From positions 434,001-498,000 of the forward strand of contig NEEC01000016.1 of the NCBI GenBank assembly GCA_002189035.1: a DNA stretch of 64,000 nucleotides. The letters are read 5' to 3'. The position numbers and the translations under genes were made by a program. Source of the DNA: Utricularia gibba. Its lineage: Eukaryota > Streptophyta > Magnoliopsida > Lamiales > Lentibulariaceae. Positions 1-64,000 of this stretch are shown in pieces. The notes below the pieces were generated by a model, which was not told the origin of the DNA, did no database searches, and saw only the letters and a list, made by a program, of their open reading frames with translations. Every line of letters starts with the position of its first letter. Position 1 is the stretch's first letter.

Positions 1-496
1 TTTGATGATCTATAGTGGCACCGGGGTGTAAACTCACAGAATGTATCCCAGATGCTTTTAAAGGTTTGCAGACATGGCGTACCTATCAGTGATGTGGCAG
101 TTTGGGAGTAAGAAACATGGACAACTTTGAGAATACTCTCAAAAGGAGGGGATCACAACAACACACTGAGTTAGACTTCTCATTCTCATGAAAGGTAAGA
201 TGTGTCGCTCACGACAAAACAAAGTTATGAATAGGAACAAGATACGTGTTTCACACATATAAAGTATCAAAAATAATTTTGAAATAAATAGGATATGTGT
301 TTTACAACGCATTCAAGAAATTACCTACAACACCAGAATATTGAACCCCGGATGAACTAGGGCAAGAGAGGAAACTCTACAAGCTAGGGAATGTAACAGA
401 AAATACACAGAAACTTAGTTGTTAAGAATAAAAACCATAACGTATTTTTTAAAATCCGAAGGTCCAGGCGGTCAATGAAAAATTTGAAAAGAAGTG
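1..496. other. Left-edge stretch without a recognised gene
   Basis: No coding exon could be supported. The part nearest 496 is probably the 3' UTR of the minus-strand gene that ends at 497. The rest is AT-rich and non-coding, with short ORFs only. Confidence 0.5.
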
Positions 497-1861
497 TCAA
501 ACCTTTGAAGCTCTATCCTGAGAGGGGACTAGGAATAAAAGAAAGGGGATGATAAAAGATATCCCCTCTTTCTTTTGCATTGAAATTGTGTCTGCAGCAG
601 CTGATGCTAACCAGGCAATTTGCTCATATTTGAAAATTCTCACATCAATCTCAAATATATCCTTTCCACTGGAATAACAGCTCCAAAAGTCAAGCCCCCA
701 TCCATAAGTGATGAGAGATTTTTCCCATCCATGCATTAACCTTTCATCATTGTCTATCGTGTTCTGGACTGCTTCCAGGAACATGATTAGAGATTTTGGT
801 GGGCACACCGTGTCACTGCCAAGATCGTTCTTGGAAAGATTCCATGACTGACTGGACTCCTCTAACTTAAAAATCTGTCTCGTTTGTTTCCCTATATTGA
901 ATACCACTTCAGGTCCCATAAAATGTTTACATGGCATAGGTACTGACATTCTATGACGTTTGGACCTCATAACATCACGATCTTCAGTATCTTGGCACAC
1001 AACCCCGTCATTGTGGAGGAGGCCATCAAGTTCAGAGGTCTTCCGGACGTTGGGCTTCATAAGTCCATTGCTCTTTTGTCTTTTCTTTTTTCTTTTGAGT
1101 TCTGGCTTCCCCTTCCTATCATTAAAAGGGTCTTCGGGAGTTGGAAGACTGTAACACATACCCTGCACAGGTAATCATTAACAGAAAAGAAATCAGGCTA
1201 CAAAAATCAACAGTATTTCCTTTATAATCTGACACCTTAGCGCACCCTTCTCAATTTCATCTTCAACACCCATACTTTGTATTCCTCGTGAACATCATGA
1301 GCCACCCCACGAGATCAACGTGTACATGCAAAAGTAACAGGATATCTTCATTTAATCCACTAAATCTCCCATCATATGCCTGTGGACGCTTATGCTTGTC
1401 CTTAATCATTAACTCTTCGTTCCCTATGAATACTCGTTGTCCCTAGCTCCCAGAATATATCAAGGTTCCTAACGACCCTACTTTTCTTTTAGTATACCTG
1501 CACATGCTACCTGCTCATTCTTCGGTTTTCTCTATCTCCAGCACTAAATTTTATAAAAACCCAAAAATGAGGGGCAGACAAATCATGATAAAGCACACGA
1601 AGATGTATCAAAGCACTTCACAACAAACCCAGTCACCATGGAATACAAAAGCCCCGGAAAACGTTAATGCTCAGAATCAATGACAAAGTCAACCTAAGTA
1701 ACCTGACAGAGTCGGCGCTTGCCAGCAAGGCGTCTCTTCTTAGAGGCGATGATGGAGGCGACACGAGTAGAGACCTTCGAAGTCGAGTCATTTTTACCAT
1801 CTTGCTTCTTCCTTACCCTTTTGATCTTCCGCCGGGCTATAGAGTCGTCGCTTCTCCCCAT
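497..1861 (-). CDS. Conserved plant protein of unknown function, basic and probably nuclear
   Basis: Two exons on the minus strand, 1861-1703 and 1162-497, give 274 residues. The ATG at 1861 opens a very basic first exon with a MGRSDDSIARRK start, rich in Lys/Arg clusters such as KKRRLAGKRR, which look like nuclear localisation signals. The donor CAG|GTTACT at 1703/1702 and the acceptor CTGTGCAG at 1163 join in phase 0. Exon 2 starts GMCYSLPTPEDPFNDR, carries another KRKKKRQK cluster and continues into a more hydrophobic, Trp-containing C-terminal half. I recognise it only as a protein conserved among plants without a named domain, and I assign no function. It is divergently arranged with the myotubularin gene, with 426 bases between the two start codons. 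Confidence 0.75.
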
Positions 1862-2287
1862 TTCCGGCGACAGGTCGGCGAAGAGTTCAAATTAGCATAC
1901 GGCCTCCTTTCAGTCTGAAACCCTAAATTCCGTTTTTTTGGGGGGCGGGGAAGAAAATTACAAAACTAACAAAACATTAAGCTGAGAATACAATTTTTTA
2001 ATTTTTTACACATAATTAACAGTTTAAAAATTTAAATAAATAAATTATAGCTAACGTCCTGGCACACAGTAAACAAGAAGTAATTCTATTTTATTTTTAT
2101 TTATTTAACATGGGTGATCACGGTACGGTGGTGACGTGGATGTTGCAGTTCTCATCATCCTACCTTGCGACAGCGACATCTCGCCTCTCTTCCTTTCCCA
2201 GCCGATTCTTTAACCCTCCCAAGAAACCGCTCTCTTCTCCTGCGAAAATTCGAAGACCAATCCGAATCGGTTGCTGTATGTGACGAA
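1862..2287. promoter_or_regulatory. Shared divergent promoter region with a telo-box
   Basis: This 426-base spacer separates the start codons of two divergent genes. It contains the telo-box AAACCCTAA at 1918-1926, close to the minus-strand gene, and an AT-rich core at about 1960-2110. The myotubularin 5' UTR should lie at the right end. No clear TATA box stands out for either gene. Confidence 0.55.
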
Positions 2288-5200
2288 ATGGATATGCCGA
2301 GACCGCGGCCGCGGCGAATGGCGTCGCTTCGTGATTCACGGCTCTCCGAGCACGACAAAATCGACGGACTCGGCAGTTGGGACGCCCTTGATTGGACAAA
2401 AGTTGATGTAAATGCCCAATGTCACGCAAGAGTTCTACCTTGATTTCTTCCCAATCTTTTTAAGAATTGTAAATATATATGGAAAAGAAAAATTTGTTAG
2501 TTATGTTGCTTCTCTTTTCTGACAGCCTGTGTCCAAGTCTTCTTCTGCTCACGGACTTCAGGAGTTCTTGATCAAATCTGAGCGAGTTATAGTAGAGGTA
2601 GTTCTGGTTTTGATTGTGGCTGCGTTTGTTTTTTTCCCGTGGAACGAGGGTAATCTGGGAAACAAGTAATCCTTCTTTATCTGGAAATTATGAGGTAGAT
2701 TCAGAGATTATGTTCTGGTATCGGGTGTAAAATGCCAACCTTGAGGAGATTCTAAAATGCATCTCACCATGTGTGGATGTGAATACGAAAATTTATGCTT
2801 GTCAGTGAAAGGAGTTAAATGTGCTCAAATTTTTGCTCCCTCCCTCGCTGTTTAATGTGTGCAGCTTAGCAATTACTAAGTCATTATAGAATTCTATACA
2901 AAATTCTATTCATTTATGCCTACTTTTATATTATTGATATTTGAAGTCACCTCCAGGGATGTAGTGTGGTTCTTGTGAATACTGATGAAGCTGGAACACT
3001 GTTTGTCACTAACTTCCGCCTTCTCTTCTTGGTAAGAATTGCAGTTATAATTTAGAAAAAATTTTTGTTACCGAATGAAGATGTAAGGGTTACATGTTTA
3101 TTCCTGGTAAGTGGTGTGCCTTGGAAATAATGTTAAATATGAGACATGTCTCATTACCCATTTCCTAATTTACAGTATCACTCTCATTGAACTGTAATTC
3201 CCCAGCTTTTTTTTTCTTGAAAAATAAGCATCCGCTAACTAAACCCCTTATTGGAATTATTATCATCTTTGCATTTGGGGTATTATACTAACGTTCATTT
3301 GATCTTATTATTGGAGAAATAAAATGTGTTAAAGAAACCTTGAGTCTAGTCATAGATTACTATCAAATGTTGATTAATGATTATAAAAAATTATTGTGTT
3401 AAATTTTCGTAGTGTGTATTTTATTATGTTAGTGTTTTTATATGCTATTTACCATGCCATTGATACTTATGTAAACTCCTTCTGTAGAGTGATGTATCTA
3501 GAGGCATTATTTCTCTTGGCACTATACCCTTAGCAACTATCGAGAAATTCGGCAAAACTGTAAGTTTTTATACTCAAAGAAAAATTGAAGCTACTCAATG
3601 GAATCTGTATTTTTTATGTGAGTAGTGATACAATGCGCTTTATTTTAGATTTGTTCATTGTTGGAAAAATGCTTAGATGTTGTTGGTTATGCATGCAGCA
3701 GAAGTGTGTTATTTTTTTGTTCTTGTTGCTCTTGCTGTGCCCAGCTGTTAGAATCATTGTAATTTTGCTTATTGGCATTATTAAATTTTATTTTCTGAAA
3801 TCTCTTGTGTAGGTTTTTAAGCTCGCAGTTCCTAGGCCAGCTGATAAGACTCCTTCTTTACGGTTGCTCCAAATTGTTGGTATGCACTCTCATAATTAAA
3901 TAAAAATACAAGGGAATAGTTTGATATACTGCCTTCATGCCTACTGTGAATTCAGATGTATCAGTTTACATTGATCAAACTATCTATATTTGTTAACTTC
4001 AGGAAAAGATCTGCGAATCATTGTCTTTGGGTTTCGCCCACGAACAAAACAGGTATTCATGATGAGAATGGAAAGTTGCCGTCTGGACTTTACAGCACTG
4101 CAGAATCTGATGCAAAGTTTGTGATATTGCAGAGGCGTGCTGTATATGATGCCTTAACTAGCTGTGCTAAGCCAGCTTCACTTTGGGATTTCTATGCTTT
4201 TTCCAGTGGGCTATATATATTTAGTAACACAACCCCTAAGGTGCGGCTATTAAATGAGTACTTCCGACTCCTTGGTCTAGAATCATGTGATGCTTCCCAA
4301 AGAACTGTTGAAGATGGTTCATTCACATTTTCTAACAAGTGGTGGAGGATAACTAATGTGAATTCTAATTATACAATGTGCTCAACCTATCCGTTTGCAT
4401 TGCTTGTCCCAAATTCAATCAGGTGAAGCTCTCCTCTGTTGCATATTTATTGGAAATTGTGGCAGCATATCATTAATGCTAATGTTTCTATGTCATGCAT
4501 TTTCATGATCAATGTTTTCAGTGATTCAGAAATACTGCAGGCTTGCACATTCCGTGCACGGTCTAGATTGCCAGTGATATCGTGGTGTCATCCAGGTGGT
4601 TGTTGTTTTGTTTTTAAGGCCATATTCTTCAACTTTATTCAGCTGTCTTTTGATATTGATGTAGGTACGGGGGCTGTTCTTGCACGTTCTTCACAACCAA
4701 TGGTTGGTCTAGTAATGAATATGAGGAGGTGCGCTCGTATCATTTTTAAGGTTTAGATTTAAGGTTTTAAAATGATGTTTCATGGCTAGAAGTAAGGTGC
4801 TGATTGCTTTTGCAATCCAATAGTTCTATCCCATGTCTTCTTTTTACTTACCAATTTTAATCTAAAGCAAAATCATGCAGCAATGTAGACGAGAGGCTAG
4901 TTGCTGCCCTATTGACTCAGCTTTCTGGAAATAAGGAACAAAGGAGGTGAAATCTCTTGAATGAGTTTAGTGCTTAGTTTTTTTCTGTCCATCTTGTTCT
5001 CGCACAAATTCATGTTTCCAAGACACTAATTCTTGGAACATGGTACAAGCAGAAAATTATATATTGCTGATGCAAGGCCTAGGAAGAATGCCTTAGCTAA
5101 TGGAGCAATGGGCGGTGGATCAGAGTCATCTTCCAATTATTCTCAATCAGAGGTCTTTTACCGAGTAGTCCTGCAATGCTTACTTATCCATCATGCTCAT

Positions 5201-8200
5201 AGTCAATATTTGAACTTTCTCAGATTGTTTTCTTTGGTATTGATAACATACACGCTATGAGAGAGAGTCTGGTTCGGCTCAGGGGCTATGTGGATACTCA
5301 CGGCTCCACTTCATCTGATGGGAAATCTTCATTTTTAGTATGTCGTTCCCTTCTTTTGACTTTGTTGGGGTCTACATTGCGTGTGCTGGAAAGAATATTT
5401 TTTCTCTTAGGTTTGATCTGCTGAATGGCCATATGCTTTGTAGCACTTTTATGCCCTTTTGTTTAAAAATATCTAACCTTGAGCCCTCTGCAGTTTTCAA
5501 TGTGATTGTTCTTACATTCTATGCTTCAGATGATGTTTTCAGGATTCTCTTTATGTAATATTTTTTCAAATGAATGAATTTGATTGACGTTGGGCGATCA
5601 AGACTGGAATTTCTGCTTCTCATGTTTTCAATTGTTTTTATAGCGGCATGGTGGGTGGACATGGGGTGGAGGTAATTTGAGCAGTATGTCTGCCTCAGTC
5701 GCAACACTTGGGGATAGTGGTTGGCTAACGCATGTCCAGAGCATTTTGGCTGGTTCAGCTTGGATTGCTGCCCGCGTAGCTCTGGAATCAGCATCAGTGC
5801 TTGTTCATTGTAGGTAAGAAAGCCACCGATTGATCCTTTACTTTGACTATAGAAACTAGATGTGAGTGAAATATTTTTTATATTTTATTAAATGCATTCG
5901 TGAAGGGTTAGGAATTCGAATGCAACATTCAGTTTTTTTAAAAAATTGGAATTTTTTCAGACAGTATATGCCTTCAATTTCTTGAGTGTTGTGCTTTATT
6001 TTTCCAAAACATGTGATGATGTTTCCTGATTTACGATGAACTCTTGGAAAAAATTTAGGGGAACCTAGAATATACATTTATTTCAGTGCTTATCTCGTGG
6101 ACCTAGTAATTTCTTTTCTTTTCATGTTTTTTATGTCTTCAGATAATGTGGGTTCATTTTTTATGATGTTTTTCCCCACATCTTATATATTTTTCCAGCT
6201 TTGTCCAGTAATAGCTTCTATAATCATAATGTTCTTCATCTTGAGATCCTTCTATATGTTAAAATAATTCACTTTTGATTTTATATTTACATGACTCTTA
6301 CTTTTGTTTTCATGAAGTGATGGATGGGATAGAACAACCCAATTAGTGTCACTTGCGAGTTTATTGCTTGATCCATATTACCGGACTATCAAGGGTTTTC
6401 AGGTAATAGCGAAATATCATTAGCATTTATGTTTGATCTATAGGTTTATGTTAGAATTCTTGTTACTCAACGCATCCAAAACTTTCAATAGTCTTGCATT
6501 CTGGTTTAAGTCCCATCCATATCCTGTTGCTTCATTTGCATTTCATGAGATGATTAGGCCATACCTTTTCACGTACTGATAGAGATAAAAGCAATAGCAA
6601 CAACCTTCAAAAAAGGCATTTGTTGGTGTGAGTCCCACATTCTTTCTTTCAGTGAAGATTTAGCTTTTCCGTTTAACCAGTTGTGTTGTCTGCCTTGGTC
6701 TAGGCGCTGATAGAAAAGGACTGGCTTGCCTTTGGTCATCCATTTTCTGATCGCCTGGGAATACCAACCATATTCGGGATTGAAAGTGGTACTGGTGAGC
6801 TGTCTCGACATTCATTTCAAGGCAATATTCCTTCATCACCAGCACGTCAGTCATCCAGCCCAGGAACATCTCAGTCAACATCTTCCCATGCACAAAATAA
6901 TTACTCACCCATCTTTTTGCAGGTGAGTACCTCTGTGATCAATGTCCAAGAACAACATTTCTTATGACACATTTCCACCCTAACATTTTTATTTTTTTTT
7001 CCGCTGTTTCTTCTTTATTTCATTTTAGAGTCTGATACATTCTTAATCATATCAAATTTTTCTGCAGTGGGTAGATTGTATAGCACAGCTTTTACGAATA
7101 TATCCATATGCCTTTGAATTCTCATCGGTATGAAACTCCTTGCTGAATACATGCTAATTCATTAAGAATCTGTTATGGTGCTTAATTACTTATTTGTGTT
7201 TCAACCTTCAGGTTTTTCTAGTAGATTTATTGGATTTTGTGCTTTCCTGCCGTTTTGGGAATTTTTTTTGCAACAGGTATGAATACTACCTCCCTAGTTG
7301 TATAATTCTACATATTCTTCATCTGGAATGTAGGCAGCCAGCTTTTTTTTAATGAAGTTGGATGTGATCTCAAACCACTCTTAAGTTTCAATCTATAATG
7401 GAACTTTGAAGCTGATGTCCGAACATATGCATGTTTGAGAGCATTCAGTTGTGATGATGTTTCCTAAAACAAAACATGTATTTGCTTCAGGAAGTAGTTA
7501 TTAATGTTTATTTTTTAAATAATCGTATGTTATCAGTGAAAAAGAGAGACAGCAAGCCGGTGTTTTTGACGATTGTGGGTGCATGTGGACGTATCTAAGT
7601 GACTTGCGATCCTCAGATGGGAAGTCTCACGTGCACTATAACTACTTCTATGACCCATCAAAATTTCAAGGCCCATTGCTTCCTCCCGCTGCTGTTCTGG
7701 CTCCCACTCTTTGGCCTCAGTTCCACCTTCGGTGGTCTTGTCCTTCAGAGGCCCAAGCTGGAGAGACTGAGATGCACTTCAGGAACATGGCCAGAAAGCT
7801 CTTGGAACTGCAGAAGGTGCATCACATGGTGTCATTTTTTTTCTTTTCTCTCCTACGTTTGGTGCCACTAGGACTCTTAATCTCTTGGAGATGTGTGTTC
7901 GTTGATAGTCTTGAAAAGAAGCTGTGGGCATTTTTTTGTGTGCGAAGCTTTACCGTAAACGTGCATTGACAGGGATCTAGGATTAGGCAGCTCATGTCAT
8001 ATATGTTCTTTTAAACAGTGACCTAAGATAGAGCTGTGTTTGTGCTGAAATGACATGAGTTTATGGTGTCAATTGTCATGTCATACGTGTGTCTCAGGCT
8101 ACATATTATGCAGGAAAAAGAAGCCGCCGAGGAAAAATTCAGAGAAGCTACATCTGCCATGCGCACAATGGCTTCTGAATTGAGGAAGGAGAAGATGATT

Positions 8201-8587
8201 ACTCGTGCAGCCAGTGATGAGGCCAGGAAAGTCGTCAAAGAATCTGCAATAATAAAGAGGGCGATTCAGTCACTCGGATGCAAAGTCCACTTCTCACAAG
8301 AAGGTGACTCCATTGTCGGCATCGAAAGGGTAGCCACAGACACCCCCCAGAAATCACTGCCTACATTTTCGGACTCAGACATTGAAAGTGTGGCAGAGAG
8401 TACATCCGGTGAGGATTCATTTGCTCGTGTCTGTGAATCCCTGTGCTCTTTGCGCACCGGAGGAAGGGCCTGTCGATGGCCCGACACGGTTTGCGCTCAA
8501 TCCGGTAGCCAGTTTGTGGGCATGAAGGCAAATTTTGATGCATTCGACCGGGTCTCCATCGACGACACCTACTTCAAACCGCAGTAG
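2288..8587 (+). CDS. MTM: Myotubularin-type phosphoinositide 3-phosphatase
   Basis: Nineteen exons: 2288-2407, 2526-2597, 2957-3031, 3488-3559, 3813-3879, 4003-4052, 4133-4422, 4522-4595, 4665-4728, 4881-4946, 5053-5152, 5224-5337, 5644-5813, 6318-6402, 6704-6922, 7068-7127, 7212-7276, 7537-7816, 8114-8587. They give 838 residues with all phases closing and all introns GT-AG. An N-terminal GRAM/PH-like region spans about residues 60-160. The myotubularin phosphatase domain holds the active-site P-loop [11 protein letters not shown], with the CX5R cysteine at 444 and arginine at 450, so it is catalytically intact. The C-terminal region from residue 682 is rich in Glu/Lys/Arg and probably a coiled coil. 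The family removes the D3 phosphate from PI3P and PI(3,5)P2 on membranes; Arabidopsis MTM1 and MTM2 are about this length. The ATG at 2288 is the first in frame. The 3' UTR begins with a short GAG repeat. Confidence 0.95.
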
Positions 8588-9377
8588 AGGAGGAGGAGGA
8601 GGAGCTGGGGGGCTGTACATTTTAGCTAAGCCTCTCTGGTTGAAGTGAAGTGAAAGTGAAGTGAAGAGCCTTCACTGATGCACTTTGATCAAACAACCAC
8701 CGCGGTGCTCCACCGGTTTTTGTAGGCTTGTGATTCTTTGGCAGAGGTAAGGATTCTGCATCATCCTTCATGAATAACAACACACAACACACACTGCATA
8801 AGTTTGAGCTTGTTCTATAGGTTTTAGAGGAGCAAACAGGATTCGTTCAATTCTCACCCCATTGGTGGTTCATTTCCTGGGAATAATGGGAGCACCCTTG
8901 GACTGTGCGTTTTTCTTTTTTGAAAACAAAATATAATTTTAATTGTAATTTAGTTAAAGAATAGTACTTGAAGGGGAAGTAGAAATAATCCTTCTCTGAT
9001 TCACCAGTGACGGTTTACGTATTTGCATGTACATTATTTGAGTTTTAAGATAGTAGGGATTAAAATACTATTTGTGAAATTTAATTATAATTCTCGCAAT
9101 TTTTACTTTATTTCCTATTAACAAAAATTCGAGGGAGAAAAAAAGAGTGCAAGTGGTGGTCCCCACGTACGCTGATCCGGAACTTTGCGGTTCTAATCGA
9201 ATCGGGACCGTTCAGTTATTATGAGATCGACGGTGGATATCTGCATCCGGGAAGTTCACAACTGACCAATAACAGCGTAGGCCAGACTTCTATATATTGA
9301 CGACCTGTCCTCCACTCGACTATCCGTATCTTCGGAATCTTGCTACTTTGTATTGTGATTCTACGGAAGAGAAGCGT
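8588..9377 (+). promoter_or_regulatory. Myotubularin 3' UTR and H2B promoter (CCAAT and TATA boxes)
   Basis: The left part is the myotubularin 3' UTR. The right part is the H2B promoter. A CCAAT box lies at 9266-9270 and a TATA box, TATATATT, at 9291-9298, about 80 bases before the H2B start codon. A GATCCGGA stretch near 9174 only loosely resembles the plant histone octamer, and I do not claim it as one. Confidence 0.65.
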
Positions 9378-9821
9378 ATGGCTCCCAAGGCAGAGAAGAA
9401 ACCCGCGGAGAAGAAGCCCGCCGCTGAGAAGGCACCGTCGGCCGACAAGGCTCCGGCGGAGAAAAAGCCCAAGGCGGGGAAGAAGCTCCCGAAGGAGGCT
9501 GGCGCCTCAGCGGCCGACAAGAAGAAGAAGAGGATTAAGAAGAGCTCTGAAACCTATAAGATCTATATCTTCAAGGTTCTGAAACAGGTGCATCCTGATA
9601 TCGGGATTTCGAGCAAGGCCATGGGCATTATGAACAGTTTCATCAACGACATCTTCGAGAAATTGGCGCAGGAGGCATCGAGACTCGCTCGCTACAACAA
9701 GAAGCCGACAATTACTTCCCGTGAGATTCAGACTGCGGTGAGGTTGGTGTTACCTGGTGAGCTTGCGAAACACGCTGTTTCAGAAGGGACCAAGGCGGTC
9801 ACCAAATTCACCAGCTCTTGA
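9378..9821 (+). CDS. Histone H2B
   Basis: A single uninterrupted exon encodes 147 residues. The N-terminal tail (about residues 1-55) is built of Lys/Ala/Pro repeats of the plant H2B kind, starting [14 protein letters not shown]. The histone fold follows, with [20 protein letters not shown] and the highly conserved C-terminal KAVTKFTSS; the lysine in AVTKFTSS is the conserved H2B ubiquitination site. It pairs with H2A in the nucleosome. The ATG at 9378 is chosen because an in-frame extension further upstream reads through the region just after the TATA box and lacks another ATG. Lack of introns is normal for plant core histones. No partner H2A gene is visible nearby. Confidence 0.98.
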
Positions 9822-10929
9822 AACACGTTCCTTGTCGTCCTCGTGATCCATTGCAGTTCGATTTTAGGTCTAGCATAGTGCCCTGTATAAATTTTTTCGA
9901 ATCTATATTATGAGCTCTAGTTTTCAATACTTCCGCTCTTCGAGTCGATGTGTGAGATGCAAAATTTGTCCTCCTCGTCATGGCTTCTTGCTTCGTCTTA
10001 TGTTATTTGTTGCAACACCAGGTTATGAATTTCCTGGTAGAACCAAATGGTTCTTCTGATGCAATGATGGGTGCGTCATTTTTGCGAAAAGAAGTGGTCC
10101 TTAATATCCAGCATTTGATTTTTGTAAACTGTTCAAAGAGATGATTCAGTCCATTTCTGCTTTACTGTACATCACATGGTCGCAATGCTTCTGATGCTTC
10201 ATGGGATTTCAGTCTAACTTCCGCTTCTTCCGTGTTCAGCTTGACAGCTTGCCCAAGTTTGTTGCTTTTCCCGTAATATATGCAGTATAAAATAGCCATT
10301 TATCTGACGCCTTGCTGTATGTCCTGGAGTGGTTGTGGCTTTTTTTTTTGGGTGATTCTTGGAATTGCTAGCAGTAAGCTATCCTAACTTGATTGCTGCA
10401 TGGCAGAATGGTTTGTCTAGCCTAACTGTCTTCGCATCACTGCTGAGGTATAACAGAGATGGATTAAAGGTTATGTAGGAGCTCGGTTTTTATTTCCCAT
10501 TATCAAAGTTTCTCTTTTTTTCTGTGTTTTGGAAACCCCACAAATCTCTTGTATTGCTGATGATTCTGTGAAAATGGGTAGGAAAGTTGTCGGTGAGAAT
10601 GAGCATAATCTAGAGCTCTTCGTTTGGTTTAAAGATGGATTCATGAGCGAATGATCCCCGTTCTGCAAATTTTGCTCCTTATGCAATGGCCAAGCCTGTT
10701 CCAAGTATCGAAGGAACAGGGAGTTAGAGCACCCAACTGTGTTTTTCCGTTCATTATTTTATAAGAAGATAATGTAGAGATGTCCAAGATCACAGGGGGG
10801 GCCAACTCAGACAGGAAATAATAGAGAGTTTGTTTATTTGTGTTGTGTTCTTTAAGAATTAAAGCACGTTCCTGAATTCTGGTTAGCTTCTGTTCCTGCT
10901 CGTATCGCGATCGACTTTGGAAGAAGGCA
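9822..10929. other. H2B 3' UTR and intergenic spacer
   Basis: The first few hundred bases are the H2B 3' UTR. The remainder holds only short unsupported ORFs on both strands, including a 77-codon minus-strand ORF at 10471-10704 that lacks recognisable features. The promoter and 5' UTR of the downstream GH3 gene should occupy the right end; no clear TATA box was found. Confidence 0.5.
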
Positions 10930-13900
10930 ATGGAATGCGTTTACAAGGACCCAAAGGCTCCAATCGAGGCTAGAGTGCGGGATCTTCTCTCCCGGATGAC
11001 TCTCCTTGAGAAAATCGGCCAAATGACACAAATCGAGCGCAGTGTTGCCACGCCTTCTGCAATCACGGACCGCTTCATAGGTCTCTCAACTTCATTCTCT
11101 TCTTGTTGCATGCTACTTGGTTTTCCTTCTCTCTGCTGCCATCAATTTTTTACTAGCTCTTGGATTTCAAATTCGGTGCAGGGAGTGTGCTTAGTGGTGG
11201 TGGAAGCAAGCCATTTGAAAATGCGAAGTCGGTGGATTGGGCTGACATGATCGATGCGTTACAGAAGGCCGCCCTTGAGACCCGTCTCGGTATTCCAATT
11301 ATTTATGGAACTGATGCAGTTCATGGGAATAGCAACGTCTGTGGAACCACTATTTTTCCTCATAACATTGGCCTCGGGGCCACGCGGTTAGCTTTCTTTC
11401 ATGACAAGGAATTTCAGTGTTTTGATATAATTGGAATAGGCCTCTGAATACTTGGTGAAATGTACTGATTCATATGGGAATTTTTTCCATCTAGAGATGC
11501 TGATCTGGTTCGAAGAATTGGAGAGATAACTGCTCTTGAAGTTAGAGCATGTGGAGCACAGTATGCCTTTGCTCCATGTGTGGCTGTAAGTTGAATGGCG
11601 CATTAATCAGCTTACTGTAAATCATTCTTCTGTTTGCTTTTTTAGTTCAACTCCACTGAACCATTTTTGTTGTTAGATTGTACTCTAGGAATTGTTTTTG
11701 ACTCTATATGTACTAGCAATGAGACATCCGATTTTCAGGTTAGCAGGGACCCCGGTGGGGAAGATGCTTTGAGAGTTACAGTGAAGACCCCGAAGTTGTC
11801 AGAAAAATGACCTCCCTTGTTGCAGGCCTTCAAGGGCAGCCACCTGAGGGGCATCACAATGGCTATCCTTTTCTTGCTGGAAGGTAAAAAAATTTCTCGT
11901 TATTAGCATACAACGCTTCGGCATGGAAGGTGCAAGGTGGATGCTCCGCATGATTCTTATTTTATTATTGATATTGTTGTACAGAGTGAATATGCCACTC
12001 TGATCAAAAATCTTCCATCACTGCATGATTGAATCATCTGCAGTTTGATTCTTTATTTTTACCTTTGTTTTCAGAAAAAATGTAATTGCATCTGCCAAGC
12101 ATTTTGTTGGAGATGGTGGCACAGAGAACGGCAAAAATGAGGGGAATACAGTGGTGTCCTACGATGATCTGGAGGCAATTCATTTGGCTCCATACCTTGA
12201 CTGTCTTTCTCTCGGTGTTTGCACTGTGATGGCATCATACTCAAGTTGGAACGGCCGAAAAATGCACACTGAATATTTTCTTCTCACTGAAGTTCTGAAA
12301 AACAAACTTGGCTTCATGGTACGTTGTATTTCCAAAACATTTTTTCATAGTGTTTCCATCCATGCTCTTCACTCCTCACTCCCTATTTACAATACAATAA
12401 GATGCTATAGCACTCATTATTTCTTTGACAGTAAGCATACAAGGATTCCATGTAATATCAGTCATTGAATGCTGCATGTTATTCATCAGAAACTGCATTT
12501 GTGTTAAAAAAAATGATGCATGGTGCAGGGTTTCATAATATCAGACTGGGAAGCACTGGATCGACTTCATGATCCCTACGGTTCAAATTATCGCCAGGCC
12601 ATCCTGTCCACTGTAAACGCTGGAATTGATATGGTATACAGTGATTTGCAGGATTTCTTTCACCATATTTTTGTTTTTCATCTGTTGCTTTTATCCCCTT
12701 TTTTTTTCAGTTTCGTTCCCTTTCAAGATCTCAGTCACAGTCAATATTATGAGACATTTTGCAGATGTATGGTAACAAAGCATGGTTATTACAAGTTCCT
12801 GTACAATGAATGTGCTGCAGGTGATGGTTCCTTTTAGATTTGAATTGTTCTTAGAAGAGTTTCTGTCACTTGTTGAATCTGGGGAGATACCAATGCCACG
12901 GATCGACGATGCTGTGGAGAGGATTCTACGTGTGAAGTTTGTGTCCGGAGTTTTTGAGCATCCGTTTGCTGACAGAGCCTTGTTAGATGTGGTTGGTTGC
13001 AAGGTAAATTTAAGAATTGTTTTGGAAAATTTTCGAATGTTATTTTTATTTTTTAAAAAATAAAAAATAGTAGTAGAATTTTTTTTTTAAAAAAAGTAAA
13101 AATATACATGATGTTTTCTAAAAAATTTGTAGAGATAGAAATAATTTGGGGAATTTGATGGTAAAAATAGAAATAAAAATAAAGTTAAATATTTTTTATT
13201 TCTATTTTTGATTTATTTTTAATTATACTTAAAAATTATTTTTATCAAAAATAAAAATAAAAATCAGAATTATTTACTAAAAAATTATTTTTGATAAAAA
13301 CAGAAGCAAAAACAGTATTTCAAAATTTTAAACAACACAGTTTTACTTGTGGAGTTGTCCTCTATGTGTAAAGACTGGACATGCTGTGAAATCAAAACTT
13401 TTCCAGATTTGATTCATTCTTATTGCATCATTGCTGAGCATGAGATGCACTCTAGTACCTGTACCTGTATCCTTGGATCAAACTTCTTCTATCATCACTT
13501 TGGATCACTGATTTAGAGCATATCCTCCTGCTGTCTATTCCATTTTCTATGGTTTCAGGCACATAGAGAATTAGCACGTGAGGCTGTTAGAAAATCATTG
13601 GTTCTGTTGAAGAATGGAAAGGATCCACAGAGGCCCTTCCTCCCCTCAACAAGAAAGCCAACCGGATTCTTGTCGCCGGAACACATGCAGACAATCTTGG
13701 CTATCAGTGCGGTGGCTGGACCATCTACTGGGAAGGGAAGAGTGGTAGAATAACTGAAGGTTCGTCTTCTAGCTAGTAGCTTCATGATGTGTTCTTGGGC
13801 TTCACCATTCTCATCTCCTCCAGGAACAACAATCTTGGATGCTGTGAGGGAAGCAGTGGATGAGTCTACAGAGGTGGTACACGAACCAAATCCTTCCAGT

Positions 13901-14302
13901 GAAACATTCTCCGGTGAGGAATTCTCCTTTGCCATAGTCGCAGTCGGAGAGGCTCCGTATGTCGAAACAGGAGGTGATGATCCAGTGCTCAAGATCCACT
14001 TCGAGGGATCGGAGTTGGCCGCGTTGGTTGCGGAAAGAGTTCCCACGGTGTTGATTCTGGTCACCGGTAGGCCGGTGGTGCTGGAGCCATGGCTTCTGGA
14101 GAAGGTGGAGTCTGTGGTGGCGGCCTGGCTGCCCGGAACAGAAGGCAATGGCATCACAGATGTACTCTTCGGGGACTACCCTTTTCAGGGGAAGCTTCCG
14201 ATGACCTGGTTCAGAAACGTCGAGCAGCTTCCGGTGCACCGTGCGCAGAACTCGCTTGATCCTCCTCCTCTCTTCCCTTTCGGCTTTGGGTTGACATCCT
14301 GA
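10930..14302 (+). CDS. GH3 beta-glucosidase/exoglucanase, cytosolic type, with two single-base frame breaks
   Basis: Nine exons: 10930-11080, 11182-11386, 11495-11585, 11739-11883, 12075-12318, 12529-12633, 12821-13003, 13559-13759, 13824-14302. Allowing one missing base in exon 4 and one in exon 8, the phases close and give 601 residues. The family hydrolyses beta-1,3/1,4-glucosides and cell-wall oligoglucans. The nucleophile motif GFIISDW places Asp at 285 and the acid/base motif GEAPYVET places Glu at 490. Both match barley ExoI positions. The protein starts [20 protein letters not shown] with no signal peptide, so it belongs to the intracellular branch. The breaks are at 11750-11753, within the expected VSRDPRWGR motif, and at 13642-13645, within the expected FLPLNKKA. 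Each lies in a run of four C where five are expected. As written, translation would stop in exon 4. It is either an assembly error or a recent pseudogene. Confidence 0.85.
13020..13330. repeat. AT-rich foldback sequence in GH3 intron 7
   Basis: A low-complexity A/T region with two neighbouring perfect inverted repeats. One is a 14-base stem at 13163-13176 and 13196-13209. The other is a 16-base stem at 13239-13254 and 13285-13300. It may be the remnant of a small foldback element. I see no clear terminal repeats or target duplication. Confidence 0.45.
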
Positions 14303-14927
14303 TCTCATCGGCGGCCTGCCGTGTTCCAGTGCCGGAGTTTTCCAAGCCATTTGAGTACACCCTTCATTCAATATTCCTGCGTGTGATATTCTGTTTTATT
14401 TGATTTGGATTTTCGAAAATTCTTCTTGAATTTTTTTTAATAAAATAAAAATTGGATCCAATATTTAAAATGAATCATAAAGAATAAGGAATATATTTCA
14501 ATTCTTCTCGTCATGCATATTACCGTCGATTGCTCGGTCCGCCGCGCCGCCGCCGGCTCGCTCGCCGCTAACACCGCACTGCCTCCGTGACTTATGGATG
14601 TACTCATCGTTTATGTACCGATGAATAATAATTCTGTTTGGGGATCAATTATGTTATTTAATTAAAAATTAATTTTCGGAATATAAAAAATTGATTTCCA
14701 CTGTTTAATGAATATAGATAGCGTACCAAGAAGTTCCGACATTTGCAGTTCACGCCGCCCCGTCAACGCCTATCTCTCTCCCTCATCTACGTGCGCTGGT
14801 TTCTCGATAGCTCTGCGCCGCGGATCACAACTCCGATCCTTGCTCTACGCAGGAAATGCTCTGAGCTTAGAGCTCTCACCGCTTCTTTCTGCACTCTGCG
14901 CTTTCACATTTTCGTCAAACGCGCACC
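14303..14927. other. Spacer between GH3 and KH-protein genes
   Basis: Holds the GH3 3' UTR on the left. A short GC-rich patch of GCC/GCG triplets lies at about 14535-14570, then AT-rich DNA to 14710. The pyrimidine-rich sequence from about 14740 is probably the promoter and 5' UTR of the KH-domain gene. No separate gene is supported. Confidence 0.5.
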
Positions 14928-16073
14928 ATGGCGATGGAGGGAAGCGAATCCGCCGCTCGCAACGGGGATTCCTCTGAGGTCGTCCAGGATCAGTCTCCGT
15001 CTCATAAATCTGATACTCCTTCAGGTTGTCTTTTTTCTATTTGTTGCGTGCATTGTGTGGAGTTTGTGCGCATTGCTCGTGATTGTTAGCGAAGATCTCC
15101 TGTGTGAAAATAGCTAGCTTCAAGTGTGAGTGGATGCTGGAGGCTTCCTTTTCCAGTGACTGATTTTGAGTGGATGTTCCAATCTGTAACAATATTTTTC
15201 ATGTAATCGATTTTGTACTTAAATTCTACCATGGGACTCTTGTTCATGCTGCTGTTGGCTCGATTCAAAATTCTGTCTTTTTCGAAAATGATCTCGATGG
15301 ATTTAGGTGATCAGTAAACTTTCTTTTCTATTTCGTGTTTTTTTTTTTTTTGGGCCATTCTTCGTGTGTTATTGAAACTGAGCTTTTGCTTATTGCACAG
15401 GAAATGAAGAGAAGGGTACGCATCTTCGTTTCCTTTTATCAAACACTGAAGCTGGTTCCATCATTGGGAAGGGTGGTTCAACAATAAATGATATTCAGTC
15501 GCAATCCAGTTCCCGCATCCAGTTGTCACGCAACTATGAATTTTTTCCTGGCACATCTGATAGAATCATCTTAGTATCTGGACCTGTTGTTAGCATACTA
15601 AAGGCAGTTGACCTTATCCTCTCGAAGTTACTGGATGAGGTTATTGAAATCATTTTGAAAGGTTTCCTGATCTAGAATTTTAGGTTTGATCTTTGTATAA
15701 CTGCGTTTATGCTTCTCTAGTTCTATGCCAAAGACGGAGGGCAACTTGATCCAGTATCAAAAATTAGACTGATAGCACCAAATAGTTCTTGTGGTGGTAT
15801 AATTGGAAAGGGAGGGGCAGAAATAAGGTAAATTTCTTCGTGATTTGTTGCCTCCCTCTGGTATGATGGATTGCATGGAGAGTGTATGTTATTTAGGTTG
15901 CTAATCTATAATTTTATGATCTGTCAAACGAGGCTGTGCTATCAGTTAGTAAGATCAGCTGAGGGTTTTCGTACAGTTCAAAGCTGTTTCATGAACGGAG
16001 AGTGTACATAATTCTTGTTTGGAGCCTTTGCAGATCCATTCATTTCACCTTTTCAGTTTTCACTTCTATCTTT

Positions 16074-16104
<31 letters not shown>

Positions 16105-17658
16105 GACTTTCTAGAGCAAATACCTGCTCCTGATCTTATCCGCAATTGTTTCCTTGGATTAGGTCACTTATTGAAGTCTCACAAGCTGAAGTTAAGATAT
16201 CACCACAAGATGCTTATTTCCCTGGCTTGCATGATAGATTGGTGACAGTCACTGGCACATTGGGCGAACAGTTACGGGCTATCGAGCTAATCCTATTGAA
16301 ATTAGTCAGTGATCCATATTATCAGCAGTCAATGCATTCTCCATTCCCATATGCAGGTATAAGTTCATAATGTAAATTACAGACCCAAAATTAGTATCCT
16401 TAGGATTGGCATGAAAGTTAGGCGTTATGCCTTTTTTGCTAAAATAAGGCTGCATGCTAAAGGAGTCATCTTTATTGCGTAAGACTGAAAAGAGAATTAA
16501 ATATTAACATCACTGACGTATGAAATATGGAGACAATTACACCACTTTATGATGTCTGAATGACATGCTTTTTTGTGCATATAAAAGCAGATTCATTTTC
16601 AAGCCGTAATTATAAATAGATTAAATTAACTATCCATACATCCTTTTTTTGTTGGGATTAAAAATGATGCATGAAAAATGAAAATTCCTCTTCTCTTCGT
16701 GTTTATCAATTGATGTAGCTTAAGCCTTTCCTTTTCCGGTCTCAAATCCTGTCATTCATTTACTCGTCTTGAAGCGCTTGTGCACAATGGGATCAACTAC
16801 GGGCCAAATGTGTATGGTGCAAAGTATCCAAGTAACAGGCTTCATAACAAGGCAAGTGATTTCTTGAGACACTGTGTATGATCATATTGTGTCACATCAT
16901 TTTTTGATTTCACAATCTCAATGCTGAACAGCTTTTTCAAAACCATGTTAAAATGCTAACGTGGTACAACGTGCATAATTGCTGATTTCCTTCATCATGT
17001 GCTTGTTTTTAATGGTACCTGAAGTTACTGGTAACTGTGTTTATAGAATCTAGTTCCATGCGTTAGAAATAGTAATGGTTGGCTGCTTCACCGGAATTTG
17101 CACCCTTGGAATTTTTTTTAGGATTAGAATCATGAATCTCAGATTTTTCTGTTATCTTATTTGTTATCTTCATTATTGAGCATTGTCTATGGCAGGAGGA
17201 TAGAAGTAGTTCCGTGACTATTGGTGTTTCCGACGAAAATATTGGATTAGTTGTTGGACGTGGTGGACGTAACATTATGGAAATCAGTCAGGTTATTTTT
17301 TCAGGTTTTTTGTATCTTGTCTAATTTTTTTTTTCCCTGAAGATGCATATTGTCTGATTAATTTTTCATAATTATATTCTGTGGTCCCGCAGCTCAGTGG
17401 AGCTAGGGTAAAGATTTCCGACAGAGGTGATTTCATCCCTGGGACATCAAATAGGTATTGAGTATGGTACTGAAATCTATCACTTTATATGTATGCATCA
17501 GGAATTTGTAACCTGACTGGGATTTCCTGCTTTCTCACAGAAAAGTCACCATTAGCGGGTCACAGAGGGCAATTCGTGCCGCCGAGTCCATGATAACTAG
17601 GAAAATTGCTTCTAGTGGTGGGAGCTCACTGCAATATCTTAAAGTTCAGATTCTATGA
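14928..17658 (+). CDS. BTR1: Three-KH-domain RNA-binding protein, BTR1 type
   Basis: Eight exons: 14928-15024, 15401-15639, 15721-15827, 16163-16356, 16775-16851, 17196-17291, 17393-17454, 17541-17658, giving 329 residues. KH1 has [13 protein letters not shown]2 has [12 protein letters not shown] and KH3 has [11 protein letters not shown], each with the GXXG RNA-binding loop. Order and spacing match Arabidopsis BTR1 (Binding to ToMV RNA), a NOVA/PCBP-like cytosolic single-stranded RNA-binding protein known to bind tomato mosaic virus RNA and limit its multiplication. The linker exon at 16775-16851 is followed by a GC donor (AAG|GCAAGT); its acceptor choice is set only by phase. The last exon is read to TGA at 17656. 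Alternatively, a weak donor after 17580 could join an exon near 17721 and end at 17782, giving a different C-terminal tail. Confidence 0.88.
16074..16099. repeat. (GT)n microsatellite in a BTR1 intron
   Basis: An uninterrupted TG/GT dinucleotide run of roughly 24-26 bases in the intron between exons 3 and 4. Confidence 0.9.
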
Positions 17659-18103
17659 AAAGCATCAAAAGCATTGACAACTTGTGGAATTTGTTTGTTC
17701 GTTTTGTTGTTTCATTTCAGGTGAACTTGGTCCATTCACGAAGATGGATATCAACCCCGAAGAAAGTTTTGTTACAAACTGATGGCAGAAACTAATTTGT
17801 TGAAAAAAGATGATTTCTTTGGATCTATACCAGAGTCGTGCTACTGCTCCAAAATGTGAGAACGATTCTTGACCTTTTTTATGTTCTTTTTTCGACATAT
17901 TGGGATTTATTTCCAGAATCATGCAGTAGGAAACTATAGTAACATAGCTTGCGATGGCATTATTATAATTATGCATAGCATTAGGGAATTGATGATGTGG
18001 GTTTTACCATTTGATGATACTATGACATTGAGTGGTGAAGCTGATGAAAATATGCATGCATCTTTATAATGATAGAACTAGTGAGCCCTTAGCCATGACG
18101 AGC
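17659..18103. other. Convergent 3' region between the KH gene and the glycine-rich gene
   Basis: The two flanking genes converge here, so this stretch should contain both 3' UTRs. It also contains the possible alternative last exon of the KH gene (about 17721-17782). No independent gene is seen. Confidence 0.5.
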
Positions 18104-18742
18104 TCATGGTCCATTCCATTTGCCTCCACCATTTCCATACCCAGATCCATAACCAGATCCATAACCAGATCCACTCCCGTACCCTGAGCTTCCTCCCCCG
18201 CCACCACCTCCTCCTCCTCCTCCTCCACCACTGGCTCCATATCCAGAGCCGCTACCACTACCATATCCAGAACCACTCCCTGATCCATAGCCTGAGCCAC
18301 CTCCACCTCCTTGACCACCACCACCTCCTCCTCCACCTCCTTGTCCACCACCTATTCCGTATCCAGCACCTGTCCCGTATCCAGAACCACTCCCTGCTCC
18401 ATAGCCCGAGCTACCTCCACCTTGTCCTCCTCCACCTCCCTGCCCACCACCACCTCCATACCAGCACCACTCCCATATCCAGAACCATATCCTGATCCAT
18501 ATCCTTTGCCATATCCTTCAATTCCACCTCCACCACCACCTCCACCTCCACCACCCCGGGAATATTGCCGTAGTACTGCCCATTAGCATTCCCATATCCC
18601 AAGCCATACCCAGAACCCGACCCAACTCCCACTGCACCTTCCCCACCACCCAAAAAACTTCCCACCCTAGCCCCAACCCCATATCCACACACAGCATAAC
18701 CAAGAACATCGCTGCAAGCATGGCTGTGCCACATCTTGCCAT
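18104..18742 (-). pseudogene. Secreted glycine-rich (cell-wall type) protein, frame broken three times
   Basis: Read on the minus strand from the ATG at 18742, the first 22 or so codons encode a hydrophobic signal peptide (MARCGTAMLAAMFLVMLCVD). After that the raw frame makes no sense, but neighbouring frames give an almost pure Gly/Tyr/Ser protein. It has long Gly runs and many repeats of GYGSG, and ends NGGGKWNGP before TGA at 18104. Three single-base losses, at 18677-18680, 18554-18557 and 18461-18462, would connect everything into about 213 residues. A TATA box (TATAAATAGG, minus strand) lies at 18841-18850, about 100 bases upstream of this ATG. The TATA position rules out a longer start at 18841. 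The family consists of structural cell-wall glycine-rich proteins. The type is set to pseudogene because the sequence as written is broken, but assembly error is at least as likely. Confidence 0.75.
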
Positions 18743-19908
18743 CTCTAGAACTTGGTGTCCAAAGAAACACCTGTTCTTCTGGTTGTTTAAGATCAGCTCC
18801 TGATCCTCCTTACTCTTAACTACAACCTTTCCAAGTGCCACCTATTTATAGAAATGTGCAACCAGTAGCTCATTGGCAGAAGAGTAGGTTTCATGTAGGT
18901 AGGAGGTACATGTTATTTTCACTGGAATAGTGGTGATGGTGGTAGTGCTCATCATTTTTTCTTCATGGTGTGCACTTTGCTTAAAGCCTGTTACACACCA
19001 CCTTTTTTGACTCTCCGCTCCCGATCAGGTTCCTTCAGTTTTTTTCCCTTCTCACTGACAATGTTTTATTTGTGATTCAAACAAGAGATTGTGCAGCTGT
19101 GGTGCAGAAAGAGTGCTTCATTCTTTTCTTTGAGATGACATTTGTAGGTTTAGAAGATGGCAATTGGCATCAACTCTGAGGGTGATGACTGCCTGCCACT
19201 TAGTGCTTCGGACGCGGGAAATGATTCATTCCACTCCCAAATCTCCTTCCCATAATCACTTCCTAGGACAGCTGGTGTGAAACCAAGCACTTATTCACTG
19301 CTACCTTTTGAACAATTTATCTGAAGTCGATTTCTATGTCTCACACAAATGTAAAATATTTATATCAAATATGATCATTTTTCAAATATACTAAATAACC
19401 GAAAGACGAACACCACTTCTTGCTCTTCGAATATCATTTGATATCGACTGTTTCGTGACCCGAATGCATGGAATTCATAGTCAGTATAAGAGAGTGATGA
19501 TCGTTTTTATCAAATACTTACAGTGCTGCACGTTCGTGTCCCTCGTATCGAACGTGCCCTACGTAGAAGAAAACCCTGCATCTGTGTTACGAAACGGATG
19601 CCCCGTGCGCCTACGTAGAAGAAAGCCCATGATTTTTCTTGCCATGGATTAGTTTACTGCAGACGTATGCATTGACATTTTAATCACGATGCTACGCAAA
19701 AGAGATTAGAGGCATCATTTTTTTTTCTAAAAAGGAAAACTTTATTACATAACAATTTGCATGATGAACGTAAGAGCAGTAGCATATAATTCCACACATA
19801 ATCTGAGTTCCAATTGCTCCAAAAGAGAAGCCATGCAAATTCCACTAAAGATACCAACTCCTTTAAAAACAAAACAAAAAGGCATACCACACACAAACAC
19901 CTAAAACC
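18743..19908. other. Intergenic region with GRP promoter and a short direct repeat
   Basis: The left end holds the glycine-rich gene's promoter (TATA at 18841-18850, minus strand). A 15-base direct repeat, CCTACGTAGAAGAAA, occurs at 19558-19572 and 19610-19624. No coding gene is supported. A 65-codon plus-strand ORF at 19455-19652 has no features. Confidence 0.55.
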
Positions 19909-20331
19909 ATGAAGGTGTTCATCCTCCTGGCGATCTTGGCATCTGGCTGCGCTCTGCAGGTGTCCTACGCCGAGTCCCTTCGATCCTGCCAATTCACAAA
20001 AGCTTACGAGGTCCAAGTGATCAATCAGCTTCCAGAAAACCCCGACCCACTGAGGGTGCACTGCGCATCCAGTGATGATGACTTGGGATATCATAAACTC
20101 ACCACAAACCAAGTTTTCAAGTGGGGTTTCTGTGAGAGCTTCCTTCACAACACCCTCTTCTTCTGTCACCTCAACTGGTCATACCATACAAAAGCCTTCA
20201 ATGTCTACACATCGAGGATGAGAACCGAATGCAAATTCGGTGTTTGTTATTGGATTGCTAGAGAAGATGGGATTTATTTCAATGATAATTTTCCTACTGG
20301 GGTTTCAAGTAGAGTCTATCTCTGGGAATAG
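19909..20331 (+). CDS. S-protein homolog (plant self-incompatibility S1 family), secreted
   Basis: A single exon of 140 residues. Residues 1-21 form a clear signal peptide (MKVFILLAILASGCALQVSYA). The mature part shows the S1/SPH fold pattern: a VQVINQLPEN strand, LRVHCASSDDDLG, a central KWGFCESFLHNTLFFCHLNW block and a C-terminal CYWIAREDGIYF. Conserved cysteines are in the VHC and FFC positions and near the C-terminus. Members are small secreted proteins related to the Papaver pistil S determinant PrsS; most of the many homologs have no known role. Intronless structure and short length are usual for the family. The antisense 161-codon ORF over the same DNA is a shadow. Confidence 0.93.
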   Translation: MKVFILLAILASGCALQVSYAESLRSCQFTKAYEVQVINQLPENPDPLRVHCASSDDDLGYHKLTTNQVFKWGFCESFLHNTLFFCHLNWSYHTKAFNVYTSRMRTECKFGVCYWIAREDGIYFNDNFPTGVSSRVYLWE

Positions 20332-20712
20332 GGAGGTTCAGTCATGCCATTTTCTGAAATAGATATCAGAAACAGAAATAAACTTGTTATTTCTTTCCTA
20401 TCTATGCACACAACAGTTTCGAGTTTAAGGTCAATGTAATAGGATCATGACAATGGAGGGGACGAGAATGAGGGCTCTTTCATTGTGGCACGTTCATGTG
20501 AAATGAGATTTACTAAACACAGACAAGATAGGATATCAGAGTAACACTAAAAGAAGACAATGTGTTAGGAAAACGCGAGTGACAAAAACTCAACTCCTTC
20601 TGATGCATCTTTCCTTTCCATTCGGCCGTTGTTTTGTTTCTTCCGACTACTTTTGCCCAAAAGAAAAAACAGCAGAGAGAAAATATTGTCAAATGCACAT
20701 AACCTGGAGTTT
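20332..20712. other. Convergent 3' spacer between SPH and PP2A B' genes
   Basis: Contains the 3' UTRs of the two convergent genes. No other gene is seen. Confidence 0.5.
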
Positions 20713-22807
20713 TCAATACGTGACATTTGCTGCAGCTTCCTCCAATCGTTTCCAAGTTGAGAGGCGTTGCTCTTCCAGCTCTGCAGCCCTTGCTTGTCTT
20801 TCCACGTATTCCCTTTCACAGATTCCATAAAGCTCAAAGTCCATCTCCAAGAACATTCGGCGGACATTGCCGCTCAGTCCATTGATTGCTTGGTTCCAGT
20901 GACTGCAGATATTATTTTCCAAGGAATCGAATATGATTGGTAAAATGACATGCCGATTATCAGCAATCAGACCTACTATGTGTTCATTGTTCCACCAGAA
21001 TAGAGCCCGTTCTGCAACCTGCACATCAGAATGGAAAACGGGAAAATGAAGATGAGATGAAAGAACGCACGGAACGTGGAATGTGGAGTGTTTTCCATTA
21101 ATTTATGATGCAGAAGCAGACATGAGTAACCAAAAACATGTTTTTTTTGGTCATTTTCCATCCAAGCGTGCCTTTATGCATGTATTGATACAAAAACATC
21201 TATATATAATGAAACATCTATAACAATAGTGACTCGGTAACTAATATTGATAGTCATGGAGTAAATGATGTTTAGAAATAGGTATTAAAAAAAACGACAA
21301 TCCAAACATACTAGATATTGAGAAGGAGAAACTTCGTGAATAAAATGGTTTTCTGGTACATATATAACTTTAAAATTTCCAACATAAGAAAAAGAAAATA
21401 ATTATTTGGCCAGCTAAGAGCTTTCAGAAAGCCAAATATCAAGAACATATGCATGCTAATGCAACCCATTCAGCTGAGGCATGCTTCTCTTTTATAATGA
21501 TCAATACAGGCGTTTAAAAACTGGAAACAGAAGTTCAAGATGATTAACTTCTATTTAACAGGAGCCTCATACAGACAAACAATAACATCAAACATTGCAA
21601 AAGACTCTAGTACTGGATAAAGATGAATAGAAGGTTATTGGTTCCTGCTAAAATTGGGCTCTCGAACCTGGAAGTGTGGGCTGTTGAGGCATCGTCCAAT
21701 CTGTCTGAAAAGGGGAACCATACAACGCTGGAATTGCGCAGGTTCTGTGACCTCCAAAATTTCTTCGAGTTCTCCAAGGAAGAGAACCTCCTTTGCACAA
21801 TTGGTAACAGGCCAATACTTCAGTAGCCCCAATATGACAGTGTCAGCTAACCTATAGTCTTTTTCCACAAATTGAGTTACGCAGTAGGACAACTTTTGAT
21901 GGTATGAAGCAACACACTGAGCCTTGTGCAATGGAATCAATGCACGTACAAGAAACAGTTTATGCTCTTCCTTCATCGGCAATGCAAAACCATTAATTAT
22001 ACTAGCCAGAATCTCCAATAACTCACCAACTCCATTGTACCGCTCAGTTTCAAATATGAACTGGTATAGTATGTTGTTAATCTCATGCCTTATAAAAGGC
22101 CGGAGAACCATGAACCGGCCATACATTCTATGGAGAATAATCTTCACATACTCCCGTTCTCTTGGGTCTTCTGTATCAAACAAATGAAGTAATTTTAAAA
22201 CAAATGAATGATCAATATATCTCTTAGCCGTTTTGCTATCTGTTTCAGCTGACACCACGTATCTCAGCAGTAACTCATATACCAGTTGCAAGTGAGGCCA
22301 CGAAGGATCCATGAATACATCTTCCTCCTCTGGATCTGCATGGTTGAAGCCTGAATTCTCATGGGATGCAGGTGGCAAAGCACGGAAAATATTCAAAGAT
22401 ATCATCTTTACCAACTGCTCTTGCATTATCTCATTCATTTTACAGGACCCAGATTGTACTAAATCCACAAGCTCAGCTAGTGTTTGCCTCTTAATCTCCT
22501 TCTCTCTAGCGGACTTCATTGTATCTGAGAAATCAAAGAAAATGCAACAAACTTGGACTTTCCTGATGAACACTCCATGCCGATCAGATACGGGAACATC
22601 CTTCAACAGAGGCAAGACTTCAACGACCCCAGGGTTTTGCGGAACAGATGCAATATTTGCTGAATCTGGTGCCGCTGCCGCTACTACCGATGCATGATTT
22701 ACAGTCACGTTGGATGCAGGTGCTGGTGCAGGCACCAGAGGTTCATCTTGTTCCATTTTTGAGGACTTCTTATGCCCTTTTTTCTTGAACTTGTTGAACA
22801 TCGACAT
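20713..22807 (-). CDS. PP2A B' (B56) regulatory subunit
   Basis: Two coding exons on the minus strand, 22807-21668 and 21018-20713, join in phase 0 (CAG|GTTCGA donor) into 481 residues. A variable N-terminal region ([17 protein letters not shown], then a Pro/Ala-rich stretch) precedes the B56 HEAT-like repeat domain from about residue 60. That domain contains conserved blocks such as [67 protein letters not shown] and [13 protein letters not shown]. The second exon completes the domain with [11 protein letters not shown] and [10 protein letters not shown]. The subunit gives substrate specificity and localisation to the heterotrimeric Ser/Thr phosphatase PP2A. The late single intron and N-terminus most resemble Arabidopsis B'alpha/beta. 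The intron (21019-21667) holds nothing recognisable. Confidence 0.95.
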
Positions 22808-23968
22808 CGTTCCTCCTAGCCAACTTTCAAATCACTCCCACCAAAAGGAATCCCCTTCCCCCAAATTCAAGCAAATTCCAAACCAATTCTCCTTTCACTT
22901 TTCTTTTCCCACTCTCCGCCAATCATAATAACTCGAAAGAATATTCTACATAATCGATCCGACCAGCCCCTGGAACAACCTGATCATACTAGAAAATAAA
23001 AAAGCATCATGATCAAAAAAGCTGACAAACGATACAAATTCACTCATGATCTAACGCGACTACGCAAACTTGTGCGTGTCTTCGCAATGGGCATAAAGAG
23101 GCAACATCCAAGTAAGATCAATACCTCGAATTCGATCTCCATTAACCACCAGAATCAACATCTAATGGGAATTCGGGGCACTCACGGTTCATGTGATGAA
23201 ATGGAGACGCTCCAACTCTGGTATCCAGAGAGATCCGAAAAGGGTGGGAAGAAAAAAAGGGAAAACAAACCCACGTTGACGAAACAAAAAAAAAATTAAA
23301 AATATATTTATTAATTCCAGTTGTTATTTTCTTGCTATTTTTAACAGTTCAAAATCAGAAAAAAATGTTATTTTAAAAATCGTATATTATAAACATCATT
23401 GTTTGAAAGTGCAAGCCGTACGGTTCAGAGGTTCAAACGATTAAAAAATAATTTAATTTATTCGAATTTTAAAAAATATTACAATTGAAATTAAATAATA
23501 TTAAATAAAACAAAAGATGATTTTAAATAAATTCATACCCACAATTAGAAAAAAACTCATACAATTCTAAATTTATGTAAACTCAAAAAATAACTATAAT
23601 ATAACGTATAATTTTATCATTAAATTAATTAGTCTTATCCATCTAAGATCACTTATAAATTTAAATATTCATACATTCTCTTTTATACATTAAGACAAAA
23701 AAATACATTACAAATGATTAAATTTCTTACACAAGTCACCTTAAATGTCTAGATTTCTACATGAGGTGAAAAAAACCTGTAATACAAATGGCATATGCAG
23801 AAACTTGTTTGTTTTAATGCATCTCTTGTCTCTGCAGATTACAATAAGAATACAAATATACGCAGGAAGCAAGCTTGTGTCACCACAACATGGCACATCA
23901 AGAATGTAACTGTGAAAATTGAGGGGAAAAGGGGCGCTAGAAAGAGAGGAGGAGATTCACCTGCTCAT
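22808..23968. other. PP2A B' 5' region and AT-rich spacer
   Basis: The right flank of the PP2A gene (about 22808-23300) should hold its 5' UTR and promoter, possibly with a 5' UTR intron. From about 23290 to 23770 the DNA is strongly AT-rich and non-coding. The end near 23968 is the LeuRS 3' UTR. Confidence 0.5.
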
Positions 23969-26900
23969 TCAGAAAAAGATTGCTGTTGGGTTTCCTGGAG
24001 ATGGCGGATTGGAGTTCAGCACAGAGGCATGGTCTCCTGCCCGAGAGACAGCATCTGCATCGGCTGCTGAGAGAACCTCCACACGGTCCAGCCCCAACTG
24101 CCGTGCAATCAGTTCTACATTTTCGCTGAGAACCTGGATTTCTCCAAAAGGCAACCTGAGGTCTAGTGACTGGACTCCGACAGTTTTAACTTCATCCTTT
24201 TTGAATCTTAAAAAGGGCATGCAGAGCTTCTGTATCTGCTTGAAGTTGGAGGATTGGCCAATTTCGCTTTTCTGCAACTCCAGGAGGATCTCTCCATCAG
24301 GTGCAAAAGCTCCTGTGGAAGCATCAAACTTCGTTTGGAGTATCCTGAGGCATTCCTTTTTCCACCCATCAAACTGCTCATTCACAAATATCAAGCCAAC
24401 TGATGGCTTAGTTTGGGCATTTGATGTGTTTAGTTTACCCTTCTTTGACCCTGTCACCTGCTTTTGCATGAGTTTCCGCATAGAGATGATCGTATCCTGC
24501 AAATATGTATTCGCCTTTTTTAGGGTGAAATCGGGGTTTCCTGCTTCTGGCCATCCTGCTTTGACCACAAAGCCATCCTTCCTCAACAACTCTCTCCAGA
24601 CATGCTCAGCATAATGTGGGCAGATTGGGGCGATGAGACGAGTCTGAACATCCATGAATCTCCATAATAAATCACGCCTCATTCCTCCAGAACCACAAGA
24701 CAGCCTGTACTCATCTCTGGCGGCCTGAAGGTCATAGAAACCACTTTTAAGTGCTTCTCGGAACATGTATTCACTGTAGTTTTTCTCAGTCACTTGGATT
24801 GCTATATTAATTTCATTTGCAAACACAAGATCAGCATAAGTTGATGGAGACGATTCTCGTAAAGATGACTCCACAGAAATGACTTCCTCCATCCATGTAA
24901 GTTCTTTGGTAAGACGCAAGATTGCAGCATTAGCAGTATCAAAAACAAAGTTGGCATCATCCATCCCATCACCAGCATCAGCCAGTGCGAATCTTGTGGC
25001 ATCAGCTGAAAAATCTTCAATTGCTTGGCGAAGAGTCTTGAAGTTCCCCTTTGATTTTGACATCTTTTCTGAATTCACCATAATAAGCCCATTGCACCGG
25101 AAGCCCAGAGGCCAGTGACGCTTTGGGAAGATTGCAGTGTGATTATATATACAGAATGTAAGATGATTCTGTATAAGATCCTTCCCAGATACTCTGAGAT
25201 CAAACGGGTACCAATACTCAAATTCTTGCTTCATCTTATTCAGGACAGAAGATGATATGTCCGAAGACTTGGGGTATGGACCACCAATAAACAAGAAATC
25301 CCACACCTCATCTGTCAGCTGCTCTGGTTTTATATTAGACCTATCACCTCCATACATGTCCCCTTTTTGCAGTATATGAGCCACCGTGTAATAAGCCATA
25401 TAAATAGTAGAATCCGACAAGGACTCAACCAGAAAACCTTCATCCCATGGAATACGAGTGCCAAGACCAAAATTACGCGAGCAAGCCCACTGATTCAACC
25501 AGCTCAAGGTGTGTTCAAAGCCATGTCGAGACTCTTCCGAGTAAACGTTCATCGATGCTAAGCATTCCTCTGCAGCTTTCCTCCACTCTGCCTCTCCATA
25601 AGTGATGTACCATTGATCAGTCAAAGCCACAACACACTCATCCCTAGACCTTGATATGACCTTCTTCTCAGGTTCACTGTATACCACAGCAAGGCCCAAA
25701 TCTAGAAGCTGATTCTTTATTAAACCTTTGGCCTCCTGAACTTTCATTCCAGTAAACTCACCAACAAGCATTGTTCCCTCATAGAAACCACCTTTATAGA
25801 TTATTTTCTTGGCATCATCAAGCTTTTCCCTATCATTCTGACTTACAATTTTTTTCTCTATACAAATTCTCTCAGCAGATCTATCCCCAAAGTCCGGATG
25901 GTGAATTATAGGTATAATTTCAAATGGTAAAACCCATTCATCCTTCACTCCATATTTTGCTCTGAGAGGTGCTTTTGCTTTCAAATCATGAAGGGCCATA
26001 TAATCATCTGGTGAATCACTTGGAACACTGGTGACTATTCCTGTACCCTTATCAGTGAGAACGGACATCATAGGCAGGGTATATATAACATCATTGAATG
26101 CTAAGGGCGATTTTAGTGGCAAACCTATCAGATCTTGACCAGTTAACTTAACCAGACAACTAACTTTCTCGGGAAAACGGGATAGCTTCTGATAAGCCAA
26201 ATTTCGTGCTGCCCTTTCTGTTAAGATGAAAACATCAGTATCATTGATTTCAAAAGCCCCATATTCTCCATCAGGAAGTACCCAGCAATTTGTTTGACCA
26301 TACATAGTCTCGGGCCTCAATGTGGCTGCAGCTAGGTACACTTTCCTCACCTGCAAACTGCTCAACTTTTGAGGAAAAGGAGAAATTACTTCCATTTTTA
26401 TGAGTGTGTATTCCTGAGGAATAACACCTTCCCCAGAAGCCCTATCATGGTCTGCGCATGGCTGACCATCCAAAGGTGAATATATGGTATATCGTAAGTC
26501 CTTGACAATCTTGCCCATATCTTTCAGTTTTCGCATTTGCCACCTAACGAATGAATCAAAATATGGATTCATGTCCGTTGTTATAAAAGTTCTGCGCCAG
26601 TCACATCCCAATCCAAAAGCCTTCAAATCCTCTAGGGCCAGAGGAGGAAAAAAGGTTAACCAATGGTACGGGTTGGTGAACTTTGTTATCTCCTCATCGG
26701 ACAAACCATTACTTTGCATAATTTCCCACTGGGACAGGATGCCACCAGACTTAGCAACAGCCTTTGACTTTTTACTCTTAAAATTACCAGGAGGCTGAGT
26801 CTGATCACCTTCTCTTTGACCCTCTACCTTTTCCTCTGATTCACCATTTTCGTCCTCCTTGAACACAGGTGGATTTCCGTACTTTTCAATCTCCCGGGTA

Positions 26901-27214
26901 AGTCTGTCTGCCGAAGCCTTGATGGGCATTCCAGTGCAATGGAAACCAAATGGCAAGAGCGAATTTGCTCCCCTCAGTCTATGGTATGCAGCAGCAAATT
27001 CGAGCTTCGAAAGGGAGAAGGCATGGCCCAAATGAAGATACCCATTCATGTAAGGGAATGGGAAATTACCAAAGAACTTTTCACCAGGCTTTGGAGCAGA
27101 ATCCCTTGCCTCAGCTTCAAAAACACCATTCTCAGCCCATAACTTCTGTGCTTGTGACTCAATCAACAAAAGACGATCTCTTCGAGCAAAACTCCTTTCA
27201 CCTCCTTCAGCCAT
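23969..27214 (-). CDS. Cytosolic leucyl-tRNA synthetase
   Basis: One uninterrupted coding exon of 1081 residues, close to the about 1090 of the Arabidopsis cytosolic enzyme. The ATG at 27214 (MAEGGERSFARRDRLL) is chosen. The frame stays open further upstream, but that extension has no recognisable content and lies in the leader after the TATA box. The class I signature HLGH is at residues 61-64 and KMSKS at 717-721. The CP1 editing insertion, with the eukaryotic/archaeal-type TLRPETMYG motif, lies between them. The C-terminal tRNA-binding and eukaryotic extension is present. It charges tRNA-Leu with leucine for cytosolic translation. No organellar targeting peptide is visible. The lack of coding introns contrasts with the intron-rich neighbours. 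Confidence 0.97.
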   Translation of the reverse strand: MAEGGERSFARRDRLLLIESQAQKLWAENGVFEAEARDSAPKPGEKFFGNFPFPYMNGYLHLGHAFSLSKLEFAAAYHRLRGANSLLPFGFHCTGMPIKASADRLTREIEKYGNPPVFKEDENGESEEKVEGQREGDQTQPPGNFKSKKSKAVAKSGGILSQWEIMQSNGLSDEEITKFTNPYHWLTFFPPLALEDLKAFGLGCDWRRTFITTDMNPYFDSFVRWQMRKLKDMGKIVKDLRYTIYSPLDGQPCADHDRASGEGVIPQEYTLIKMEVISPFPQKLSSLQVRKVYLAAATLRPETMYGQTNCWVLPDGEYGAFEINDTDVFILTERAARNLAYQKLSRFPEKVSCLVKLTGQDLIGLPLKSPLAFNDVIYTLPMMSVLTDKGTGIVTSVPSDSPDDYMALHDLKAKAPLRAKYGVKDEWVLPFEIIPIIHHPDFGDRSAERICIEKKIVSQNDREKLDDAKKIIYKGGFYEGTMLVGEFTGMKVQEAKGLIKNQLLDLGLAVVYSEPEKKVISRSRDECVVALTDQWYITYGEAEWRKAAEECLASMNVYSEESRHGFEHTLSWLNQWACSRNFGLGTRIPWDEGFLVESLSDSTIYMAYYTVAHILQKGDMYGGDRSNIKPEQLTDEVWDFLFIGGPYPKSSDISSSVLNKMKQEFEYWYPFDLRVSGKDLIQNHLTFCIYNHTAIFPKRHWPLGFRCNGLIMVNSEKMSKSKGNFKTLRQAIEDFSADATRFALADAGDGMDDANFVFDTANAAILRLTKELTWMEEVISVESSLRESSPSTYADLVFANEINIAIQVTEKNYSEYMFREALKSGFYDLQAARDEYRLSCGSGGMRRDLLWRFMDVQTRLIAPICPHYAEHVWRELLRKDGFVVKAGWPEAGNPDFTLKKANTYLQDTIISMRKLMQKQVTGSKKGKLNTSNAQTKPSVGLIFVNEQFDGWKKECLRILQTKFDASTGAFAPDGEILLELQKSEIGQSSNFKQIQKLCMPFLRFKKDEVKTVGVQSLDLRLPFGEIQVLSENVELIARQLGLDRVEVLSAADADAVSRAGDHASVLNSNPPSPGNPTAIFF

Positions 27215-27428
27215 TTCTTTGCCAAAACACTCACAAACGCTACAAAATTCGACGCAGGAAAATAAATCATCACACAAGACAATCCATTTATTTTTAAACG
27301 CAACGTGAGCCAAACAAATCAATAGAGAGCTGAGTCATCGAATAACCTTGATTCCGCCCGAATGAAGTTAAAAAACGAGCAACTACTAGAAACGAAGATC
27401 CTGGGCCGATGAATTGAGGGTCGCCGGC

Positions 27429-27519
27429 GTATATATAGAGCCGCCACAGCTAAAACCAGCGCAGCGGCGGAAATCAGTTTGAACTTCTTCCTTGGAACAG
27501 AGAAAGCCAATTAGGGTTT
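27429..27519 (-). promoter_or_regulatory. LeuRS core promoter: TATA box plus telo-box
   Basis: On the minus strand a TATATATA core lies around 27429-27437. A telo-box AAACCCTAA lies at 27519-27511, about 75 bases upstream of it. This arrangement is typical for translation-related plant genes. It places the transcription start near 27400, about 190 bases before the ATG. The 63-codon ORF at 27319-27510 overlaps the TATA box, so it is not a real upstream exon. Confidence 0.65.
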
Positions 27520-27887
27520 CCCACACATACTACACGTCGCTTTCCACCACGACGGCTCAATTTTTAAAATATTAAAAATAAACAATACCTAATAAATGAA
27601 AAAAAAAAAGCTAAATACATCTATTACTAATTATGCTGTAATAAAACATACTCCTTTTAATTTAATTATATTCATTTTATTATAAATTAATAAAATATAA
27701 TCCCTTTTTTTAATCTACTTCTGCTGTATAGTACAGTAAACAGTTTACATGTCTTGTTCCAGAACTTGACACCAAACCAAAGAGCTACAAGGAAAGAATG
27801 AATCAATAGCTGCACTCCCACTCATCTGCAGTCTTCATATCAGCTGCCAAACCTGATATCTGAGAATCATGATGGCTGGAATTGCAT
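27520..27887. other. AT-rich spacer between LeuRS promoter and OTU gene
   Basis: Strongly AT-rich to about 27740. The right end is the OTU gene's 3' UTR. Nothing else is recognised. Confidence 0.5.
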
Positions 27888-29830
27888 TCATGATAACCAC
27901 CACCATCGCTTCTTCTTCTTCCTGTGAACAGCTAGCCGTCTCTCCACCTCAGGGAACTCTAGAAACCAGAAACAGGCGGTGGGTTGGTAAGAGGCTAAGA
28001 GTAACCATGTTCAGGGATTGATCTGGTGTCTGTAAAGTTTACCAGAAGGGGGTGAATGGGTGTTTACCTCCAGAAGGGTAAATTGAATTGTAATGCACTT
28101 CAGCCCAGAAGCTCAAGAATATAACTGCAAGGAAGAAAGGAGCTTCAGTGGGGTGAGGAGAAGTCACTTGTAATGAAATAAACAGGTGATGCAGCTAATC
28201 TTGTAATGGCTACGAGTCAAGAATCGTTGATATAAAAGGATGATTTGCTTTGTGTTCATCCTATGTTTAGAAAGCATTCCGTGTTGCACCCAGCATGTCA
28301 TGATGCAAGAAGATAAGCAACAGATTGTGAAAGAACACTTGCTTCTATTTGTCTTCTGAGAAGCTGGAAGAATCTCGATGTAGCAAGTATCCTTGAATGA
28401 TGTAAGGACGAAGATCTTCGTACCAAACTGCAAGAATAAGGATATGGGCATGTTTGAATGTCGATCGCAGACGTTACAAAAGAAATATGATCAGCTTTCT
28501 GCACTCAACGGCAAGATAAACATGATGTGAACGATGTAGATGGAAACTGTACCCAATCAGCAGCAGCCTGCAGTGTGACATGATCACCCCATTCCCCGTC
28601 TCTGTGGCAGTGCAGACAGATAAATGTACAGATTCAGTTTAATGGAAGTATTTCTATAAGTACCGTACCTGCTCATTTTCTCCAAGTAGTCATCGTAAGC
28701 CATAGGGACGTAATTTGCGTACAACTCTGGCTGCAGCTCCAGCTGATGAGATAGAAAATAGCAGCATGCTAAAGGGAATAAAATTTCAAAAATATGAAAT
28801 TTGAAATTTTAAGAAAATGCAGCATATAAAACTCAACCTGTTTAACTACTTGTTCCCTCACCAATCTGTGGTGATCTGGGGTTCGATAAATTTGATCGGA
28901 TAATGAACGAAACTGCAAAAACTCCTTCAGTCACCTTCTTTCCGAAAAAAAAAAAACAGAAGAGCCAATGCTGAAAAATGTCAGCAAAATAACCTGACAA
29001 TTGCCATCCCCTGAAATCTGCAGTTCAACTAAGTCATATAGCTTCAATCTGGAATTACACACATTAAAAAATGAAAGTTTGATTTAAGGGGTAAATGGAT
29101 TGCATATAAATATCTGTGTAAGATTTTCTAAAGAAGCACAATACTAAAGCATCAAAAGGGGGAGGATAACTGGTATACAAACCTACTCAACAGTCTCTCA
29201 TGATCTGATATGGCCTCGTCAGCAGATGGTATTTCTCCATTAGTTTTTAGCACATGCTGCACGATCAAGAAAAAATTATTCATCCAAGAATGGTGGAAAA
29301 GTATCTCACTAACTGTTAACTAAAACAAATAAACATACCCGGATGGGAATCATTTGATTTAGCCTTTTACCCAATTCACCATCAAGAACAGATTCATCAA
29401 CTATCTCTGGCATTTGATCTGGGTCTTCAATTCCAGAATATTCTTCCGAAGAAAATGATTCAACTTTTCCAGCTTCTTCCAGATTACCCTGGGTAGATAG
29501 TGAGGGACCTTGCCAATTCTGAGCAAGAACAGAATCTTTTTTATGTTGCTCTGCAGAAGAAATGCACCCTGCTGCTTCTGCAGCATCAAGCATCGAAAGT
29601 TCTTCCTGAAGAGCATAGGCAAGTACTTCATCATTCGCCAGAGTTGATGATGTTGCGCCTTCATCACTATAAAGAGCTGGAGGTATTGAATCACAGAAGT
29701 ATTCTCTCACGGACTCTGTCCTCGACAAATCCTTTTCATAACAGGTAACAATTTGCGGAGAAGGCGTCGCAGGTAATAAGTCAATCTGGTGCAAACCCCA
29801 CCGAACAACATCAGGGTCCAGCTCACACAT
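27888..29830 (-). CDS. OTU-domain deubiquitinating cysteine protease
   Basis: Nine minus-strand exons: 29830-29339, 29256-29183, 29048-28994, 28912-28838, 28742-28669, 28601-28553, 28427-28343, 28124-28068, 27958-27888. They give 343 residues with phases closing. The acidic N-terminal half (164 residues in exon 1) is family-typical. The OTU domain has the catalytic loop SGDGNCQFRSLSDQ, with Asp203 and Cys206, and the distal WAEVHYNS with His312. The C-terminus is very basic then aromatic (HRKKKKRWWW). It resembles Arabidopsis OTU9/OTU10 (about 345 residues), which cleave ubiquitin chains. The seventh intron begins with GC (AGAA|GCAAGT at 28342); phase and the conserved IIFLSFWAEVHY block support it. 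Start at 29830 is the first ATG of the leader-attached exon (MCELDPDVVRWG). Confidence 0.92.
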
Positions 29831-31490
29831 ATTTGACTTCTCGGATTCAACCTTTGAAAAAACTCGATCAGTACCCTATTGGGAAACTAAGCTTCTCATG
29901 CAGCAAGCTTGCCTTTCTGCAGGTAAAGGAGGAGAAGATTAGACAAGGAACCAGAAGAGGGTAGATGAGAGAATACGATGAAAAAACGAACCAAGTCAAC
30001 AATTCAATCCAATGCCTAGGAAAGAAATACTGATCGCAATCAGTAGGTTTTTAATGAATCTAGGAAAGAAAATTGCATGTGATGATCCCAACACATCTGA
30101 AACAAATAGAACTAGATTCATTCGCAAAAAGAGAAAAGAACCAGATATCATGAACTGCAAGTGCCCCAACCCATGAAGAAACAACACGACTACCCACAAA
30201 ACACAAATACCCATAATCAAATCAATATATCACAGAGCCAGAAGAACTATCAAACAAAATGATGAACTTCATACCGGGCAGGTAAACGGCGGTTAAGAAA
30301 GAGACCAATCACGGTCTTTTTCGAATCAACAGCAATCAGGATCAGCAACGGGTATCTCAAAGATATAATTTTTACAATTACACGTGATTGAATTCGCCAT
30401 TGGGCTATCGTCAATCTCATAAAGCAACACAATAAATGCTCGTTGAAATCTGCATCAACAATACAAAAACCGGATCCTGCGCGTTTTCCAACCAGACACA
30501 GGGATGAACGAGAAACGCATCGCACTGAGATTATTCCCAACCTAACCAACAAATTGTGAAACAATCAGAAATCAGGAAATCAAGCAAGCGCGAGGATCAA
30601 GCTGAGATTTCAAAGACGTCGGTGGAAAAGTACGCATGTGAATAATCTATTCTATATTTAATCATAAAAAATGAGTTTCTATTTAAAAGCATACAAAAAA
30701 ACTGCCGAAAATTAAAAAAATAAAATAAAAAGTAAGCGAGAGCAATTTCGAATTTCCACAAGAATGTGGGCGCTACTGCAATTATAGCAAATTTGGGGTC
30801 TGATGGCAAGTTTCAAATTCCAATAAGGTAGTGGTAATGAAAGTAAATACTATAAAGATTAACGAAGCAAGTGATTTTTAGTACTATTAGTATAAATAGA
30901 AAATTGATCGATAATAATTTTTTTGAATTGTCAATTGAATTAAAATCATATGATTTGATTTTGATTCTCATTCCGTCTAAACTTCGATATCTTGATTCGA
31001 AGCAAAAATCGTAATCGTGATTTATAAACTATCGGTGTCATAGAATTGATGGGTTTCGAAGCCGAGCACTAATTCTAATTGCTAACTATGGATGTAGATA
31101 TTTTTTTGGGTGATTTTCATAAATTCGTAAGATAGCACTGTAATTCTCAAAAGTTTTGGGACCATTTCGTAATTTTCCGTGTTAATCCTGGAAAATTCAT
31201 AAACCCTAGTGTTGTGAACTCATCCCCCCGTCATATTGGTGTTTTTTTCCTTTCCATTCCCAGATTCTTCGCTTTCATTTCGTTTCTTGAAGTGTTGTTG
31301 CAATGATGTGCGACTTGATTTTGCAGTAGTCATTACTCTTAGGATGCTGGAGTTTCTGCATTGTTGAGGTTCTGGTCTCCAGTGCTGTTATGGTGTGTTA
31401 AATCTGAATCTGAGTTGATTCGTGTTCTTCGGTGGTGTTTTGTTCCGCTCAATCAAATTCATTTGCGAAGAAAGAGGATTCGAAGAAGGG
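29831..31490. promoter_or_regulatory. Divergent promoter region between OTU and PPR genes, with telo-box
   Basis: The left part should contain the OTU 5' UTR, probably with a leader intron, since a CAG|GTTGAATC acceptor-like site lies just before the ATG. The centre (30610-31100) is AT-rich and non-coding. A telo-box, AAACCCTAG, lies at 31201-31209, 290 bases before the PPR start codon. Short ORFs here have no support. Confidence 0.5.
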
Positions 31491-33353
31491 ATGGCGTCTT
31501 CGTTTATGCAGCAGTTTGGAAATAAGAAGCTTATAGGGAAGCGCTCACTGAAGAAGTATTTGGGCGAGGCGCTATACAAGAATCTGCTGAAGGACGGTGG
31601 AGAAGAGCGGAGTGTTAGGGGGAATCTGAATCAGTTTATCAAGTCTCGTAAAAGTGCTTACAAATGGGAAGTTGGCCACACACTCAAGGTGCTACGCAGT
31701 CGTAAGCTTTATCGCCCTGCGCTCAAGGTACTGAATCACCGATCTCTCGAGATATAGATTTTGGATTCATTTGATGATAAGTCCCATTTTAATATTGAGG
31801 TTGTCTGGTTTCCAGTTGTATTTAGCACAATGTTGATGCTGAATGTTTACCTTTTTAATGCCCGAGAAGGAATTCACTGTCATGTTTATGTGACTGGCTT
31901 TCCATGCTGCTCTTGTTTCTCTTTTTGTGAATCTATGTTTATATATCACCAACTCCTAATTTTGAACCTAGGAGAAGACAAATTTGTAGCCGTTGCAATG
32001 AGCATATGCCTTTCTGCTCGTTTGCGTTCATAGACTCCTTGAGTGTTGTGCCCTTTTTGTTGCTATTTTCCACTAAAAGGGTTTTTTTGGCAGCTTTCAG
32101 AGACAATGCAGAAAAGAGGAATGAACAAGACAGTCAGTGATAAAGCAATACACCTTGACCTGGTTGCAAAGAGTGGTGGCATAATTGCTGCAGAAACCTA
32201 CTTCATCAATTTGCCCGAATCTGCAAAAACTCATCACACTTACGGTGCTCTTCTAAATTGCTATTGCAAAGAATTAATGATAGAAAAGGCACAAGGTTTA
32301 TTTGAGAAGATGAAAGAACTGAACTCGGAACTGAGTTCTTTGTCATATAACAGTGTCATGGACCTTTACTCAAAGTGTAAGATGCCACAGATGATACCTG
32401 CATTAATCCAGGAAATGAAGACTGGTGATATCATGCTTGACACCTGCTCTTACAATCTCTGGATGAGAGCTCTTGCTGCTTCGGGTGATATTTCTGGTGT
32501 AGAAAGAGTAATCGATGAAATGAAGAGAGATGGTCGTGTCACCCCTGACTGGACAACCTACAGTAACTTAGCATCTATATATATCAAGTTTGGCTCATTT
32601 GACAAGGCCGAGAAGGCACTCAAGGAACTTGAGAACAAAAATTCCCATAAAGATCTCTCAGCTTATCAGTTTCTGATTACACTATATGGACGCACAGGAA
32701 ACCTGCGTGAAGTATACCGGATATGGCGTTCACTGAAGTTAGCTTTTCCAAAGACTGCAAACATTAGCTACCTTAATATGATTCAAGTGCTGGTCAGCCT
32801 GGAGGACTTGCCGGGTGCCGAGAAGTGTTTTGAGGAATGGTCCTCAAGTTGCTCAACTTATGACATTCGCATTGTGAATGTCCTTATTGGAGCTTATCTC
32901 AGAGAAGGCTTACCAGAGAAGGCAAAAGAGCTGAAGACACAAGCTCAGAAGAAGGGATCAAAACCAAACGCCAAGACGTACGAGTTATACATTGACTACT
33001 ACATGAACAAAGGCAACATGAGCGCAGCTGTGGACTGTCTGGAAAATGCCATTTCCTTAGGCAGAGGCAATGGAACCAAGTTCACTCTCTCTCAACCCAG
33101 TGTCAGGAAAATGATGCAGCATTTTGAAGAACACAAAGATGTGAATGGGGCTGAAAGATTCTTGGAGGTTTTGAAGAAGTCCAAGGATGAATTGGAGGCA
33201 GAGCTACTGGAATCTCTGATTCGAACGTATGCATCCGCCGGGAAGAAGAGTGCAGCAATGCGACGGCGGATCAAGATGGAGAGGGTGGAACTCAGCCAGG
33301 AGGGTCAGAAGTTGCTGAACGAAATCAGCCCAGAGATGACCAAAGAAGCATGA
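31491..33353 (+). CDS. P-class pentatricopeptide repeat protein, organellar
   Basis: Two exons, 31491-31727 and 32094-33353, phase 0, encode 498 residues. The sequence matches the plant subfamily typified by Arabidopsis At1g60770. It has a short N-terminal region with KKYLGEALY and the NLNQFIK / KWEVGHTLKVLR segments, then tandem degenerate 35-residue PPR helices. Examples are TYGALLNCYCKELMIEKAQGL, SYNSVMDLYSKC and TYSNLASIYIKFGSFDKAEKA. There is no E or DYW domain, so it is a P-type protein that binds organelle RNA sequence-specifically, probably in mitochondria. The frame is open a little upstream of the ATG at 31491, but the M at 31491 (MASSFMQQFGNKK) fits family length. Confidence 0.93.
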
Positions 33354-34599
33354 AATGCATTTGTCTGGGGCGTCATTTGCCTCTGGCTCAACCAAGTTAG
33401 TATCTGCTTCACGGTTGCAGTGTTCATTTTTTTCCAGTTACGTTTTATAAATCACACTGCTGAGAGGAACACAAGAAATAACATTTTTAAAAATTGGACT
33501 TGATTCATTTTTTAAAATAAATTGAAATAAATTCAAGATTATAAAAAATGATAATTATTATCGAAATTCCATATTTTTAAATTTCTTTTTTGTTTTATTT
33601 TTCTTTTAAAATTATTAAATTGTGTTGAAAAGATCATAGATTCTAAGAATCGGACTTAATTTTGGGTATATTGTAGCTTTAAAAAAAATAGTAAATGTTA
33701 AATTTTTGAATAAGTGATTAGAAATTGTTAAAATTTTTGCTGTAAAAATCAGTTAACTAAATAAACAAACCTAGCACACCCAAATGGCAAGCTCCTCTTC
33801 TGAAAAACCCTAGAAAAATTGGATTGATTCATCGGGAACTCGGCCTACAGAGCAATCGCCGTAGTACAATTTTAATCTCCAACTGTCGAGGGTGCTGAAC
33901 TCCAGGACCCTGATGCGCGACGGGAGATTGAATCGAATATTTTTGCTATTTTTCTTATGAAGCTTAATTGTCAATGTGAGTTCATGCTATAAATAAAAAT
34001 TAAATAAAGATTGTTTTGTAGTCCCCTGCGAGCCTAGGGGGCTCAAAAGTGTCGATTTTTCTGGGGGTGGCGAAATTTGGGTTGTACCCGAGAAGGATTT
34101 GCGGTTTCACAAACAAGGTAATTGTGCTTCCTTATTTGCAATGTAATTTGATTTGAAATCTGGCGTAGAACAGTTTTACGATTCTGTTGAAATTCTGTGA
34201 CGGAGTTCTGGAAACTCATTTTGTGATAAGCGATTGTTTAAAATTCGATAATCTCTGCTCGTTACTTGTTTCTTTTGTAGAAGTGCCGTGGGCTGCGTTC
34301 TGTTGTCTGATTTGGCGAAAGGGGATTGTTAGTTTTCGATAAACTCTTGAAAGTTTTGCGTGGTTCTTTTGGTTGAAGGATAAATCATATAAATCCTGTT
34401 AAAACGTTGTCATTTTTTTAGTTTACTGCATACTTTTCAACAGTGTGATATTAGGGTTCCTGGGTTTTCGCGATTTTTATGATGAGAACGATTGTTGCTG
34501 AAGTGGGTATTATTTATTGTGAAGGATGAATATGACTGAGAAACTCTTGCCAGGAGGACTTAGTCTTGAAGCAAGCCATTGAAGTCAAGGGTGAAGAAA
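33354..34599. promoter_or_regulatory. PPR 3' UTR, AT-rich spacer and MTB leader with telo-box
   Basis: AT-rich from about 33480 to 33770. A telo-box, AAACCCTAG, lies at 33805-33813. A splice-donor-like CAAG|GTAATT at about 34118 and an acceptor-like TTGCCAG at 34546-34552 suggest a 5' UTR intron. A 19-codon upstream ORF (34526-34582) ends 17 bases before the MTB ATG, unless it is removed by that intron. Confidence 0.5.
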
Positions 34600-37500
34600 A
34601 TGGACGGAGTGGGTGCCAATGGAAAGAAAAGAAAATCTGAGAGTCATGAAAATCGAAATAAAACTGGCGGAGGTTCAAAAATTGTTGAGGATGACTTTGT
34701 TTCCAGGAATGTATCAGAATTTGAGCAGGGTAAAAAAAATCCACAAGAAAGCACTTTGGATGTGTTGAGTTCATGGTATGAAGATGGAGAATCGGATGGT
34801 AAACCTGATTGTGGGGAAACACTTGAGGAGTCAACTGTACAGCCTGCTAAGCATGTCACTGACGCGGAAATCTTGACATCCAGAGATTCTGGAGATTTAT
34901 ATGGAAAGGATAATAGCCAAGAAAATGTCTATCCAGAGACTCGAAAACACAATAAGAGAAGATGGGATGAACCTGATGACGCAAGTGGGAGGACTGGATA
35001 CCGATCAAAATCTGATCCAAGAAGTAGCAAGACTTCTGATTTAAATCTTGAATCTCCAAGTAGAAGTGATATATTGGAAGACAATTTGAATGATTTTCGA
35101 AGAAGAGGATCTCAGTTACTGAATGACAGAGGTATGAGCGGAGAGAAGCAATTAGATGTTGATGAGGAGCAGAGACAGCAAGGACATGCTAATCAAGATG
35201 TTCATGATACCATTGGAAGGTCTTCGAATCCTGATGGGGATGTTGGCACATGGGTAAGAGATAAAAGTAGGAAAGATGTCGACAATCTAGATGTTCCAAG
35301 AATATCTGAGAAGCTAGGAAGGCATCCAGTGGATGCAGATAACACTGAGATGGAATCTGAAAGAGGATCTGATTCTAGGAGGGATGTGGGAAAAGACAGC
35401 TACTGGGATGATAGATTAAAAAATACAGATGATGGTTGGAGTGACAAAAGCAGGGACCGGGAGCATACAAAAGATAATTCGAAAAGAAGGCAAGGCTTTG
35501 AACCGAGAGATGGTGAAACAACCTATGGTAATTCTAGGGATTGGGAATTACCTAAACGTGGCCGTGATAGAGCTGATGGTCGTCCTGGTGGTAGAAAAGA
35601 TGGAAACCGGACAGAAGCTGTTAAAACATCGTCCAAGTATGGAATATCAAATGAAAATTATGATGTCATTGAAATCCAAACAAAACCATTCAACAATGGA
35701 AGAGAAGAGACTAGGCCTACATCTAGGAGAGATGGTGAATTTGATGGAAGGCATCCACCTGATTCACAGGAACTTGCTTATTTAAAGGAGCATCACAATA
35801 CACAAGGATCTGCACAATCTGGAGATGATCCTAAGGATAGCTTCGTGGATGATGATCTGGACCCTCCAGATCGTTCTCCTTGGAGAGATGGCGGTGATTG
35901 GCAGTCAGAGAAATCTCGAGGTAACATGGCTAGTACTGGATCTTCTGGAAGAGGTTCTGCTGGTGGATCCCTTCCTCTGCATGGGAACCAGGAGTCTGGT
36001 ACTCTCAGTGGAGCTACTTCTCAAGGTAACAGGGGGAATAGAATGGGGAGGGTGGGAAGGACGAGAGCAATGGGAAGAGACAATCAGCAGTCTGGTATTC
36101 CATTACCTTTGGCAGGGTCTTCATATGGAGCACTTGCATTGCCACCTTCTGGACCTATCCAAGGTTTACCTCCCACCATGTCACCTGCACCCCTTCCTAT
36201 TCCCCCAGGAGTCTTTATTCCTCCATTTCAGGCTCCTATGATGTGGCCTGGTGCTCGCGGTGTTGAGATGAATATGCTTAATGTACCACCTGGCATGCCT
36301 CCAATTCCCCCTGGAGCACTACCACCTGGATTCTCCCCTGGTGCTCTGGCTTTTAATCAATCAGGGCCTGGAAGAGGAATGCTACCTGGCATTCCTGGTC
36401 CAAATTTTAATCCAATGGGACCACTGATTTCTGGTGACTCCCAGGAGAAACCCTCTGGAGGATGGGGCCCCAATAGAACTAATTCTATTCTAGGAAAAGC
36501 TCCTTCCAGGGAGAGCAGAATGATTACTCTCAAAACTTTGTCGATACTGGCATGAGACCTCAGAATTTCATCAGGGAGTTAGAGCTCACTAGTGTTGTGG
36601 ATGACTACCCAAAGCTTCGAGAGCTAATACAAAAAAAAGATGAAATTGTTTCTAAATCTGCTTCTCATCCTATGTACTACAAGTGTGACCTTCGGGAACA
36701 GGTGCTATCTTCTGAATTCTTTGGTACCAAGTTTGATGTCATTCTTGTAGACCCACCGTGGGAGGAGTATGTTCATAGGGCTCCTGGTGTCACTGACCAC
36801 ATGGAGTACTGGACATTCGAAGAAATAATGAATTTAAAGATTGAGGTCCTTTTTTTTTTGAGTTCCTTGTTTATAATTTTGCAATTGATAGTTCAAGGAT
36901 GCATAACTAAACTTGAACTTCTGTATTTGATGTAATAGTTTTCCCCACCCAGCATTTAGATGTATGTTGTTCAGCGTAAGTTGACTAACATTTGTTGTCA
37001 ACTCTTGCTTTATTATGTAGGCGATTACTGACACTCCATCTTTCATCTTTCTTTGGGTCGGTGATGGTGTTGGCTTGGAGCAAGGTAGACAATGCTTAAA
37101 GAAGGTATAGAGCCAGGGCCGTGGCCTCAACTGTAGTCTAAGCTTCAAGGGGTTCTAATTTTCTAGTCTTTAACTTCCATCTCCTTTCAATGACTCCATC
37201 TTTTGACTATTTGCTTCTGCGTGTCTTGAAAGTGGGGATTTCGTAGATGTGAAGATATATGCTGGGTGAAGACAAATAAAACAAATGCATCTCCTGGTCT
37301 ACGGCATGACTCTCATACTCTGTTTCAGCGCTCAAAGGTAATTTTTTATCAGTAGAGGAGACTGCATTTTTCATGGCAGAATAGCCTTTTTTTAATATGC
37401 CGCGTGGTCTTTAACGTATGAAGATTATAGGAATCCTAAAGTGTATCATTTACGTCCATCTGTGCCATGAAGAAATAACAAATGTGAGGTCTGCCTGCTA

Positions 37501-38697
37501 TTTTCAAGCAGAATAGCCTTATGCGAGCTGCGTGCATAAGGTTCTAGGGGCACCATGAGTGGGACAAATGTTTTCAATCTTCCTTTTTGCTTTCTGATAC
37601 ATTGATTTTTATTTGTAAATGCATGGTGCTCCACATGCTTTTGGCCACACAGATTTTGTGTTGTGAAAGTGCTTGAGTTTTAGTTTTTTCTTGAATAGCT
37701 AACTGCAGTGCTGATGTCGCAGGAGCATTGCCTGATGGGTATTAAAGGGACAGTACGACGCAGTACGGATGGCCATATAATCCATGCCAACATTGACACC
37801 GATGTAATCATTGCGGAAGAACCACCTTATGGTAATGGAGACTACTTAGTTCAAATACCTTGGAATGCCTTCTCCTGTTCTCAGCTTTTCTTGAATATTG
37901 CTCATTATTGTTTGATTCTTGTGACTCACGTTTTACTGGGAACCTAAGTTGCTGCAAAATGTCTATACATGTACATCAAGTTTCCATTCCGCCATTTTCT
38001 TGCATTCCTTGCCCCCCTTGTCAGTGATCTCAGCTTCCATAAAATGCACATTCAGGTTCCACTGCAAAGCCTGAGGATATGTACCGAATCATCGAACATT
38101 TCGCTCTTGGTCGACGAAGGCTGGAGCTATTTGGCGAAGACCATAATATTCGTCCAGGCTGGTTGACTGTTGGTAAAGGGTTGTCCTCATCAAACTTCAA
38201 TCCTGAGGTATTGAATATTTTTCTTCTCTTACATAGTTCTGCATCCTTCAGCCTTGAATGCGGCTCTGGACTGAAAACATGTCTTCCAGGCCTATGTGAA
38301 GAACTTCGCAGACAAAGATGGGAAAGTGTGGATGGGAGGTGGTGGAAGAAACCCACCCCCGGAGGCGCCTCATCTCGTCCTCACGACACCGGAAATCGAA
38401 TCTCTTCGGCCCAAGTCGCCTATGAAGAACCAGCAGCAATCTGCTTCCATAGGTTTGGCTCCATCAAACCCCGGCAGCAAATGGCCGGCCGGAAATTCAC
38501 CACAGACACATGTTATCACTCTGAACCCAGAAGCTGCAAGCTCCAACATTCCTTCCCCTGCTGCAGCAACGTTCAGGGACAGGGGAGACCATATGATGAT
38601 TCCTCCTGATGACAGGAGCGTTGTTGATAGGCACAACCCACGAATTGTTCATCCCAGTGGAGAGTTCTCGGAGTATGACAGCGCGAGTATATTGTAG
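34600..38697 (+). CDS. MTB: m6A mRNA methyltransferase subunit MTB (METTL14-like), one frame break in exon 1
   Basis: Six exons: 34600-36845, 37021-37104, 37233-37337, 37723-37831, 38056-38207, 38290-38697. Allowing one missing base, exon 1 is 749 codons and the product 1034 residues, close to Arabidopsis MTB (963). The long N-terminal half is low-complexity, rich in Arg/Asp/Ser then Gly/Pro. The MT-A70 domain follows with [53 protein letters not shown] and [18 protein letters not shown] pairs with MTA in the nuclear writer complex depositing N6-methyladenosine. In human METTL14 the DPPW is replaced by EPPL; here, as in plants, DPPW is kept. At 36509-36511 (GGG) the frame shifts between KAPSR and the conserved [13 protein letters not shown] block. 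One extra G restores it. MTB is essential in Arabidopsis, which argues for an assembly error. Confidence 0.93.
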
Positions 38698-39072
38698 AAA
38701 AACCTTGTTCTTTGCCTTGCAGAATTTTTCCCTGCCCTGCTGCAACTTATTGAATCGTCAGTTATGTATGGATGGTTCTTTTTGGCGTGCAAAGATAACC
38801 GAAATAACCGGAATAACGGGAAAGAAATGAAAGCAGCCTCCCATTTCAAAGCGCTTTCAACCCCGCAACTTATTTGTATTTATTAGGGAAAACAAACCGA
38901 CCAAAGAAACCAACTCTCGAGAAAGAAAAGTTGAAACTTGGACAGGAGATTTTAAGGGAAGAAGGAAAAGTTTTGTCTGTGTGTTGATTCTCTGATTCCT
39001 TTTTCTGGAATCAGAGGATCATTCATCACATCTTCTTCCGGTAAACAAAGAAAAATTCTGGGAATCTTTGGA
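38698..39072. other. Short spacer between MTB stop and EDR2-like start
   Basis: Only 375 bases must hold the MTB 3' UTR plus the promoter and leader of the next gene in the same direction. No TATA box is obvious. Part of the next gene's promoter may lie inside the MTB transcript, or an upstream non-coding exon may have been missed. Confidence 0.5.
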
Positions 39073-42000
39073 ATGACACAGGCAAAAATGAGAGGTTGGC
39101 TGTATGTGATTCTCTGCAACCGTTTTGGGTTGCAGTATTCACCTAAAAGGTACTTCGTTCTTGAAGATAACTGCCTCAGGAGTTTCAAATCTGCCCCAAC
39201 ATCTGAAGAACAGGTGCTTTTTCTTCTATCCAAGGGATCCATGAAGGATCATGTTTTTCTGGCTATGCACTGACCAAGGAGGATTGCTCTGCAGGAGCCT
39301 CAGAGAAGTGCGATCATAGATTCTTGCATTCGGGTCGTCGACAATGGCCGAGAGAGTCGAAACAGAAAAGTATGTGCCATGCAGACAACAAAGATAGGAA
39401 TTTGATGGATCATAGGGGATGCTGATCATGCACTTGGTTTTCATTTGCAGTTGTTTTTCATTTTCACCCTGTTGAATACTTGTAACCATAATGATCATCT
39501 TAAGGTACATTTTTCCTTTTTTCCCTTCTTTGTGTGGAATTCTTTGTCATGTCGAATCTTTTCTTCTCGAAATTTCGCAGTTGGGAGTTACAAGCTCTGA
39601 AGAAGCTGCAAGATGGATTCATTCATTACAAGCTGCTGCTCTAAACCCAAGCACAGAGACAGCTGCTTCTTCCGAGAGAAAATGGCAACCTTTCAGGTGA
39701 GTTTGTTTTGTTTCCTGCAAGTATTTAGACATCAAAACTCAATACCCCTTCTCTCCCCATACATCAAAAGGACTTAGCCTTGTGTGATCTTTATCAGCAT
39801 GAGTGTTTCCAAGAAGATGGCGAACAAAAGGCCTCCATCTTGTATTTTCACTTCTTCAACGCACGTTACTGCAATGACATCAGATGTAGTATCACCTTCT
39901 ACATGGAAGATATTTGGCTGTGAAAATGGTAATTCTACTTCATCTTGATGTTCAAGAAAAACCAGAGATTTAACTAGTGCTTCCTTAGGATTGCGTCTCT
40001 TCAAAGAAGCAAAAGACAAGGATTCCAACGGAAAGGTGAAGAAACTGGTTCACCACACTGTTCTTGACAGCATGAGCTGATCTGGTGACCTGATTTTCGC
40101 AGCTCTGGGATGATCATCCAGCGATAATGGCAGTTGGTGTCATCAATGGAACTTCAGAAGCCGTTTTTCGAGCCGTAATGTCTCTTGGTGCCTCCAGAGC
40201 AGAGTAAGTACCACATTAAACTCTTAAGTTGAATCACTTTGAATGATTCGCTGATGCCATTTTCTTCAGATGGGACTTCTGCTTTTACAGAGGAAGTGTA
40301 GTAGAGCACCTTGATGGCCACACAGACATCATTCATCTCCAACTATATAACCATTGGCTACCATGGCAAGAACCCTCCTGCTGATGCACAGTTAGATAAT
40401 CAACATAGCTTGTTATATCCTTCATGGAACTTGCAGGTCAATGAAACGCAGGGATATGTTGCTACGAAGATACTGGAGACGAGAAGAAGACGGCACCTAT
40501 GGTATGCATGTTATAGGATTAAACTGTGTAGCATTGGACCCAACTCACTCACATTGCTCTGCTTGTGGTGTAGTGATTCTTTACCACTCTGTGGTTCATA
40601 GAAAGTGTCCCCCTCAATCTGGATATGTCCGTGCTTCCCTTAAAAGTAATGCATTTCCTCCTTCAAAACTGTCACTCCATCACATAATCTGCTGTCAACA
40701 ACTTTAACACCGAGTTCCTGGGAAAAAGGTGGTGGATTTGTGATCACTCCGATTGAACAAGGCAAGGAATGTGTCATCAAACACATGCTTGCTGCTGATT
40801 GGAAATTCTGGAGATCCTGCTTGAGAAAGGCCACAGCAAGAGCCATTACCATTCGTTTTCTGGGCGAGTTGCAGGTTTGGTGTAATGCTGATCTGACTGA
40901 CTTTCAGACTGATCTTAGGCTGGAGATCTTCTAAGCAGAGATTGTTTCATGTACAGCTCTCAGAGAGTTATTCCAGGCAAAAGCGGGAAACACCAGCCAT
41001 GAATATCTATTAGTAGAGGGTAGAGGAGATGACACACCTCCTGAGATGAAAGTACACGCAGCAGAAGTTAGCTTCCAGAAACCCCAGACTGAAACTGAGG
41101 AGGAGCCTTCGAGAGTGCGGGCTATTTCCTCCAGCCTCATTGCTCTAAGTGATGCAGCTGATGAGTTCTACGATGTTCCAGAGTCTTCAGATGATGACGA
41201 TGCATCAGAGGACACACAGTGGCCTTCTAGAGCGAGCAAGGAATCACATTATGTAACCTCCTTTGTCTCCTTCTTAAAGACAGGAGAACATGATTTGTCT
41301 TCTACCTCATGCACCTGTATTTTTGGATGAACAGGACGACTATCAGCCAAAAGTGTCATCAGCATCAACCTTCGTGAAGAAATTACAAGGCTTTAAAGGT
41401 AAGTGTAGGCATAAGCAGTAGGTAACATGATCCAATGATGCACCAGAGTTCAAGATTATCAATATTTCATCATCTAGCAGCTCACAGAAAAGGATATGTT
41501 GAGCTACAAGAGGCGCCTCTGCAAGAAAATGCATCATGTTACTACGGATCAACACTTCAGAAGGAGTGCAGCCTCAACATGCCCTGCAGTTGGGCTGCAG
41601 CAGAACCTTCCTCATTCCTCATCCGTGGCGATAACTATCTTGTTGACAGCAAAAAGGTTGAACTTTACAAATACCCATAAACTATACAGTGTCTGGTTAT
41701 CATCACCTTGCCACAAGCATCCCCTTCTTGTCAGATCCCAGCAAAAGGAACTCTGCTCCAAATGGTTGGTGCAGATTGGCTCAAGTCAAACAAGAGGGAG
41801 GATAACCTCGCAGGCCGATACTCAAGCATCGTGCAGGTTTGAAGTATAGACAACTTGATGTTTCCACCACAACTACTCAAACATAGAGGAAAATAACACC
41901 ACTTTGTTTTCCTGTAAACTATGTCAGAAATATGCATCTCGTGGGGCTCCTGAGTTCTTTTTCGTCGTCAACATTCAGGTATTGATTAACCCACAGTTGC

Positions 42001-42729
42001 TCAGACATTCATCAGCACGTTGGATCATTGCTTTGTCTTCAACAGGTGCCTGGTACGTCCACCTCCAATCTGGGACTCTACTATATGCTTGAGTCTCCAT
42101 TGGAAGAAACACCTATTCTGCATCGGTTTGTCAACGGTGATGATGCCTATAGGAATGCAAGATTCAAGCTCATACCCTACATTTCAAAGGTCCACTACTC
42201 CCAGCATTCATTTCAACACTCGGATTTGAATCTAGAAGCATCTCCCTTAAACTGCATGATTTTCCTTTCCAGGGATCTTGGATCGTGAAACAAAGCGTTG
42301 GCAAGAAATCCTGCTTGATAGGACAAGCCCTCGAAGTGAATTACTTCAGAGGCCAGAACTACTTAGAGGTAACTGCATTTTTTTTTCAAGCTCCGATCTT
42401 GTTCTCATTTCTCCAACCCCGTCACATTTCCTTCCCAGATCGACATCGACGTGGGCTCATCCACAGTAGCAAGAGGGGTTGTGAGCCTCGTTCTGGGCTA
42501 TCTCAGCAGCCTCATCGTAGAAATGGCGTTCTTGATACAAGTAACTGAATCACACAGATACACACACACAAACAGCCTCCTTCACTCATTGAACCTGAAC
42601 CCCATGATGCTTAATGATTTGCAGGGCAACACGGCGGAGGAGCTGCCGGAGTTTCTCCTCGGAACGTGCCGGATGAACTACCTAGATGCCTCCAGAACAG
42701 TTAGCACAGATTCTATCAACATGGGTTGA
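39073..42729 (+). CDS. EDR2-like PH-START-DUF1336 lipid-binding protein
   Basis: Twenty exons: 39073-39213, 39295-39369, 39451-39504, 39581-39696, 39798-39928, 39989-40035, 40103-40203, 40270-40365, 40437-40501, 40574-40645, 40729-40874, 40941-41252, 41335-41398, 41478-41656, 41735-41836, 41928-41978, 42046-42189, 42273-42368, 42439-42540, 42625-42729. They give 732 residues and phases close. An N-terminal PH domain starts MRGWLYVILCNRFGLQYSPK. A START domain follows with WDDHPAIMAVGVI, EWDFCFYRGSVVEHLDGHTD and KRRDMLLRRYWRREEDGTY. After an acidic linker, the EDR2 C-terminal domain has FLIRGDNYL, EFFFVVNIQVPGT, SWIVKQSVGKK and STVARGVVSLVLGYL. EDR2 is a membrane- and PI4P-binding negative regulator of defence and cell death. 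Intron 8 starts with GC (ATG|GCAAGA at 40366), required by phase. The acceptor at 40940 is the least certain junction. Confidence 0.92.
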
Positions 42730-43680
42730 AAAAGCTCTCCCCGTAGCACCACGACCGGTGTCTCATGCAACCTGAGCATGGCTACCTTTTTCCAGAATTG
42801 CATGAGACAATTCAAATGAATTTCCAGCAAATTGGAGAATATAATTCTGCTTTTTAAAACACCAAATTTCGATTAAATAATTTTTAAATTACGTCTAATA
42901 TCACTTTTCATAACTAATATAAGAATTTTAATCATGTTTTTATATTTGTATTTCATGATAATATATTTTTATATAATTTTAAACTTTTGAGAATAATAAT
43001 AGGTGTTTAATAATATAGAATCAATTTGGAAGTGAAAGATTCTCACTCTATAATTGTAATAAAGTGTTTAATAATATAGTATAGAAAATTTATGTTTAAA
43101 TTTATACATAAATCATTATTTGATTAATTAGTATATATAATTATATTACTTATATATTTAATTTTTGAATATGTGTATGATATATACAAATAGAAGATAA
43201 AAAGAATTAATTATATCTATATTATTCGTATATTCATATTTTATATATAATTGAATATATATATATATATATGTTCAGTTATACTATACTTAAATATATT
43301 AATACCCTATTATTAAATAACTTCTAAAACTAATATCATATATCCTCTTTTATGTCATTTGGAATAGCAAATGATTCAAACAGGATATATTTTTTATATG
43401 AAAATTAATAATAATTCATGAGATATAAATAAATAAAGATACAAATAACTAATATTTTTAAAATTTCTTTAATGCTTAAAAAAATTATGTAAGATAGGTG
43501 ATAATTAAATTTTAAAAAAATAAAAAATTTATTGATAAAAAACCAAAAACAAAGAAAGGGACCGTGTGGGGCCGGGCTCATTATTATTGTAAGATGGGTG
43601 TAGAAGCAAGCGGGAGTCACCGACGCGCCAACGGACAGAGCGTCGGTAGCCAGCCATGTGACGGGGGGAGGCACATGCGA
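42730..43680. other. AT-rich intergenic spacer
   Basis: The left end is the EDR2-like 3' UTR. From about 42840 to 43560 the DNA is extremely AT-rich, with an AT-dinucleotide run near 43255-43272. It has no coding content on either strand. It may act as a matrix-attachment type spacer, but nothing in the sequence proves that. Confidence 0.55.
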
Positions 43681-43740
43681 ATGTCTTCTTTTTTTTTTTT
43701 TTAATAATTATTTTTTTTAAAAAAATTGTTGGTGGGGAGT

Positions 43741-43903
43741 CACGTGACGGTTGTCCGCACCGGATGGAGGTGAGAGGGAGGGGGCACATGGCGGACGCGG
43801 CGGATGTCTGCCACGTGGACAATCGGATGGATGCCACAAAGCACTTTCCACTCGACTGGGCCCCACGCCGCCGCAAAACGCAACCCACGTGGTTCCTACG
43901 TCA
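43741..43903. promoter_or_regulatory. Three G-boxes and an ACGT element in 163 bases
   Basis: The palindrome CACGTG occurs at 43741-43746, 43812-43817 and 43886-43891. A TACGTCA element, a bZIP target, lies at 43897-43903. The segment is GC-rich within an otherwise AT-rich spacer. It lies about 650 bases upstream of the probable GATA-factor leader exon. G-boxes bind bHLH and bZIP factors in light, ABA and stress responses. Confidence 0.65.
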
Positions 43904-44154
43904 CCGTTTTTCGGTGGGTTCGCCGTCGTGATGGGAGCTCGGCCGTCGGGGTGTTATGGTAAATTACTGGGTGCCATTCCTCCATAACCGACGGATTATG
44001 GAGAAATGGAGTTGAATTCAAGGTGTGTTTAGGAAAGAATGGGTCCCCGGTGGCGGTCGTCGTCTTCTTTTTTTGAAGTGTTGGTTTCCAAATGCCATGG
44101 TGGTGTAATCAATTGGCGGTTTTGGCAGCGTACGCGTATTCGCATTCTGCGGTG

Positions 44155-44175
44155 TATTGTATTGTATTGTATTAT
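44155..44175. repeat. Pentanucleotide tandem repeat (TATTG)n
   Basis: Four near-perfect copies of TATTG in tandem, at about 44155-44175, upstream of the GATA-factor gene. Confidence 0.75.
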
Positions 44176-44560
44176 GGTGTGTGGGGGCGGGTGCGAAGTG
44201 GGGGTGAAGGAAGGAGTAGACTTTAACATCAAGACTGTGAACCATTGAGCCTGATCGTAAAGGGGGACAGACAGCTTGCAATGAAACCACAGTTTCACCT
44301 ACCATTGTCTCTTTTTTTATTCCTTTTCAGCACCCCTTTTCGTTTCGAGTGAATTGCAAGCATAGAAAGGAACTCACCTCCCACTCAGAAGAGGAAGAAG
44401 AAGAATCCTTCAGTTCGGTGGCTTCTGTTTCCTATCCTTCCTCTTTTTTATCGCGTTCTACGGCGTGCTTCAGACGCCATTACTCCTTCCTTCTTTCTCA
44501 TTTCTCTCGAGAGTGAAGAAGATTGCTCACCTGGGTGGGTTGTTTTGAATTTGAAAACAG

Positions 44561-45348
44561 GTTAGTCTCTGCATGTGGTTGCCCCCTTTTTATTTTTCTC
44601 AATTTTGTGGAAGAAAAAAACTTGCTTTGCCCCCAATTTGCGGCATGCTGTCCGGGGAACTCGTGACTGAGCTTCAAATTCTTTGTTTTCTTCTCTCTTT
44701 CTCTTGGCTTTTGACGACTTTTGTGATGTTAGCTGCAGAAATGGTAGATTCAGTTCTGTTTCCTTTCTTGCTTTCTTCCATGAGTCAAAATTTGATAGCT
44801 TTTTCCATCATTGCCGAGGGGAAAACATTAGAGTATTGACTCTTTGCTCTTCCCATTGTTCAAGGATTGAAGTAGTTAAGTTCTCTTCAGGTTTCTGCAA
44901 CATTTTCTGAACTGTGGCAGTTGCTCCTCTTCTAATTCCTGCTGTTTTAGTTCATTGCTCTCTGCTGTAAAGATTTGGTACATTTTCTCTTGAAAATTGA
45001 ATTTCTTGGCTGTCGGTGCCTTGTGATGTTGGACATTTGTTCACATTCGCCTTCATTTTTCTGTCTTTTCTTCAACTTATTTGCTGGAAGAATCCTATAG
45101 AAGTCGCTTTATGCTAATAATACTTCTTAGCATCTAGTGCTTCAGTGTGAACCCCCACACAGCAATCCTACTTGTATTGCATTGACACGTTCCGTGTCCT
45201 CTTCATTTTTAAGCTGATTGAGAGTCGCCGTGTCCGTTTGGAATCATTGCATTGTAGCCTTAGCATTCAAGCCACAGCTACATAACAGTACTCCATTTTT
45301 CTTCTTGCCATCAAGCTTTATGTGTTCTATGTGAACTTGTTCTTTCAG
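44561..45348 (+). other. Probable 5' UTR intron of the GATA-factor gene
   Basis: A GAAAACAG|GTTAGT donor at 44560/44561 and a TCTTTCAG acceptor ending at 45348 bracket a T-rich stretch with many stop codons. The acceptor lies three bases before the ATG. The pyrimidine- and GAA-rich sequence at about 44340-44560 would be the non-coding first exon. Confidence 0.6.
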
Positions 45349-45351
45349 GAA

Positions 45352-46409
45352 ATGGACTCAAGTTTCATGGATGAGATCGACTGTGGAAACTTCTTCGATC
45401 AAATTGATGATTTGATTAAGTTCCCTGCTGATGGTGAGTGCGGTGGCGGCACCGGTGGCTACTTTGCCGGTTCCGGCGATTCCAAGGAAATTCCGAGCAT
45501 GTGGGGTGGTGCATTGCCTGAGGCTGAAAACCTCTACCCCGGCAGCCGCACAGATGACCTCCTTGTCGAGCTCTCCGTGCCGGTAAGCATCGTCAAGTTT
45601 GGGTTTTCGCCATTGAAGTTAGCTCTAAAGCTCCCATCTTTACTTGTGACCTTCAAATATATGTGGTTGCACATTGCTAAAGCTCTTGTATCTCATTTGA
45701 GTTGCTCCTCTTTCTGCAGTATGAGGATATCGTGCAGCTCGAATGGCTTTCGACATTCGTCGAAGACTCGTTTTCGAGTGAGGGGATGACCATCGGAAAA
45801 GAGAACCTGTTAACCAAAGAGACTTCACCTGATCATTTCCAATCTTGTAGCCCTGTCTCAGTGTTAGAGAGTAGCAGCAGCAGCAGCAGCAGTAGCAGTT
45901 CATCGACTGTAGGGAAAACCAGACCTCCGGTGAGCCCCAGCCACCAGCGTGCAAGAAGCAAGCGCCCTCGGCCACCGGCCTTCATCCCGAGAGCAGGGAT
46001 TCAGCTCATAGAGACTCCTAGACCTTTTGTAGCAACTCCCACAGAAACTGAGAATGTTGCTGGTTCCCGGACAGAGGAGGAGATGATAGAACCAAGTGCA
46101 CCGGAGTCTCAGGAGACAAAGAAGATCAAGATCAGCCAACCATCTCCTCCCAAAGAGACGCAGGCATTCAGGAAATGCCTGCACTGTGAGATCACCAAAA
46201 CTCCACAATGGCGCGCAGGTCCTATGGGTCCAAAAACCCTGTGCAATGCTTGTGGTGTTCGTTACAAGTCCGGCCGGTTGTTCCCGGAATACCGCCCTGC
46301 TGCCAGCCCCACCTTTGTCCCATCTCTGCACTCCAACTCCCACAAGAAGGTCATTGAAATGAGAACCAAAGTGGTGGATGCAATTCCAGCAACAGCCCAT
46401 GCCATGTAG
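45352..46409 (+). CDS. GATA zinc-finger transcription factor, subfamily I
   Basis: Two coding exons, 45352-45582 and 45720-46409, give 306 residues. An acidic N-terminal region ([20 protein letters not shown], then a Gly-rich patch) is followed by the subfamily motif [17 protein letters not shown] poly-Ser tract of 12 residues is encoded by an AGC/AGT repeat at about 45870-45900. A basic segment, RARSKRPRP, comes next. The class IV zinc finger is CX2CX18CX2C at Cys230, 233, 252 and 255 ([20 protein letters not shown]), followed by [20 protein letters not shown]. Such proteins bind WGATAR sites in the nucleus and often act in light- or growth-related programmes; closest in style to Arabidopsis GATA5/9/12. 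The ATG at 45352 follows directly after the leader-intron acceptor. Confidence 0.95.
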
Positions 46410-47661
46410 ATCAGAATGCTGAGATTTTCAACGTTTTCTCCCAAGTCATTCCAAATCTTCAGTCACCAGGAGCTGCATTTCAGGTAGCAGAGTCTAGAAA
46501 GAATGAGTTAGAGGGAAAGTGATAAATTAGGAAGGAATGAGAGCTATCCACCAAAAAAACACTGAAATTTCAGCTCCTCCCTTTATGGCTTAGTTTGTTT
46601 TCTTCTTCCCGCAGCATCATGATACATCCCCCTCCCTATTCCTTCACTGTCATGATCTTGAACTAACAAACCTCATCGTCCGGAACCGGTCCAACATCCC
46701 GTACAAGAAAATGGTCCAGGCGGCTGGTCCCGGTCTACTCCGGCCAACAGCTTAAGCGGTCCCTAGCTCCAAGTACATGAAGCATCATCCTCTTCCCGAG
46801 TGGGCTTTCAGCGGGAGGGCTTTGTTGCCGGCTCTGGTTCAGTACCGTACAGACTCGTCCTTGTAATAGGACCATATTATTCCGAGCCGATCTCAACGCA
46901 ACTCACCTTCTTCCGTTAACCATCTCCGGGAGAGCAAATGCAATGAAGCAGAAGAGGATATTAGTGTCATTTACAAAATTGATCATTTTTACATTCTTTT
47001 ACGTATTTAGGTAAAAAAATTTAATCATTTTTTTCACACATTTTATCAATTAAAGATTATCGTGCACTGTTTTAAAAAATCTAGGGTTAAATTCGATTCA
47101 AATTAAATTAATGTCGTTTAAATAATAATTTCTTTTATTTTTTAAAAATATAATTAAAAATTAATAAATTCAATTCAAAATATTATAATAAAAAAATTCA
47201 CTGAAAGTTGTCACTAAATTAAAAAAATGGATTCAAATTTCAAACACGTTTTTAAATATTTTTATTAAATATATTTATTTATATGAATTCAATAATTGAG
47301 TTAATAATATATTTGAATTATTCATGTGTTGGATTTAATTTTTTTTAGGGGTTAAGGGTAATAATGTAATTTCACAATAGGAAGTTGAAAACTATCCGAC
47401 GACGCAAGAAACGGAAGTATGGTGGGGCCCACGGGAAAAGCTCGCTGTCGATGGCGGGCCTTCCGGAATCCGGACTCCAATCTGTTTATCAATTCCTGCT
47501 TTTCTCCATCCGTTGATTGATTCACGGGAAGGGGAGTAGGAGTAGCTCCCGGATCCTTTTCCGTCACCGATCAGTTCGAGCGGCGGTTGACCTTCAATTG
47601 CCTCCATTTGATTAGATCAACTGCTGTTCCCATCTTTGGTGTCGAGGCGATCGAGCCAACA
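46410..47661. other. Spacer between GATA-factor and alpha-tubulin genes
   Basis: The left 200-300 bases are probably the GATA 3' UTR. 46950-47345 is AT-rich and non-coding. The GC-richer part from about 47390 should hold the tubulin promoter and leader. No TATA box is obvious, and no other gene is supported. Confidence 0.5.
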
Positions 47662-49533
<1,872 letters not shown>

Positions 49534-50005
49534 TGCAACTGAACCAAGTGTTGTTGGGAGGGCTGTTTGTCTCACCTATAAAGTATGTGTGATATGTGTG
49601 ATGTATTTGTTTCTCCTCTGTTAGTGCTGTGAAACTTCGATCCATTTGTGTGTATTCATCGACCGGTAAGCTCCCTGCTTGCTTATTGATTGCTCTTCCA
49701 TCTTTAAGCCTTTTGTTTTTGACAAATTTTTGGGTCTCAAATCAAATTCTATGGAGGCTGACTATCAAGTACAGTATCCTTTCTGCCAAACCAGACAATC
49801 CAAAGACTGCTCTAAGCAGAAATACAAACCAGAGGTTCCTGTTTGAACCAACTGAGCTAATACAAGGCTCTAGAGATAAAAAGAAAGAGGTATTCATGAC
49901 AACAAGTAGACAATAGAGCACAGTGAAATACCTCGTGTTCCAGTAATTTACACATGTCAAAAGTCGTTTGGAGTCCTTCTTTTAACGGTGCTTTTTCATG
50001 GGGGA
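49534..50005. other. Convergent 3' spacer between tubulin and GOT1
   Basis: Should contain the 3' UTRs of both convergent genes. No additional gene is recognised. Confidence 0.5.
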
Positions 50006-50969
50006 CTATACAGGAACTCTTTTACCACGAAACCGTTCAATGAACTGCAGATCAAATATGTTGCAAAATAACATCATAAGCTGCTTCACTTGAGGGCATC
50101 AGTCATTGTTGAAGATGGACTTACTGATCTAACAAATGGTTGCTGGAAAAGCCATCCTATGATAGGAACTTTTTGTAGAAATACGGCCAGTGTTGGCCAG
50201 AAGCCACTGAAAAGATGAATAAAATTTTGCAATCATCAGTGGATAAAATGATATGCTAATGGCGGATGGAGAAGTTGCATGCCTGAAGAGCACGATAAAC
50301 CCATACGCTTCGACCATCATTCCAATCACAGGCCACCCGATGATCACCAAGAAAAAGCCAACACCAAAGGAAACAGTACCCTGCACACAGTGCATTAAAA
50401 AGTAAGGCAGGATTCTTCAAAGCATGTAACTTTTTCTTCTAACGCAAGACGCAAACCTTAAAGTTGGAACGCTTCATGAAGAATTGGATGCATGATCGAG
50501 GCCCGATAGTCAGTGTCACTCCTGACATGAAGAGGATCTGTTTAAGATCAGATTGATGTTAGAAGAGCATACTAGTTTTCCATGGCATTTATGAAATGAT
50601 CAAGTAGCACACTCACATTCCCCATTGCGATGAGTCCCTTATCAAAGAAGAAAATAATTCCTAAAAATGAAAAGAACACTCCGAATCCCGTCAAACCAAG
50701 TCCAATTTCTGTCATTCCACCACAACAGCAGATTAGAGATTGACCAGCATAACGGAAGATGATAAGAGAATGCAAAATACTCTGAAACAAACATAAATTT
50801 CCCAAAAAAACGCCATACGTTAAGCAACCCCTTTTCAGAAGTGCAGTACAGCTTTTTGATTACTTTCATCCCGGATTTAGGTTTTCCCGAATCATAAATC
50901 TCAAGTTAGAAAACCAAAAGAGAACCGAAGAATCTCACTCTTCAGATCGCTCATCTCGAAGGCCACCAT
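50006..50969 (-). CDS. GOT1: GOT1 family vesicle-transport membrane protein
   Basis: Six minus-strand exons: 50969-50939, 50708-50617, 50537-50457, 50380-50283, 50206-50125, 50044-50006. They encode exactly 140 residues, the family length. The start MVAFEMSDLKKIGLGLTGFG and the end FRGKRVPV are nearly invariant in plant GOT1/GOLT1 proteins. About four hydrophobic membrane segments are visible (GFGVFFSFLGIIFFF, LFMSGVTLTIG, FGVGFFLVIIGWPVIG, YGFIVLF plus the GFWPTLAVFL region). The protein acts in ER-Golgi vesicle fusion and traffic. Intron 4 begins with GC (TTCAG|GCATGC at 50282), forced by phase and by the conserved VLF-SGFWPT junction. Confidence 0.95.
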
Positions 50970-51714
50970 TTCTGCAGCGTATCAGGACAAGGCTGTTGCG
51001 ACGGCAGCTAAAACATCAAATCAAACGCAATGCCCCAACAGATCAAAATACCACACCTTCAAGAGCAATCAGAAACTGATAAAATTTCAGAGTTTCAATC
51101 CAAGAAGCGAAATAAATCTGAACAATTTCTCCAAAATACCTCTGGACCCTTCCCAGACGTCAGATCCCAATCCAAACGTTGTTCGAACATTGACGAGCCA
51201 TTAAGCCGGTGGGTTACATTCCAGGCTGGGTCTCTTGCGTCTTGGTCTGGACTAACGTAAGGAACACGGCAGAGCTTTCACCGTGGGCTAACCTTCATGA
51301 CTTCGAACTTTAAAGCACCGTACACTGGGCCTAAATAAACATCCTGGGCTGGACCGGGCCCATATGCCTTGCTCCTTCTCAGGGGCCGAGCCGTCTGGAT
51401 GTAGCTTAAAATAATGTGAAAACATGATCATTTGAGGATATATATGGGAAAACAAATATTTTCAATCCTAATTTTTTAATTTAATATGCTAATGAAAAAA
51501 AAAGTAATAATCTAATAAAGATTAAATCTTGAAACTGGAACGAAAGATAGATATTTAAGAACTCTCATTTGATTAACACGAAATTTATAAGAACATGATT
51601 GACAAGAAAACATCACAATTTATCCCCTGATTATAAATAGTAGATTTATAAATGAGAGAAACTACCGAAGGTTAGAGAGTGATTGTCTCTTGGCCTCGTG
51701 TTCAAAAATGGTAC
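50970..51714. promoter_or_regulatory. GOT1 promoter region with four site II elements, and PPR 3' flank
   Basis: TGGGCC/T-type site II elements lie at 51284-51289, 51326-51331, 51345-51350 and, inverted, at 51356-51362, 315-395 bases upstream of the GOT1 ATG. Site II elements bind TCP factors and mark proliferation and housekeeping promoters. The part from about 51400 is AT-rich, and its right end is the 3' UTR of the minus-strand PPR gene. Confidence 0.5.
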
Positions 51715-53644
51715 TTATGGTGCTTTCAGCAAACTACAAGCAGGAACCTTCTTCAACCCTTTTAGTTTCATTTGCTTTCTAGCATCATCTGTGCCATGGA
51801 TGAACCCTATGGCAGAAGATAAGTTGGCAGCGAGGACATAGTTTGCTCCAACACCAGGCTCTATTTTCAGTAGAAGTTGGACAAGATGTTCATCAGGATA
51901 TATATTGGGGTAATGGTTCTTGCACGCATTCAAGTAACTCCTCAGGATAATAGAGTTTGGCTCCATTGGCATGTTCAGGATAGTCTGGTGTGCTTCTTTT
52001 ATCTTTCCAGCTCGACAGAGTAAGTCGATCATGCATCCGTAGTGCTCCAAAGTTGGCTTGATGCTATAGACATTCACCATTCTGTGGAAAAGCTCTTGCC
52101 CCTCATTCACAAGGCCTGTATGACTACAAGCGGATAATATTGCTGAAAATAGTGTACTGTCTGGATAGAGGAGGCCTTCTTCCTCCATTCCATGAAAAAG
52201 AGATAGAGCCTCCTGTCCACGGCCATAGTCAGCAAGGCTCGATATCATGATGGTCCAACATTGAAGATTCTTCTCAGTTATGCCATAAAAGATGCGGAGG
52301 GCTTCTCGTAGGTACCCTGATTTCGCATACATATGCAGAAGAGCTGTCCGAACGCCAATATGCAGCTCCAACCCAGTGATGAGGAGATGGGAATGAATGC
52401 ATTTTCCGAGTCTTACATCGAGGAGGTTGGTGCAAGCTGCTAGCACACTTACAAAGGATGTTGAATTGGGGTTCTCTTTGGCCATATTCATATCTTTGAA
52501 CACCCTCAAAGCATCCAAATACAGGCCACTGCAAGCAACATAATTCAGGTCAGTGTTTGCTTTTGCTTACAAAAAAAAACTTGTGGTCGCAGAGGTTAAT
52601 ACCAGAAATGATTATGGTGAACTAGCCTATCACTACCATGTCAAAAATAAGAGTCCTTTCTAGAAACCTCTTGGGATGATTCAACAGAAATCCTAAGGCC
52701 TTCATACATGAAAGCATCTAATGCTTACTGCTACGTAGCCAATGCTGATTAGAGCATCTTTACCAGTTTCCGGAAATGCTGTTGTGGCATTTCCGGAAAT
52801 GGTAAAATGTTTTTGGAAACCACTACATTTGTTTTTAATTTTTTACGAAAACAGAAATGAGTAAACTTGGTTTCCGTTTACGTTTAAAATATAATTTATA
52901 CTATTTATTTTAATGTTATTTTAATATTATGATTTTCAGAAATTGATACAAATGTAAATAAAACTTAATAAAATAAACCTAATAACTCAATTTCAGGAAA
53001 TGTCAATTCATCATTTCCAATAAATATGCTCTTACTGATAAGGAAAACGTACCAATCAACATACGCAGCAATGAGAGAACTCCAAGAGACCACATCCCTG
53101 TGGCGCATTTCATCGAACACCTTGACTGAAAACCCACCAACACCACACGCTCCGTACATCTTCAACAGAGTATTGTTCACATTCAAGCAGTAATCATATC
53201 CCGCCTTCAAAACCATGGAGTGCGTCGATCCGCCGCACGCAATCATCGAACAGCGCCCGCACGCCTTGATAACAAAAGAGAACGTATAAGCGTCGGGCTT
53301 ACGCCCACCAGGCGTCCGTAGAAGGTCAACAAACAACTTGATCGCCTCTCCCGGAACAGAGCTCTTGGAATACGCCCATATAACCGTGTTCCATGCAAAC
53401 AGCGGCGGAGGTTTAACAGAAGAATGGTCAAGGAGATCTCTTGCGTAGCGTACAGAAACGGAGGCAGCGAGCAACACGAGGCGATTGAAGTGGAATTCAT
53501 CGTGATCGGGTGAGTTTTGATATGCTGGGAATGGATAACTTGAAGCCCGTCGATAGATAATCGCCCTAGTTTCTGTATCTGGCGCGGTATCATCTGCCAA
53601 CTCAAGCGGCAAGCTCTACCTCCACCTCCACCTCCATCTCCCAA
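51715..53644 (-). CDS. Pentatricopeptide repeat protein (PLS/E type), one frame break near the N-terminus
   Basis: Two minus-strand exons, 53644-53053 and 52528-51715, with phase 2 at the intron, give 468 residues if one base is restored. Repeats are typical of PLS-class RNA-editing factors: NTVIWAYSKSSVPGEAIKLF, TFSFVIKACGRC, VNNTLLKMYGACG, VSWSSLIAAY, GVRTALLHMYAKSGYLREAL, FSAILSACSHTGLVNEG and YGCMIDLLCRAGKI. A partial E-like region follows and there is no DYW domain. The frame carrying the repeats has no ATG. The ATG at 53644 is in another frame, which carries the family-typical GLQVIHSQHIKTH. The two join perfectly if CCC at 53508-53510 (GGG on plus) were CCCC, giving KTHPDHDEFHFNRL. Whether the start is 53644 or the internal ATG of MIPRQIQ is open. 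A MITE sits in the intron. Confidence 0.82.
52752..53031. mobile_element. PIF/Harbinger-like MITE in the PPR intron
   Basis: A 280-base non-coding element flanked by TTA at 52749-52751 and again at 53032-53034. Its ends are imperfect inverted repeats: GAGCATCTTTACCAG at the left, and GAGCATATTTATTGG read inward from the right. The left part also repeats a TTTCCGGAAATG motif. TTA target duplications with GAGCAT-type termini are typical of Tourist/PIF-Harbinger MITEs. It carries no transposase. Confidence 0.7.
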
Positions 53645-54657
53645 GAAGCTTCTTTTTCACATACTCCATTATATCACGTATTAAAATAGAAAAATTAATA
53701 ATGAACATATAATATATCACAAGATGATCACATTTGTAAATTATTCATCCAAGTCCTGTATCTCTGGTGAAGAACAGATCATGGGAAGCAAAAAAAGATT
53801 TCAAAACAGGGGTTTTCCGAGAGGAGCATACAAGAGTCTGCTGGTATATTTACATAATGGCTTACTCCCCCTTGCTACAAGAATACTGATTCATGCATCC
53901 TGCAACATAATCAACAGAGTGGGGAGTGAAGCAAAAGGAATCTGGGGCAGGTAAGAGTACAGGAAGAGAAGATCTGACCCAGTTTGTACTGTAAACCTGC
54001 CTCTAACATCATTGGGGACAATAGTGGGAAGGAGAGATTTAATGCAAATGCAGCAAGTCTTTACCCTGCAGTGAGATCCCTCTCCAGAGGATGAGGATTC
54101 CATTGTCATGCCCATCATTGTTGAGTATGAGCATCCCCTTTTCACAATTCAGATCAACCTTGGGTCAGTGGTGTCCCCTGCAAGTAGCCGGCCGCCGCCT
54201 CAGAAGCCTGTGCGCCTGTGCTTGTGGCTGATAACTGCTGTGACTGAGATATAGGCCACTCAGGTTGCTTCTTAGTCTGTGCATGCTGCCCCTGTTTGTG
54301 CAGCAATATCATGTTGAGGGTGTTAGAAGAACAACGGCATCACAGTGCTTCGATTATTAGATGGGTTTACTACACCATCTGATAGCAGATCTGAAGCATG
54401 CCGAGAATGTGAGTTGGACAGGGAAATAGCCTGAACTAATACGCCTCAGCAGAACTGCTGGTGAGTATTTCCCTCCCACGTTGTGCCTTGCCTGAAATGA
54501 TCTGGTCATTCAGTTGGATTCTTCTGATGAGGTGTCAGGTTCCCTCTGCTACCCCCTTTGCAACACGCTGCTGAGTTTCCAACTCCTGCCGCTGAGAATT
54601 CTGTCTATTAGCTTGTGACAACTGATGTCTGTATTGTTGCTTGCCAGCAGGAGTTGC
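53645..54657 (-). other. EAF1 3' region containing decayed coding sequence
   Basis: From 54657 down to about 54150 on the minus strand, coding-like segments continue past the EAF1 stop in different frames. An in-frame Q-rich piece (AGKQQYRHQLSQANRQNSQR) follows the stop directly. A second open piece contains ISLSNSHSRHASDLLSDG, and a third contains KQPEWPISQSQQLSATS. They resemble the Gln-rich tail of full-length plant EAF1. Below about 54150 the sequence looks like ordinary 3' UTR and intergenic DNA. Confidence 0.5.
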
Positions 54658-57600
54658 TTATACACTGCCACCAGCCTCTTGATTATTTAAAACTCCCACA
54701 GCAGGAACATGACCCTTCTGCTGATGTGGCACCGAATTCATAGAAGAGGATGGTGGCAACGGAGAAAGAGGAACTGGAGAACTTTTCCTGGTTTGTGCTT
54801 GTGAAGCAGCCTGCAAAGTAGATGGCATGGGAACCTTAGACCGTGGCTGCACAGGAGGGATCAAATTACTAGACGCAAACTGCTGCTGCAGTTGTGGTTG
54901 CTGTTTTCCAAGCAGCATTTGTTGCCTACGCCTCTCTTTAGCCAGACGAATGGCATACGCTTGCTGCTGAGGTTGGCTCAGTGCATCACTGGGTTGTCCT
55001 TGAAAAGTAGCATGATCCGGAGAATTCAGAGATTGGTGGCGCTGTGGCGGAGATAATGGAAGAGGTAGCTGATGGTGGATTCCGTACGACACCATGGGTG
55101 GAGCTGTCAGGCTAGGAATGGGAGAATTTAAACTACCGAAGTGAGACACTCCTTGCATATGCAGATCAGGAGACATCATCACTTGCCTTGGCGAATCCTG
55201 ATTCACACCAGACTGAAACAATAGAGAATAATAACATTAGTGTCCAAGAAGAGCTTATAAATCCAAAGGATGCAAGAACACACATTGTGCCTATGCATTC
55301 ATTCAATTATAAAGCCAGTCATGAGAACCTACTAGGTATGCATAACTTTGCAAAAAATTCTCAAGGCATACCCTCATCAACGGTAAGCCATCACAAGGTC
55401 TTGACAAATTGCTTCCATGAACTGTTCCTACTCCAGAATGCATATTGGGTGAACCAACCATGCTTCCAGGACTTGCCATCAAGAAGCTGTTCGTGTGTGA
55501 TGTATTTCTGCCTGGCATCATTGGATTATGCCGCTGGATATTCTGCTGTTCTTCAGCTGGTAAAGGCACACATCTAGGGACCGCATGCCTGCCATCCCTG
55601 CAGCAAACAACCATCATCTTTCACCAACAGAAAACATCGCTGACAGTTTCCAAGGTCCTAAGTTGCGCATTACCTGACAGAAGAATTTACATGGCCAGGA
55701 GATGACGCCATACTATTCCCACCTATCATGTTTGGCTGCACCTGCAATGCAGAACATGCTATAGTTGCAGAAACCTTCGGCTTGGATATACCTTGGTTAG
55801 CAGCCAATCCAACATTAGGTGACCCTTGAAGCCTAGTTGGAGCCACATCAGGTACATCACACAAATCCAAGGGCCTTCAAAGAACAAAGATGGTGGTGCT
55901 TTTGAGATATTTTTCCAATGAGAGGGGGGATGTATCCTCATAAAAGAGGTCAATTTAACAAATATAAAGGCTAAAGAAGCTTCAGTCTTACGTCAAAATG
56001 GATACCCCATTCAAATTACTCGGACAACATCTAGATAAAACCTTTGAAAGAGAGCTGTGAGGTTGCTGAATTTGCTGGGGCCCCTTCAACTAACAGACGA
56101 GTAGATAATAATGGATTAAATGGATTTTCGGAAAGCTCAATGCAATGATGAGAAGACAAGATCGACTGACGAGCAAAAGATGTATGCTACTAGTATAATA
56201 AAAAAAACAGAATAAGTTGACCCTCAAATGTGTGTCACAGTTAGCACTCTGCAGCACCAGGCATGGTAAGGGCAATAATATCCAGTGTCAAGGCAATCTG
56301 CATAATGTTACCTGACTTCTACGAAATGACTGTGTTTCCCCTATCATTATTATCTTCTCAAAACGAAACTTGATACTATCTTCTTCTACAGGCCCCAGTA
56401 AATGTTGAAACAGCTGTCGAGCACTTCCCTGAAACAGAACCACGCATCTGAGGCATGAAGGCGAAATAGAATTCTCTGGGAAAACACTCTGAGGAGAAAA
56501 AGAACTTATCGGGAAAGTAACTAACTCAATACAACAGGAGAAAATGTATATTAATTCCACCTTGGGTATGCCCGGTAAAGCAGAAGGACAAGGCTTTGAG
56601 GATCCAGAGTCTTCTGCACTGTCTGCCCCATCACCAGAGCCTCTATCCATCAAAATGTAGTACCGCTCCTTGAATTCTTTAGCAATATGGAATGTATGCT
56701 GCCACACAGAAAAATCATGTCGAAACGCATGTTAGGAAGACAGACACCCTTCACAATAAAATCTGAAGAGCATGTACTTCATAGGACCTTGAAATGGAAC
56801 ATGCTGTTAAAGGCATCGCTAACAAGCTCCCAGTTCGGACCAAGGTCATGCACCAATACCACAAGTGCCTAAAGGTCAGTACAATACATAAGGCATGAGC
56901 ATTTCTGGTAAATTTGAAAGAACGTAGGCTAAAAAGTAGTAGCAACTCAAATATCAAATAAAACTCAATCTGCAGGCTATACTAAAAATTTTTCAACCTG
57001 GTCACTGAGGACTGACCACGGGTTTGCTGATCTTGGCTCCCCTACAGGTGTCTGAAAAATGATAATGTTATATCCCAGGAATAGTAGATAATATCCAAAC
57101 ATTGAGACGTGCAGTAAATATAAACAGAAACCTTCGGCCCCTTGACTTCCCTGCCTTGATGTTGACCACCAAGAATTTTCACAAATTTATGCGTATCGTG
57201 CATATCACTTGATTGAGAAGTCACGGGAGAAGGACCAGATCCACAAAGTTGGGGGAAATTGTCAGAGGAGTCCCTTGATTGTTTCAAAACCTTTGGCTTT
57301 TTTACATTACTTCGGCAAAATACACCTTCAAATAGTAGATTGAATACTTAGAATGCCTAGAAATGTAGTAAACAAAGAATACCAGCACTGTCAGGAAGGG
57401 TTCCACATTACCAGTATCTCTATTAGATACAAGGTGATTCTTTGCCCTCCTTCTGAAATGATCCACCTGAAAAAGTTGTGAATACATGCTTGATTAAAAG
57501 GACAAAAACAACTAATGTACTAGACCCTTAAAAACCAGCAATCAACAAATGGCATGTTGCTGCCCTGTAGAATATTAATTGTTCATTGCAATATTTGAAA

Positions 57601-60600
57601 TCACAAAGGGCTATAAAAGGTTAATATACGCAGACAAGTAAACCAATGGAATTCTCCGTTGTACCTTATATAGTACCAAAAAAATAAAAAGAAAAAGAAA
57701 AGAAACCTTCAGTGGGATGAGTTCAGGAAAACACAGAGTATGGAAGGACTCATGGTAAGTGCCAATGCGAGATGTTTAAAGTTAAAGAAACCACACACCT
57801 GTTCCTCATGAAAACCCGAATCAACCTGCCATTGCTGATTATAAGCAGGACTCTGGAAAAAAGGTGCAGGAAAAAATATACGAAAAACCTGAAAGCTAAC
57901 AACAAAGATAATAAATAAACTTCACGAAGGTTGCACAGTACCATATGCTTTGATTTTTCCTTTTTAGGCACCATTGATACTTCCATGGATTCAAACTGGC
58001 ATTGCTTTTCAAAATCCCTAACAGAATCAACTTCTAATGTGCTACGAAACACCAAACCACCATGGAGAGCACTTTGATCATCTTGAAGTGAATTTGTATC
58101 ACAACTTGATGCATCCGTTTTACTTTGTAACTGAAATGGTGCGGATGTCCTTAAACTGAGAGGGCTGATAATTTTTCTGGAAGAAGTTCGAATACGTTTT
58201 GCTGGAACTGGTGCATGTAAGGTTCTACCAGGCCTCTTCTTTGACAAACTAGACTGCTGGTTGACTAATTTCACTTCAGTAACCAATAAGTCAGAGTCCA
58301 CTTCTGACAACCCAATGCCATGCCAATGCTTCAAGTGTTTCAACTTTTTTCTGCCATATCTAGAAGGATTGCTATCATCAAAAGTAAATGGCATGTTGAA
58401 GGCGTTGGTTTCTCCCTCATCTTCACCATATGCATTATCTCGGGATTCAAAGTCTGCAGAAGAAAGAACTCCTGTAAATGTATATCATGCATTTGGTGAG
58501 CAACCTAGAGGAAAATAAATTGAGCTAACCAGTTACACCATCACATGCTGATATCACTGCCTCCTCTTGTACACAGTGCCCATATCTCTGAAAATTTAGC
58601 AATTCAAGACATAATACATTAAAACCCATATAGGTTAAACCAGAGTTTTAATTCTAAATTTGGTATCAGAACTTAATTATGGAGAGCATAGAAAAAAAAT
58701 ATCTTAAATAGGATTATAAACAAGCATTCTAAGCTAATTGGAGTCATAAATTAGGCGATTTTGATGAAAATTGGGCTAATATCCTTCCTAATTTTATGCA
58801 CTTTAGCACCCAACAAGCATTAACTCTCCCTGAAAAGGAGGTGACCCAGTTGCACATTCGGATATCGTTGCCTTGGGAACTTGGAAAATTATACAAAAGA
58901 AAGTACAGAAACTTACAGGAAATATGACAAAGAGAAAAATGGAAGACAGGATCCAAGTTATGAGCTAATCAGAATTGAGGAACAGAACACTTACTCCAAT
59001 ATGAGCTAAGTGGGTTAAAACAGACTTCTTATAGGTCTCCATAGCTCCAGAAGGGGCTGTGTAGAAAATATTTTCCTGTATACATTAACAGGATAAAATA
59101 ACTACCCAGGAAAGCTTGCCAACTTCAAACATGGGATAGACATATATTTGAGGTATTCAACCTTCTTAGCTTCCACACATGAGTTTTTGTCTCTTCGCAG
59201 TTGGCAAGCAACAACAGCATCACAAGAAATTTGAGCTGCCGCAGTCATTTTCCACATTCGTTCCTACAATACATGGCATAAAAATTCTCTTAAAATTTGA
59301 TTTTCATATGTGGAAATAAAATGAATGAAATCTACATACAGAATTTCTGAATGACTTTTGACCAAAATAGATAGAAGGATTATGATTTCAAACCTGTGCA
59401 AAATCATTTGACAGCCATGCCATTTCTTCAAGCACATAATCCCATTGGGATCTTCGTCTAATCTCCACTTTTGAAGTCACAACAGAAACCGCTGCGAATC
59501 TTTTTCTCTTTTCCTATTTTCAAATTGGAACAGGTTTTTGCATCAGATGACCAATTTAATTAGCAAGTACAATTATTGATGATGAATTAAAGAAAATTTC
59601 TTAATAATAACCTCTACAATTTGTGCCTCTTTCAAAACTGAATCCTCATCAATAAAACCCGCAGAATCAATCACACTTGACAATTCACCACGGAGGGTGC
59701 TTGAACTTTTGGTATCAACAGAATCTTGATGGTTATTGAGACAAGATATTTCATCAAGCATTTCATTTCGCACAGCCAAAGGATCATCATGATTCCTGTC
59801 AGAGTGCTTGGGGCCAACAGCGCCCATTGCTTGCTCATGCAATGAACCGGTCTCATGTAGACTCTGAGAACAATTTTGATTATACCATTTTACAAGACCT
59901 GAATTTTGTCTTTGCTCAGAGCCTTTCACACAAGATGGCCTATTTGGCGAGCCTTCATTTCTATGTATATTACAAGAGTGGATGCTTTGCACTGCAGCAC
60001 CCATTTCAGCACCATTGCTCCCATCAATATATTGTCCAGTTGCAGAGGAAATTGACTTTGATTGCAAACCCACTGTTTCATGAGAAAAACTGATTCTTTC
60101 CATAGCACCATTTCGATTCTCTTCCTCCCCTGGGATTTTGAAATCATTCACTTCATGAGCAATAATTTGGTTATCAACTTCTCCTGAAGGTAAGCCCAAT
60201 TGATAATCATAAGAAGAAGAAGCCTTCTTGCCTATCACTTGGATCTCCTCTGGTCCAGTGGGGCTCATTTTTTCAGAACTTTTAAAATCTCCAGTTTGCA
60301 TTTCTTGGATGGATGGCGTATCCATAGGAACACATAAACTAGACAAATCAGGATTTCGGGGCTTAGAAACACCTTCAAAGGAGTTTTCCATAGACTTGTT
60401 GCACTTCAAGGAATCAAAATCATGACATTGTTGCAATCCTGATGTTTCATTTTTAACGATTGCACCATCTGAAGGACTAACAGACATTGAAAAAGCTACC
60501 ATTTTATCCATGTTATGTTTTAGCTCTCCACATTCTAAACTCTTGAGATCTCCAGAGCCATGGTGAGAAGGCAACATGGCATGACCACCATGAGCAGGAG

Positions 60601-61491
60601 CCACATCTGCCGAGACAGACCTAATTCTATCACAACTGGGGCGGGACCTGTTTCGCCTCTTATATGCCTTCCCAGATAGATCAAAACCAACTAGATCAAC
60701 ATGTTTCTGAGCCCTATTTACTTGGAGTGGCTGTTCAAGTGGAACAATATCACTCTCGCAGCAGTGTGACAAACCATGACCACGCTTATCAAACTCAGTC
60801 TCAGAAACCAACAAGCGGCTATCAGCACTCTTGGCATCTATAGAAACCACTACCGGTCCATCCCTACATTCCACAGAATCTCCATGTGATGGCGTCACAG
60901 ACACAAAATCCCATTTCGGTTCGCTACATCAGCAAGAAACAAAAAAATAAATAGCAATCACAAATAATCAAAACGAAATAATATTGACATCAAATAAGTG
61001 ATCTGAGACGAGAAATTACTTGGTAACTAGCTGATCATTCTGTTGATCAACTACTAAATTTGACTGAAAACTAACTGAATCAACATTAACCTTGTAATCT
61101 AGGAGGTTTCCACCCTGAAGGAACAAAAAATGATCTAATGATATAAAAAATCACGAATCACATCAATTTGCATTCTTCACCTTCTCAAGAAACTCCAATT
61201 CTTTTATTGTCTCATCACGAGCACAGAACTTTTGTCTGCAGGCGAGAAAAGCAGTTACCACAATCAGGGGAAAAGTCACACTGAAAAATGTTGTAAGTGA
61301 AACTATGAATATTACAAACCAAAACTACACCTGAGCTCTGTATGAACTTTTTCAATCGCTCCTTCCAGTGGAGAATTGTCATCAGCATCATGAACACCAC
61401 CTTCAACAACTTCTCCCATAGAATTACATTTGGCATTGACTACATCACAGAATGATGTCCCAAATCCATTCACTAATACTTCAACAGCCAT
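54658..61491 (-). CDS. EAF1: EAF1-type scaffold of the NuA4 histone acetyltransferase complex (HSA and SANT domains)
   Basis: Twenty minus-strand exons: 61491-61331, 61235-61181, 61114-61020, 60923-59612, 59513-59394, 59263-59162, 59075-58995, 58587-58530, 58471-57942, 57852-57799, 57466-57412, 57325-57132, 57051-56998, 56868-56788, 56698-56561, 56428-56312, 56089-55992, 55874-55674, 55597-55372, 55212-54658. They give 1428 residues with phases closing. The N-terminal block has EGAIEKVHTELR and IKELEFLEKGGN. A long Ser-rich exon follows. The HSA helix is WDYVLEEMAWLSNDFAQERMWKM split by an intron at about residue 581. The SANT/Myb domain (about 945-1020) has DLGPNWELVSDAFNS. The C-terminal part is Gln/Pro-rich with AYAIRLAKERRRQQ. 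In Arabidopsis EAF1A/B (about 1950 residues) the tail is far longer; here TAA at 54658 cuts it. Exon 11/12 boundaries were chosen by phase and similarity. Confidence 0.88.
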
Positions 61492-63028
61492 CCATGCTCT
61501 GTTTTTTAACTAAACAGAGAACACCCTATTATAGAAATCGAATGTTGCAGAATTTGTTAAACACAACAGCAGAGCAAAGACGTTACACATACAGCAAGAA
61601 AGGTAAGATCAGGGATTCTATGTCGCATAAAATAGAAAACTAGAGCACAAATACAAACCATGAAAAGGCACAACACAACGAATATCAATTAATAACTTTT
61701 TACATCAATGCACAACTACTACCTACTAGTGATCAACATAAAGACCATCAACTAAACGAGCTTATAATAGAGCAAAATCAGCTCCTACTATCACCAACTT
61801 CGTAATCACAACATTACGCAATCACTCACCATGCAAATGCAGCTAGAGACAATTATGCAATAAGAAAATCCCCAAAATACCATCTTTATATTACACAATT
61901 AATTAATGCGCGGCAAAATGAACTTCGTCTAGGCATAAATGAACTTGACAGCAAGCTCACAATTTCTCAGCAGGGACGCCAATATGCCACCTGGATTACA
62001 CGGTAAGTATTCAACGATTGGACGAGTAAACTAGAAAAACCCTTCGTTTACAGCCTTGTTTTTTTTTCTCGCTAGGGTTTTTGGTTTTGATGAAGAAACA
62101 ATCCCAACTCAATATGGCGTTTCACTTCCACATGCAAAAATCGAGCAACCCCCTTGTGAATTCACCGCAGAGACCAAAAAATACAAAAAAAATTAGAAAA
62201 AAATGGTTGTATCATCCGGCAGAACTCCCCTCTTCCCGGGAATTCAATATACGAATCTCAGGCTCGTCCCGTTCCCGTTCCCGTTCGTGGGGAATATTTT
62301 CAGTTCAGCGTATCAGCAATTTAATATTTCTTATATTAATAATAATTATTATTATACTCACGTACCCGGTACCCACCCTGCAATGCACAGTCAGATTCAG
62401 TCAGATTATTTTATTTTTTACAAAAAGAAATTATAAAATCATGCTTTAAGTAATTAAATATAAATAATGTTTCTGTTCTCATTTCGTTTGATATTTTTAA
62501 ATATATATTGTGATAATTCCTAAGAATAGATTCTCTAAAAAAGAAAAGGGTAAAGATGGAACATTTTTATAGCTTGATCTTAAAAGTCAGATGATGCAAT
62601 TAAATTAGTTTTATATCTCAATCATTCGATCTCTAATGGTTTCTGTGCAAAGTAATTAAGGTATAATTAAATTTAACCTAATCCCTATTACAAATTATTA
62701 GTAATTTAAAATGATTCAGTCACGATTTTTTTAAATAATCTTCCCCATCTCTTGTAGGTTGAAATGTAACTAACTAAGCTTTATACTTCAATTCAAAAAC
62801 CCCACAATGAAACTGTCAAAAAAAAGTGTGAAAATCTGTACTCTGGACAAGAATGCTCAAGAACAGAAAATACTCCCCAGGCTCAGATAAAAAATCATCA
62901 CCATCATCAGCAACATGAGGATCTCCAGAATTTGGTTTCAAATGCCTCAAGAGATGAATGTAAAGCCTGTAGGAATAGGTATCCTCTGATAGCAGGAAGC
63001 AACTAACCGGTGTTTCCTTCAACTGATG
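61492..63028. promoter_or_regulatory. EAF1 leader and promoter with telo-box, then AT-rich spacer
   Basis: 61492 to about 62080 should hold the EAF1 leader, possibly with an intron. An upstream ATG at 61495 starts a four-codon ORF overlapping the main start. A telo-box (AAACCCTAG on the minus strand) lies at 62072-62080. 62300-62800 is AT-rich and non-coding. The right end is the 3' UTR of the PHAX-like gene. Confidence 0.5.
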
Positions 63029-64000
63029 CTATTGATCGTTGTGATCATCTCCTGAAACAATGTCATCATATGAGACGGGCACCCGTATTCGATCATGAAC
63101 TGATCTACGTTTCTGGGCATCAGTTGGAATCTCAAACTGGATGCTGTCTTCAGGGGTGACCTTTGGAACAGTGGATGGATCACTTTGCAAAGTGGCCTCT
63201 ACCGGCTGCTTCAGTTCTAGCTTGTTATTAGCTTGTTGCTTAAATTGCTTCTGTGAGAGCACAAGATTAATGCATCAGATGCTCATATGTCAGCTCATAC
63301 ACATGAAATTCTTGAACTGTGCACAACGAGAAACGTTTACATACCTCAAACTCTTTCCCCTTTTTCATTATTTCCTTATACGCAGTTGGATCACGCACCT
63401 TGATGAGGCTCCACAATATACCACCACCATTACGAAACCGGCTTCCATCTGCAGTTCTTTGCCCTCCGCATGATTGAATAGCATCCACCTGAAAGTCATT
63501 TATGTCATGGTATGCGGGAAAAACACCCACGGACTGCTAAGGTCAAAACTGCATGCTCATGCTTGACTTCATAAATGACACAGCCACAAGTTGATTATGT
63601 GATCAATTAGTGGAGTCGATAGGCAAGATTTATCACGAGCCTTCTCTTTTTGAAAAAAAAAATATTAACAGGAGTATCCAGATTTGATGAAGGCTTCGTG
63701 GCTAATTGCCTCGAATCCCACCAATCAGCAAGAATGCTGGGTGTATTAATCTCGTGTGAGAGGCGACTAGGAAAAAGTGAAAATTGAGCCATAAATGCAA
63801 AACCATGAAAATCAACCTACATCAATGGAAAAGATGAGGAAGCATTCTTATATCAAAGTTTCATTTGGATGAAAGCAAGAAATTCTTCAAACGGTGGATC
63901 TGCGAATGAATTGAGACAACATCAAACCAAGAGCAAGAAGACACAGTCCGAAAGCATGTGGGGTGTTGTGGTTTAATTTGTCTCACCTTCAATTAGAAAA
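63029..64000 (-). CDS. PHAX-like RNA-binding protein, 3' end only (runs off the window)
   Basis: Two terminal exons are visible on the minus strand: 63488-63345 (48 codons) and 63250-63029 (73 codons plus stop), joined in phase 0. The first carries VDAIQSCGGQRTADGSRF, GGGILWSLIKVRDP and AYKEIMKKGKEFE, the distal part of the RNA_GG_bind/PHAX domain. The second starts KQFKQQANN and ends IRVPVSYDDIVSGDDHNDQ. PHAX is the phosphorylated adaptor for nuclear export of snRNA in animals; plant homologs share this RNA-binding domain but are little studied. The rest of 63489-64000 behaves as an intron without coding content, so the upstream exons must lie beyond position 64000. Confidence 0.8.

What the first reader, a model, noticed from the sequence alone, without database searches (positions are those of the whole stretch)
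11750..53510. Seven single-base frame breaks in four genes, nearly all losses in C/G runs
Seen directly: GH3 (11750-11753; 13642-13645), glycine-rich protein (18461-18462; 18554-18557; 18677-18680), MTB (36509-36511) and E-class PPR (53508-53510) each lose the conserved frame by exactly one missing base. At most sites one extra C or G in an existing C/G run restores family-conserved residues and intron phase. No break of this kind was found in A/T runs, although exons contain many. The uniform direction and base composition point to homopolymer under-calling in the assembly rather than independent gene death.
Basis: partly seen in the sequence, partly recalled or inferred. Interest (0 to 1): 0.75.

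Follow-up and report, generated by a model that had tools for sequence, protein, structure and literature searches.

The report
Missing bases from genome assembly errors
Seven apparent breaks in four plant genes are almost certainly single letters dropped by the genome assembly at short runs of C or G, the same fault recurs in conserved genes across this genome, and the genes are probably intact in the living plant.

Summary
The seven frame breaks are in the sequence, and every one is a loss of exactly one base. The GH3 and MTB sites are secured by solved homologues, and the PPR site by frame logic. The three breaks in the glycine-rich protein rest on low-complexity sequence.

In GRAS, HSP70, UGT and BAHD genes across the same genome I found 29 in-exon breaks of one base fewer, 5 of two fewer and none of one more. 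Breaks sit at C/G runs of 4 or longer 13 times against 2.9 expected by chance; for A/T runs the figures are 1 and 3.7.

At one homologous GRAS site, all three genes whose synonymous codons make a 5-6 C run are broken, and a paralogue with the same residues but an interrupted run is intact. One GRAS gene assembled on three overlapping contigs is intact on one and broken on the other two, and the copies differ almost only by indels.

The genome fits the published Utricularia gibba PacBio/HGAP assembly. Residual one-base deletions in G/C homopolymers are a known fault of that pipeline. This is an artefact, not gene death and not new biology.

The parts
10930..14302 (+). Glycoside hydrolase family 3 gene (beta-D-glucan exohydrolase type), two frame breaks
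   Evidence: PF00933 and PF01915 split over three frames; barley ExoI matches; intact paralogue L095
11750..11753 (+). Frame break 1 in GH3: CCCC, one base fewer, inside the conserved RDPRWGR motif
13642..13645 (+). Frame break 2 in GH3: CCCC, one base fewer, before [16 protein letters not shown]
18104..18742 (-). Glycine-rich secreted protein gene, three frame breaks
   Evidence: three-frame translation; no homologue tested
18461..18462 (-). Frame break in glycine-rich gene at CC (weak placement, low complexity)
18554..18557 (-). Frame break in glycine-rich gene at CCCC
18677..18680 (-). Frame break in glycine-rich gene at CCCC, just after the signal peptide
34600..38697 (+). MTB (METTL14-type m6A methyltransferase subunit) gene, one frame break
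   Evidence: METTL14 chains E=1.6e-29; only copy found in the genome apart from a deleted relic on C505
36509..36511 (+). Frame break in MTB at GGG, one base fewer
51715..53593 (-). E-class PPR gene, one frame break near the N-terminus
   Evidence: PPR repeats and E motif in downstream frames; start codon only in the upstream frame
53508..53510 (-). Frame break in PPR at GGG (CCC on the coding strand), one base fewer

Best explanation
The breaks are consensus errors of a long-read (PacBio, HGAP/Quiver-type) assembly. At short C or G runs the consensus drops one base, so an intact gene looks frame-shifted. The fault is genome-wide, always a loss, and its probability rises with C/G run length. 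The organism is most likely Utricularia gibba. Shown here: direction, C/G bias, dependence on codon choice, and disagreement between redundant contigs. Inferred: the sequencing chemistry, the identity of the assembly, and that each of the seven window sites is such an error.
For: All seven window breaks are one base fewer. Genome-wide in GRAS, HSP70, UGT and BAHD: 29 of one fewer, 5 of two fewer, 0 of one more among pairs with no room for an intron; many are exactly one base short of the profile length. Frameshift-tolerant alignment gives 34 single-loss events; C/G run >=4 at 13 against 2.9 expected (0 of 2000 random draws reach it), C/G run >=5 at 8 against 0.6, A/T run >=4 at 1 against 3.7. 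Per run of >=4: 13 of 331 C/G runs against 1 of 422 A/T runs, Fisher p=1.7e-4; the rate rises with length to 4 of 11 for runs of six. Natural experiment: at the GRAS GGPP site, L035, L036 and L040 with 5-6 C runs are all broken, while L022, an 85% identical paralogue of L040 with the same residues encoded as GGCCCTCCC, is intact. The GH3 paralogue is intact at both sites and has an interrupted run at the second. Redundant contigs: the GRAS gene on C422 is intact; the copy at the start of C416 lacks one base of a GG and is broken; the copy at the end of C414 differs from C422 by 8 indels and 0 substitutions; C316 against C412 shows 1 substitution and 10 indels, all losses in the small contig. 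Literature: P6-C4/HGAP/Quiver left 205 indels 'nearly all' in G or C homopolymers (PMC4832174); 561 single-base deletions in another PacBio consensus (PMC4888979). U. gibba was assembled with HGAP at 88x, contig N50 3.4 Mb (PMC5793159), and its 6.8 Mb Unitig_8 (PMC8333044) fits contig C451 of 6,822,880 bp.
Against: No reads or second assembly could be consulted. More than half of the genome-wide breaks sit at C/G runs of three or fewer, so run length alone does not explain all. The redundant-contig comparison involves contig ends or small contigs, where coverage is probably lower than inside contig C402. Single real frameshifts among the set cannot be excluded.
Confidence: 0.95

Rival explanations
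1. The four genes are real young pseudogenes, each killed by single-base deletions.
For: The species has a shrunken genome with much fractionation; a truly deleted duplicate of MTB exists on C505 and DCL3 really lacks its helicase part.
Against: Real loss in this genome looks different: large deletions. Pseudogenes should also collect stops and insertions; I see 0 one-base gains and almost no stops. GH3 has two breaks and otherwise well conserved sequence. MTB is the only copy found and its homologue is essential in Arabidopsis (general knowledge).
Confidence: 0.03
2. A real mutational process in this plant contracts C/G runs, so that alleles or somatic copies with lost bases are common.
For: Direction and composition alone would fit a C/G-run contraction bias.
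Against: Such losses in single-copy conserved genes would be removed by selection. Copies of one locus on redundant contigs differ by indels with 0-1 substitutions, which does not look like haplotypes.
Confidence: 0.015
3. Some breaks are misread gene structure: introns, wrong frame choice in repetitive protein, or programmed frameshifting.
For: The glycine-rich gene is low complexity, and three GRAS cases proved to be intron-sized gaps.
Against: GH3, MTB and PPR breaks have no room for an intron; GH3 and MTB are anchored by homologues. No shared slippery motif or structure is needed once codon choice explains which paralogue breaks.
Confidence: 0.03

Closest known systems
Residual single-base deletions in G/C homopolymers of PacBio RS II HGAP/Quiver assemblies (PMC4832174, PMC4888979)
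   Same: One-base losses, G/C runs, rarely substitutions, frameshifts in otherwise intact genes
   Different: There shown by Illumina polishing in bacteria; here inferred from protein conservation, paralogues and redundant contigs in a plant genome, and many runs are only 2-4 bases long
Pseudogenes by frameshift after whole-genome duplication
   Same: Broken reading frame in a recognisable gene
   Different: No insertions, almost no stop codons, no large deletions, breaks tied to C/G runs and codon choice

Membership tests
Long-read consensus deletion error | Loss, not gain, of single bases | tested here: met
   29 one fewer, 5 two fewer, 0 one more; 7 of 7 in the window
Long-read consensus deletion error | Concentrated in homopolymers, G/C above A/T | tested here: met
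   C/G >=4: 13 against 2.9 expected; A/T >=4: 1 against 3.7; Fisher p=1.7e-4
Long-read consensus deletion error | Independent consensus copies of one locus disagree by indels, not substitutions | tested here: met
   C422/C414: 8 indels, 0 substitutions; C422/C416: 1 and 1; C316/C412: 10 and 1. The C241/C304 pair has many substitutions and is a divergent or chimeric duplicate, so it does not inform
Long-read consensus deletion error | Accurate reads carry the longer run | not testable with these tools
   No reads available
Pseudogene | Stops, insertions and deletions accumulate together | tested here: not met
   In frameshift-tolerant alignment only 2 in-frame stops in about 70 stretches, in L052 and L088; no one-base gains
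Pseudogene | Loss independent of synonymous codon choice | tested here: not met
   Broken copies carry the uninterrupted C run; intact paralogues carry interrupted runs

The most novel reading that the evidence does not exclude
The losses are real: the plant has a strong contraction bias at C/G runs and tolerates or corrects many frame-shifted conserved genes.
Probability: 0.02. Interest if true: 0.8.

Novelty: not a real feature. Interest (0 to 1): 0.2.

Why it matters
In the conserved families sampled, about one such break occurs every 2 kb of coding sequence (31 in 66 kb; the sample was chosen partly for broken genes, so the true mean is lower). Gene models, pseudogene counts and gene-loss claims drawn from this assembly without short-read polishing are therefore unreliable wherever a loss rests on a one-base frameshift. 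Not every reported loss is affected: the truncated DCL3 reported for U. gibba is not of this kind.

Tried and rejected
(1) Idea that the published DCL3 truncation is the same artefact: rejected. The DCL gene on C213 has PAZ and RNase III domains, but no helicase or Dicer-dimer domain was found in any of the three frames of its strand in the 5-6 kb upstream, and the paper reports 5' RACE (PMC8333044). (2) GRAS pairs C375c, C1a and C4 look like frame breaks in the table but have intron-sized gaps, and were set aside. (3) A first alignment set-up that allowed 1- and 5-base steps gave compensating false events; it was replaced by one allowing only one base fewer or one more, with a stop costing the same. 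(4) P450 and UGT tables are incomplete or cover short domains, so they gave few usable pairs. (5) C241 against C304 was meant as a further replicate, but its many substitutions mark it as a divergent or chimeric duplicate. (6) A DNA search for redundant copies of the window's GH3 and MTB found none, so those sites have no internal replicate.

Full report
What was checked. The window is contig C402:434001-498000 of a 100.09 Mb genome in 516 contigs. Reading all three frames at each reported site shows at every one a move to the next-lower frame, that is, exactly one base fewer than a continuous reading needs. Both GH3 sites (here glycoside hydrolase family 3, not auxin GH3) are anchored by barley exohydrolase ExoI (E 2e-13 and 2e-16), by Pfam domains split among frames and by a second copy on contig C3 that reads through both places without a shift. 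The MTB site is anchored by METTL14 structures (E 1.6e-29). The PPR site is anchored by frame logic: the only start codon is in the upstream frame and the repeats are in the other frame. The glycine-rich gene needs three losses to join its signal peptide to its Gly/Tyr-rich body; this is plausible but rests on low-complexity sequence, and the CC site is the weakest.

Is it local or general? I used four families with long exons as probes across the same genome: GRAS, HSP70, UGT and BAHD transferases. Where two matches of one gene follow each other with no room for an intron, I compared their frames: 29 pairs are one base short, 5 are two short, none is one base long. Many are exactly one base short of the profile length. 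A frameshift-tolerant alignment that charges the same for a loss, a gain or a stop gave 34 placed single losses. The few gains it proposed were introns, compensating pairs in diverged ends or double losses.

Where do they sit? Intervals of uncertainty around the losses contain a C/G run of four or more in 13 of 34 cases against 2.9 in random intervals of the same genes, and of five or more in 8 against 0.6. For A/T runs the figures are 1 against 3.7 and 0 against 0.8. Per run, 13 of 331 C/G runs and 1 of 422 A/T runs of four or more lie at a break (Fisher p 1.7e-4), and the share rises with C/G run length. More than half of the breaks lie at C/G runs of three or fewer, as do the MTB and PPR sites in the window.

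Codon choice decides. At the conserved GGPP site of GRAS proteins, the three genes whose synonymous codons form a run of five or six C are all broken (L035, L036, L040), and two with a run of four are broken too (L034, L037). None of the genes with runs of three or fewer is broken there. L022, 85% identical to L040, encodes the same residues with an interrupted run and is intact. The intact GH3 paralogue likewise lacks the run at the second site. A selection or gene-death account does not predict this; a sequencing account does.

An internal replicate. One GRAS locus was assembled three times. On C422 (L029) it is intact. At the start of C416 (L049) it lacks one base of a GG and is broken at that place. 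At the end of C414 (L041) it differs from C422 by eight indels and no substitution. C316 and C412 also overlap, with 1 substitution and 10 indels, all losses in the small contig, including runs of two, four and five C/G. These copies lie at contig ends or on small contigs, so they show the error type rather than its rate inside large contigs.

Known context. Residual indels in P6-C4 HGAP/Quiver assemblies have been reported as nearly all in G or C homopolymers (PMC4832174) and as single-base deletions (PMC4888979). Size, contig lengths (C451 6.82 Mb against the published 6.8 Mb Unitig_8; PMC8333044) and the long contigs fit the HGAP assembly of Utricularia gibba (PMC5793159). The species name is an inference.

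What real loss looks like here. The duplicate of MTB on C505 survives only as two fragments, and the DCL gene on C213 lacks its helicase part in every frame of its strand. Both are large deletions without the C/G-run signature.

Verdict. The breaks should be treated as assembly artefacts. Only reads can settle each of the seven sites.

Noticed in passing
window 13005-13350: The GH3 intron carries a MITE-like AT-rich element with partly self-complementary halves; about 40 related copies at 70-80% identity elsewhere in the genome.
   Followed up: no
G000:C505:1812560-1813105: Relic of a duplicated MTB gene: two short fragments matching the start of the gene and a downstream part, with about 2.4 kb missing between them.
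   Followed up: partly
L072 (G000:C213:2755500-2763300): A DCL gene with PAZ and two RNase III domains but no helicase or Dicer-dimer domain upstream in any frame of its strand; fits the truncated DCL3 reported for U. gibba in PMC8333044.
   Followed up: yes
L029 / L041 / L049 (contigs C422, C414 end, C416 start): The same locus is held on three contigs, so C414 and C416 probably join through C422; the contig ends carry extra indel errors.
   Followed up: yes
L093 (C241:10001-20000) and L094 (C304:2234061-2244060): Small contig C241 matches C304 at 100% in parts and at 90-96% in others around tandem HSP70 genes; possibly a haplotype or a chimeric contig.
   Followed up: partly
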